Program-made: the position numbers and the translations under genes
Notes under the pieces: generated by a model
The model's input: only the letters and a program-made list of their open reading frames with translations
What the model was told of the DNA's origin: nothing
Databases searched by the model: none
Source of the DNA: Sipunculus nudus
Taxonomy: Eukaryota; Annelida; Sipuncula; Golfingiida; Sipunculidae
Direction of reading: 5' to 3'
DNA length: 64,000 nt
Assembly (NCBI GenBank): GCA_026874595.1
Contig: CM049309.1
Location: 55,789,926-55,853,925 of the forward strand
In this document: in pieces, positions 1 to 64,000 of the stretch
Layout of the letters: every line of letters starts with the position of its first letter
Position numbering within the stretch: the first letter of the stretch is position 1

Positions 1-430
1 CTAGCAAAAATTATTACAGAGAAAGATAATGCAGTAACAAACACTGTAACTAGCAGAGATAATCACAGTGACATATGATATAGTAACAAGCACTGTACCT
101 AGCAGAGATAATCAAGAACAGAGAATATACATGTAGTAACAAACACTGTACCTAGCAGAGATAATCATAAGACAGATAATATAGTAACAAACACTGTACC
201 TAGCAGAGATAATTAAGGAGACAGAGAATATAGCAACAAACACTGTAACTAGCAGAAATAATCACAGAGACAGAGCATCTAAAACAGTATAACAAACGCT
301 TTAACTAGCAGAGACAATCACAGATCTTCCACGATAGTAACAAGCACCGTAACTAGCAGAGAAAGAGACAGAGAGAGCGTTTCTAGAACAATAACATCCA
401 CTGTAACTAGCAGAGATAAACACAGACCAA
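1..430. repeat. ~50-bp minisatellite, about nine copies, cut by window start
   Basis: A unit carrying CTAGCAGAGATAAT followed by GTAACAAACACTGTA recurs with starts near 50, 99, 152, 200, 248, 305, 353 and 407, so the period is 48-57 bp. Copies differ by point changes and short indels. The first copy is incomplete at the window edge, so the array probably extends to the left. No coding frame is shared between copies. Confidence 0.85.
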
Positions 431-1259
431 ATTGACTTTGTCAGAGAAAAATAATATCGCCACCCTTTGTGGGACGGACTACATCAGAGATGCACGCAGA
501 GAAAGAGCACCCAAGACCATCTCTGTCGCCGGCAGCAGAGATCAGCAAAGATATAGTGTCCAAGATAACAGCAGAATAGCACGTGTAAAGGTTCATGTAC
601 CGCGGAAAAGTACATGTACTAGTATGTCACTGCTGTACAGGTTTATACCGGTTTAGGACGTGCATGTGGGCCCGAAATAAAGACAAACATTGCCCTCGTC
701 TTGACGTAGTAAATCTTTTGAAAATCCGTGTATCACTGTTCTCTCTTATTTGTAAATCAGCTTTCTGTCCAAGTCAGCAGTTTTAATTAGTTTAAATACG
801 ATAACAATTCTAAATAGAAATACATGTGATGTATATCAGATTATCAGTATAAACTGCAAGGAATATAAAAAATAAACTCTTTTACTACATTCTTATCCAT
901 TTAATTAGTTGTAGTGCCTTTTCGTTGTTGCGTTGAGGATATGATCGTGTATTGCTTGTTATATGTTATATATTAAGACAGGATTCAGTTTATTCTCCTA
1001 ACAGGGCGGATACCGATTCCATGACCTCATTAATTGAATACCTGGAGGTGTGTCGTGTCTAGTGTTATCAAATTGACATCATTTATGGCTGCATGAGGAT
1101 TGTGCGGAGTCAACCCGGATCAAGCGCCGCCTTGTAACAGAAAAGTGAACTATTTGCTTTTCCATTTGACCAGTAAATACTAAACCATAGAACACGTATA
1201 AAATGTCATATAAAAGGTAGAATTTATTTAACATTCGTAGATGACAACGGCATCATTTC
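431..1259. other. Intergenic DNA, nothing recognised
   Basis: AT-rich unique sequence between the minisatellite and a MITE. The short open frames here have no recognisable domain and no exon-like composition. I see no promoter or RNA gene. Confidence 0.5.
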
Positions 1260-1262
1260 TTA

Positions 1263-1630
1263 AGCTGTGTTTCCATTCATCCGTAAATCTCGTACGTCTC
1301 GTACGCAAAAAATCGGATCCCTCTTTTTAAGATGCACTGTTTCCATATGTACGTTTAACGTGCTCCGCAATCGTATCCGCAAAAACGGACAGCATCGAAA
1401 CGGACCGGTGAGCGATTCATCCGTTTTGCGGATGGCAAAAATGCCTACATTTCCCAAAAGTGCCCCGGAGCCAGGTGTGATGAGAGACCTTCTTCCTGCC
1501 TGTCGTCCTTGCAGTTTCAAAAGAGGCACTTGAAAGGGTATCCGCAAGAATTGCGGACTGCGCACTATGGAACGTACGTCCGTCTTTTGCGGATACGTTT
1601 TTTTTTTTGTGGATACATGGAAACACAGCT
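1263..1630. mobile_element. Non-autonomous MITE with TTA target duplication (PIF/Harbinger-like)
   Basis: The ends are inverted: AGCTGTGTTTCCAT at the left and ATGGAAACACAGCT at the right. The element is 368 bp and is flanked directly by TTA at 1260-1262 and 1631-1633. The interior is richer in CpG than its surroundings, with many short palindromic blocks around TACGT and ATCCGCAAAA. It has no transposase. A three-base TWA duplication is the family habit of PIF/Harbinger elements, so the assignment rests on the duplication and the inverted ends only. Confidence 0.7.
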
Positions 1631-1880
1631 TTATCATTTCAACAGGTACGATAGTTTTGTGTAAAGTAAAAGATGAAATCAAAATAAATTAATGCATATA
1701 TTTACTAAATTCTACCTAGCTGGTTATACTTAAATATTAAATTTCAATGCTTTCATTCTTTGTTAACTAATAAAGGAGATTATTTATTTTTTCTAAATTT
1801 TATATAAAACGAAACAAAAGTTACAAAGTTCCAGCTTTTTTCTCTATACTTATGCATTTAAAAGTTTCCGAAAATCAGCT

Positions 1881-1953
1881 GGCATTCGGTGGCCCGCAGC
1901 CGGTAGGCATTCGGTGGCCCGCAGCCTTTAGGCATTCGGTGGCCCGTAGCCTG
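1881..1953. repeat. 25-bp tandem repeat, three copies
   Basis: GGCATTCGGTGGCCCG recurs at 1881, 1906 and 1931, each followed by a CAGCC/TAGCC tail. It is GC-rich in an AT-rich setting. No function is evident. Confidence 0.85.
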
Positions 1954-3209
1954 TAAGTTTCAAAGTTGAAAGGCAAACAAATTGATATTAGTTATAATAT
2001 TTATAATATCAGATCTTTAATATTATCTACCTACAGGAGGCAATTTGTTCTCGATCTCGTGGGTCCTCGTAAAAAAATGTGATAATTTATATACTATGTA
2101 TAAGTAACTTCATGGTAAGATCTCAAATATGTAACCCTCGCGAAACAATGAAAATCACGAACATTTAGCCTCGCGAAAATAAAGCCCAGCAGAGTATGCG
2201 AATCAGGCATTTTAAATTGCAGATTGGTATATTTTAATTAAACACGCTCGGACAACTGTACCTGTTCTTCCTGTAGTCGATGTATAATTTGCACTGAAAT
2301 TTTGCCATTTCTGTTTCTCCTTTAAGTTAACTTTAGGGAGAAAAGTACTCAAAGAATTATGATATGGAGAAGGGGGGGGGGGGGAGATAATGCGTCGTTA
2401 AAGAGGTCCAATCACCTATCTAACCTTTATAAACTAAAGGTAATCCCTTGGAGCTTTTATAAAAATAGGCCAGAAATCATGGATATCATTGCACATTGGC
2501 TGCTTTTTTTTTGTTCATACCAACGTGTTTGTTATATGCGGGGGCCCGCCAATATAATCAAAACAAATTCAACAAGGGCATCTGACAGAAAGTCAGATAA
2601 ACCAGAGTTTTGCAAATGGCGTTTTGCAACAAGTGACAAGTCTACCTCAGCATATATGTAACCTACCACCAAAGATAACTTTTGTTTTTCCGTTTGTCAA
2701 CATTGCTGTGTTCACAAACATGTTGTTGATAAACAAGTTCATACATCATCCATGAAAGCCTTATAAGAACTTTTCACAGCCAAAATTACCCTTAGATCAT
2801 TAATATATAGACAGAGGAACCCAGAAATCACATAAATTCTTTTTCAAAGGGTAGGTGAATGGGTACCTTTAAAGAAGCGTATGATAAATGATAGGGTATC
2901 GGAAGTCTAGTTGTGTCTGTTACAAAACGAATAACTAACTGCCGATAGTTACGCCATCCAGTGTCATGCATATATATATATAGGCAATTGGGCACGAGCC
3001 TATCAAGCCTATAATAATTTGTAAGAAATCTACACTTTCTACGCTAATCGTTACGTATTCGTACGGTCTGCTAACGAGCTGGCTATCAGTGGATCTGATA
3101 TTGGACAACATATATACATTCAAACATACTTACATATATTTTTCTTGCATGACATTCATTCATTATATACACACAAACCTACCTACATGTACATACCTTT
3201 TCATTAACA

Positions 3210-3211
<2 letters not shown>

Positions 3212-3260
<49 letters not shown>
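3212..3260. repeat. (TA)n microsatellite
   Basis: About 24 uninterrupted TA units after ACACGCA, followed by a GT-rich stretch. Confidence 0.95.
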
Positions 3261-3264
<4 letters not shown>

Positions 3265-4185
3265 GATTTGTGTGGGTGTGGGTGTGCGTGTTTGTGCATG
3301 TGCAAGACCGCTATGGTGACCGCTTTGGGCCCTGCTGAATCCCTAAATAATCATGCACACGATTATTTTGTCGTTGGATAAAAAAGATGAATATGGATAA
3401 ATGAAAACGCCTAGACATTCTCTTAGTTCATACACGAAAGAATAAGTTATTGCATGAACCCAAACAAAAATTAGTTGAAGTTAGCAAAATAACAAACAAC
3501 GTGTAGGCGATTATAACGATTTATATTCAAAAATACAATCTATATACAACAATTGATGAAATTCGATCACGCAGTCCTGTAACGATCAGGAAATCTGAGA
3601 TGAACCAGGAATATTCACATATAAAGTCTCATATAACAGTTAAAATCCAGGTCATCAAGGTGTTTTGTGGATGTGTATGCGGTTTACTCGATAACAACAG
3701 CATGTATATACAATCTATATTTATCTACATCTAAACTATGTACAGCAGATCCTTTTCATTACCCTCCGGTGCCCATTGTAAAATCTCTGGAAATTCTAAA
3801 AAAAAATTTAGCATTAAAAATCAATGGCTTGAGAAAGCATCTTTGTTTTAGATAATTCCTTTGTCATCAAGTTAATTCCAGGCATTCTAAAAACGAAAAA
3901 CGGTAGAGTTGTTCAGTTAATGAAATCTATAAATTAAAAAAATCATGTATAAAATGAGTACACTTGTGTGTTACTGACAACAAGCATTGTCTAAAATACA
4001 ATGTGTATGAAAGATTAAACAAATATATCACATGTACAAGTATATGTATAAAATGAGTGTATATGCAATGTTCATATCGCAACAAGTGTCCAAATAACGG
4101 AATAACTGATCAACTTGTTGATATATGTCTTGAGTGTTGCGGTACGCCTGATCCCCAAATAATAGTTATTTAAAATACCAAACGT

Positions 4186-5490
4186 CTAAAACGTAGATGA
4201 GCCATACTGTAAGCCGGCCGTGAAGTCCGTCTGGAAGCCGTGGTATAGCTGAGGGACGCTGCAGCCGCCGGGGAGCTGGGGGTAGCCCATGTGATAGTAA
4301 CTGTTCGTGAGTCTGGGTGCTTGTGGGTACGGAACACCTTGGTAGTAAGACTGTGCAGGGGAACTGTTTGACATGAAACATTTGCTCATGTCGGAGCTGT
4401 TACACGACATGTCGGGCGGGCTGCTGACTGTACCTGTGGCCGGGGAAATGTTTATAACGTCCACAGAACAAAACGGTGACATCAACGAGTTGTCTAAAGA
4501 AGCGTCTCCGTTCTCCGTCAGTGACTGGACTGGTGATGTCATAGAACCTGTCAATGACTGTGGTGACGTAATGGCACTCGGGATAGACTGAGGTGACGTG
4601 ATACTGCTTTGTAAGGACTGTGGTGACGTCACAGGCTCTGTTCTATTTGACGTAGGTTTGTGGCTGGTAATGGGGGCAGGTGGTGACGTCACGGGTGCGC
4701 TGCTTTGACGGGCAAACGGCGACTCTGATAAGAAGCCGTGTTGGCTGGGGAACGCCTGCGTGGACATGCTTGTGCTGAGCGGGACCAGCTCGGCTACTCC
4801 CGTCACTGTCTGCGTCACCACCGCGTTGGCTGGTGCAGCAGTCTTCCTTTTCTTGGAAACCGCAGACGGTCCTTTACGAGTTCTGCTCCTGGACTGGATC
4901 CACTTATCGCTGCCTTCCTTGAATCTATATCGTCGCCGCAGCAGACTGCCGTGGTCGAACATGTCTTCGAATGCGGGGTCAATGGCCCAGGCACAGCCCT
5001 TGTCTTTAGGCCGCCGCGGCATCTTGATGAAGCAGTCGTTAAGGGTCAGGTTATGTCTGATGGATCCATGCCACTTGTTGTTCTTCTGGTAAAAGGGGAA
5101 GCGAGTCTCTATGTATTGGATTATCTCTCGAAGGGTCGCCTTGTTTTCAGGGGCGTTAGCGATGGCCATGCAGATGAGAGCGATATAGCTGTATGGGGGC
5201 TTGCCTGTTTCTAGCGGTCTTTTCCTGACTCGGCCGCCGGTCCCCACCAGTCTGCTGGACTGGTCAGCATCATCTACCTCAGTGCTGATGCTGTCTGTGC
5301 TGGTGTTCAATGATAGCTGCGGATTCATGTCCGGTCTCTCGCTAGGTGGCGCTATCCACGGTAATCCCCCTGACCAGCTGTCTAAGGCGGCCATGCCGGG
5401 TTTAGATCCGTCACAGCCGTGAGCAGACAAGCGGTCCGTGTGTACGTCCTCTCTGTAACATCCTGGATACGAATTCACTTTAATATCCAT
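4186..5490 (-). CDS. Forkhead (Fox) transcription factor, FoxE-like but divergent
   Basis: This is a sequence-specific nuclear DNA-binding protein of 434 residues in one uninterrupted exon. The forkhead domain is at residues 97-191: it opens with [15 protein letters not shown], the recognition helix is [14 protein letters not shown] (141-154), and it ends with [16 protein letters not shown]. The [12 protein letters not shown] and RRR.RF features fit the FoxE class best, but several positions are off-consensus, so an orphan or lineage-specific Fox is possible. A basic KKRK (213-216) is a likely nuclear signal. Residues 264-325 hold repeated TSPQS motifs. The C-terminus is rich in Tyr and Pro and ends in SSTF. 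The start was chosen because it is the first Met of the frame, well upstream of the domain. Wing 1 is two residues shorter than usual and reads KGCAW instead of KGNYW. The domain assignment is certain; the subclass is tentative. Confidence 0.95.
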
Positions 5491-5693
5491 TACTGTATAG
5501 TCTTATAGCGTCCACACCTAAACGTCACCGTTTCAATAACCAGTGTTACAGAAGAGTGTCACTGACACAGTCACTGGTGCAAAATGTTCAAACGTAAAAC
5601 CACAACTTGCCAATTCTACCCCCACGGTGTGTAAATCCAGTGTACTTGATCGGTCTGCATTCAACTTCAGTTCTGAATGGAAACCACAACATG

Positions 5694-5727
5694 CCCCTTT
5701 AAAAAGGGGGTTGTAATGACTATTGGT
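5694..5727 (-). promoter_or_regulatory. Candidate core promoter of the forkhead gene
   Basis: On the minus strand a CCAAT box (complement of ATTGG at 5722-5726) lies just upstream of the palindromic stretch CCCCCTTTTTAAAGGGGC, which includes a TATA-like TTTTTAAA. Both lie about 200-235 bases 5' of the ATG, a reasonable distance for a short 5' UTR. The motifs are seen; their use as a promoter is inferred. Confidence 0.35.
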
Positions 5728-6570
5728 CCGGCAGAACTCAAGACGATCTACTCACAATGGTCAGGGCACGGGGTAAAAGTTGTTGCTAATCCTTATTAAG
5801 GAACAAACTGTGAAAGCCGAACGACTCTGGCGGGCGGTGGTCCGTGTCGGGCCAGGGTTGATCAGGGGAGTGGCTGGTCTCTGAGCCCGTCCCTGCTCAT
5901 TGTACGCTAGTAACTCCTAAACCAACACGATCATTCTCCCAAGAAGTGACGCAACTTTAATTCAATGACGAGGTCTGGACGATTATTTCACAGGCCCACA
6001 GGAAGCATTAAAATATTTAGCCAGACTAATTTGGCTTTTCGCACCCTGACATCAAAGCGTGGAACAAGGAACTGACGGTATAATATCGGGCAGCTGGCAA
6101 TAGCTTTGTCGTTAAAAGAGAAAAGGTTACAAAGAGGTCCCTATATTGGCTTGTATAAACTGTAATGATCATGGACATACTTTCATGTATATATATACAA
6201 CATTTTAATGACAGGGTACATACTCAACTTGTTAATCTTTGCACTTTAACTTTCCCATCTAAGCCTCTCTCTTAGCTTGTACACGCATATCTATTAGTTT
6301 TAAATGTATAATACTTTTTAATATTAAGCGCCAATAAAATTTTTGATTATTTTTATCAGTTGATCAGATATTATCAACGTATACCTTACATGGTTATATA
6401 ACAATACCTTAAATGGCATTTGGTTTATTATCGCGATTTATCGCAGTGCAACGCTGCATTGTTTTACCAGTATATATCTAAGGTTATATTTTGAAATTAA
6501 TCCTATATGCATCCGCCCCTCGCTTTCTCTCGCTGTCTGTTTCTCTTTCTTTTTCCCTCCCACTCTCCCT

Positions 6571-6571
<1 letters not shown>
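5728..6571. other. Upstream region of the forkhead gene
   Basis: From 5728 to about 6080 the sequence is less AT-rich and of higher complexity than what follows, which would suit a proximal regulatory region. Beyond about 6130 it becomes AT-rich. No coding exon is recognised. Confidence 0.4.

Positions 6572-6630
<59 letters not shown>
6572..6630. repeat. (TA)n microsatellite
   Basis: About 29 TA units preceded by a CT-rich tract (about 6510-6570). Its translations are runs of alternating Ile and Tyr and are not genes. Confidence 0.95.
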
Positions 6631-6632
<2 letters not shown>

Positions 6633-7044
6633 AAAGATCATTGAGGATACAATGCTTAATATATACACCCACATGTACAATTATTATCCCGATAAAAATG
6701 CAATATGAGCCATTAATTTAGACCGGATCCTTCCGTCATGGCGGAAAACCGGAAACACGAAGGCGGACTTAATCACTTATTTAATTGCATATTACAACAG
6801 ATCAAAGTGGTATTTATTTATCCAATGATCCGAGTAGGCCTGCTACACTTCTGCCCTTGCCACATTTTCCAATAAATGTCTCTTCTTATAAGAAAATATA
6901 AAGTACCTATGAATTAATATTGAGACAAAAAGACAAGCATATGGGCCATTCATTCCGTGACTACATGATGGCTTGGCATGGTGATTATTGCTAGGAAAAA
7001 AAATATGATATAATCGTAATGTGATTATGAATAAGCATATGTAC

Positions 7045-7075
<31 letters not shown>

Positions 7076-7465
7076 CATTTATATATATATGTACATATAT
7101 ATATTATATGTACACACACATATATATATATATTTATATATTGTTATCATTAGTGCACATATTAATAATACGACCTTGGTTTATTTTTATGCTGTTTAAT
7201 TAATGTACAAATAGATGTAGATTGTGATATTTTGATCACAAATATCAACATGGGTCTTCGCTTGTATACGGAATGTTTCGCTTATTTGGGCCACAGAGAC
7301 CTTTAATTCGTCAGAGGAAACCTCTTATTCAGGTAAATAAAATTCTGAATATAGAATCCAGAGGTGACTTAATTATTATGTACTAGATTTACTATAATCT
7401 AATAAAACAAATCTGTCCTTTTGCTGACTGAGTTCCAGACAAGGTCATGTGTGTGGGTGGGTTGT

Positions 7466-7506
7466 GAATGTGGTGTGTGTGTGTGTGTGTGGGGGGGGGG
7501 GGGGGT
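7466..7506. repeat. (TG)n/(G)n compound simple repeat
   Basis: About ten GT units run directly into roughly sixteen consecutive G residues. The same GT-then-G arrangement occurs at 20.8 and 21.05 kb. Confidence 0.9.
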
Positions 7507-8238
7507 ACGAGGATGGTGGGTTTAGGGATAGGGATTTGGGTTGCCAAGGTTGTTCTCCGCATGAGAGGAGCAGGTTTCTATGATGTTGATCTGTGTAAGG
7601 TTTCTTTGACTCAGCTAATCAGGGCGAGCAGATCTGAAGAACATGGGCTGTTATGTCACATAATGAGGATCAACTCGCTGATCAATGATTGTCATCTCTC
7701 TCTCTCTCTCTCTCTCATACACACACACAATCAAACTGAAACTCAAACTCAAATCATCACATATGTAGAGTTTACAGTTTACAAGAATATTACTGATACA
7801 GATGAAAATTAAGGTTTTAGAATAGTAGAGGTAAAGGTGTGTGTATTGTATTAAGATTTAAAACCACTAAGTAGCAGATATATTGCAACAGAAGAAACGT
7901 TGAAGATTCACAAAATATATCAGTCATTGTATTTATGTTTTGTAAACTACAGTGTTTCTGTGTGCACACGTGCCTTTATCTTCTCAAAACAGGTCTATTG
8001 ATACTGCAGGTAGATCAAATCTATATTATACGAAACCACTGTATTTTAATGAATTAGTCTCATATTTAGTCATTCTCATATTAAGTCAGTTATTGAGGGT
8101 CACTGAGGGCTTCTGTCTAAAAGGGCACGTAAATTTCACTCTATAATTTCATTAAATGTAATATAATTAAAATAAACAAAAAAAAAAAAAAGAGACAATT
8201 AACACGAAGCAACATTACCTACTGTAGGAAAATCCACA

Positions 8239-8240
<2 letters not shown>

Positions 8241-8271
<31 letters not shown>
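8241..8271. repeat. (GA)n microsatellite
   Basis: About 15 GA units. It is one of several GA/CT tracts between 7.7 and 10.3 kb. Confidence 0.95.
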
Positions 8272-8273
<2 letters not shown>

Positions 8274-8604
8274 CAAACAGACAAATAATAAGACATTCTA
8301 TAACATCGGGGTCTTCCAAAATGTCTACTCCCAAAATGTCTCAATTCGATTCAAGCCATTTGTATAAATAATTGCGAAAATGTATACTTTCAAATTCACT
8401 CATATAATTCATCCTTTTATTTACAAATTGAATTTCTTTCACCAGGTTATGATCTTCCATATGGACTTTTGGGAGTCCATTTAGTTATATAATTAATTTT
8501 CAAAATTTAAAGTTGTTGAGTATTTTTGTTAATAATATCAATTACTGTTAGTAGCTGGCAGGATGGCTGAAATTAAGTTTGGAACCTCACGTGAACCGTT
8601 GACC

Positions 8605-8607
<3 letters not shown>

Positions 8608-8656
<49 letters not shown>
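8608..8656. repeat. (GA)n microsatellite
   Basis: About 24 GA units, the longest GA tract in the window. A matching (CT)n tract lies 220 bases downstream at about 8874-8889. Confidence 0.95.
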
Positions 8657-8658
<2 letters not shown>

Positions 8659-9057
8659 GTAGGAGATTGATGAGGTTGGTAGGTTACCCTTGCCGAATAG
8701 CTTTGGGTAGGTATGGGGGTTTCAGAGGCAGGAGAGATGGAGGGTAGATGTATTCCATGATGCTGAGCTCTGCCAGGTCTGTATGACCCGGCAAAACAGG
8801 GCTAGCTAGCTACATGAGGAACATGGGCAGTTATGTCACTTAATGAGCAACTCGCCAAAAACTAATTATCACCTCTCTCTCTCTCTCTCCAACTCTAAGA
8901 ATGTACCAAGGGGAGTAAGACTTAAAACTCCTGAAGTAGCAGACATTGTGTACTTACAAAAAGAAAAATCTGAAAGATGGGCAAAAAGGGTATCAATCAA
9001 TCTACTTCTATTTTGGTGGTTTGCATTGTTTCCGTTCACGAGCATGTGCTATAGTAA

Positions 9058-9615
9058 AGCCTCGGTCACAACCCGCTGCGGTCACCGCACACCGCAGAGT
9101 ACCGCACGGTTTTGGATACCGCAGGAATACTTAAGCCTCGGTCACAACCAGCTGCGGCCACCGCACACCGTGGATCACCGTTCGGTTTTTGAAACCAATT
9201 GAATACTTATGCGGCCGACGTGCGGGAACTGCACGGTGTCTTCCTCATTCGCACGGTAAAACAAGTTAACCCTGCGGACGCCACAAGCTAACCTTGCTGA
9301 AGCCGCAAAGACCCTTTACGACAGCCGCAGGTACGCCGTACGTCTCTCGGGTAGCCGAGTAGGCGTTAAAAATCGCACGGGTATCCTACGACATCCGTAC
9401 GTCTACAGTACGGTGCCCGTACGGAGCCCGTAGGTGGCTGCCTGACGCACGGCCGCCGCATCAACTTAAGCGCTTGCGCTATATTATAATGTCAGTTAAG
9501 GTCGTTGCGTAGTCCCTGCGGCCTTTGAAAAACGCACGGTTGCCGTGCGTCTACCGCACGGAATAGCCCAAAACACTCGCCGTACGGCGACCGTATCCCG
9601 GTTGTGACCGAGGCT
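9058..9615. mobile_element. Non-autonomous MITE with TAA target duplication (PIF/Harbinger-like)
   Basis: The ends are inverted: AGCCTCGGTCACAACC at the left and GGTTGTGACCGAGGCT at the right. The element is 558 bp and is flanked by TAA at 9055-9057 and 9616-9618. The left terminal block is repeated in tandem, with a second copy starting near 9134. The interior is GC- and CpG-rich, built from motifs such as CCGCACGG, ACCGCACACCG and GTACGG on both strands. It has no transposase. The family is inferred from the three-base duplication. Confidence 0.75.
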
Positions 9616-9803
9616 TAACTGATTAACATTGCATGGTGTTGTGTCACTGCAGTTTTACCATTTACAGACCAGAAGTATATATATATATGTATATATATAA
9701 TTTGCAATGTTCACATAACATGAATTCAATACATCCATACAGGTGATAGTGCTCTACCATATGGGAGCGTTTATAGTTAATTAATGTTCAGTTAGTTTGA
9801 CTT

Positions 9804-9915
9804 CATCCGTTGGTACTAAAGTATTTTTTCGTGGGAGCAATGTTGCGGTTGCTCTTACTCATCAGGTCAACCGCAACATTGCTCCAACGAATCAGAACTG
9901 TAGAACCAACGGATG
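9804..9915. other. Long imperfect hairpin (112 nt)
   Basis: GGAGCAATGTTGCGGTTG (9834-9851) is exactly complementary to 9868-9885, leaving a 16-nt loop. The outer arms CATCCGTTGG (9804-9813) and 9906-9915 also pair exactly. The 20-nt middle segments pair partially, about 14 of 20 by eye. This could be a tiny foldback transposon relic or a precursor-microRNA-like structure; the sequence alone does not decide. Confidence 0.6.
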
Positions 9916-10190
9916 GTTATTTATATATATATATACCAGTTATTGTATCAAACAGCACTACACTCTGCACGAGTATTTTATTAAGTCAGTAATACAAATA
10001 TAAAGGACTTTAATCTAAAAATGCATGTATATTTCAATCTTATGTTTCATTTAATGTGATATATTTCGATAAAAGAAACCAGTTAACAAAAAGCAACAAA
10101 ACCTACTGAGTGGTGTTTGAGAGGGAAAGAAAAGAGAGAGAGATATACAGCCAGACAGACACAGAGAGAGAGAGCGAGTCTGTAACATAG

Positions 10191-10227
<37 letters not shown>

Positions 10228-11540
10228 TTAATGGTCATGATGATTGTAATGATAGACTGAACGTCAGATTTATTAGATTAGGCACAATGAGTAGTAAACC
10301 TTATTTGACGATAAACCAGAATGCTTAATAAGAATGTTTATAAAACAACAGAGAATAAACATTACTTATCATTAAAATGACGCCATATAAAAAAGTTGTA
10401 TATATAAGCAGATAGAATTAATAATGCATCTCTTTTCCATAGTGTATGGATTATTACAGTAAATTATTTTGTAGTCGATAAAATCACCGTATTGAAGTTC
10501 AGGGAAGTAACCGAAGTTTACAAGTCTGGGTCAGTGAGTATATAATTAGTCATTTTCTGTGTGGTAATTAGCCGTGTTATTATTCATTGTTGAAGAGTGT
10601 CTATATGTGTCTATACAGGCTTCAGAGATCAGACGACAACGCTCGTGTATAAACTGTCCTCAGTAGAGCGCAATCATCCGCCAGGACAAATTCTCTTGTT
10701 TGATCCACCCATTTTTTAGAACCCTCAATTAAATATTGTTGGATTTTGCTCAACCATGCCCCATTCTTATAAATAGTTACGTGAAAATTTGTTCGGGGAT
10801 CTCTCCCTAGCTGATCCTATTAACGTAGAAACTAACTATAAAAAGGATATGTCAAAAGTGGAGAGACGGAAAATTTGTGAGCAAACTCTTTGTTTGTTTG
10901 CATGCTCTGTGCGCGACCCATAAGCCCCCCCCCTTCCCTTCCCCCAATTACATTTTACAACCGGCCCTGGTTCTAAGAATGTGTATATAATAATCAACCA
11001 GATACGACTAAAAACATACCCTCCATGGCGGAGGTAATAAGTTTCAACAATAAAAAGTAATGCTGACGTTTACGGGCAAGCTGATTTATTTTAATGCTAA
11101 TGACAGGTTTCGAAATGATTTCTAATGCCTACGTCATTTCCCTCATGAAATTGTTTAAGTGTTGGGAAATTGCTACGGGTTGGTGTTAGAACTATTATTT
11201 TAAACAATATTTTATTGCATGATAGCAAGAGGATTTAAAAACGGGGCACAGCCCTATATTAATTCTTCTCCTTATATACAAATAATAAATTCACATGATA
11301 TAATAAAAAAATAATAGAAAAGTAGTAAATACATACATATTGCACCTGCGCATTTGTACAATAGTAATATCGTGCATCTTGTCATCTTTCATGAGCCAAA
11401 TACGTATAATATTTACATTTATTATACGTTTACCCAAATATGCACATTTGTACAACAATAAAGATGTAAAATAGCAGAATTTCAGATGATACGTTTATGT
11501 AGTGACCTGTAATGTTTTTATGTTTTAGTGCTTCTCGCAC
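9916..11540. other. Intergenic DNA, no gene seen
   Basis: Holds (GA)n at 10195-10225, a C-rich run near 10926, and near 11020-11040 a fragment reading CTCCATGGCGGAGGTAATAA. That fragment resembles the 3' end of a dispersed repeat also seen near 61.5 kb. Otherwise AT-rich. Confidence 0.5.
10195..10225. repeat. (GA)n microsatellite
   Basis: About 15 uninterrupted GA units within a looser GA-rich stretch that begins near 10120. Confidence 0.95.
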
Positions 11541-11942
11541 CATCTGGAAATTAGAAATAGTTTAAATTATTGGTGTAATATCTTATGTATCTGACATATA
11601 TGAAACTATTCTGGACAGTTTTCTATATGTTGGCTGTATATTGTAACCATAACGGTCTCCACCATCGCCTCTATATATTAGAAGAAATTAGAATAAGTTT
11701 AAACTATTGATGTAATATCTGATGTGTCTGACATATATGACACTATTCTGGACAGTTTTCTATATGTTGGCTGTATATTGTAACCATAACGGTCTCCACC
11801 ATCGCCTCTATATATTAGAAGAAATTAGAATTAGTTTAAACTATTGATGTAATATCTGATGTGTCTGACATATATGACACTATTCTGGACAGTTTTCTAT
11901 ATGTTGGCTGTATATTGTAACCATAACGGTCTCCACCATCGC

Positions 11943-11944
<2 letters not shown>
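11541..11944. repeat. 137-bp tandem repeat, three copies
   Basis: AACGGTCTCCACCATCGCC recurs at about 11651, 11788 and 11925, giving a period of 137 bp. The second and third copies are nearly identical; the first is slightly more diverged (TTGGTGTAATATCTTATGTA against TTGATGTAATATCTGATGTG). The array runs directly into a (TA)n tract. Confidence 0.9.

Positions 11945-12008
<64 letters not shown>
11945..12008. repeat. (TA)n microsatellite
   Basis: About 31 TA units grown from the CTCTATATAT end of the last 137-bp repeat copy. Confidence 0.95.
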
Positions 12009-12011
<3 letters not shown>

Positions 12012-14150
12012 GAAGCGAACATTTAGATCGCTTTGATAGGAAAATAATTGCTGCGGGCTCGGTCTAATTACACGTGTGAAATACCGGCTGGCGACCCGGT
12101 TTGGAGTGTCCCTGAAACAAAGTTGACTTGTACCAAGTAATCACTAAACAATGCCAATATAACAAGTGACCGGCCATACGCGAACTCTACCCTGGTCACA
12201 TGAGGCGGACATTACCTGGGGTTGGCGGAGGCCTCTGAACTATGAAGCTCTTATCTTTTATCAGCTCATTTGTTGGTTTCATAACTGACTTTGTTCCTTG
12301 GATGGACCTGCATTGAGGTCTGTTCATAATATACCGGTACACAATATCCTTGGAAAGTGCTCACTCGATGATAATCAGAAATATTGTGTCTGTTACCTTT
12401 CAGTTAAGATAGTTTGATGAAACACCACAGGTGGCGCCAGCGTACAGGTCTCATGATTTCTTTGTCATAAATATTAAACTGGACGACACAAGCTCTCATT
12501 TCTTATATGAGTCTTTTATTAAACAAAACATTGAGTTTTATGATGTATTGCACATATATAATGAATTTGAAATCCTTCCTCATACGAAGTACCATGAGTA
12601 TATGTTACGCAGTGTAAACGTTGTATAAAATGCTTTTGTTTAAACCCGACGAAATATTATATCCTATTGTGATAACGTTGAATAGAATGGCTTTGTGAGT
12701 ACCATAAACCATATACAGACAAGTTGAATTCTTATACTGTTTACGAATTTGTAACATTGACCTGAAACTAATTCTCAAATACGCTAACAGGCAGTATATG
12801 TCACTACTCTGTTTAAATTTAGGTCTCACATTTGAATATACACAAAGAAAGAACCATGAAACAAATGACAGTGGTTGTTTATAAGAAAATCGATGTATAT
12901 TTTTGCTCTGATATGTATCATGATAGAATAATGTACATGATTACCACATAACTTGTGCGTTGCGATGAACGGACCCAAGCATTGTCATTAATAATAATTA
13001 CAGGTTTGCCGTCATGCGGATTTAAATGACACGTGGATCATTAAATGCTAAATTTATTTTTACGTCATATGCATGAATATTCAGAGATATAGGGAATGCC
13101 TGTAAGGTTATACAGAGATATTCATATTTTTTTCCACCAGGTAAATATAATATATATTCTAGACCAGACGAATCGTTATACTGACTGGCCCTAACTCTGA
13201 CCCTGCAGTGTAAGCCAGACTGTAAGTCTGGTCAAATCTGTGACCGGCCTAGATTGATTAAATCATATATCATATAAACTCATTAAAATTCCAGATTTAC
13301 TCTTTATTACTTCTGTTGACTGTGTATAGATAAAATGCACAGCTGAAAGGGAAAATGTTAAAAAGGTGTGTTTTTTTTATTGTACATGAAAACCATCAAT
13401 CAACCACAATCGAGAAGAGCGCTCGGGAGGCAGATCATTAAAAAAATGTAATGTGAAAACAGGTTTATTGTGAAGAAAAGAAAAAAAAATCTGTTTTCAT
13501 TCTGGCATTTAGTTAGAATGGCAGCCACCTTGGATTTAAATTGGCCACCATAGGAAGCATGATTTGCTTAAATCTCAGTTCATAAACATGCATATTTTAG
13601 CTCTCGGACGTTCTAGGTACTAGGTGTATGGATATAGTTTTAACCCTCATTTACAGGGCAGAGAGATGGAGTTTTTCCTATATTTGTAATTTCTCCTAGA
13701 AAAACTAAATTCATGGGGGTCTTGGGAATCGCTCCACATAGAAGTAATTATACCGGTTTCCAAATTCTACTCAAAAATTTTGCCACAAACATCAACGATT
13801 TTGTACGCCACGCTCCCTCCCTCCCTGCCCTTCTCTCTCTCTCTCTCTCTCTTTCTGTGTGTGTGTGTGTGTGTGTGTTTACGCGTAATGCGTAATTTTC
13901 AAGGCATTACGGCTCGGTATATATATATATACTGATCAAGCGCTACGTCCACTTCGGTTTGTAGGCTAAATTTGTTATCCTTGCCTACCAAAAACGAGTC
14001 GGCTCATCCACTTACTGCGACCTTCCACCTGATTTATAGCTTTAGCCTGTTATGTTTTATCATTATTAAATGGAATATTAAATGAAAAAAAAAGATAGAA
14101 AGATTATGATACACATGATAGGACGATCGGAGATAAAAAAAAAAAATAAA
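12009..14150. other. Intergenic DNA, no gene seen
   Basis: The first 300 bases (about 12009-12320) are of balanced composition and include a CTTATCTTTTATCAG double GATA-type site. This could be a regulatory island, but there is no direct evidence. The rest is AT-rich, with a (CT)n(GT)n compound repeat at 13830-13879. No exon is recognised. Confidence 0.45.
13830..13879. repeat. (CT)n(GT)n compound microsatellite
   Basis: About 11 CT units followed by about 11 GT units. Confidence 0.95.
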
Positions 14151-15219
14151 TAAGACAATTAATATTGAAACCTAATATATAAATCCTTGCTCTATCTTTC
14201 TTGTGCTTCTTTCTTTGTTTCTTCAAGCATTATGCTTATTCTTATCGCCCAAGGAAGTTTTTATATCTTTATAGATTATTTTAGTGGAGGCAGTCGCCTC
14301 CATTCTGTAAAGTGATAACTAGGATATATTGCCAAGAGTTCTTTTGGACACCTTTATATGTTGACAGGTATTACATTTTGCCAGACAATCTGGCTTTAGC
14401 AGCGCTTGCTGTTTCCTTTCGGATAGGCTGACGATTTATTTACCGAGAGCCTGTCGTTTACAACCTTTCAGGTCCGGAATTAAATTTGATTGCCACAAAA
14501 AAATGGACTTCGCAATGTAGTTGTCAGATTTGGACCCGCACCTGACAATTAAATCCCCACTACTCGGACGTGTTAAGTGTTTGAAGGGTCTGCTGAAAAA
14601 CATTCTTAATCTGAATCTCACAGAAAAAAAATAATATAAAAGCAGCCCGAGGGTCGTGCCTGTTCCTGTCAGATATACATGCAGAACAAATCAAATCAAT
14701 AAGGTCATAAATGAGTTTAATCCTATACTGACTCTATACCTGAAACCAAGTCTGGAGCGTCAAATTGTATTGATTGCCCATAAATCCCAACATAAAACCT
14801 CCGTTGAGACTGTCCACATTTGCTTGTTTAAAAATATGAGAAGAAAACTGAATGTTTAATAAAATATCCTTATCAGGATGAAGTGGACTGTAGAATTACT
14901 AGAGTGGATGTCCGGGTACCCGGGCCATGGTACCTGCATATCAACAACCAAATTATGCTCTCTCCGGTTCCGCCAACTATATCCATACACCAGGGAGTGC
15001 GAAATATATGTCGCTGACACAGGATGTATATTTTCATAATATCGAAATATGATTTTATGTTAAAAGTAAGGGGGGTTTTGTTATACTGGTGGCTTATATA
15101 TAATCTCTCCACCGGATCCATCAGGTGAAAATTATACAATCAACGTTCATGTCGCTGTGTATTCTGGATGCGTAACACGAATTTTACCGGTCTATGGTGA
15201 CCTTACAGAGTCTGTTACC

Positions 15220-18200
15220 CAGCGGCGTACCTAGCCTCATTGCCGCCCGGGGCGGTCTTAGAAATTGCCGCCCCTCTAACAAAACATTACAAACCTGGAT
15301 AACATATTAAAATATATCGTGTCAAATGTCCTTGTTACAGGCTTTTATTTGACCACAACGCAATTATATGGATTCACTGGCAGGGAATTCTTCCGCCACA
15401 TATTAAAGAGCAGAAATCTCTTTGCTAATGTACATCAAAAGATCGCTCGAAGCTCAAACAATTATATTTTATCATGAAGTAAACAGAAAGGAATAAAACG
15501 AATAAATTGTAACTATAAACAGATTAAACTGCAGGATACACATATAATGTGTGAAATTAAACTTTCATCATTCATGTAAACACGGTTCATGATTACTTTA
15601 TACTCAACTTGGGAAAAAACTTTATTTGGTGAGTGTTATTCCATTCTCAACGTATACAAATACCTTGTCACATTTATAATTCCACCTCTTGTTAACGCAT
15701 ATGACAGCAGGTACACCTAATAGAGCTATTGAGATAGGCATGGTACTGCTGCATGCAAGGCACTTTAGTCTTTCCTAAAAAAGCATAATTCATGAGTTAA
15801 GCCTATATATGTAGGCAGGGCATGTTTAATATTTTCACATAAAAAAATCCACTGTTTGGACAAACTGACTTTGTTTAATTAAAAAATCCTCCAAGTTAAA
15901 AACATACCTCAATTCAAGGCTAAATCAAAATCATTTAAGAATTATAGTGATTATGCACTTTGTGAGGTCTTATTTATGAACTTATGACTATTTGTTATTC
16001 AATAAAGTATTTAAATAAATGTCAAGTAATGATATAATTTAAATATATATTATAATTTAATTTCAAATGATTTGTCATAATATAAAACAAGTGTCTGAAG
16101 GTAGTGCTTAATTAAACTGTTAATAACAGAATTAACAGTACAGGTAAATATATCTTTAATTTAAGTTTTGAACTCTAAAAGTTAAAACTGATACTTGATA
16201 CGTATATTGGACATTGGCTAAGCGGCCAGGGGGATTCATCCCGCCGGACAGTTATAATAGAATTATATTTTAAAGTTAAATAATTCCTACATAGGCCTGG
16301 GTGTTTATTGTTTTTATTCACGTTACATAAAAGATTATGCAGGCCATATTGGTTAATCAAAAGAAACAGGCATTTATAGGTAGTACTCATTATATACACG
16401 ATGTAAACGTCTGTATTTTAACAAGACTGATGTTAGAGTATGAAGAATCGTGGAAAAAGGGCGCACCAGGTTGTTTCAGGCTGTTTAAATATCCTGGAAT
16501 TTCGGGAATTCAAGGGTTCAAGAATGAAAATTTTTTATACTTTAAAAGGAAAGAGCAACACAATTCGTCAAAATATTTTTCGCACAATGTGTATGACAGA
16601 CACCCTACCCCCCCCCCCCTACCGGGGGCCATCGGTCTTCTGGCAGGGTTTTTCCCTGGTGATTATCAGCTGCTGCTAGGGATTTCTGTAAACGACGACC
16701 GCCCTGAAATGCAGGCTTTTTGCATGATTAGTCAGTTTATCGATGGCGTTCTGACAATGCAAGATCACAGATCATAACAAAGAATAACTACAGATATGTA
16801 TTTCTTTTTTTGCGTATAGCCTGCCTCTATAGAGATCGTCCTCAAATAATTTGGTTGGTTCCACTGCCAACTGTTTAATCCCTGAAATTCTTGAAAAGGG
16901 ACAAAAAGGCCGAATTTGAACTTTTTGAGGAACTCCTTATGCCACTGATTATAATAAATCCCAGAAATGCCGCCCATAAAAAAATGTACAAAACGTTCGC
17001 TAATCATTTGGTATGTTCCATTGTCCAGTTTACAATCCCTGGAAAACTTGAACATAGGACAAAAAGGCCATATGTGTATTTTTTAGAACTCCTTATGCCA
17101 CTGATTATATTAAATCCGAGAAATGCCGCCCAAAAAAAAATGTGCAAATCGTTCGCTAATCATTTGGTAGGTTCCACTGTCCAGTTTATTATCCCTGGAA
17201 TAGTTGAACATGGGACAAAAAGGCCAAATTTGTACTTTTAGTATACTCCTTATGCCACTGATTATACTAAATCCAAGAAATGCAGCCCATAAAAAAATGT
17301 ACAAAACGTTCTCTAATCATTTGGTATGTTCCATTGTCCAGTTTATTATCCCTGGAATACTTGAACATGGGAAAAAAAGGCCAAATTTGTACTTTTAGTA
17401 TACTCCTTATGCCACTGATTATGCTAAATCCAAAAATGCCGCCCATAAAAAAAAAATGTACAAAACGTACGCTAATCATTTGGTAGGTTCCATTGTCCAG
17501 TTTATTATCCCTGGAATACTTTAACATGGGACAAAAAGGCCAAATTTGTACTTTTAGTATACTCCTTATGCCACTGATTATACTAAAGCAAGAAATGCCG
17601 CCCATAAAAAAATGTACAAAACGTTCGCTAATCATTTGGTATGTTCCATTGTCCAGTTTACAATCCCTGGAAAACTTGAACATAGGACAAAAAAGGTCAA
17701 ATTTGTACTTTTTGAGAACTCCTTATGCCACTGATTCTACTAAATCCGAGAAATGCCGCCCAAAAAAAATGTGCAAATCGTTCGCTAATCATTTGGTAGG
17801 TTCCATTGTCCGGTTTATAATCCCTGGAATACTTAAACATGAAACAAAAAGGCCAAATTTGTACTTGTTGAGAACTCCTTATGCCACTGATTATACGAAA
17901 TCCCAGAAATGCCGCCCATAAAAATGTACAAAACGTTCTCTAATCATTTAGTAGGTTCCATTGTCAAGTTTATAATCCCTGGAATACTTGAACATGGGAC
18001 AAAAAGGCCAAATTTATACATTTTGAGAACTCCTTATGCCACTGATTCTACTAAATCCGAGAAATGCCGCCCAAAAAATTTGCAAATCGTTCGCTAATCA
18101 TTTGGTAGGTTCCATTGTCCGGTTTATAATCCCTGGAATACTTGAACATGGGACAAAAAGGCCAAATTTATACATTTTGAGAACTCCTTGTGCCACTGAT

Positions 18201-18597
18201 TATACTAAATCCCAGAAATGCCGCCCAAAAAAAATGTACAAAATGTTCTCTAATCATTTGGTAGGTTCCATTGTCAAGTTTATTATCCCTGGAATACTTG
18301 AACATCGGACAAAAAGGCCAAATTTGTACATTTTGAGAACTCCTTGTGCCACTTATTAAACGAAATCCCAGAAATGCCGCCCCAAAAAAATGTACAAAGT
18401 GTTCGCTTATCATTTGGTATGTTCCATTTTCCAGTTTATAATCCCTGGAATACTTGAACATGGGATAAAAACGACAAATTTGTATTTTTTGAGGAATTCC
18501 TTGTGCCACTCATTAGACTAAATCCTCGAAATATCGCCCCCCAAAATGTCCCGCCCGGGGCGGACCGCCCCTGCCGCCCCCCTTAGGTACGCCACTG
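15220..18597. mobile_element. Non-autonomous hAT-like DNA transposon, 3.38 kb
   Basis: The left end CAGCGGCGTACCTAG and the inverse of the right end, CAGTGGCGTACCTAAG, form terminal inverted repeats of the CAGNGGCG type common in hAT elements. A perfect 8-bp direct duplication CTGTTACC flanks it at 15212-15219 and 18598-18605, the length hAT transposases make. The paralogous unit at about 24155-24175 reads ACAGAGTCTG with no insertion, so it serves as an empty-site relative. Subterminal regions are GC-rich (CCGCCCGGGGCGG at both ends). The interior has no transposase: about 15290-16860 is AT-rich filler and 16870-18520 is a minisatellite. Confidence 0.9.
16870..18520. repeat. ~155-bp minisatellite inside the hAT-like element, about 11 copies
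   Basis: Each unit includes ATGCCACTGATTATACTAAA, GAAATGCCGCCC, a poly-A run, TGTACAAAACGTTCGCTAAT and a CCCTGGAATACTTGAACAT block. The GAAATGCCGCCC landmark recurs about every 150-160 bp (near 16965, 17121, 17428, 17594, 17750, 17906, 18062, 18218 and 18373). Open frames here on both strands are periodic products of the repeat and not genes. The GCCGCCC-A(n)-TGT core resembles the element's own right subterminal sequence, from which the array may have grown. Confidence 0.9.
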
Positions 18598-19219
18598 CTG
18601 TTACCTGTGTAAGGACGTATCTGAATTGTACGTGTATTGTTGTGTGTAGCATACAGTTCCTTTCGGTTCATGTCTGGTTCATGCATATAAAGTTGAGAAT
18701 TAAGATGAAGGATTTCTTATTGCAATAAGCATCACAATATTTTTTTTAAAATTTCAAATCACAAGTTGTGTTTCTAAGGATAAAATAACCCACTTGTCAT
18801 GGCAGCTATTATGGCAATTTTGTGTCTTTACACATAAAATTGTCATTGTGAAATTGTGACTTCATTGTACAGAATTAATTTCACACAGTATTTTACTCGA
18901 ACGAAGTTTCGCTGAAAATAATTATGTGGTCTCATACACACCAAGTTGACTTTTTCCATATTTTATAGAGTGGTTTACCTTGGCGAATTATTGTGTTAAC
19001 CGTCCAAAAAAAACACAAAAAGATGCAATTTGCTGGCCGCCTACATGGTCACGTGACTTGAACTGTAATCGATTCAATCCACCATAGGTACCGTTATTTT
19101 CCATATAAGATCATCTTTGTTTATTTTTTAGCTTGTCTGCCACCTATTGTCAACACAATGATTTCTACTACAAGACGCCTCTATTTCAAATAAAAACCGT
19201 CTTAAAGAACGACATAATG

Positions 19220-19227
19220 TCACGTGA
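19220..19227. promoter_or_regulatory. TCACGTGA palindrome, array unit 1
   Basis: This is the E-box type palindrome bound by bHLH-zip factors, within GTCACGTGACTGTCCCCAGG. The block around it is retained in all six recognised units. Regulatory use is inferred only. Confidence 0.3.
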
Positions 19228-20299
19228 CTGTCCCCAGGAGAATGATACTTTCCCCCTTTTTCGGGCTATATCCTGGGACTGCTACGTGAATGTAGGTTTT
19301 CTGGCCGCCCCGGCCCCTTCGTTAATATGTTAAGCTGAGTGTGTCTCAAAACAAGGCTGTTATTGATGTGGCAGGAAATGTATTTTCATGAATTGTGTTA
19401 ATATTATCCGACAACACAGTCCAGTTTTTGGACTCCATGTGTGGTTAAATTTTCACACGAAGGTGTTTTTAAAACTTTCAATTGCTTAATCATTTCTTCT
19501 TCTAGATGAGACGGTATTCTGCTACAGTGCACAGCCAAATATTATTTTCATGCATATAATACATTTTCATTGGTCCCTTGCAGTTTCTTTGCTGAAATGA
19601 TATAATTATATGTTAGTGTTGTAAGCTTCCTGAATCCTGAACATATGACCATGCAGCACTCACATGCATTCATAAATTCATTGCATGGATGGGCAGCGGA
19701 CTGTATATTTTTATCAGTGGTTACTGTACGCTAATTTAATAATGCAAGACAAACAAAAGAAACAGAAGGGTAGAAAAGACAAAGGTATGGTATTTGTCCT
19801 CACCAAATGACTGATAACACGATATGTCGCTGTAATTCCACATATGCACTTGCATATTAATCTGAATAACTAAATACGAATAAATCTAGTATTATCACAT
19901 GATTCAATGCGATTAACATTAGATGTCGCTTGGCATTAGTCATACAGACCATTTGTATCCGTTATATTCATACCTTATCCCGTTTACCCAATTTTGCGGT
20001 TGAACGGACGGGTTCATTAATATAATGAAAATCCAGCACTGGACAGGAAATCCAGTATGTCGGCAATACCTCGTTTAAGAACATAATTGAGCAGTGTGTA
20101 AATTATGTAACGATGACATCATTAAACGTAAGCTACCGGTGCTTTATTCGGCTTTTTCAAGCCCATGCATCTCCTTTATATAATATACGTATTTGCACCA
20201 ATTGACCTGTGCATGCATGGGTGAAACAGCTTATCAATTAAACTTTTACACATAGGCTTAATCTGGGGCCTATCAAGGTTGTTTTATTGTAAACAAAAC

Positions 20300-20650
20300 T
20301 TAAATAATCTTAAAGGGGGGGGGGGTTTAAACAGAAAGATTCTATATGCTTGGATACAATTCTAAAAACTTAAGTTCAGGAATATCTATGTACAGGTCGC
20401 AAGAGGGGAGAGGTCAGGGGAGATACCGTGTATGATGTTCTGCTTTTATAACGTATACAACTGTATTGGTTTGTTTAGTTAACGCACGTTGGAAATGTAG
20501 TTTTATTATATAAATATCGCAAAGGCTTGCATTCCTTACAATGCAGATTTCTCGTTTATGATGTCATTTTTTAGGCCACTTGAAACACCTGCGATAGTAT
20601 GTTAACCTCATTGTATAATTTAGTATATGGACGGTCGTGTGTGTGTTTTT
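20300..20650. other. Unique AT-rich spacer
   Basis: Contains a short G run near 20315. No gene or repeat family is recognised. Confidence 0.4.
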
Positions 20651-20744
20651 TAAGATAGTGCGGACAGTACAGACTACAAAAACGCAAATTAGTTTGAGAC
20701 ATGTAGAGGTGTACGTTTATATAGAGATGTCCACGCTTTCCACG

Positions 20745-20783
<39 letters not shown>

Positions 20784-20981
20784 GTGTGTGTGTGTGTGTG
20801 TGTGTTGGGTGGGGGGGGGGGGGGGTGTTTGTTTGAAGACAACAGTCAAGCAAGATTACCTGAATATATTTGAAATAACATAAGATAGTGCGGACAGTAC
20901 AGACTACAAAAACGCAAATTAGTTTGAGACATGCAGAGGAAGCTTGTGTACGTTTATATAGAGATGTCCACGCTTTCCACG

Positions 20982-21030
<49 letters not shown>

Positions 21031-21117
21031 GTGTGTGTGTGTGTTTGGTGGGGGGGGGGGGTGTTTGTTTGAAGACAACAGTCAAGCAAGATTACCTGAA
21101 GATATTTGAAATAACAT
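20651..21117. repeat. ~230-bp direct duplication with embedded TA/TG/G tracts
   Basis: TAAGATAGTGCGGACAGTAC begins both copies, at 20651 and 20881. Each copy runs through CACGCTTTCCACGATT, then (TA)n, (GT)n and (G)n, and closes with AGACAACAGTCAAGCAAG and GAAATAACAT. The copies differ in tract lengths and in a small insertion (GAAGCTTGTGTACG) in copy 2. This is a recent tandem duplication. Confidence 0.92.
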
Positions 21118-22330
21118 GCAGCATGGTGATGGTGTAAACGAGACTCAGAAATTGATCATATATTATATTTTAAGGCGCAGAATAACCAATTGACTATATC
21201 TTCTCATGCGGTCTGTTTGTTATTGCAACACATTATGTGTAAAGGGACAATTTTACAGATGGCGCATCTACACTTTTCCTGACAACACGATTATACTTCC
21301 GCAACCATTTTTCTTATCATACCTTTTATAGGAACAATATCTTGCCAAATTATCTCCTGGCTAATTGACATTTAACTTCGGCTTATATACATGGCTCTGG
21401 ACGAAACGTGACCAGTCACATCGTTATGGCCCCGGAGAATATATGACCACTGATATGAATGTGCCTATAGACGTGTTCAAATAAAAGTAAAAAAATATAA
21501 CTTGTTATACTCAATTTATAAACATGGGGAAATGTGAGGAAAGTTGAGACGGATAGACGACATCGGCAATTTATATTTGCTGATCGCTCCCCAAACAATC
21601 TAATAAACCCAGAGATAAACGTGAGAAAGGCCATGTTCTTGGCCAGTGTGCAAAAATATACGTTTTTATTTGTAACTAATCCATACATTAACTGCTTATG
21701 ATTTGTTGTTATTTTGGTATATTTTTGAATGAATAGGAGGACCATGACCTGTTAGTTGCACCGCGATAAGATTGATACATTATTCACCACCTGTCGTTGA
21801 GACATAAGAGCGATTCTCAGAGGACTATCCGGGTCCAAAACTTTAACCACTATAAAGACTACGTCCTATATTTGTAGTACATGGTGTGTTGACGCGAAGT
21901 GCGTGATCCGTCTGCGCAAGTGCGTATATCCATGGGCGATTTATCACTCGTATAGCATGGGGCGAAATCCAGTGTGTTTGCAAAATTTTGAACGCCCAAA
22001 GAGGCTTGGTTTTTATTCATTTTTTTTAGCTTTGTAAATGATATATTCGTTGATAAAAGAACACATATATTATTAAAACATTCATCGTCTGTTTTTTAAA
22101 TCATTTCCAAAATCATCAGCAGAACGGTACTTATTCTTGATTGTGTTTTTTTCAGTCTTACACAGGAGGTTGGAATCCTTCCTTTTTTTGTGTGATCTTG
22201 AAACCTTTGGTGATACCTGTAATTTGGAGCCACAAATACGACAGACGGAAGATGGTCAATTTAATTAACCTTAGACAAACATGGACAATGGGTACAGATT
22301 TTACGAATTTGAACGCTTTACGGTCGTGAT
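21118..22330. other. Intergenic DNA, no gene seen
   Basis: AT-rich unique sequence between the 230-bp duplication and array unit 2. The short open frames show no domain. Confidence 0.5.
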
Positions 22331-23765
22331 TTTTAACGCATCACAAGCATATATTTTATTGTAAATATATCTCGAATATATACAAATGTATAAAAGACAA
22401 TTTAAGATAAAAAGAAATAAATAAGATGATTATAAGTAAAACATAATGTATTTCTTTGCTCAACTTTTCTCTTGCCTCTTCCTTTGGTTGAATTTATTTT
22501 TTTACCAATAATGTTGGTGGAAGTTGCCGTCTCCATTTTGAAAAGTGTAAACTAAGATAATATTGTCAAGGTTTTTTATGGCCTTTTTAACCTTGGGCAA
22601 GCTCTTGTTGTTTCCTTTCGGAGAGACCTACAGGTTTATTTAACCGACAGCCTGCCATTCCCAACATTTCAGATCCAGAATTAAGTCTGATGTCACAAAG
22701 GACGGCCCTCCGATGTACATCTTCTGCACCTGACAGTTACTGGATCACTGCGCAGAATGGTTAAGTGTTAGACTGCAAGGCTGAAGAACATTCATAAATG
22801 GAATGTTACAGAAGAAAACCTGGTTATGTGAAAGCAAACTCAGCATTACGTTTGTTCCTGTCAGATACACATACAGACTAAAGCATTTAGGCTTAAAATG
22901 AGATTAACCGGATACTGACTTATCCTGAAATCCAATTTGAAGCGCTTAATCAACCCTAAATCCCGATTGAATTTACAAAATTATCCTCGCTCGGGGCTTC
23001 CCTCGTCCGCGAAGCCAGATCAAATATAATAATTACGTAGTCATCATACTCACCTATTATTAACAGGCACCAATTTAAGGCAGATGCTTATCAAATGAAA
23101 CAGTTAATATATGCAGTCCTGAAGATAAAGTCATATGCGCCACGCTTTATCTGACAATACTTGAAAAACATCAAACATATAAGCATGTATAGTAAAGCAT
23201 CTTTGGCAACTGAAATTGACCAACTTACGTCATGACATCCAAACAAACTATGCTTCTAGTCGGAGCTAGAAGGCATAGGACCTTGTTTTGTGATAAATAT
23301 AACGTGTTTGTGTACTTACTATAGTATTTTAACCTCCTGATACCGAAACTGAAGGGTACAAGATGATATATCTATTCCACTTTTTCAGAAATGCTTTCAC
23401 AGACGTGAAATTTCTCTCTATCAAGTTGCAATCAGTGTACGGGATTGTGGTGTGCCCTTTGCATCTGTCTTCTCATCGTACATCCACCATCGGTGTTTCC
23501 TTTGGTTATTTAATTATTAAATAACCCCTGGTGCAGAAACAGCATCGTCAACGGCTGTAATAAGGGTGGCATTTTGAAGAGATGAAAGGCATGAAACTGC
23601 ACTAAAAAACGTTTAAATAAACCTACACAAAAAACAATCCGAATCCGTTACCGCACCCCATCCGTATACCGCATCCGTGCAACTGGACTCGTGGCTTTAG
23701 ATCTAGCTCAATCTCCCCGGTTCCGCAAATTATTCATATACCAGTGATCTAATAATATATCAATG

Positions 23766-24010
23766 CAGGGGCGGATCCTGGGTTTAGGAAAAAGAAGGGG
23801 GGGGGGGGGTGTCCAACCAAGGAGGACTATAATGACAAAACCTAAACAATTTAAGGTCCCAAGGTCCGGAAAAAGTGGTGAGGGGGGAGGGGGGGGGGAG
23901 CTTCAGGCCGTAAAAAATTGTCTGAAACCAATAAAAAAGGTTTCGGCAGCTGAAAAAGGGGCCCCGCATCTGCTTCTGCAATGGCACAGGTTTTATATTT
24001 CCTTTATATC
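23766..24010. mobile_element. Fragment of an hAT-like MITE (CAGGGGCGGATCC end)
   Basis: The terminal CAGGGGCGGATCCTGGGTTT and the inner GGTCCCAAGGTC block recur inside both arms of the 31.3-35.1 kb foldback element (about 31700-31790, and inverted at about 34560-34665). The right end is not clear, so the boundary is approximate and the class is inferred from the terminal bases. Confidence 0.5.
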
Positions 24011-24762
24011 AATGTGTTTGTAGGGGGGACATAGATAAGGAGATTTTTGCTGCGTGCTTAAATGTGATCTCTACACCATCGTCGAAATTATACATACAAC
24101 ACTCATGTCATTGTGTATTCTGGCGCGAGAAACGCTTAAATTAAGTGTCTAGGGCGACCTCACAGAGTCTGCGCCTTTATTTAGCACATCTCTAAATTAT
24201 ATTGGTAATATTGCGCGGCATACAGTTCCACTTGATATCTGATCATATATCTTACAGAACTATGCATTGTCTGTATTGTTCTCTGAATTCAAATCAAAGG
24301 ATTCATATTACAATTTGAAACACATGATGTTTGTAAGTTCTTTAAGCTGAAATTATACCCGTTCGTTACGTCAGCAATTAATGATATTAAAGTGACGTCG
24401 TTCACATATAAAAATGTTACATTGTGTGATTTGTGTCTTTATACGGCTACATTTTCACACAGTAATTTTTTTTAAAAGGACCTTCGGCTAATTTTATTAG
24501 TATTCGGTCTCAAACACTCCCTGTAGCGATCTTTCCATATTTACAGAATAGTGTTACCTTGGAGACCGATTGTGTTAACTGTCACAAAGAAAATTACAAA
24601 AAAACGTGATTTTGAATGGATTCAGCTCGCCGTGCAAACCACCGTTATAAATATTTGATATTCTTCGTTTGCTTTACAAACTTGTCTGTCACCTTGTACC
24701 GGCACAATTCTTCCATTCTCCTATCTCTCTCTAATAGAATCGTCCTAAAGAACGCCATAATA

Positions 24763-24770
24763 TCACGTGA
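24763..24770. promoter_or_regulatory. TCACGTGA palindrome, array unit 2
   Basis: The context GCCATAATATCACGTGACTG is the same as in unit 4 at 38276. See the finding on the conserved block. Confidence 0.3.
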
Positions 24771-25725
24771 CTGTCCAAATTAAGGAGGAGGATAATTTTT
24801 CCTTTTTGTTTGGGTCATGTTGCGACGGGTTGATATTCTGAAGAAGCTACAGAATTTTTTTACCGCCCCCTCGTGTGTCTTGAACCAGAGCCATTATCGA
24901 CGTGACGTTAAATCTCATTTCATCTGTCTGTACGCTGAAAAAAAATGAATTATGTAAACATTATCCGAAGAGAAAAAGTAACACTATAGGTTTGGGACCG
25001 GTAATATCCTCAGCTCAATTTGGGCCTCGCGAATGACAGACCTCCAAATGGCAGCCGCGGGGCAGTATTGTATATCAGATTGATCTAGATTTATTACCAC
25101 AAACAATCTATAATGGAACGAATCTCAGAAAAAATTTAGTCACAGCATTATCTAAGAAGTTATATGGCAAAAGGATGTTAAAATATTTGCATGGCAGCCA
25201 TATTTGATTTAACAGGAGTCAAAATTTGTAAGCACTGATCACCTCTTAGATTTCAGTGGTTTGTCAAATAATCCTAATAGAAAAATTACTGATGTGCTGG
25301 ACGGACAGACGGACCAACAAGCCAATCACTAATGGGCCCTAAAATATTAAATATGTCGAAATATTGGACGCCGTGTGTAGTTTAAACAAATTTTCTACCA
25401 CGTAGGTGTTTTTAAACGGTTCAATTGCTAAATCACTAACAATCACTTCCCAATAGACGTTATTCTGCGACAGTGAACAAGCGAACATTTATGATGCAAA
25501 TAAAATCATTTTTTTCGAATTATAGATATACCTTGCTTCCCTTCGTTACTGATATTAAATAGTTTTAACGAGAAAGATTCTATATGTGTACAATTCTAAA
25601 AACATATGATAAGTAATATACAGTGTGATTGGCCATTGAATATACCATGCTTTGCTTAAAACACAGTTGTATTAGTTTGAATTTGAAATGGAAGTTATGT
25701 AAAACGTTGCGAATATATGTTTAGT

Positions 25726-25935
25726 GTAAATCTTGCTGGAAAAGTCGGTAAAGCGGTAGATTTGAAGGAGCTTCTTTTCGGATTTTTTAAAGCCGGCCGG
25801 AAAAATCTTTGTCAAGACCAAGGATTATCAGGCCTCCCATATATCGACATTTTCGGTCGATGTTTATCCGTCTTGAAAGTCGGTATATGTTAAAAGAGAG
25901 CCGACAAAATTAGCCGACTTTTCAGCAAGATTTAC
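25726..25935. mobile_element. 210-bp MITE with inverted GTAAATCTTGCTG ends
   Basis: The left end GTAAATCTTGCTGG.AAAAGTCGG is inverted at the right as CCGACTTTTCAGCAAGATTTAC. The interior repeats GTCGG and CCGAC motifs. The sister copy at 39242-39451 lies at the matching place in the duplicated segment, so insertion preceded the duplication. The target duplication is not clear. No coding capacity. Confidence 0.65.
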
Positions 25936-26944
25936 TTCTTGCATTATTCATGGCGACAATCGCAATCCAAAGACGAATCCATGCACTAGTGACCAAAATC
26001 TTCAGAACAATCTGGCGATGTGCATATATGCTTAACCGTTAGGTGTTCTGGCAAGTGAACACTACCATGTTAAATGCAGATTTTTTTTCGGGCTGAGAAA
26101 TAATTTCAACTTGCAAAAAAATCGTATTATGGGAGACCTGCTGGGGTTAACATACTAATAATTTATATAATTCATCACATCAAATTGACCTCAATTGGAA
26201 CGCCATAGAACGAATGAAAAACTAAAAATCAATTCAACAGAACATTAATACACATGCACACAACAATAATGGGTAATGATGAAATGATGATGGCTAACGA
26301 TTTATAATACAAACATCTGTTCCTCCAGGTGCGGAACAGAAATCCAGGGCCCTGAAACTGACAATATCCCAGACACGAATGTGTCTATTCCACCATTCCT
26401 CCCGATTAAGGTACATGCATGTCTATTTCTACCGGTTATTATTTATAAAGCCATTGGAACCACCTGTTCGTGAGAGTTTCTTAACCTCATTTTTTATTCT
26501 GAAATCTAGACGTGCGTGTTTGCGTTTCAGTATAGCGGATAACACTTGTATTGTTTCTAGAATGAGTTGAGTTTGGACCGCACAGCCCAATTGCGATCGT
26601 TATCTTGATCAACCTAAAATCTAAGGTCTAAAGTCTAGTGTTAGCGTCATGTTTATTCTGTTGTCCTTTTAAGATTTAAACTCAGATTGTGGTATACTTT
26701 CGCTCATCATGAATTCCAGACATACCTTGTTATTAATTATACTATATAGATACAAAATAAACAGGACTTTGAATTGGCTTCATCGGGCTGCCCATTTCTT
26801 CATCACTGAGTCCTTTTCATCTGTGCAACTCAGTTTTTAATGAACAAGTAAGAAATAAAAAAAAAATATTTTAAAAATTATGTATAGGACAATATGTGCC
26901 ATGTTCCCCGGGACACACCTGGTTCTAGCTAGGCAGAGTCACAT

Positions 26945-26990
26945 ACACACACACACATATATGTGTGTGTGTATGTGTGTGTATGTTTAT
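26945..26990. repeat. Inverted (CA)n-TATA-(TG)n simple repeat
   Basis: ACACACACACACATATATGTGTGTGTGTA is self-complementary around the central TATA. The sister copy near 40484-40503 keeps only a GT tract. Confidence 0.9.
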
Positions 26991-28108
26991 TCCATGAAAC
27001 TGTATGAAATAATAGAATGGTGCACATGTATGCTATACTCACAACTGCTTTGTATGTTGAAGAACCTATTTTCTCCATGCCAATTTTAGATATTGCAACA
27101 TATATATACATATCTACAGATGTATGACTAACACCCACCTTTTTCCACACAAAAAAAAACCTACTTCCATGACCATATTAATACATCTTCGGTACATTTT
27201 CCTAAATTGTCGTACTACGTTTGACATTTAACATGACCATATTGGAATACATGACCATATTGGAATTTTATACAAAACGTGATAAACAGGAGCTAGCATC
27301 ATCAAAATTTAACATATGTTAGGTGCTATTGATGTGTGATTGCGCCTCCTGCGTCCACTTTTTTTATCGGGAAAAAAATCAGACCTTTAAAATTTTTTTC
27401 CGAAACCGTCGAGCCAAATTGTGTAATATTTCACAGGAATGGCTCCCACAAGAGCTTTCTATAATATGTTCGCATGATTTCTGTTCGGTCATTTTTCTTC
27501 GAGTTACGGGAAGCTGAACTTAGTCATTAGGCCAAGTAAGTGTGTGAAATCATTATCTCTGGTATGACAGGAGCAATCACCAAATTTTAGCCAAATATTG
27601 GTCACATGACTCATAGGTTTTGGTGTCGCCAATGGCCCTTCCCTATTTTTGTCGTGGGAAACTGGTAATTTCTGCCGCTTTTAGACATTTATTAAAAAGG
27701 AATGTCAGGAATGATCCAGGAAGTGATTTTTTGTAAAGATAAAGGAGCTTAATTATATTTAAATTTTTAATTAAATTTAGGAGACAATATGCCCTACGCC
27801 CGAATGCACTTTTGTTTAATCAGTGGAAGTGAAAAGTCAAATCAGTGCAATGAATCAATGCAAAGATCGATATAGTTGAAGTTCATGATCCGTTCATGTT
27901 GTGGGTGGCCCATATATGTATATTTCGGTTTCAAATTACCCAAACAGTCATCATTTAACGCACCATCTTACATGTATGGGTAAGTAAACCTGATTGATTC
28001 CGGAACAGGGATAGGTCTGGACCAAAAGCCGATTTGTCTGGACCGACTATGGACATAAAGTTAGCAAATAGATAAAATATATGAGTTTGATCCTTGCACA
28101 TGCACACA

Positions 28109-28110
<2 letters not shown>

Positions 28111-28151
<41 letters not shown>
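28111..28151. repeat. (TA)n microsatellite
   Basis: About 20 TA units. The matching place in the sister duplicate (41430-41494) holds (CA)n instead, so the tract has changed type since duplication. Confidence 0.95.
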
Positions 28152-28153
<2 letters not shown>

Positions 28154-28199
28154 GAATATATATATATTAATATATAAAAGATAAATTATCTTGCCTAAG

Positions 28200-31100
28200 A
28201 TTCTTTTGGTGTTATTGGTTTCTGCCAGCCAGACAGACTATTTGGGTTCAGCGAAATGTAGCTCCAGTTGCCAAACCGCATATATTGGATGAAAACACGG
28301 GGCGAAATTTTATAGGAGTTGTCCTGACTGGTTGCTCTCCACGCTGATCAGACCAAAACCGCGAGATAATAAAGATATTCTGCCAAAGCTCACCTTGATA
28401 ATAAAGATATGTCGCAAATACTCACCTATAATTTGCCGGCACGATGATAAAAATTTAACAAATAAACTGTTCATTTGTAGTGTTGGAGATATCATAATCC
28501 ACGACCCTTCATCTGACAATATTTACGAATATTAGATATACAGTTGATCATTTGATTACCTGAAGGTCAAAACAGAACTGACAAAAATATTCTAGTTTGC
28601 GTTTTAAGGTTTCCAGTGGATGTCTGGGTAAGATTATTGACCTGCATGCTGCAACAAAATCTTTGCCCTCACTGGTTTCTGTCGTAATCTATCCATATTC
28701 CAAAAATCAAGGAATATACCAATTAATGGAGCAGGCCTTTCATCTCCATAATATGAAATATATTTGTTAAACACTGCTCTCTGTTGTTTGATTTATATAA
28801 ACCTGTATGTCGTAAAATATAATGTCTGAACCATTGAGGCCGTGTAATGATACGATTTATAGGCCGTGTGTATTATCGCGTGACTCATTTGAGATCACCT
28901 GACTTGATCTGATCTGTGATCGATACAATCTGTCAGTTGTACATACTGTTCACCTTTGTTTTTTATATGGTGTATGCAGCACAGCTAGCACATCAAGATA
29001 TCTGAAAATATTTGTAGAAAAATATAGACATACCAGCATCCTTGATGAAGTATTCTGCATGGCAGAATTGAATTGTTTGCATATGAATATAAAGCTTTTG
29101 TCATCAGGTTATCAATGGAAGTCCGGATAAAATGATACACCTATATATCAGCAAACCAACATTTAGTAGAGACCGAAAAGTTAAAAAGCTGATTGTATAC
29201 GTCCATGTTTACAGGAAAAACTCAATCAAGGTGAGATTTGGCTGCTTGCTTAAAATTAAACTTTATATCTACACCATAAGGGGAACTTTTAAATGAAAAT
29301 TGAGTGAACTTGTGTATACTGGCATGAAAATGCAAAATCTACTTGTCACAGACAGCCAGACAAAGACTGTTTGCGGTATCTGGGATTTCACGGCTTTGTA
29401 TGGCCAATATTGTGCTGTATATAGTTCCAGTTGGACATCTGGTTAAGAGAACACCTTCTGGACACTCACCCTTCCCCCTTAGCATTTTCATGATTATATC
29501 CACGCATTTCAAGGGTTAGGGTTGGTACCCTCCGTCGTTGTTACGCTCTTATCATAATTGGGCACAGTTCATATGATCTCAGAGGATGGACGCCTGGGTC
29601 GAGGAGGGTTTCTCCTGGTTTTTACATTGTTTAGAATTATATATAGTTTAGCATTGGTCTACACTGTATTCGAATTCAGGTTTTTGCTTTCACATAATGT
29701 ATTTAAGATTTATTAGCTCAAAAGATTTTATATCTAATATGCTCATTGTAGGTTTTATTCTATAAAGGTGTTTCTTCACAGATCATTAAAATCCAACAAA
29801 GTGATACCTTTGTAATGTAAACACAGAAATGTTACTGAAAAAAAAATTGGCTGAACATAATTATGCTGTGTGTAATGGTCTCACCGGTTTACCGTAAAAC
29901 TCTTTCCCTTTTTATGGCATGTCGTTGCCTTGGAGACTGATTTGTTGGCCGTCCCAAAGGAAAACTAAAAAAAGCACAATATGCTCCTCGTTTGCATGGT
30001 CACCTGCCACAGTTCGCAATACACAGAATCCGCTCTTGTAATTAATATTTGATCATCTATGTTTGTTCTTCCAGCATCCATACTACGCATTGTCAGCACA
30101 ATGATTTCCCTTTCCTACTGAACGTCATTTCTCATAACAGCGTCCTGCGATCGCCATAATGTCACGTGACTGTCCCAGGAGGGGAATATTTTTTCTCGTC
30201 ACGATAGGTTGATATGCTGCTTCAGGATTTTACGTTTTCTGGTCGCCTTTTTTTCCTTCCGCTAACGTTAAACCTTTGTGTGTCTCGAAACAGAGCCATC
30301 ACTAGTGTGACAGAAATTATCATTTCATGTGCCGAAACGTTGAAAATAGAAACGTGACATTATTATCTAAAGATTTAATAATATATTTCTTGAAGCGTGG
30401 AAGAGCATAATGGAATTTACGGCACTGTAGAATTATTTTCTCACACGACGGTATTTTTTTCTTATGGGCCAAAGATTACTTAAACACTCCGCTGTTATAT
30501 CTTTTATTTCATTTATTCGCTATTTCACTATTCAGTGACTTGTTTAGTATTCATGATACAAAATAAAAACCATTTCAGCACCTGAATATAAGACTCTCTT
30601 AAAAAAATTTCCCTGCAAATAAAAAGACATGACACCTGGTGATAAGATGTTGGTGTCATTGTATCCAGGACCTCCGTGTCACAATAATATGAATAGATAA
30701 AGATGCCACGTCAGGTATGGGCAGCGCACTATAGATTTCTTGGTAGATGGTGACATTGCGATGCTCTAACAATATACAGATGGACAAATCAGAAAGAAAT
30801 GTACAGCATGGTACGTAGGGTAATTGTCCAGATAAAATGACTATGGAATGACTGATCTATGGCTGTAATCCTACAGGAGAACATTACATATTGATCTACA
30901 TAAATCAATATTTTATTGATAAGGCAATAATAATTGAGTAACTGAGTTTCACCCTAAAATTCCATGTGGAACGAGGACTATCGCGATAACTATCCGTAAT
31001 AATCAGTAACAATTATTCCTTTCCTTCTGTTTGGTCGTTGCTAGGACACGTTCAAATTTTTCGGCAACATTTCGTCCAAATGTTTACTTTTGTGAAATCA

Positions 31101-31271
31101 TGCCGACTTGTAAATGTCCTGTGCGAATGTGCAGAACATATAACTGAGTAAATGTCAGTTATACTGCTTGTTTTATGACCATCGAAAATTAACCCCTTTT
31201 ATGCACTTTGTTTAAATCGGGTTACCTAAATGTTTCAGTGCGAGATGAAGAAAGCTTATTCCATGACAATT
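28200..31271. repeat. Array unit 3
   Basis: Contains the CACGCTGATCAGACCAAAAC block (about 28340), GTTTCCAGTGGATGTCTGGG (about 28610), a partial GAGATCACCTGACTTGATC..CACCTTTG block (about 28890-28960), then CATCAGGTTATCAATGG (about 29101), AGACAGCCAGACAAAGACTG (about 29350), the TCACGTGAC block (30162) and ACATAACTGAGT (about 31138). The presence of two partial runs of the block order suggests an internal duplication. It ends where the foldback element is inserted. No gene. Confidence 0.65.
30162..30169. promoter_or_regulatory. TCACGTGA palindrome, array unit 3
   Basis: The context CGCCATAATGTCACGTGACTGTCCCAGGAG is shared with units 1, 2 and 5. Confidence 0.3.
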
Positions 31272-32194
31272 TTAAGCCGGGTGCTCACTACCCGATTTTA
31301 TCAAGCGACAATGTCGGGCGACTTTTGGGCAGATTTTCTCAAAATCGGCTGAAAATCGGCTCGGTTTAGTTGGCCGATTTTCGGTGTCACATTTACCGAC
31401 GCGCGTGTTCCCACCCCTCGATTATCGTTGAAAAATTCCTGTCTCTTAATGGCGATCAAATACCGAGCTTTCTAGGAGAAAAACCAAAAGGGAATATTTG
31501 TTCGCTTTGTGGCTTGTCCAAAGAAATATACTGTGTCGAAAAAGTGACTTGTGGGTTACACCTCAGCTTGAAAGAAGCGAGGAACTAGTAGGGGCATATA
31601 AACAATACACTTGTATGCGAACTGAGACAGGAGGATGAACCGTCCTTCATCAATTGAATGGTTTTCTCCGCATATCTCAGGGGGTGGGTCGGGATTGGAG
31701 GTCCTGGATTTAGGAGATGGGGGTCTAACCCAGAAGGACTAAAATCAAAACCTTAAGAAAGGTCCCAAGGTCAGAAAAGGATTGGTCTTGAACCCTTTGA
31801 ACGATTGCGGAGGCTGATCATCAGGATAATTCCATCAGAAGGGCTATTTCATCAGACACGAACTTTAATTTAGAAATGACATTGTATGTTTGAGTGATTT
31901 CTTGGATTTCCTGTTTCTAGAAATTCAAAGAAGTTATACGTATTCTTCTATCCTGTATAAACCAGCCAACACTTTATCATCTTTTTTCACTTGAGTGCTA
32001 CACACAAAAAACGCCTATATCAGCAGATATTTGCGTGACTAGGTTTTAATATTTATCATTAATTTCCGTAGACGTGTGACGATGAGTTATTCTCTCTGTT
32101 ATCTGCACCTATATGCAAATTAACATGCTTTTTTCTATCAAATAGTACTGAAGTCATTTGCTAAAGTATATTTTATTAGAACTTTATATCTGTA

Positions 32195-32700
32195 TGGCAC
32201 CATACTTTCATAATCATGATATGCAAGTGTATTAAAAGTCCATTAGGTGCACCAAGTACAGTATAACACCATACTTCACAAACATGATATTTGTATACTT
32301 AAAGTTTATTAAGTGCACCAAGTACATTAAAACACCAAATTTTAAAAACATGATATTTGTGCACTAAAAGTTTATTTAGTACACCCAAGTAGAGTATAAC
32401 ACCATCCGTTTAAAAACATGATATTCATGTGTACTGAAAGTCCATTAAGCGCAAAGAGTACAGTATGACCCCATACTTCACAAACATGATATTTGTGTAC
32501 TAAAAGTTCATTAAGTTGCACCAAGTAAAGTATAACACCAAATTTTAAAAACATGATATTTGTGTACTAAAAGTTCATTTAGTGCACCAAGTACAGTAAA
32601 CACCATCCATTTACAAACATGATATTCATGTGTACTGAAATTCCATTAAGTGCACAAAGTACAGTATAATACTATACATTCACAAACATTATATTCAAAT
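32195..32700. repeat. 67-bp satellite, about eight copies, with trimer higher order
   Basis: The unit is CACCA..., AACATGATATTTGTGTACT, AAAAGTTCATTAAGTGCACC, AAGTACAGTATAA. AACATGATAT recurs at about 32281, 32348, 32415, 32482, 32550 and 32617. Three variants alternate in order (CATACTTCACAAAC, CAAATTTTAAAAAC, CATCCGTTTAAAAAC), so the real period is about 201 bp over two cycles. Confidence 0.9.
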
Positions 32701-33394
32701 TTAATACTAAAAGAGAAAAAGACTTGTACCAGGTACAGGTACTGTAGTTCTAGTTACAGGTACAGGTACCTGGCCCCAACCTTGGTTACTTGTTCAGAAT
32801 AGCTCGTCACACAACTGGAAGATTGCTCAAATGAGCAATAAATGAGCGTTTGCAATGTTACAGGTGTCTTTTTTATTGTGCGTAGGAGTGTTACATGTGT
32901 CTGTTGACATTCTGATTCGTGTAAGGCAGGACCTGGTTTATTGTGCGCAGGAGTGTTACATGTGTCTGTCAGACAGGCATAGTTCGTTGCCATGGGAGAC
33001 ATGCGAGTTGGGCTGGCCCGCGTGTAGAAACAGCGTTCTTTGTTCTAGATATTTCAGTTCTGTTCCTGTTACGTGTGTATTTTTCTTTGGAGTTTTCCAT
33101 TTCTAGTATTTTCGGATGAGAAGCTATAAATAAGGGGCTGTGTTTAGTGTATTGTAATGTTAGGATTGTTTTAAGAATATTTTATAATTGTTTGTTAACA
33201 AAAAACACTGACTTCTTTATTCATTCCCCTAGACATTTCACGCTGCCTAGTGTTGCAAAATTTGATTTTTTTTTATCCGTAACAAAATTTATGCTCGTCA
33301 CGACTACGGGATCTATTGTTCCGCAACAGCAAACATAGATCTGTTCGTTCAGTGTTTACAGAAATGTTCGCAAATTGTAAATATATATGAATAG

Positions 33395-33926
33395 TAACTC
33401 CTTTATAATGATTTATAAATTGCAGGTCGTCTTTTAGGAATACATGAAATTTGAATCTTTACCAAAATCGGTCTTTATTTTTTTTAGATACAAAAATATG
33501 TAATTATACAATAATCCTTTTTTAATCCTTCCCATTGTGTGACGAGCTACTCTGAACAATTAACTCTTTATTTCTTTTTAAAATACAGAAATATGTCATT
33601 ATACAATATATATTTATAATGACTAATAGTGAGAATGTACAGAACGTGAACTCTGACATACAAAAATAAACAAAATCGGCTGACTTTGTCGCAAACATTG
33701 GCTCACTACACGATTTCGGTAATCGCCCGACAAAATCGGCCGATTTTGTTTATTTGTGTATGGTCAGAATTCACGTTCTGGAATTTGTCACTATAAGTCA
33801 TTATTAATGTATATTGTATAATGACATATTTCTGTATTTTCAAAAGAATTAAAGACCGATTTTGGTAAAGATTAAAATTGGATGTATTCCTAAAAGACGA
33901 CGTGCAATTTATTCATCATTGTAAAG
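33395..33926. repeat. Nested ~530-bp palindrome inside the foldback element
   Basis: CCTTTATAATGATTTATAAATTGCA, GTCGTCTTTTAGGAATACAT and CTTTACCAAAATCGGTCTTTA in 33399-33478 return inverted at about 33848-33926. The inner part (GAAATATGTCATTATACAAT, AGAACGTGAA) returns inverted at about 33765-33840. Near the centre is a perfect palindrome ACAAAATCGGCCGATTTTGT (33729-33748). GCTCACTACACGATTTC there resembles the outer element's terminus, so this is probably a smaller related element inserted in the larger one. Confidence 0.75.
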
Positions 33927-35080
33927 GAATATCCATTCATATTATTACAATGTGCCAACATTTCTGTAAACATAAGAATGAACGTTAGAGGAAATGAGAG
34001 AAGACATGAATGAATAGCTGAAAACTTCTGACTGTTGCAATTTCCAGTCCAGCGCACGCAGCAATACCTGATGTTTACAGGTAACCCCATAGGCAAAAGC
34101 GTTCACGGGAACGGGTATTTGGTACACTTTCTTCACGGAGTCAGCGGCATTTTTTGGCGATGCTGTACTTTAATTAGTTTTAATATATTTAATCAGACAG
34201 ATAACAGAGAGTCGCCAGATATATAACTGATCATCACACGTCTACAGGAATTAATAATAAAAATTAACATCTAACCACGCAAAATATCTGCTGCAGTTTG
34301 CGCTTGTTTTGTATAGCAGTCAAATGAAAAAGGATGATAAAGTGTTTGCTGGTTTGCACAGGATAAAAAAATACATACAGCATCATGGAATTTCTAGAAA
34401 CAGGAAATCCTAGAAATCACACAAACATGCAAGTTGAATGTCATTTTCTAAATTAGAGTTCGTTTCTGGTGAAATAGCCCTTCTGAATGTAGTATCCTGA
34501 TGCTGGATGTTTTGTTTTACAAATCCTACAGATCACCCGCCGCATTCGTTTAAAGGGTTTAAGACCAATTCTTTCGGATATTTCCCGGGGACTTTTCTTT
34601 AGGTTTTATTATTAGTACTCTTGGGTTGGATCCCTCTTTTCCAAAATCCTGGACCCGCCCCTGAGATATGCGGAGAAAACCTTTAAATTGATGGAGGACG
34701 GTTAAACCTCCTGTCTCAGTTCGCATACAAGTGTGTTGTTTAAATGCCCCTAGTTCCTCTCATCTCTCAAGCTAAGGTTTCACCCATTAGTCACTCTTAC
34801 GACACATCATATTTTTTTGGATAAGCCAAAATCGAACAAATATATATATATATATATAACAAATATTGGGTTTTTCTCCTAGAAAGCTGACTATATCAGA
34901 TCGCCATGTTGAGACTTATTCGGCGAGAATCGAGAGATGGGAACACGCGTGTCGGTAAATGTGACACTGAAAATCGGCCGACCAAGCCGAGCCGATTTTC
35001 AGCCGATTTTGAGAAAATCTGCCCAAAATATCGCCCGACAATGTCGCTTGATAAAATCGGGTAGTGAGCACCCGGCTTAA

Positions 35081-36740
35081 GTGAGCCGCCGGCTTTACAC
35101 ATCTACCTCGAGCCTGAAAAAAAGGTTGTTTCAATGAGAAAGCTTCCTTTACTCATTAACGTGACAAATGAATATAAATTATGCGAAGATAATTCTGAAA
35201 ACTTAGGATCTGTAATATATAATCTGCAGCAAAGATACTATGTACTTGTTTGATCTTGTACTGGTTTATAATGTTCATGAATTCTCATTAACGCACAGTG
35301 ATAAGGGGCCTGTGGTTTTGTGAAATAAAAAATAATAAAATAAACAGGTCAGTTTCTTCTGTATTTAAGTAGTATAATCAGAGTTTTGAAACGCAGTGTA
35401 ATTTGATTGTATCTTAAAATGTGTAGCTCGTGGAAATGCCTTATATCATGCGATTTATGTGACGCCCAGCATCCGCTCAATGTGAAAATATATATGTTGA
35501 TAAGTTTCTGAGCAAACCAATCTCGTACAAACATGGAGACTTTCTTTATTTACAGGTCCACTCGCAAAATTAATGTTATGTGTTTATTTAACCATGAAAA
35601 TCTTTGTACACCTATAATTTATGCCCCTTACTTTTATTGTATAATTCATGGATTCGATATCAACAATCAACATCCTTATAAATATACCTTAATTTTGCTA
35701 TTGCCTCTCTGTTTTAAATTTATTGCAAAACTCGGCCAACTCAAAGCTATTTTTACACAGTTATACCTTTGTCATTCCGAAGGATACCATTATAGCTATA
35801 TATCTGGAGTAAACAAGTGATGAGAATAATTCATCTTGTTCACTACTTTAAAAAAAAATATGTTGCTTACCGTGAACTCCATTTGCGAATTTCTATACCA
35901 AGCTACATATATGTTCTTAAGAATTTGTCTGGCAATTATTAACTGGGTTCATTCAATATTTGTATTCGAATATTTTCTTGCAAAAATAAAATTGCAATAC
36001 AGCAGTATCTTATTGCACAGATCTGCAATGTTATCACGATGATCAAACTGTGTACATAACTGCAGGAAATATATTGATCCAGGCCCAGAGAAATGTGAGT
36101 CAGGGTTTACCAAATCTATAGTTGTCCCCTGTTGATCAACAATTGGTACGATATTTAAACATGTTCACATATTTAAATATTCACATAAAATTAAAAAGTT
36201 TTCCCCGCCTCAAATTGACCTCTATAGGAATGTCATAGATCGATCATACGATTTGTTTACATTGGAAAACTTCAAGGCTCTAATTGATTATAACAAAAAA
36301 ATAAATACAAATAGAAAAACAACTGCCGTAATTAGTAATGATTAACTTGTGATGGCTGACGATAAATAATAAAAACGTCTGTTCCTCCAGATGTCGGCAC
36401 GGAAATCCAGGGCCCTGAAACTGACAATGTCCCAGGCACGAACGTCTATTTCAGCATCCCTCCTGTTTAAGGTTCATGCGTGTCAATTTCATGTGTTTTG
36501 TTTATGATGTTATTTATTAAGCCATTGGAAACACCTGTGTGTGAGAGTTTGTTAACCTTACGGTATAACATGACATGTGGATGGTCGTTTTGTGTTTCGA
36601 TTTTGTCTCAGGCAAGATAGGAAGTTTGTGTAGTTTTATATATCGGGATATACAATATTACATCAATAAAATATCACGTTACTTCATTAGTCTGTTAGTG
36701 AAGTCTTTCTCTATCTTACTCTCTTTTTTTTCTCTCTCTC

Positions 36741-36798
<58 letters not shown>

Positions 36799-37400
36799 TA
36801 TATATATATCTGTGTGCATGTAACAATGAATGTGCGTGTGGAATCATAAAGTACACGTATTTCCTAAAACTTTCAGTAGATGCGCGCATTTCCTATAATG
36901 CACTCCGGTTTTTCATGTATTTACTTAAATAATTGATAATACGTATGTTACCACAAAAAAGGGTTTACTTCTACTTAGATTCCCTAATTTTTCTAAAGGG
37001 TCTTCTTTTAATGTTCGTAAAATGGACAGTCCAATTTGTCAACCGCCCTTATCTGAAGCATTATATATGGAAGCTCCTCTGGGATGTAATACTCTCCATG
37101 TTATTACAGGAACGGTCATCACCCAACGGTTTCATAGAACACCTCCACTGCGTTGGCGTTCAGTGGAATATTATTAATAATTCAAAAAGTCATAGAGGAT
37201 TACCCTTATAAATGTAGATATTGGGGTCATTTTCTATTTTATTTTTGTTTTCGAAAATAAAAAATATAAATTCGACTGATGGCGTGAGCCCCGATCGGCC
37301 GAGTGTCAGTCACCAGCGCAAACCCATGCTGATGAGGCAGATCGACCTTTAACACGTGACGGCTACAATGAAAAGATGACCTATTGTTTTGAACTAATTG
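35081..37400. other. Non-coding segment 5' of array unit 4
   Basis: From about 35900 it matches 44600-46190. It includes the AATTGCAATACAGCAGTATC block, the CAGGGCCCTGAAACTGACAA block (about 36408) and a (TA)n tract at 36742-36810 that is missing from the sister copy. No gene is recognised. Confidence 0.5.
36742..36810. repeat. (TA)n microsatellite
   Basis: TA units with a few CATA interruptions, after a CT tract. The sister sequence near 45655-45690 lacks the tract and about 190 bases of its flank. Confidence 0.95.
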
Positions 37401-37429
37401 AACCCGGATAACGTACAAGTTTTAAGTAT

Positions 37430-39241
37430 TTTTATATAATACTTTGGTGGAGATAAACCCGCCTCCATTTTGGGAAAAGTTAACTTATTTATCTTAATGA
37501 TTTATCGTTATAATTTACCTTAAGGCCAGTGAACCCCGACCAGACCCTGGGTTTACTACTGACACTGGTCAGGAGTCTACACTTATTTGAATTGACTCCG
37601 CGCCTGATAGGTCAACGGCAGGACACTCAGACGTACCAAGCACTTATCTGGTTGGATAGTGCCATTATATGGGGTGTCACAGAAAAACTGGGAAGGTAAA
37701 AGCAGTCTTGGAATCATATCTTCTCATCTAAACAATACATACAGAACAAACCAGCGAGGAGAACGGAGTGTAATTCAATACTGTCTTTACATTAAATCTA
37801 TAGGCTCAGGTGCCAAAATGTATATATTTGAGTGAAACCCATCAAATAAAGGGATCCTCGCTGGTAGCTCCCAGTGCTGATGAAACAGAGAAACCCCTTG
37901 GTACTTGAGAACCATATAAAACTCAACTTGATAATGAAGATATATCCCAAACACGGCTATATTTTCACACAGTAATTTTCTTAAAAGGACCTTCGGCTAA
38001 TTATATTAGTATTCGGTCTCAAACACTCCCTGTAGAGATCTTTCCATATTTACCCAATAGTGTTACCTTGAAGACCGATTGCGTTAACTGTCCCAAAGAA
38101 AATTACAAAAAAAAAAACGTGATTTTGAATGGATTCAGATCGCCGTGCAAACCACCGTTGTAAATATTTGATCATCTTTGTTTGCTTTACAAACTTTTCT
38201 GCCACCTTGTACCGGCACAATTCTTCCATTCTCCTATCTCTCTCTAATAGAATCGTCCTAAAGAACGCCATAATATCACGTGACTGTCCAAATTAAGAAG
38301 GAGGATAATTTTTCCTTTTTGTTTGGGTCATGACGCGACGGGTTGATATTCTGCAGAATTAAGCTACAGGATTTTTTTACGGCCCCTCGTGTGTCTTGAA
38401 ACAGAGCCATTATCGACGTGACGTTAAATCTCATTTCATCTGTCTGTACGCTGAAAAAAAAATGAATTATGTTAACATTATCCGAAGAGAAAAAGTAACA
38501 CTATAGGTTTGGGACCGGTAATATCTTCAGCTCAATTAGGGCCTCGCGAATGACAGACCTCCAAATGGCAGCCATATGGCAGTATTGTATATCAGATTGA
38601 TCTAGATTTATTACCACAAACAATCTAAAATGGAACAAATCTCATAAAACAATCAGTCACAGCATTATCTAAGAAGTTATATGGCAAAAGGATGTTAAAA
38701 TATTTGCATGGCAGCCATATTTGATTTAACAGGAGTCAAAATTTGTAAGCACTGATCACCTCTTAGATGTCAGTGGTTTGTCAAATAATCCTAATAGAAA
38801 ATTACTGATGTGCTGGACGGACAGACGGACCGACAAGCCAATCACTAATGGGCCCTAAAATATTAAATATGTCGAAATATTGGACGCCGTGTGTGGTTTA
38901 AACAAATTTTCTACCACGTAGGTGTTTTTAAACGGTTAAATTGCTAAATCACTAACAATCACTTCCCAATTTTCGTTATTCTGCGACAGTGAACAAGCGA
39001 ACATTTATGATGCAAATAAAATCATTTTTTTCGAATTATAGATATACCTTGCTTCCCTTCGTTACTGATATTCAATAGTTTTAACGAGAAAGATTCTATA
39101 TGTGTACAATTCTAAAAACATATGATAAGTAATATACAGTGTGCATGGCCATTGAATATACCATGCTCTGCTTAAAACACAGTTGTATTAGTTTGAATTT
39201 GAAATGGAAGTTATGTAAAACGTTGCGAATATATGTTTAGT
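37430..39241. repeat. Array unit 4
   Basis: Opens with TTTGGTGGAGATAAACCCGCCTCC (about 37442), then GGACACTCAGACGTACCAAG, ACATACAGAACAAACC and GGGATCCTCGCTGG. At about 37958 it switches abruptly to the sequence found at 24440 onward and continues through TCACGTGA (38276). The switch point is the recombination junction of the large duplication. No gene. Confidence 0.65.
38276..38283. promoter_or_regulatory. TCACGTGA palindrome, array unit 4
   Basis: Context GCCATAATATCACGTGACTG, the same as in unit 2. Confidence 0.3.
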
Positions 39242-39451
39242 GTAAATCTTGCTGGAAAAGTCGTTAGAGCGGTAGATTTGAAGGAGCTTCTTTTCGGATT
39301 TTTTTAAATCCGGCCGGAAAATTCTTTGTCAAGACCAAGGATTATCAGGCCTCCGATATATCGACATTTTCAGTCGATGTTTATCCGTCCTGAAAGTCGG
39401 TATATGTTAAAAGAGAGCCGACAAAATTAGCCGACTTTTCAGTAAGATTAC
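39242..39451. mobile_element. Second copy of the 210-bp GTAAATCTTGCTG MITE
   Basis: Sister of 25726-25935, carried along in the large duplication. Its right end has lost a base (CAGTAAGATTAC in place of CAGCAAGATTTAC). Confidence 0.65.
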
Positions 39452-41451
39452 TTCTTGCATTATTTATAGCAACCCAAAGACGAATCCATAAACTAGTGAC
39501 CAAAATCGCCGGAAAAAATATGGAGATATGTATGAATACGTAACGGTTAGATGTTCTGGCAAGCGAAAACTTCCATGTTAAATGCAGATTTTTTCCGGCT
39601 GAGAAATAATTTCAGCTTGAAAAAAATGGTAGATGGGAGACCGGCTGAAGTTATCATACTTAAAATGTATATGATTCGTCAACATCAAATTGAACTCAAT
39701 TGGAACGCCATAGAACACTTGAAAAAAAAAACTTAAATATCAGTTTAACAGAACATTAATAAACATGCACAAAGCACTAATTGGTAATGATAAAATGATG
39801 ATGGCTAACGATTTATAATACAAACATCTGTTCCTCCAGATGTCTGCAGAGAAATCCAGGGCCCTGATACTGACAATAACCCAGGCACGAACGTGTCTAT
39901 TTTACCATTCCTCCCGGTTAAGGTACATGCGTGTCAATTTCTATCGCTGTGTTCGTGATAGTATTTATAAAGCTATTGGAACCACCTGTTCGTGAGAATT
40001 TCTAAACCTCATTTTATGATCTGAAATCTAGACGTGCGTGTGTGTGTTTCAGTATAGTGGATAAAATTTGTATCGGTTCTAGAATGAATTGAGTTTGGAC
40101 CGCACAGACTGCATGTTAGCTATAAGGCCAGCCCAACGGCAATCGCTATATGGATCAAAATCATAACGGTAGTGTTAGCGTCATGTTTATCCTGTTGTCC
40201 TTTAGGATTTAAACACAGATACTTTCGCTCATCATGAATTCCAGACTTACCTTTTATTAATTATACTATACAGATTCAAAATACACAGGACTTTGAATTG
40301 GCTTCATCGGGCTGCCAATTTTTTCATCGCTGAGTCCTTTTCATCTGTGCAACACAGTTTTAATAAACAAGTAAGAAATAAGAAAAAACATTTTAAAATT
40401 TATGTAGAGGACAATATTTGTCAACATATCCTTCTGTGCCATGTTCACCGGGACACACCTGGTTCTAGCTAGGCAGAGTTACGTATGTATGTGTGTGTGT
40501 GTGTTTATTCCATGAAATTGTATGAAATAATACAGAATTGTGCACATGTATGCTAGACTCACAACTGCTTTGTATGTTGAAGAACCTATTTTCTCCATGC
40601 CACATTTAGATATAGCAACATAAATATATACATATCTACAGATGGATGACTAACACATTTTTCAAAAAAAAAAAAAGGTGCTCTTGATGTGTGATTGCGC
40701 CTCCTGCGTCCTCTTTTTTTATTGGGAAAAAACAATCAGACCTTTAAAAATCTTCTCCGAAACCGTCGAGCCAAATTTTGTAATATTTCACAGGAATGGC
40801 TCCCACAAGAGCTTTCTATGATATGTTCGCATGATTTCTGTTCGGTCATTTTTCTCCAAGTTATGGGAAGCTGAACTTAGTCATTAGGCCAAGTAAGTGT
40901 GTGAAATCATTATCTCTAGTATGGCAGGAGAAATTACCAAATTTTAGCCAAATATTGGTCACATGACTCATAGGTTTTGGTGTCGCCACTGGCGCTTCCC
41001 TATTTTTAAGTGTTAAGTGATTTTGGTAAAGATAAAGGAAGCTTAATTTTATTTAGATTTTTTACTATATTTAGATGACAATATACCCTACGTCCGTATG
41101 CCCTTTTGTTTGATCAGTGGAAGTGAAAAGTCAAATCAGTGCAATGAATCAATGCAAAGATCGATATAGTTTGGTTCATGATCCGTTCATGTTGTGGGTG
41201 GCCCATATATGTGTATTTCGGTTTCACATTGCCCCAAAACTCATCGTTTAACGCATCATCTTACATGTATGGGTAAGTAACCCGGATTGATTCAAGAACG
41301 GGGATAGGTCTGGACAAAAAGCCGATTTATCTGGCCAATTCCCGACTGTGGACATAAAGTTAACAAGTAGATAAAATATTTGAGCTTGATCCCGATAGAG
41401 ATTTGTTTCAGATCGGGATTTGGGCCTTAACACACACACACACACACACAT

Positions 41452-41494
<43 letters not shown>

Positions 41495-41650
41495 AAAGGT
41501 AAATTATCTTGCCTAGGATTCTTTTGCTGTTATTGGTTTCAGCCAGCCAACCCTAGACAGACTACTTGGGTTCAGCAAATGCAGCCCTAGTTGCCAAACT
41601 GCATATATTGGATGAAAACCCGGGCGAAATTTTATAGGAGTTTTCCCGAC
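39452..41650. other. Non-coding segment between array units 4 and 5
   Basis: Sister of about 25940-28300. It contains a (CA)n tract at 41430-41494. Just before the tract, CCCGAT and ATCGGG form a short inverted repeat (about 41391-41417) not present in the left copy. No gene is recognised. Confidence 0.5.
41430..41494. repeat. (CA)n(TA)n microsatellite
   Basis: About 26 CA units with a TGCA interruption, then a few TA units. Confidence 0.95.
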
Positions 41651-43539
41651 TGATTGCTCTCCACGCTGATCAGACCAAAACCGCGAGATAATAAAGATAT
41701 ATTGCCAAAGCTCACCTTGATAATGAAGATATGTCGCAAATACTTACCTATAATTTGGAAGAAATCGTAGAAATTTAACAAATAAACTGTTTATATGTAG
41801 TGTTGGAGATATCATAATCCACGACCCTTCATCTGACAATATTTACGAATATTAGATATACAATTGATCATCTGATTACCTGTAGGTTAAAACAGAACTG
41901 ACAAAAATAACCTAGTTTACGTTTTAAGGTTTCCAGTGGATGTTTGGGTACGATTATTGACCTGCATGCTGCAACAAAATCTTTGCCCTCACTGGCTTCT
42001 GTCGTAATCTATCTATATTCCAGAAGTCAAGGAATATACCAATGGAGCAGGCCGTTCATATCCATGATATAAAAGATATCTGTTAAACAACTATCGGCTG
42101 TTTGATTTAAATAAATCCACACTGTATGTCGTAAATTAAATGTCTGGACTATAAAGGCCGGGTAGTGATACGATCGACGATGTCATTTATAAGATAAACA
42201 GAATATGTACCAGTATCAGGATAATAAACCATCAAAATTGGAGAAATTTATATGTTGTGTGTATTATCATGGGACCCATTTGAGATCACCTGACTTGATC
42301 TTATCTGTGATAGATACAATCTGTCAGTAGTACATATTGTTCACCTTTGTTTTTTATAGCTTGTATGCAGCACAGCTAGCACAACAAGATATCTAAAAAT
42401 ATATATAAATATATATAGGTAAAATATAGACATATCAGCATCCTTGATGAAGTATCCTGCATGGGCAAGATGGAATTGTCTTCATATGACTGTAAAGTTT
42501 TTGTCATCAGGTTATCAGTGGGAGTTCGGATAAAATGATACACATGAATATCAGCAAACCCACATTTAGCAGAGACCGAAAAGTTAAACGCTGATTGTAT
42601 ACGTCCATGATTACAGGGACAACACAACCAAGGTGAGATTTGGCTGCTTGTTTAATATTAAATATAATATCTACACCGTAAGGGGAAATTTTAAATGTAA
42701 ACTGATGTTATTGTGTATTCAGGCATGAAAAATACCAAATCTACTGGTCTCAGACAGCCAGACAAAGACTGTCTGCGGTATCTGCATGGGATGTCTAGGC
42801 TTTGTATGGCCAATATTGTGCTGTATATAGTCCCAATTGGACATCTAGACATTTGGACACCTTCTTGACATTCATCCTTCATCCTATAATTATGTTCATG
42901 ATTATATCCGCGCATTTCAACGGTAAGGTTTAGTACCCTTAAGTGTTAAGCTCTTATAATAATTTGGCAAAGCTCATATGATATCAGAGGGTGGACGCCT
43001 GGGTCGAGGAGGGTTTCCCCTGGTTTTTATATGGTTTAGAATTATATATAGTTTAGCATTGGTCTACACTGCACTCGAATTCAAGTTTAAGCTGTCACAT
43101 GATGTATTTTAGATCTATTAGCTCAAAAGATTAATATCTAAGGCTGATATAACTCAGTACTCATTGTAGGTTTTATTCTATATCTTTTCACAGATCATTA
43201 AAACCCACAAAGTGATATCTTTGTCTTGTTAACACAGTATTTTTACTGAAAAAAAATTGGCTGAAAATAATTATGGTGTGTGTAATGGTCTCATCGATTC
43301 CCCGTAAAGCTCTTTCCCTTTTCAATGACATGCCGTTGCCTTGGAGACTAATCTTGTTGGCTGTCAAAAATGAAAACTAAAAAGAGCACATATGCTCACC
43401 ATTTGCATGGTCACCTACCATGGTTTGCAATACACACAATTCGCTATGCGGACCACTCTTAATAAATATTTGATCATCTGTGTTTGTTCTTCTAGCATTT
43501 CTACTTCATTTTGTCAACACAATGCTTCCCCTCTTCTGT

Positions 43540-44250
43540 ACGCTCTTTACACAGCGCTTTATCTATTGGGCTACTACTTATATCGTAAGGCGCTGTTTGT
43601 TATGACCTCGTATCCTGAATTGCAACACCAGAGGGTAGCACTGTATTTTTGTCCAATCATATGAGACTTTGTGCTGGAAGACAAAGCCAAGCGAGGAATA
43701 CACGGAGCCAATCATATTCATTTCTTTTTGAGTGACAGCTCATCCCCCAGCGTAACCGTCTGAACAGGCCACAGGCTCAGAGAGAATTGCCCCTGACGTG
43801 GTTTGCTTAGGGCCTTGGGCACATAGGATGCTCGGCCGGTGAGCTGTAATTCAAACGAAACGTAACAACAAAGGCTGCGTGCACACCTCGCTGGCTGGTT
43901 TCAGTTCTGCAGACAACAGATACATGGCTACGCTAACACAGTCATAATGTCATAATCGAATCGGTCGATGATGCGAGAATGCAGAGGGAGCAATTTAAAT
44001 TCGACCGGAAACTCATTAAGCGGCGCTTGAAGCGCAGCAATGGGCGGATCTAGGATGCCTGTCGAGTGTTTGTTTATTGGCATCTGATTGGCTGCTTGTC
44101 ACATCATACGCACGTTTATTTCAGTGGACAACGAACCGCCATCTGGTGTCTAAATATATCATAAACGGTCAAAGCTGGCAGCGTGAAAATCAGTTGCTTC
44201 TTTAGAAGCGCAAGATTTCCGCTGCCTCGGGAGCGTACTGTTCTGCTGAA
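43540..44250. other. ~0.7-kb insert with CCAAT and GC boxes, absent from sister copy
   Basis: Units 3 and 5 align before and after this stretch (CACAATG..TTCCC on the left, CTGAACGT..CTCATAACAGCGT on the right), but unit 3 has only a few bases here. The insert is less AT-rich than its surroundings. It carries two forward CCAAT boxes (43653-43657 and 43708-43712), two reverse ones (44076-44080 and 44087-44091) and GGGCGG at 44042-44047. I found no clear inverted ends and no open frame of note. It could be a captured promoter fragment or an unrecognised transposon. Confidence 0.5.
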
Positions 44251-44287
44251 CGTTACTTTCTCATAACAGCGTACTGCGATCGCCATG

Positions 44288-44295
44288 TCACGTGA
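44288..44295. promoter_or_regulatory. TCACGTGA palindrome, array unit 5
   Basis: Context GATCGCCATGTCACGTGACTG, shared with unit 3 apart from a short deletion. Confidence 0.3.
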
Positions 44296-44599
44296 CTGCC
44301 CCAGGAGGGGAATATTTTTTCCACGTGATGATAGGTTGATATGCTGCTATAGGATTGTACGTTTTCTGGTCGCCTTTTTTTTCTTCCGCTAACGTTAAAC
44401 CTTTGTGTCTCGAAACAGAGCCATCACTAGTGTGACAAATTATCATTTCATGTGCCGAAACGTTGAAGAAAATAGAAACGTGACATCATTATCTGAAGAT
44501 TAAATAATATATTTCTTGAAGCGTGGAAGAACATAATGGAACACGGCACTGTAGAATTATTTCTGACACCTTTTTTATGGGCCAAAGATTACTGAAACA

Positions 44600-46185
44600 C
44601 TCAGACATAGACTTTGTTTGGCAATTACTGAATGGGTTAATTTAATATTTGTATTCGATTATTTTCTGGCAAAAATAAAATTGCCATACAGTAGTATCTT
44701 ATGGCACAGATTTGCAATGTTATGACGATGATCAAATTGTGTAGTACATAAGTATATATGTATATATGAAATATATTGATCCAGGAGCAGAGAAATGTGT
44801 GTCAGGGTTTACCAAATCTATAGTTGCCCCACAGGTCATCTATTAAGACCCTTCGGAAGAAAGCTGGTTCCAATGATGGGATACCCGTCCATGTGCGAAG
44901 GGAAAACGCGGAAATCAATTAAGGTACATTTTTAAATTGAATGGACTGTTCCTTTGGTGTAACCCTAACCGTTTACCGAATTTCATCAAAAATATTTTTG
45001 GGTAAAATTGCTGAAAGACAAACCAAGCAACCAACAAATAGCAAAAGCATAAAGATTCTTCCGTCTGGCAGGTAAACTACATTGCTCTCCTGTGCATCAA
45101 CAATTGGTACATTATTTAAAAATGTTCACATACATAAAATTAAAAAGATTTCCACGCCTCAAATTGACCTCTATTGAAACCTCATAGACCGATCATGCGA
45201 GGTGTTTACATTGGAATATTACAAGGCTTAAATTAATCATGACAAAAATAAATACATATGAAAAACTACTGCCGTTATTGGTAATGATGAACTGGTGATG
45301 GCAGACGATTAATAATAAAAACATCTGTTCCTCCAGAAGTCGGCAGAGAAATCCAGGGCCCTGAAACTGACAATGTCCCAGGCACAAACGTGTCTATTTC
45401 AGCATTCCTCCTGTTTAAGGTACATGCGTGTCGATTTCTCCTGCTTTGTTTATGATGTTATTTATTAAGCCATTGGAAACACCTGTGTGTGAGAGTTTGT
45501 TAACCTTAGTGTATAATATGAAATGTGGATGGTCGTTTTGTGTTCCGATTTTGTCTCAGGCAAAATAGAAAGATTGTGTAGGTTTATATAGCGTGATATT
45601 CAATTTTACATCAACAAAATATCACGTTAATTCATTAGTCTCTTAGTTAAGTCTTTCTCTAATTTCCTAATTCACTTAAAATAATTGATAATACATGTAT
45701 TTCCTCAAAAAGGGTTGATTCTACTTCGATTCCCTAATTTTCGCTAAAGCGCCTTCTGTTAATGTTTGTAAAATCACCAGTCCAATTTGTCAGCCGCCAG
45801 TATTTGAAGCAACATATATGGAAGCTCCTCTTGGATGACTCTCCAATGTTAATACAGGAACGGTTATCATCCATCGGTTTCATGGAACACCTGCACTGCG
45901 TTGGCGTTCAGTGAAATTTTGTTAACAATCTAAAAAGTCATAGAGGTTTGCCGTTATAATGTAGATATGAGTGTCATTTCCTATTGTTATTTTGCTTTCG
46001 AAAATAATAAATATAAATTCGAATGATGGCGCGAGTCCCGATCGGCCGAGTGTCAGTCACCAGCGCAAACCCATGCTGATAGTCAGGTCGACCTTTAACA
46101 CGTGACGGCTACATTGAAGAGATTGAGTATTGTTTTGAACTAATTAAACCTTGATAACGTACAAGTTTAAGTATTTATATATATA
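44600..46185. other. Non-coding segment between array units 5 and 6
   Basis: Sister of about 35900-37430. It contains a ~255-bp insert at about 44830-45085. The insert ends in a TTTCATCAAAAATATTTTT..CTGAAAGACAAACCAAGCAA stretch of a dispersed repeat also seen near 55.9 and 61.5 kb. No gene. Confidence 0.5.
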
Positions 46186-48960
46186 TTACTTTGATGGAGA
46201 TAAACCCGCCTCCGTTTTGGGAAGAGTAAACCTATACATGGAGTTAATTTGATTGACTTTTACGTTATAATTACCTCAGGTCAGTCACCCCAGGCCAGAC
46301 CGGCTGGGTTCACTTAGTTTACTCTGGTGAGGTTTTCACATTATTTATGTTATTGTCTGCCACTGGTCAGGAGTCTACACTTATTTGATTTCACCCCGCC
46401 CCTGACAGGCCACCGACAGGACACTCAGACGTTCTTAGCACTTGTCTGGTTGGATAATGCCATTAAATGGGATGTCATAGAAAAACTGGGAAGGTAAAAG
46501 CAAGTCTTGGAATCATATCTTCTCATCTAAGATATACATACAGAGCAAATCAGCGAGGAGAACGGAGTGTAATTCAATACTGTCTTTACATGAAATCTAT
46601 AGGCTCAGGTGCCAAAATGTATATATTTTAGTAAAACCCATCAAATAAAGGGATCCTCGCCCAATGCTGATAAAACAGAGAAACCCCTTGGTACTTGAGA
46701 ACCCATATAAAACTCAACTTGATAATGAAGATATATCCCAAACACTCATTTATGGTATGCCGGCATCATGGTAGTAATGTAGTTGCAGAGCGCCACCGTG
46801 TGTCTGTGTAAGAGACTAGGTAGTAATGTATCAAATAAAACATTCATGTTTAGTATTGCAGATACCATTAGGCAAAATCCTCTGACGGATAATATTGGAA
46901 GAAAATGATATAAATAAGCATCTTTGAATATCTTTGCCCGTAAAGGTTCGTTCACGTCATCAGGTTATCAGTGGATGTCTTGATAAGATTACACACACAC
47001 ACACACTGACACACACATATATAGTTGTGTAAAATAAATGAACTCTCCGCTGCGATTTAAATGAACACACGCAATATGACATAAAATGTAATAGCTGCGC
47101 CATTAAAGGAAGTGATGCAACCGACGATCATGTCACTGATATGATACACCATTCTCGAGCAGCTGTTTTCCTCATCTGGGATGTCTGTGTATTGCATTGG
47201 AAATATGACTTGGAATACAATTCCTATTAATATATTACTAAATGAATTTTAGAATTATGAAGGACATGTTGTTGGTACTGTCCTCTGAATTAAGGTACCC
47301 ATATTACAAGAAATGATGATTTTTAGATCTATGGCCCTGAAATAATCAAATAGTCATGTAGTGGTTTTTCCCTCTAAACATTATAACTTTAACACCTTTT
47401 CTCAGATTAACTTTCACACTGTAACTACTTTGTCCTGGCGTACCTTCGCAACCGTTATCTAAACGCTTGGTTTAAAAAAGAATGCATTAAACAGTCTAAT
47501 GCACTTCATGTAAAGTTCTTTCAAGTATGACGGGATATGGTTACCTTAGTAACTGGTTGAATGAAAGGCCCCAAAGGAAAGCACAAAAAACGGAGCAATT
47601 TACTTGCCATTTGCATAGTCACATGATTCTAATTGATACATATCGCTATGCAAACCGTCATTGTTAATATTTGATAAACTTTGTTTTTTCAGCTTCTCTG
47701 TCACCAGTTTCCAGCATAATGCTTTTTATCTTGGCTTTTAACAGTCGCTTTCTCATAACATTGTACTAAAACCAACTCTATACAACAAGTCACGTGACTG
47801 ATCCCAGGAGGAGGAGGATTGGTCCGCATCCTCTTGGGCTGATGTAAGCTGGTGCTTAAACAAGATAATGGAATTTCTGTATGTCTCTGTTGACATGTTA
47901 AGATGTTTGTATCTGGAAACAGGAACACCGGCTTGTTTCACAGGAAATATAATTTTATCTGCTTGAAGTTAATGGAATCGTGTCAACATTAAACGTGTTA
48001 GGAAAAACGTAGGTATTACTGGAAACGCCAAATCTTCGGATCCTCTGTGTAGCTGTCACATATTTTCTAACACAGCTAAACAATGATAATGCAATTAAAA
48101 TGATATATTCAACAAAACTTTCTAGAAACCTAGGAAATAAGTCCCTATCACAAAAAGATGTAATGTAAACATTTTATGACAAGGAGGTAGAGCCGTAAGC
48201 ATCCTAAATACACATTCGTGACAATGTGATAATGAACATACACACACCCCTCATTGGCAAGATGTTATGCCAAAAACATTTCGTGCAGGGACAGTACCCT
48301 TGACCTATGGCTACAATCCGATTATTAACGATGTCAGAGAAACAAAATAACCAGAATAAGAAATCAATATAGAGCAATAATACGAAAATTGTTTATTCCC
48401 AAAGTATTAAAGGGAAATTATTGAGTCTTTACAGTAATTCTACATTATAATGTAGCATATTTATTTCAATAATTCAATAGATATAAATCCGGTATTATTT
48501 CGCTAATAAGCGGGATTTCCATTGATATTTGGCCGTTAACAATAGAGATATCATGCATAACAGTCAGGCTTGACTCCGTTTGCCTCACAGTTTTGCCGTT
48601 GCTAGGACACGTTCATTATACCACAATGAATGTCCAACACAAGACAGGAAATGCGGTCGAGTCAGTCGGCAATAGCCCGTTTAAATGTTTCCTGAATACT
48701 TAGAAATTATGCCGACTTTAAAATTGTTATGTGCGATAGCGAGGAACATAACTGAGTGCTGTATAAAATATGTACTGATGACATCACTAAACGCCAGCTG
48801 TTTAAAACAGCTTGTTCTGATTATCTGATGAATATGATTACCATCATAAATTCCTATTAACAAGCATGACTTAATGTGTTTGAGCTCAAAATACTCACTT
48901 TTCCATGATAATTTAACATATACATCTTGAAAAACGAAAATATTATTTCTTTGAAAAACT
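46185..48960. repeat. Array unit 6
   Basis: Opens with TTTGATGGAGATAAACCCGCCTCC (about 46190), then GGACACTCAGACGTTC, ACATACAGAGCAAATC and GGGATCCTCGC. After the right boundary of the large duplication (about 46745) it continues with CATCAGGTTATCAGTGG (about 46959), TCACGTGA (47790), GTCGGCAATAGCCCG (about 48667) and ACATAACTGAGTGC (about 48747). It ends with TTCCATGATAATTTAACAT, which resembles the left flank of the foldback element. No gene. Confidence 0.65.
47790..47797. promoter_or_regulatory. TCACGTGA palindrome, array unit 6
   Basis: Context ACAAGTCACGTGACTGATCCCAGGAGGAGG. This is the most diverged unit, yet the core is intact. Confidence 0.3.
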
Positions 48961-51098
48961 TTCCTCATATAGCTTGAAAGAAGGATGATTATTAGGTATA
49001 AAATGCATGAGGTGACTTTCTTTCAGTGTGTCGAAATTCGAAGGATTATATAAATTGCAAACGAACCTGGATAATCAATCAGAAAAGGGGTGTCACATGT
49101 TGGGTTTTAGTAACACTGTGTTGTTTATTAACATAGTAATGTCCAGTAAATATGAATAACGACTGAAATGACACATCAATATTTCATCTGTTTCAACTAT
49201 CCACATAAAATACTACGACTATCAATATAAACAGAGCATGCATGTTGTTCACTACTGACAATAAGTTAAATAATCAATTTTTAATAAGACAAAATATCAC
49301 ACAAAAAGGAAATCCACGGAAAATTATAACAAACCATGTCATTTGGGAGATTCATTCATTTGTGTTTACCTGTTTTACTCCTAAAAGTTTTTATGTAAGT
49401 TACCATTGATTTCATACGTAAATTACGGTATATCAAGTTTTATACATGCATTTTGATTCTTTGACAGATATTTGATGGATTCATTTGCTATCCCTATCCC
49501 TGACTGACATGAAGGTATCACTATGTTTAATGCTGAAGGTTTCATTTAGCTTTCCTCCACAAAAGAAATCAAATATGCAGTGGTATATCACATATTCCAT
49601 GGGTTGTTTGTGTTGTTGTATTGCTGACATTTCATGATTCCCCAGTTCATACGCTTCTGATCCATTTGTGGTTAAGTAGGAAAAGTGAATAAAAAACCGT
49701 ACTTCTTTTTCATTCGTGTCGGGGTCTTACTTATGTGATATAGGATTTTAACCCCGTGATACATGAATGGGTTAACTTCTGATATAAATGCATATCATAC
49801 ATGTTAACATTAAGCTGAGTCATAAAAATATGTTCATAAGGTTATAACAAAATATCAATGAGCGACTCAGCAGCATGCTGCTCAGCAACAATAAACCTGT
49901 TTATCAATTAGCTCCGTTACTTTAAGCTCTCACGTACAATTTTGGTAGAAATGGTCAAATTGGTAACTAAAAAATATCAATTTTACCATAACCAGGGCTT
50001 CTGACAATCACATATGATCTGACTGCATGCGTTATATCCCTTTTTATAATAATATGATAATAATAAAATTAAATCATAATTATGATAAAAATAAGAAGAA
50101 GAAGAAAAGAGGAAGAAGAGGAAGAAGAAAAAAACAGCAACAAAACAACAAAAGAAATAGGAAAAATGGCATGATGTATATATGTTAAAACGTTTTCAAT
50201 TTTCGTTCTACAAATATTGGCGTTAATTGGTTTAAAAAAGCGACACCTGCTGCTGACCAAACAAGTGGCTTCTGTGCGACAGACAAACATCGATCGAAGA
50301 TTGACCTTTTTCTCATGTGGAATTACTGAAGAAACCTAGTATATAGAAGAATTTTTATCTCACTTGTTGAATGAATTTTTTATCTCCCATTTTAGGGTAA
50401 GGCATTTCGATATCACTCACAGCTTAGTCATCTATAGGAGTGTAGGGTGTCATAGCCCTGGGTAATATTTACGTTAAATTTAATGCCAGATGTATAGAAG
50501 GGCATGAAACGTTTACCCATTTACTCTTTCTGAAGGATTCGAGTGAAGTATGAACGAGTGAGTAAGGAAAAACAACTGGTCAGACCTTAAATCTGCAACC
50601 TTAAAATACTAAGTAAACCGTAACGTCAACATGCACAATCAAAATGGACTGAAACGTGAAAACGTGTAAAGATTGATAACAAAACCAAAATAATACACAA
50701 ACACCCGAAACAACAATTAAATGATATTTAAGCTTTTGGAATGCAATTTATATGCGCGATTATCAAAGTCACCATTTACATATACTTTAGATAGGTATAC
50801 TAATTGAACTAATCCCTGTCTTTATTTATATTGGCAATATAGACTCACCAACCGGCCGACATGCGGGCGCATGTGGCGCGGCATGATACATTAGTGAGGA
50901 GCTCTATCCTGCCGAGCCTCGAAGTCATCAGTCCGCTCAACCACCAAAAACAAAGCTAATCCAGCTGCAGGGAGCAACCCGTGTCTCTGTCAGATAAAGT
51001 AAAGGTGCAGCGTAGTAAGGGACGATATCTGAGGAAATACTGCAGGTATAGCCTGGACAGATATCAACTTACGCTAGAGGATTGCCGCAAAATCCACC
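48961..51098. other. Upstream region of the nicotinic-receptor-like gene
   Basis: From 48961 to about 50800 the DNA is AT-rich with no gene. A purine tract of GAAGAA/GGAAGA units lies at about 50093-50135. From about 50845 to 51098 composition becomes balanced and CpGs appear, as expected for a 5' UTR or proximal promoter next to the first coding exon. No TATA box is convincing. Confidence 0.45.
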
Positions 51099-51160
51099 AT
51101 GGATGCCTTACACATACTTGGAGCTATCTTTGCCTGGCTTGCCGTTGCCAATGGAAACAG
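51099..51160 (+). CDS. nAChR-like gene, coding exon 1 (signal peptide)
   Basis: The start ATG sits in CCACCATGG, an ideal animal initiation context. It encodes MDALHILGAIFAWLAVANGN plus two bases of a Ser codon. The hydrophobic core is followed by small residues, giving a likely signal peptidase site around Ala17-Gly19. The donor is CAG|GTAGGC at 51161. It was assigned to the gene because its phase-2 end exactly fits the phase of the exon at 57972. Confidence 0.8.
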
Positions 51161-53389
51161 GTAGGCTGCAGTGTATATCTATATGTCTGCACAATGATTA
51201 ACTGTTTAACAGAAGGACCCATGTTGTACTGTTGTATATCGGCTGTTTTCCGATGCTGATGTTTCCAATAGATAGCATCATCACTTGGTATTGTAGCATC
51301 AATGTAGCAAACCTGCGGGTTCACTGGGACAGCGAATGTGCCTCGTTGACTGGAAGGTTTCATGAATAAACGAGTCATTTAGTTTTCTTTCTAACACAGG
51401 ATCGTCCCTTGATGCTGCGTCTTCACTTGCTTTATGTTTATTGTCTCGTATTCAAGTGACTCTACGAGTCTGGAGGGTTTAAGAGATGTAACATTTACTG
51501 TGGTCCACCTCAAGAGATGTCTGGCAATACATGGCAGGAGTTTGGGTTTAAATATTTTGGCTAAATAAATGGTACAATTAAAGGAGGATTCTAACCAAAC
51601 CCTGATACATCGTCCTCATTAATCATCGAGCCCTCTGTTTTCAGTATTTCTGGGCCTGCTCTGTCTTTCAGTTCAACAAACTGTCTGCCCTAATTACCTC
51701 CCACATTGATTTATTATTGATGAAGTGATTATTAACAAGTAAGCCAGGTATCTATTATCTGTCAGTGACCTGCCAGGGACACGTCTGTGCTCCATTCCTC
51801 TTGCTGTGTTTGTAACTGATAATTTTGCTCACGCTGGAACAGATAATCAAATAGCGTTTTGATCCGTTCACGCTGGCAGTGTGGTACCAGCTGAAGCTGT
51901 ATTGGATTAAATCTATTAATGTTACATCTCAGCGTCTCGTGGGATCTTGAGAGCATCAAGAGACAAGGGGAAGATGCAGATACTAAATCATTCCCACCCA
52001 TTATCCCTGCTTCACTGCTTTGGCGGAGCGGTAACAGCATGCGCGGAGGAAAGCAGTTTTTGTCCAGAGGAACCCTGAATTTCGCCCGACCACGTCGTTA
52101 ATGATCATGTGTATGAAGACAGAAGACTGGATATCATCAGTTTGTCACAAGGGAAATCTGACATTAACCATCAGCAGTGCCCAGGTACCACCCTGCTTGC
52201 TCGCAGCATCTGCCTCCTATCCAATATAGAACATACATGGATACTACTATTATATCCATAGATATAACAGAGTTCCGATATATACAGTCTCGATGGATTG
52301 TAAATAAAAAATAATTTCTTTTTATTTACATCAGATGTTTCGTCTTTTGGATTAGTTTCGACCTATATCTTAACCAGTCGAGGACTTTTCAAAATAAGAT
52401 AAAACGAATTATTAACGTATTTTAAGTATATCAAAGGTAAATGATCGATGGTTCAATTTTATAAACTGTTACAAACACTGATCTGAAAAATAAAATACTC
52501 CTCTCTTTGTAGTCCTCGAAAATTGTATAAGAACAGAATATGATTCTAAATTATATGAAGTGTTAAAAAAGTCCCTGTTTCATTTTTATATAGAGTAAAT
52601 ACACAAGAGAATATAAAGCGAATGTGACGTTTCTTTTATTTTACTTTAAGCGGGATGGCAGTTTTTACCATTTTATCAAAACACACAAACAAAATCACAT
52701 ATCCACACACACACACACTGAGTTACACATGTACCGGTAGAGTGGTTGATTTGGAACACGATACGGATGATCGCATAGACCTGTCAGAGCAGCAAACAGA
52801 ACAAATGGATTAAAAAAAGGTCGAACACACCGGCATAAATACTCTGAATCACATTTACACGATTGTTTGTGGTTAGTCATAGTCACGTCTGGTAGTGTCA
52901 TACGACAATGTGATCAATAACAAAACAACAATACGGGACATCTGTCACCTTGAAATATTGACATTTAGTCGTAATAATGCTCAGCACACATAAATGATAT
53001 CAACATATTAAAGTGAGGATTTTCACCCTCAAAGCCATTTTTAGGATTATAGTATGAAATTATCAATGATGCAAGCTTTCATTCAGGCTGAACACAGTTA
53101 TGCTTCAAGGGTTTTTATTGTTTTCTGGTGGTGTATTACTCGGCTTGGAATGAGCAAGATCGTGGCCATGGCTCTTGTCCTGAGACCATGGCACAGATTG
53201 TAAGGTTGATGGGAAAAGGCTTTTTTAACTTGAAAGAACTGCCTATCCCCTGAACTATATTATATGGTATCTGCTTCAAGTATAAGAGGTTTTCTGAAAT
53301 ATTCAAGGACCTTCTTTAGGCCATACACTTCCTTCTGCAGGTCTGATCCATGCGTAGGGTTAGGACTTAAGGCAACACACACACACATA

Positions 53390-53444
<55 letters not shown>

Positions 53445-56400
53445 AATCATTGAAAATTCTTCGGCTGTTCAATCTGTCCAGTCTATATATTTTTTCACAT
53501 GAACGTCCGACAGGCGGCTGGTCCGGACAGGAGCTCTGGACTGCCATGGCAGATTCCTGACCTGCCTGTTAAAGGAGCGCTCTGAATGAGTGACTGGTCT
53601 GGCATCGCTTTGCCTCGGGACGAATTAACCTTTGTTGCGTTTTCCGTAAAAACATAATCTAGCATGACTTCAGGCGTATCCATCATGAATTAGATTCCAT
53701 GAACGGTCCCCGTGGCTTTCGCCCTAACTGTCCAATTAGCGACGATGTCGCCGACATGCAATGATGATACTAACTGATCCCTTATTATATTTAAACACCT
53801 GCAAACGGTGTCGAATGTTTAATTCAAAGGAAGCTTCTCCCTGTTTAAATGATGGCGGCCAGGCTCATCACCGATTTGATTTCCGTCCCCAAAAGGTTTA
53901 ATTTTTTAGGTGAAGGTAACCGCCTCGATTTTTTATGCTAACTTAACCACGTTTTGTACATCTGAAGAATTCTACTCCGGTTTCGGACTACGTCACAGGG
54001 AATTTCACACGCTCCCCCTCATTTAATATCCTGGTGTCAACCAGGACTACTGCACCGGCATGCCCTAGATGTAATCATCCCCATTGCTGGGTCAAAGACC
54101 GAGGAACCCCCGAAAGGCGCAGTCGTTTGTGAGTGAAACAAGGCCGTTAGGCACGGCCTTCACATTAGGCCTGCAGAGCGCTCACACTTGGTGGAGGCCC
54201 ACCGTGAAAAATCTCAGCGCCTCGGCTGAGATTTGAACACACAATAAATCTCCCGGCTTTGATTCTTCTGCCCTACCCTTGAGCCACAGAAGCCGGTTTC
54301 AAAAGGCCTAGTTAAACGGTGACGGTGGGGCACTCCATCCTATCTCAAACGGTGAATGACACATAAAACAAGTGTCTACATGAGTTACAGCATACATGGT
54401 TCTCATAAACGTGACATTTAACAGAAAGAATTTGTCAAAAGGAATTGACTTAGTGTTCCAAGTACGGCGGGTGTCATTTCATTATTAGAGATTTAATCAA
54501 AACGGCGAAAAGACAACTATTTTTTTTTACTACAAAGAAACTGATAATATTAATTAATAACGCTTCGCCATCTTCACACGTTTTCACGTGTTATGTTTCC
54601 ACTTGGTATCAGATCTTGACTGTTATATATCGGCTCAGCCATCAGAGCCTCTCATGACCAGTGGCTCTCCTCTTAATCTACAATGTTACAATTAACATAT
54701 CGTGTTACGGAGCAACCAAGTGAAAGTTTGCCAGTGTATTGTTACAGGATATCGGCGTCAGCCTCTATAAATTCACAATATTAGCTCTCATTTGAGGGTT
54801 TGGAGTGCTGGTCCGGTTATTCGACCACGTGACCACACATATGCTCACAGGTTCCTGTCTCCTAATTAAGCGAAGTCATGGTAATGGGACAGAACGGCCA
54901 TGGTAAATATCGCATAGCAATAACCTAGCACTTGAATAATACATGGTGCCCGGTACAGGCTACACTGCGTTGGGAGTTTATGATTGACGCCACTAGACGC
55001 CTCAAGAGATTTCAAATGACATTAGAGCTAATGACATCAAGTCGTCCATTCAGTTAATAGGATGACTGCTTCCGAATAGAAAATGACAGGATTTGATACG
55101 AAGGTACTAAGTTCAATATAAGGCGTCATATAACAAAATATGTATGGATTTTCCAACTATATGAGGTGATCCAATGAATTCGTGGATATATTTCAATGCG
55201 AGGGCTTTTCATTTTGGTCAAAACTGGGCACTGACTCCAGTAATGTGACCACCACCGTTTGACTATTTTTTTATGGGTTACAGGTATGATGATTTTTAAA
55301 CATTCAAAAATATCTTTCCATGATTTACACATTGTTTCAAAAGTTCGACCAAGTCATGTGTTTTATAAAGTTTTTTTTTCAAAAAGAAGCCCAAGAACTT
55401 TATTATCATTCGAGTTGGGTAAGGTGGGGGGGGGGGGGGTGTCTGTAGGGACGGTGAAACATGCAAAAATATCATTAGTACATCTTTAAATTGATAACAA
55501 ACTAGAATCTGTAGTCAGGGTGTAGAGATCTCCACTAGAATCTCTTTTAATATCAGTCATGTGTTCACGTGCATGCGTTTCATGTGCGAACACTGTCATG
55601 CTTCAGTAACACGAGTTCACCTTGCGAGTGACAGAACATATAAATACGAATGGATGGCTTCCACACGGGGACAAAGTAATGGTCCTTTGTCATAATGGTT
55701 TATAAGAAAATATATATTGTGGTGATTCCTCCAAAATGAAATGGACTATTGATATTTCTTGACCCTTACCCTCTACAAATGTTCAGCAAAACATGTTTCG
55801 CCTGTCACGCTTTTTCAGGAGGCGACCTGTAATCCCCACTGAACCCCATTTGTGCAATTGTGATTACAGCAATTAAGAATAAAATATATTATGGCGATTC
55901 CGATTACCTCCTGGATTACGGATGCAGTTTTACTCTACCCATCTACAAATTTTCATCAAAATTTGTATATTACATTTTGCGTTAATTTCCTGAAAGACAA
56001 TGCAACGAACCAAGGCTGAAGTGGTTTCTTTGCTAATAGCTTTCATCGAATAAATCAACATGCTTTCTTTTATCTGGGAGAGTTGTCAATTTAGCATCAG
56101 ACCTGCTTATTCCAGGGTGTTCCTGAAGAATTCTAGCAGAAGTAATCTTTATATCATATAAGTGAAACACATGACAAAAGTTCCTGCAAAAACCCTAGAA
56201 TTAAAATATGCGTCGTTTAGTTCCTATCAGCTCATAACACAAATATGCATCAGACAGAGCCGGGGATTTTCCACGGGTGCAACTAGTATATAAGTATATA
56301 TAGTCAAGCATGAAATAAGAGAAAGTCTGTTCTCTGCGCTCTGTCTCAGGCTCTAATCAGTCAATTAAGAAAGGCTGTGGGTCCTTTTTTCTTCTGTATA

Positions 56401-59127
56401 CATGCGATAATCTTCTTCATGTATACTTTGTAGACAGGTATTGCCTTTATGATAAAGCGACGCGGAGACATACAACCATTTTCCATTTCAAGGTGTGAAG
56501 AATGAACATGCCCGAAAGACCAGGAAGGCAAAGTGTAAAGTCGGATGATATCAGACTATAAATGAACACCTTTGCCCTTAAATCAATATTGCAATCTTTT
56601 AAGTTAACAAACTGCAGGTGTAATGTATATACAGGATCTACTGATACATTTCCACACTTTGTCTTCATGCAGTGGAATATCTAAGCGTCACTAACAGGTA
56701 AATTTGGTCAACGTGTATCTTGTCTCTGTAGTTATTATTAAGATATTTAGTCAATTGTAATATTTTTGGAGCGTGTAGAGCCATGTCAAAGGGTATTTTA
56801 ACCTTTTCATCATTTCCTGTTAAAAGACAAGATATGATCCACACAGGCCTCCGCTCTCAGAGTATTTTTTTTATGTCCAAACATCAAACACAGGTAATTT
56901 GGCCTTATGCATTTCCCAGGGGACGTTTAGTAGAAGAGTTCGGGAATAAGAGAAAACAAATATAATTTTAACAGGAAAAAAGATCACCCTTTAGAGAGCA
57001 TTACCAAAGTAAAAGGAAACTCAAAGACACGAAGTCCAATCATGAACATGTTGACCTGATGGATATTTATCGATCTAATACTTTTGAAACGCCTCTATGT
57101 ATATCTATTACCGGTGCTTATTTCACGGAGTAACACGCTTCCCTCTGTGACACCTGGTCTTATTTAGTGTAATCGTGTCATAAAAACTTGTATATAATCA
57201 TTCTTATGTATGATTTCCCAATCACTACACGCTTAAAAAGATACATGAATTCACAGGTATTAAAGCAATACGACATTAAAAAAAGTTATGATTTTAGGCA
57301 AAAAATGTTGTTAGTTCTGGGCTTTTTTTTTTAGAAATCAGTGCTTTAGGGGGACTTCGTTTTTTGTCTTTTATGAACGTAAAATTTCGCTAAAAAATGC
57401 CATAATACCAGTTGACAAGTTGATGATAATTAACAGAGAAAAGCTTATCAAAACAAAACAATATATTATCTAGATTTTATCATTTTATTTTCTTGAAAGA
57501 AATGTCTGAGCGGCTAGAGTTCAAAATAAATTTCTTGATGCCGAGGTTCAAAATTCACGCGCGGTGCATGAGAAACCAACCAATTTGACAATAACGTTAT
57601 ATATTTACCTTTACCCTTGCCATTTATTTGAAAAATGTATTATATTTAGGGCCCTGCGCGGGTATCGACCTTCCGGTCCGTGTGTCCATCTGTCCGTGCA
57701 CGAATTCGTTTTCGAATGATAATTCCGGTTTGGTTTGACATACAGATTTCAAACTTGACTTGTATGAGGCCCACCAAAAAAGCAAGAATCAAGTAGTTAA
57801 TTTATTTTTAAGCATTTGCACTCACCCCCACTAAATGACTGAGGGCCTTTTGCGGGTATCTTATTGGCCGGTCAAGAGGATATTGTCAAATCTCATGGAT
57901 TAAAGCTATTTTCAGAGAAATCTATCACATAATTCATCCTATAAAGTAACCTTTATTACCATACTTAACAGCGGGGAAGCATCCATCAAGGATGACTTTG
58001 AATTGTCAGATGAAGCTCGACTGATCAAGATGCTGACAACTCGGTACCGTCACCATGGCAAGATGGCAAGGCCTGTCCGAAACTCCTCTGACGTCATGAG
58101 GGTCCAGTTCGGGCTGCGGATTATCAGTGTGGAGATCAATGAAGCCGAAATGATCATGCGCACTAGTGCCTGGGTCAAGATGGTAGGTCAGCATAAAATG
58201 GTGATGTTTATTTTAGAGCTTTATTTTTTCCATTTTTACAACTATATCCACATACTTAAATATGAATAAATTTGGATATTCTTTGATATTTCCAGCCCTA
58301 ACATCACTGATCAAATACCATTCGCTAAAAGATAATTTTATGCTGAACACAAAGTTTAGAATCTTTTGGCAACGGTCGGTTGACAGGCAAGTGTAACTTA
58401 AAAAGGCGTGCAGCACATGACCAGATCATCTTAGACAACCTAGAAATGGCGGTTTTGCAAGAGAATTGAAAATTTTTACAACTTTGAATGTACTAAGTGA
58501 TTCCCAGGAAGAAAACAAAGTGTCATTCCACTTGAACAATTGGTGAGCCATGGTGTGCATAGCTAAGCCGGCACTTAGAGTCATGATGTACAATGATGAG
58601 CAAACTCCTACTTTTTATTTCGGAGTAATCAATTATTTTTGATATTATCAAACCACCATCAGGCATGGAGTAGTAAGTCTTGCCGTAGTTTATATATTCC
58701 CCTTAAACTAAACTTAGAGATTCAAAGCCGAGATTCAACCGATGCTCACAGATGAACAAGACTTTCTAAACTCGTCTACCGAGGACGTATGTACATTAGA
58801 AAGGTTCATACAATTGTATTTTTATATCTATGGTCAGAATCGGCAAAACAAAATCCAGCAGATGCTCTTTATGTTGACAAACATTTTACTGTGCTAACGT
58901 CAAGCAAAGCGTGGTAAAATGTTATAACCAGTGATAAGTATTGAGGAAAACCATCATCGTAAAACATTAGTTAACAGTACTTAAGGTTAAAATAATAGTT
59001 TCATGTTTACTTTACAGCGCTGGAAAGATTCGTTGTTGACGTGGAATCACACGGAGTACGGAGGGTTGAGGGTTACGACGATGTCCCCGGACGACGTGTG
59101 GCTGCCAGATATCATGCTTGCCAACAC
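51099..59127 (+). CDS. Nicotinic acetylcholine receptor-like (Cys-loop) subunit, 5' part, three exons; continues beyond the window
   Basis: This encodes the N-terminal part of a pentameric ligand-gated ion channel subunit of the plasma membrane. Coding exons are 51099-51160, 57972-58182 and 59018-59127, joined by GT/AG introns with matching phases (AG|C giving Ser, then phase 0), for 127 codons plus two bases. Residues 1-19 form a signal peptide. Residues 30-91 match the start of the ligand-binding domain (DEARLIKMLTTRY, RPVRNSSDVMRVQFGL, TSAWVKM). Residues 92-127 match the region with W.D..L.W....YGG and WLPDI. Asn58 and Asn101 lie in N-glycosylation sequons. The loop D Trp (W93) is kept. 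Loop A reads LAN where agonist-face alpha subunits have LYN. The Cys-loop and TM1-4 are not in the window. Confidence 0.88.
53388..53440. repeat. (TA)n microsatellite
   Basis: TA units with one CATA interruption, preceded by (CA)n. It lies in intron 1 of the receptor gene. Confidence 0.95.
54030..54298 (-). mobile_element. tRNA-derived SINE (minus strand)
   Basis: Read on the minus strand, the head has an A-box-like TGGCTCAAGGG (complement of 54277-54287) and a B-box-like GTTCAAATCTC (complement of 54228-54238), the Pol III promoter of tRNA-derived SINEs. A GC-rich body follows, including a GGCCGT..ACGGCC hairpin (about 54142-54162) and CGCCTTTCGGGGGTTCCTC. The 3' boundary toward 54030 is approximate. 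The element is GC-rich inside an AT-rich intron. The family name is unknown to me. Confidence 0.7.
57640..57880. repeat. Dispersed repeat fragment (TTTAGGGCCC..GGTCCGT type)
   Basis: TATATTTAGGGCCC followed by a CCGGTCCGTGTGTCCATCTGTCCGT stretch resembles, inverted, the GGACGGACAGACGGACC and GGGCCCTAAA blocks at about 25297-25345 and 38815-38860. A GGGCC..TGCGGGTATC motif occurs twice, near 57650 and 57844. This is a likely old interspersed repeat just upstream of exon 2. Confidence 0.45.
57972..58182 (+). CDS. nAChR-like gene, coding exon 2 (start of ligand-binding domain)
   Basis: A 211-nt exon with acceptor AACAG|C and donor ATG|GTAGGT. It encodes residues 21-91: the N-terminal helix (SDEARLIKMLTTRYRHHG), the RPVRNSSD turn that precedes strand beta1, and beta1-beta2 ending at AWVKM. 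In vertebrate nAChR genes this stretch is usually split by an intron ahead of a 45-nt exon; here it is one exon. The frame stays open past the donor, but the sequence then loses all similarity to the family. Confidence 0.9.
58183..59017 (+). other. Intron 2 of the nAChR-like gene (835 bp)
   Basis: AT-rich, bounded by GTAGGT and TTTACAG, phase 0. No other feature seen. Confidence 0.8.
59018..59127 (+). CDS. nAChR-like gene, coding exon 3 (loop D to loop A)
   Basis: Exactly 110 nt, the length of the equivalent exon in vertebrate nAChR genes, with the same boundaries: it begins at the W.D of loop D and ends two bases into the codon after LAN. It encodes RWKDSLLTWNHTEYGG, then MSPDDVWLPDIMLAN. 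The acceptor is TTTACAG and the donor GTGAGT. An NHT glycosylation sequon lies at Asn101. The residue before Asn127 is Ala where the agonist-binding loop A Tyr is found in alpha-type subunits. Confidence 0.92.
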
Positions 59128-59181
59128 GTGAGTTATCCTTATATACGCATAGCAAAACCGGCGGAAGTGACTCAGTTCTAT

Positions 59182-59183
<2 letters not shown>

Positions 59184-59231
<48 letters not shown>
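59184..59231. repeat. (TA)n microsatellite
   Basis: About 23 TA units 57 bases after the exon 3 donor, followed within 20 bases by GGGG and CCCC runs. Confidence 0.95.
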
Positions 59232-59232
<1 letters not shown>

Positions 59233-61439
59233 TAGGCTTCGGAACCGGGGGGGGAGGGGGGCGCCCCCCCCCCCACTTTTCGGTCCCAGGGGGGCACAAG
59301 GGGGCAGAACTTCTGTAGAAGAACCCATGCATTTCCAGTGCTCATAAGTCAACAAGATTTGTACTTAACTATGCATTGAAAAAATACTGGGATGAGCAGT
59401 GCCGGTGGTGGTGGTCGGGGGGGGGGGGGGGTATATTATGATATTATGTGTCCTGTTGGAAATATAATACTCTACAGAGAAGCTGAGACTCCCTGGACCT
59501 ATTGGTCATCAAGACTGTTGCGTCTGGGATGCTCACGCTGGTCAGGCAGATGATAAACTGGATGTACTTCAAGTGTTGACTTAATCGCTCATGGCTACAT
59601 TTTTGGCGGCAGAGGTGGTAGGACCCAAACCTCCTCCCCCAATTTCGTCATTGACCAAGGTTCCCGTACTATATAAAAAAAAATGCTATGCTAAAAAAAC
59701 ATGCATACATAAACTATATTCATAAAAAAGAGGGAGCAGGCAAGCAGTGTCAATGCTTCCAGCACTGTCAACCATCAAAACCATTGGATATTAATTTATC
59801 ACAGTGTTACTATAGTCAGGTCAGAGCCTCTGAGGCTGCCACTGCATGCTGAGAACCTGGGTCCTTGCACCCTGAAGTGTGAGACTGTCCAGATCATGCA
59901 TGTAGGTTGGGCATCTTTGCTATTCATAAACTGTCTTGCTGGTCAGTCACAGTCACATTTACTGACTGAAATGGAAGCTTGAAAGACATGTCTACGGTCA
60001 GTGTGTATAGTGTTTTAATGGCATTTAGCAAAAAGCAGAAGGTATCTGACTTCTTTGTCAAATCTCAAGATTCCACCTATAACCCAGTGAGGTATGTAAA
60101 ATTATATTTTGTTCCTTTAAGTTTCTAAATAAATAAGCTATTAGTAAACTATAAGTTTTTAGCTCAGCTGACTGTAAGTCTTCTGAGCTATATAACCAGC
60201 CTGGCCTTATAGCTGTCCTATGTTCTGCCACCAATTCCAGACGCTTGCAGTAACTCATCAAAGCAAATTGGAACTCTGAGACCTGTGAAGCTCAGATTAA
60301 AAAGCATCTGACTATATATCCGGGGGGAGGGGGGGGTGAGAAGAATAAATTTGTTTTCTAATTTTTCTACTCAAAGTACAACATTTGTCGGAAATAACGT
60401 TTGTCACTGCTGTGCATGCATGAAACTGGAGTTGCAACAAAATGCGTGCAAGTAACATGTTTATTTGATTATAAATGAGTGCTTTGACGCGATGATTTGG
60501 CCCTCCTACTTTTTCATGTAGGCAAACTTAATTGAAACTTTTGGGAAAACGGACTTCACCAGACTGGCGTAAACGGTTTTCTTTTAATCAGCTCTTTAAA
60601 TCAGTAACAAATTCACTCTAATTCTAAAAATAATAATTACCTTCTCCGTTCGGGCGCTTTGTGCCCTGAGTACTTGGAGTACCATGCATATATTGGTCTA
60701 CTCTTGCCCCCCCCCCCTCAATGTATTATTTCTTAATTTCTTGATTTTGTGTGTAAAGTAATATAGGTCATTACTGTGTAATTTTTACAGATAAGGAAAT
60801 TGAATATAATGTAATTCATTAAAGTGAGAACAGTTGGAAATTTAGACTACTTGTATGCATAATTAATTTTTTAACTGATATCCTTATAGACAGGTCTGCT
60901 TTGGAATATATCAATATTTTTTTGTATTGCTCAATGTTTAATTATATATGACTGACATGTGTTCAGTTTTCTGTAAATTAATTGTTCATGGTAATATTTA
61001 TTTGATAATTACAACTTAAACTTCAAGTAAGTTTGAAAATGTTATATATCCTTTGCGTATTTGTCTCGTGCTTTATACTTTACACACCAATGGTGGAGTA
61101 AAATTAAAATCCCAGTAACGGATCTGAAGTTTTGATTAAGATTTGACGAAAACTATATTATGGAATAAATATTATCAATTTGGCACACATGATTCTTTAA
61201 ATTAAATATTTAATCATTTTTTGTGTGGTGCAGCATGTGATTAAAAATAGAAAATTAGTCAAAATATAGCACTGAAAATGCATTTTTTATGTTTTATTTT
61301 TTCAAAATTTTCCAAACTGTGAGAGGGGGATATCCCCTCCCACACCTAGGCAATTCAGGTGTCCGAACTCAGAAATTATTGCTATACAAAGCAACAGTTA
61401 TATACGGGTGGACGACTGCAGTGTATAATCGCTGCGCGT

Positions 61440-61600
61440 ACATATAACGTGACCCAAATCACATCCATAATCTGTTGGAATAATTGGGTGTGACCCTACC
61501 CCTCCACAAAGTGTCATCAAAATCAATTTTAAATATTTTAAGTGAAGTTGCTAACAGACAAACGAACCAACGGCGACAAGAACATAAAGCCTCCGCCACC
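61440..61600. repeat. Dispersed repeat fragment
   Basis: The order CCCCTCCACAAAGTGTCATC, AAAATCAATTTTAAA, GTTGCTAACAGACAAACGAA, CATAAAGCCTCCGCCACC recurs in diverged form at about 55930-56010 and 44960-45060; its end resembles 11020-11040. This pattern is familiar from repeats scattered in mollusc genomes, but I cannot name the family. Confidence 0.45.
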
Positions 61601-64000
61601 TGAGATTTTGATATTAATTGGATGGATAGTTATTATTATTTTTAAATAAGATAAGAAAAATCACAGCCAAAATCTACGTACTCTCGTGGAAACATGTGAC
61701 CTGACGGCTTACTGAGGGTTTTTAATTACATACAGTGATTGTTTAAAGCCAAATATCCTATTTGTATATGATGAAATCCGGTAAATTATGCTAGTGTGAC
61801 CCAGCCGCGAGGATATCGTGTTAGGCAAAACCAATACGTCATCGTAAAACCGAATCTTTCCATATTGTTGAAGGGAGAGACAGAGACAGTTATTGTTAAT
61901 CCTCTCAGTGACGTGACTGCCATTTATAAATTTCACGGGGTTTATACGTTTATGTCTCATTTTCAATCTCGCGTCTATGTGACTTTTTTATGTTTCCGCA
62001 GGCCCTCGCTGGTAGCATGAGGCAATCTCATCACTAATATTAGTTTGATAGTTGTTTCCTTCACACCATCCCACATGGAATCCAGGCGCTCGGATCTCAT
62101 TAACTGTTACCTGACAATTGAATCGTATCAGTTTTATGTTCTATGAATGGGCGAAGTGATATATAGTATCGAAATAAAAATGCCAAATAAACGGTGCCAG
62201 GTGCGCGCTATCATGTTCGTCGCAGTCCGATACAAATTAATTCTGACTGATAAAAATGCTTTCTGGGAAATAAAGAAGTTAATAATGACGTTGAGCTGCG
62301 ACAGAATATGTAATGTTAGCCAATATAGCCAAGTCAGTAGAGGGTTTAGTTAACTGCTTCCTTTGGCAGTTACTTAACCATCATACAACCACTGACTGGA
62401 GACATTCACTCGGGCCTGCGGTTTAGTCAGAAGTAATCTATTTATATCTGAGTTACCCTCAGGGTCGAACAACGGTTAACGGGCAGACACATATTTGAGC
62501 CAAGGAGGCCGAATGGTATATATACACACAAGGATGTGTCATTAAATGGGCATTTCATAATCATATGATATTGTTCATAATTTATATTATGATATAAGCC
62601 ACACATAACCAGAATCTCAATATTACTAAATCGGCCAATTCTCTGAGGATTAAAAATTCAGAAATATATAGTTGTAATAATCAAATCTTGCTGGCCGAGT
62701 CACCTGCTGAGAATTTGTATTGGCATATCTGTAGTTGTTGGTAGATTTATTACTGTAGCACATACAGCATAGTTTACTAACAGACCTGAGAACACAGCTG
62801 ATCACACACATAGGTCGTCTGTACCTGCTACCCGCAAACAGAGATTATTAAACATCAGTATATAGTAAGGGTATAACTTGCTAACAGTTTAGGTCTTACG
62901 ATCTATAGACACAATAACAGCTGAATAACGTGCCGAGCTGGAGCTTCAAGCCAGATGAAAGTCTTTTAACGGTGCCTACCTGGCAGCTTTCATCTATAAT
63001 CTCACAGGTAACGCTCACGGTTGTACACACGTGGGGCTTCCACCAGGTGTTTCCAAGAAAATACACCTTGTGGTAATCCATCAAGTAACATGAACAGGGC
63101 AAAAAACTTTATTTTTTAACTGATGGAATTACGGTTAAGTTGGCAGTGTCTCTTGAATAAATCCTATTATAAGGCCAAAAAATAAAAGGTATGCACCGCC
63201 CGCTTCAATTTTAACCCTACCCCCCCGCATCAAAATTTTTTATTTTGATTTTCATCTTCCAAGAAGGTAAAAATATACCAATTTTTATCAAATTCCCTTT
63301 GTTATGTAGTGCTTTTCAGCAAAAAAATTATATGATATTTTCATGTTTTTCCCTGATTAAATGATATTTTTTTTTCAGAACATGCAAAAAAGGTTAAAAA
63401 AAAATAAAATATCGCTCGCACTGATTTCTGAAAAAAAAATGCCTGAGAACCGTACCTTTTTTATTTTTGCCTATTACGAAAATATTATGATGGATGACGG
63501 GTTACAGGATGCATGTTGGAGTGGATGCTTTCTAACTAACCTCTATATGTCAGGGAGCCCGGTGAATTATGAATTCATTGTGAATTGTGGTTTTGTTACA
63601 CTTCGGTCTGGAAGACCAAATTTGTGCTTAGGCTCCGTCGAGCAGATTACTATTTAATTACTCCCGGGTCATACAGATAACCGAATGTCTGGAAAACTTT
63701 AGGGGTGATGTACATATGTATTTGTTTTGAGTCTGTTTTATTTCTGAAGATGACATGACTTCATTTGTTTAACCTATATGCCAGGTGTTTAAAGATCATT
63801 ATACTTGATTATCTTACCAAATATTTAAGTTGCAGTGTTGCCCCATATTATATTAAGCTAGCAAGACTCCCACCGTGTCTGTTAAAGGGGCCATGTTTAC
63901 CTGACATAGCGGCCCAGTTTGACTTCCCGAAAATGAACACGCATTTAGTTATGGCATTTATCGACTTTCTATAAGTTACTATAACCACATTAGGAACAAG

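Follow-up and report, generated by a model that had tools for sequence, protein, structure and literature searches.

Six diverged tandem units between a forkhead and a nicotinic receptor gene share an identical 11-bp sequence with an E-box

Between two animal genes of Sipunculus nudus, self-comparison of about 35 kb of DNA revealed six worn, apparently non-coding copies of one ancestral segment. Each copy carries, exactly once, the same 11-bp sequence, TCACGTGACTG, which includes a CACGTG E-box and is identical in 6/6 units. This suggests, but falls short of proving, that the part retained by natural selection is this site. The window, i.e., the whole stretch of DNA analysed, comprises 64,000 nucleotides (contig CM049309.1, positions 55,789,926 to 55,853,925). 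Judged from its sequence, the best explanation of the array is a set of local non-coding tandem duplicates in which selection may have preserved the E-box in the copies of one cis-regulatory element, a reading to which we give roughly even chances.

The six colinear direct units span 14.1-48.8 kb of the window, which corresponds to an array of ~34.7 kb (Table 1). We compared 12.5-50.5 kb with itself after leaving out pairs within the tandem-repeat tracts at 16.8-18.6 kb and 32.0-32.8 kb, and 68 of the 70 matches listed were direct and two were inverted. Two of the direct matches are accounted for by a local repeat at 20.65-21.12 kb. This self-comparison, proposed as a check in the original prediction, bears out its claim of at least six direct multi-kilobase tandem units; the starts it had placed at about 14.2, 22.3, 28.2, 37.4, 41.7 and 46.2 kb were re-measured at about 14.1, 22.4, 28.2, 37.5, 41.5 and 46.3 kb. 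Comparison of the 35 kb from 14 to 49 kb, ignoring pairs less than 2.5 kb apart, gave 66 direct matches vs one inverted match, while six control 35-kb stretches, which overlap pairwise, had direct/inverted counts of 12/3, 9/4, 1/8, 10/4, 1/0 and 4/2. The last of these controls (C4:20.0 Mb, 36 Mb away) itself contains a large direct duplication (four matches, 7.0 kb).

Table 1 Features of the window, with positions counted from its first letter.
Feature	Position	Strand	Remarks
Forkhead open reading frame, left flank (stop to stop)	4186-5502	-	PF00250, E 1.1e-31; PDB forkhead chains
Nicotinic acetylcholine receptor exon, right flank	57973-58182	+	PF02931, E 0.0014, which does not reach the curated cut-off of the family
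Unit A, old lineage 1	14100-20650	+	self-comparison; contains 156-bp minisatellite 16845-18539
Unit B, old lineage 2	22400-26640	+	self-comparison; contains dispersed repeats 23762-23965 and 24968-25298
Unit C, old lineage 3	28200-36620	+	broken at 30490-35920 by DNA absent from copy E
Unit D, chimera	37500-40150	+	head common with lineage F to 37953/4; tail from lineage B
Unit E, young copy of C	41500-45668	+	~0.7 kb extra DNA (about 43560-44240) splits core
Unit F, old lineage 4	46300-48800	+	self-comparison; no end block matched
Core module, unit A	18612-19400	+	homologues B 24183-24950, C 29600-30352, D 37953-38466
Core module homologue, unit E	about 43123-43560 plus 44270-44470	+	
Core module homologue, unit F	47184-47975	+	
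End-block module, unit B	26146-26528	+	homologues A 20530-20648, C 36183-36598
End-block homologue, unit D	39650-40050	+	
End-block homologue, unit E	45124-45544	+	
Younger duplication, source	24443-37954	+	~13.5 kb
Younger duplication, copy	37953-46745	+	without the 30.49-35.92 kb stretch of the source
TCACGTGACTG, unit A	19220-19230	+	exact match
TCACGTGACTG, unit B	24763-24773	+	exact match
TCACGTGACTG, unit C	30162-30172	+	exact match
TCACGTGACTG, unit D	38276-38286	+	exact match
TCACGTGACTG, unit E	44288-44298	+	exact match
TCACGTGACTG, unit F	47790-47800	+	exact match

The array sits between the 5' sides of the forkhead and the nicotinic receptor genes; the receptor exon matched nicotinic receptor subunits in the PDB (best E 5.8e-06). 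From the forkhead start codon at ~5.49 kb to the first receptor exon found at 57.97 kb the interval measures 52.5 kb, of which the array fills ~66% and not the whole, as had been assumed. Matches of the array to the surrounding 129 kb (18 rows) were simple repeats, one dispersed repeat and several short stretches of weak similarity, and the segment 22300-24200 had no match in a phage collection.

Across the units, one order and one orientation of modules are kept, and insertions and deletions separate the units from one another. Module identity between the four old lineages (A, B, C and F) is 0.53-0.77 vs 0.32-0.51 in a shuffled control, which consisted of one alignment per module, the modules having been picked from the self-matches. 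The core differs by ~40% among these lineages, in line with the description of the units as diverged. Among the block motifs thought to be common to the units, TCACGTGACTG indeed occurs in all of them, but the others were found in three or four units only: ACATACAGAACAAA in 4/6 (two mismatches allowed), GTGTATTCTGG in 4/6 (one allowed) and CATCAGGTTATCAGTGG in 3/6 (three allowed). The proposed block marker GCCTCC is too short a string for specificity and matches the array seven times on the plus strand and twice on the minus strand.

One ~13.5-kb tandem duplication took the unit count to six and created the chimeric unit D. Its junction (37953/37954) is sharp, has 2 bp of microhomology and joins non-homologous unit positions. 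The young copy and its source are 0.88-0.94 identical, gap-free, in six pieces, and the younger copying of a dimer-plus segment is thereby confirmed. Tandem segmental duplication of the microhomology type is an ordinary mechanism; the young copy of a 13.5-kb segment, with its 2-bp junction at non-homologous positions, is the same and shows nothing different from it.

Genome-wide searches bear on the alternative that the units are independent same-orientation insertions of a dispersed transposon, an explanation that is disfavoured and that we regard as very improbable. All four matches to the core of unit A lie inside the array and none elsewhere, although the search recovered three of the five other known copies and missed units E and F, so that equally diverged copies elsewhere (~60% alike) could escape likewise. 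With unit B as the query, 36 of the 41 matches listed fall outside the array (40 of 1699 candidates scored), and all 36 are the two short dispersed repeats that lie inside this unit. The presence of these two repeats in unit B and the limited recovery of known copies speak for the dispersed-element reading; the single module order and orientation across units argues against separate insertions.

The array is probably a set of local repeats: the repeats lie inside one locus, with non-repeated sequence between them. Local repeats of this type have been described at the mammalian Firre locus, which is a long non-coding RNA locus; one of them (R0) is reported to be able to act as an enhancer and has motifs of several transcription factors, with CTCF and YY1 as bound proteins (PMC4820808). 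Placement of the repeats within one locus and the intervening non-repeated sequence are common to both. The conserved site of the array, in contrast, is an E-box, and the full CTCF core motif CCASYAGRKGGC has no match in the array; its short form matches at three places. Consensus strings were used in all scans for CTCF, the RFX X-box, YY1, FOX and CRE. The array also resembles the macrosatellites DXZ4 and D4Z4 (PMC3491370, PMC6985041, PMC2639723) in its head-to-tail kilobase units at one locus. DXZ4 is described as a large, homogenous tandem repeat to which CTCF binds; the array has six units rather than many homogeneous copies, with old lineages 0.53-0.77 identical, and its units lack the full CTCF motif. 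A giant satellite, one of the identities first considered, is likewise a poor fit to six copies with E-boxes 3.5-8.1 kb apart, ~40% core divergence and inserted elements.

The invariant 11-mer stands out in the core. In a 164-kb stretch, of which 159 kb are readable, TCACGTGACTG occurs six times, once per unit, and never on the other strand. In the six-unit core alignment, 129/410 columns are invariant, with a longest run of 11 and a second longest of 4 (permutation p 0.00055). The four-lineage alignment has 142/415 invariant columns compared to 139 expected under a uniform-rate star model; here the run of 11 has P 0.002 and the second longest run is 5. These runs were looked at in the core only, which was chosen as the best-aligned module, and the p-values are uncorrected for this choice. 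Because the uniform-rate model takes its fit from these very data, it tests the evenness of conservation, not neutrality itself. Apart from the 11-bp run, the core columns are about as evenly kept as this model predicts. A substitution test outside the 11 bp, which is weak, gave p 0.40 for B-D and 0.040 for C-E, or 30/354 vs 59/471 (p 0.040) when pooled; with A and F alone as reference the values were 0.36 and 0.051. No clear constraint outside the 11 bp of the core was seen in this test. The CpG ratio of the core is 0.91-1.27 in five of the six units (in unit E for 44250-44470 only) vs 0.82 in the array, and low in unit F (0.55).

The even conservation of the remaining columns, together with the weakness of the constraint test, would also be compatible with neutral tandem segmental duplication of functionless intergenic DNA, in which the retained E-box would be a run left by chance as the alignment decays. 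Moreover, a minisatellite, dispersed repeats and inserted DNA interrupt the units, and the control stretch 36 Mb away has a large direct duplication, too. We nevertheless consider this reading somewhat unlikely, given the low probability of the 11-bp run in both the four-lineage and the six-unit alignments and the fact that this run falls on a palindromic factor site already known, not on just any string.

The aligned segments bore no trace of coding, and 77/323 of their gaps (15 alignments) were multiples of three. Among the windows listed for the nine old-lineage pair alignments, the lowest pN/pS was 0.52; windows of at least 22 codons open in both copies numbered zero in five of the nine pairs, one or two in three pairs and at least four in B-E. 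Ratios below 0.3 occurred in 17 of the 116 windows with a ratio (overlapping, both strands), all in young pairs, in which substitutions are few. A Pfam scan of units B and E gave no family at cut-off. The gap and pN/pS analyses thus agree with the earlier statement that no frame is conserved in the units; the conserved open frame that would mark a tandem protein-coding family was not found in the aligned segments, and a decayed tandem gene family, as once suggested, left no sign of coding in what was tested (the alignments and, for Pfam, units B and E). The small frames seen on the minus strand were dropped, as was a stretch resembling an exon in the end block, since frames break in other units. 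Over the window, none of 4227 Rfam families reached the gathering threshold; 23 sub-threshold matches in the array fell mostly on simple repeats. We read the core's consensus fold (-13.3 kcal/mol, 908 columns; covariation term +1.7), in which 10/53 predicted pairs show both-sided change, as no support for RNA structure. CpG depletion was uninformative as a sign of transcription, with 0.82 in the array vs 0.72-0.90 in neighbouring stretches.

On the minus strand of the core, the E-box is followed ~210-250 bp on by a splice-donor-like AAG|GTAA in units A, B, D and F. At the same position, C and E have AAG|GCAA, and the gap in unit E is widened by inserted DNA. The head and GTGTATTCTGG modules also have donor-like or acceptor-like sites in some of their copies. 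Such sites could mark tandem minus-strand transcription units, either strongly decayed genes or long non-coding RNAs, with the core as shared promoter and first exon, the E-box as promoter site and the other modules as later exons. This seems rather improbable in view of the loss of the further splice-like sites from some units, the lack of a conserved frame and the negative Pfam (units B and E) and Rfam results. The donor-like core site can moreover be read equally well as an RFX X-box-like site. An X-box-like string by the consensus occurs only in four core modules (B, C, E and F) and was not relied on.

Of the three identities initially offered for the array, an amplified regulatory or non-coding RNA locus fits best, here narrowed to the 11-bp E-box sequence in each unit. 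CACGTG-type cores are also bound by USF- or Max-type factors. Units A, C, E and F have the exact 10-mer GTCACGTGAC, the CLEAR box, at the conserved site, where B and D carry ATCACGTGAC, one mismatch away. The CLEAR box is given as the site of MITF/TFEB-family factors (PMC8301958); the candidate site differs from it in that the invariant TCACGTGACTG extends two bases (TG) beyond the box on one side. Unit A has a second exact GTCACGTGAC at 19048.

In our preferred explanation, an ancestral unit with one cis-regulatory element would have been duplicated in tandem, with each unit inheriting one copy. TCACGTGACTG would be a candidate binding site for a bHLH-leucine-zipper factor (USF, Max and MITF/TFEB belong to this family), and selection would have retained this site as the remainder of the unit decayed. 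More tentatively, the element might serve as an enhancer or promoter of one or both flanking genes. A stronger version, in which segmental duplication built a homotypic cluster of six kilobase-spaced CLEAR-type sites, under selection throughout the time in which the remaining unit core lost ~40% identity, that jointly control the forkhead and the nicotinic receptor genes, with copy number setting the output, is possible but unlikely.

Overall, if the regulatory reading is true, the array would represent a natural experiment with six site copies of known relative age in decaying DNA, showing directly which is the smallest unit on which selection acts in a duplicated control region. Otherwise, the array still provides a clear case of a large non-coding tandem duplication that grew, once by a microhomology junction, and then dissolved.

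The window spans C4:55789926-55853925, and its flanking genes suggest that it comes from an animal. Self-comparison of the array (14.1-48.8 kb) revealed the same-orientation diagonals that were to be expected from the original prediction: after pairs inside two tandem-repeat tracts had been dropped, 68 of the 70 matches were direct and 2 inverted. Taken as a 35-kb stretch, with pairs closer together than 2.5 kb left out, the array had 66 direct matches versus 1 inverted match. This compares with 12/3, 9/4, 1/8, 10/4, 1/0, and 4/2 (direct/inverted) in six comparison stretches that overlap in pairs, of which four are nearby and two lie at 20.0 Mb on the same contig (C4). One of the two distant stretches has its own large direct duplication. 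A single duplication is thus nothing out of the ordinary here; what is unusual in the array is its many old colinear pieces.

Each of the six units A to F is an ordered subset of the following modules: a head block, a second head block, a CATCAGG..GTGG block, the GTGTATTCTGG block, a core with an E-box, post-core blocks, and an end block. The full set does not occur in every unit. The predicted block order is kept; three of the strings quoted for it are not common to all units: with mismatches allowed, ACATACAGAACAAA and GTGTATTCTGG are each present in 4/6 units and CATCAGGTTATCAGTGG in 3/6. The units are diverged, as had been proposed, with per-module identities between the old lineages (A, B, C, and F) of 0.53-0.77 compared to 0.32-0.51 after shuffling (one control alignment per module). 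The end block is the module most alike between them (0.66-0.77), versus about 0.6 for the core (0.57-0.63). Unit A also contains a 156-bp minisatellite (16845-18539, about 11 copies), which has a 313-bp period as well.

Extent of the units and their matched end blocks (positions in the window)
Unit	Span (kb)	End block
A	14.1-20.65	20530-20648
B	22.4-26.6	26146-26528
C	28.2-36.6	36183-36598
D	37.5-40.15	39650-40050
E	41.5-45.67	45124-45544
F	46.3-48.8	

The absence of a conserved frame, noticed from the sequence alone, was borne out. Gap lengths divisible by three made up 77/323 in 15 pairwise alignments, which is under one third, and in the nine old-lineage pairs few windows were open in both copies, with a lowest pN/pS of 0.52. 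Six-frame Pfam scans of units B and E found no family at the curated cut-off and three weak matches (E 0.023-0.091); no Rfam family was found at gathering score. These coding and RNA results count against one of the two main rival explanations, in which the units are minus-strand transcription units and the core serves as their promoter.

A 351-bp piece of the unit A core had four matches in the 1.43 Gb of genome searched, all in the array (itself, B, C, and D); units E and F were not reported, so the search has partial reach at this divergence, and absence of a match does not demonstrate rarity. For whole unit B, 41 matches were listed, from 40 scored of 1699 candidates. Inside the array, they comprise B itself, D, the end blocks of C and E, and a short inverted match inside B. 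Because all 36 listed matches outside the array fall on 23762-23965 and 24968-25298, these two intervals are dispersed repeats. The second of them is in DNA that the young duplication brought into D. That the array is a set of transposon insertions is very improbable and ranks below the main rivals, even with the additional weight it gains because the genome searches reach only part of the way at this divergence.

The younger copying of a dimer-plus segment was confirmed as a tandem duplication of 24443-37954 into 37953-46745, the two copies being 0.88-0.94 identical without gaps (six pieces). Its junction joins position 46745 in unit F to 24443 in unit B with 2 shared bases, which makes unit D a chimera of an F-type head and a B-type tail. 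Since the paired positions are non-homologous places within the unit, the event was apparently a duplication of the microhomology type and not an unequal crossing-over between units. The stretch at 30.49-35.92 kb of copy 1 is missing from copy 2; it holds an inverted repeat (31272-32105 versus 34198-35080, arms of ~0.85 kb, 77% alike) with a 66-bp tandem repeat between the arms. The young copy E does not have this interval of unit C (31272-35080), which resembles an element bounded by long terminal inverted repeats. Divergence between B and D is 1-7% over 24443-25942, 10-17% over 25943-26692, and 5-8% beyond, and the jump near 25943 could reflect gene conversion homogenising the first part. 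In unit E, an extra ~0.7 kb (43560-44240) splits the core ~50 bp ahead of the E-box and leaves the E-box itself intact.

In the six-way core alignment, 129/410 ungapped columns are invariant, and the longest invariant run is the 11-mer TCACGTGACTG, followed by runs of 4. An 11-long run arose in 0.055% of 20,000 column shufflings and has a P of 0.002 under a uniform-rate star model of the four old lineages, in which the next longest runs are 5; both values refer to the core alone, one module chosen among several, and are uncorrected for that choice. Fitted to pairwise identities, the same model puts the expected number of invariant columns at 139 of 415, compared to 142 observed, and there is thus no general excess; as it was fitted to the same data, the agreement demonstrates evenness of rates but not neutrality itself. 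We also related changes within the young pairs B-D and C-E to agreement among the other lineages. Pooled, 30/354 sites had changed where these agree versus 59/471 where they do not (p 0.040; singly, 0.40 for B-D and 0.040 for C-E; 0.36 and 0.051 when A and F alone serve as reference). Overall, apart from one sharp footprint, the core seems nearly unconstrained. An array without any function, the other main rival, would fit the near lack of constraint; the footprint would speak for a retained site.

The 11-mer, which includes the palindromic E-box CACGTG, occurs six times in 159 readable kb of 164 kb, once per unit and always on the plus strand. A review names the 10-mer GTCACGTGAC as the CLEAR box bound by the MITF/TFEB family (PMC8301958). 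Units A, C, E, and F carry this full 10-mer at the footprint, and B and D carry ATCACGTGAC. A string resembling an RFX X-box lies at 24553, 29924, 43335, and 47540, within the DNA examined only in the core modules of B, C, E, and F; on the minus strand it also resembles a splice donor.

The forkhead gene at left is on the minus strand and the nicotinic receptor gene at right on the plus strand, so that both genes have their 5' sides towards the array. Further frames right of the array, to about 86 kb, are presumably receptor-like. Left of the window, we take L007/L008 (about 25-31 kb away) to be frames like an ectonucleotide pyrophosphatase gene and L006 (about 19 kb) a frame like a retroelement reverse transcriptase. 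The left part of the window has a 137-bp tandem repeat (3 copies, 97%, 11547-11952) and a 49-bp one at its edge (1-426). We think that an ancestral segment carried one putative E-box-type regulatory element; duplication would have copied it into the units, and selection may have kept the E-box while the remainder of the unit decayed. We hold this to be the most likely reading of the array.

Among described kinds in the portions of the literature considered, the local repeats of the Firre locus come nearest; they are confined to one locus with other sequence between them, and one of them can act as an enhancer (PMC4820808). Macrosatellites such as DXZ4 likewise consist of tandem units of kilobase size at a single locus. 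In the accounts drawn on here, however, they are described as homogeneous and CTCF-bound, and the array shares neither feature. By its sequence organisation, the array may be classed with local repeats, their feature of not occurring elsewhere in the genome having been checked in part, by searches of partial reach.
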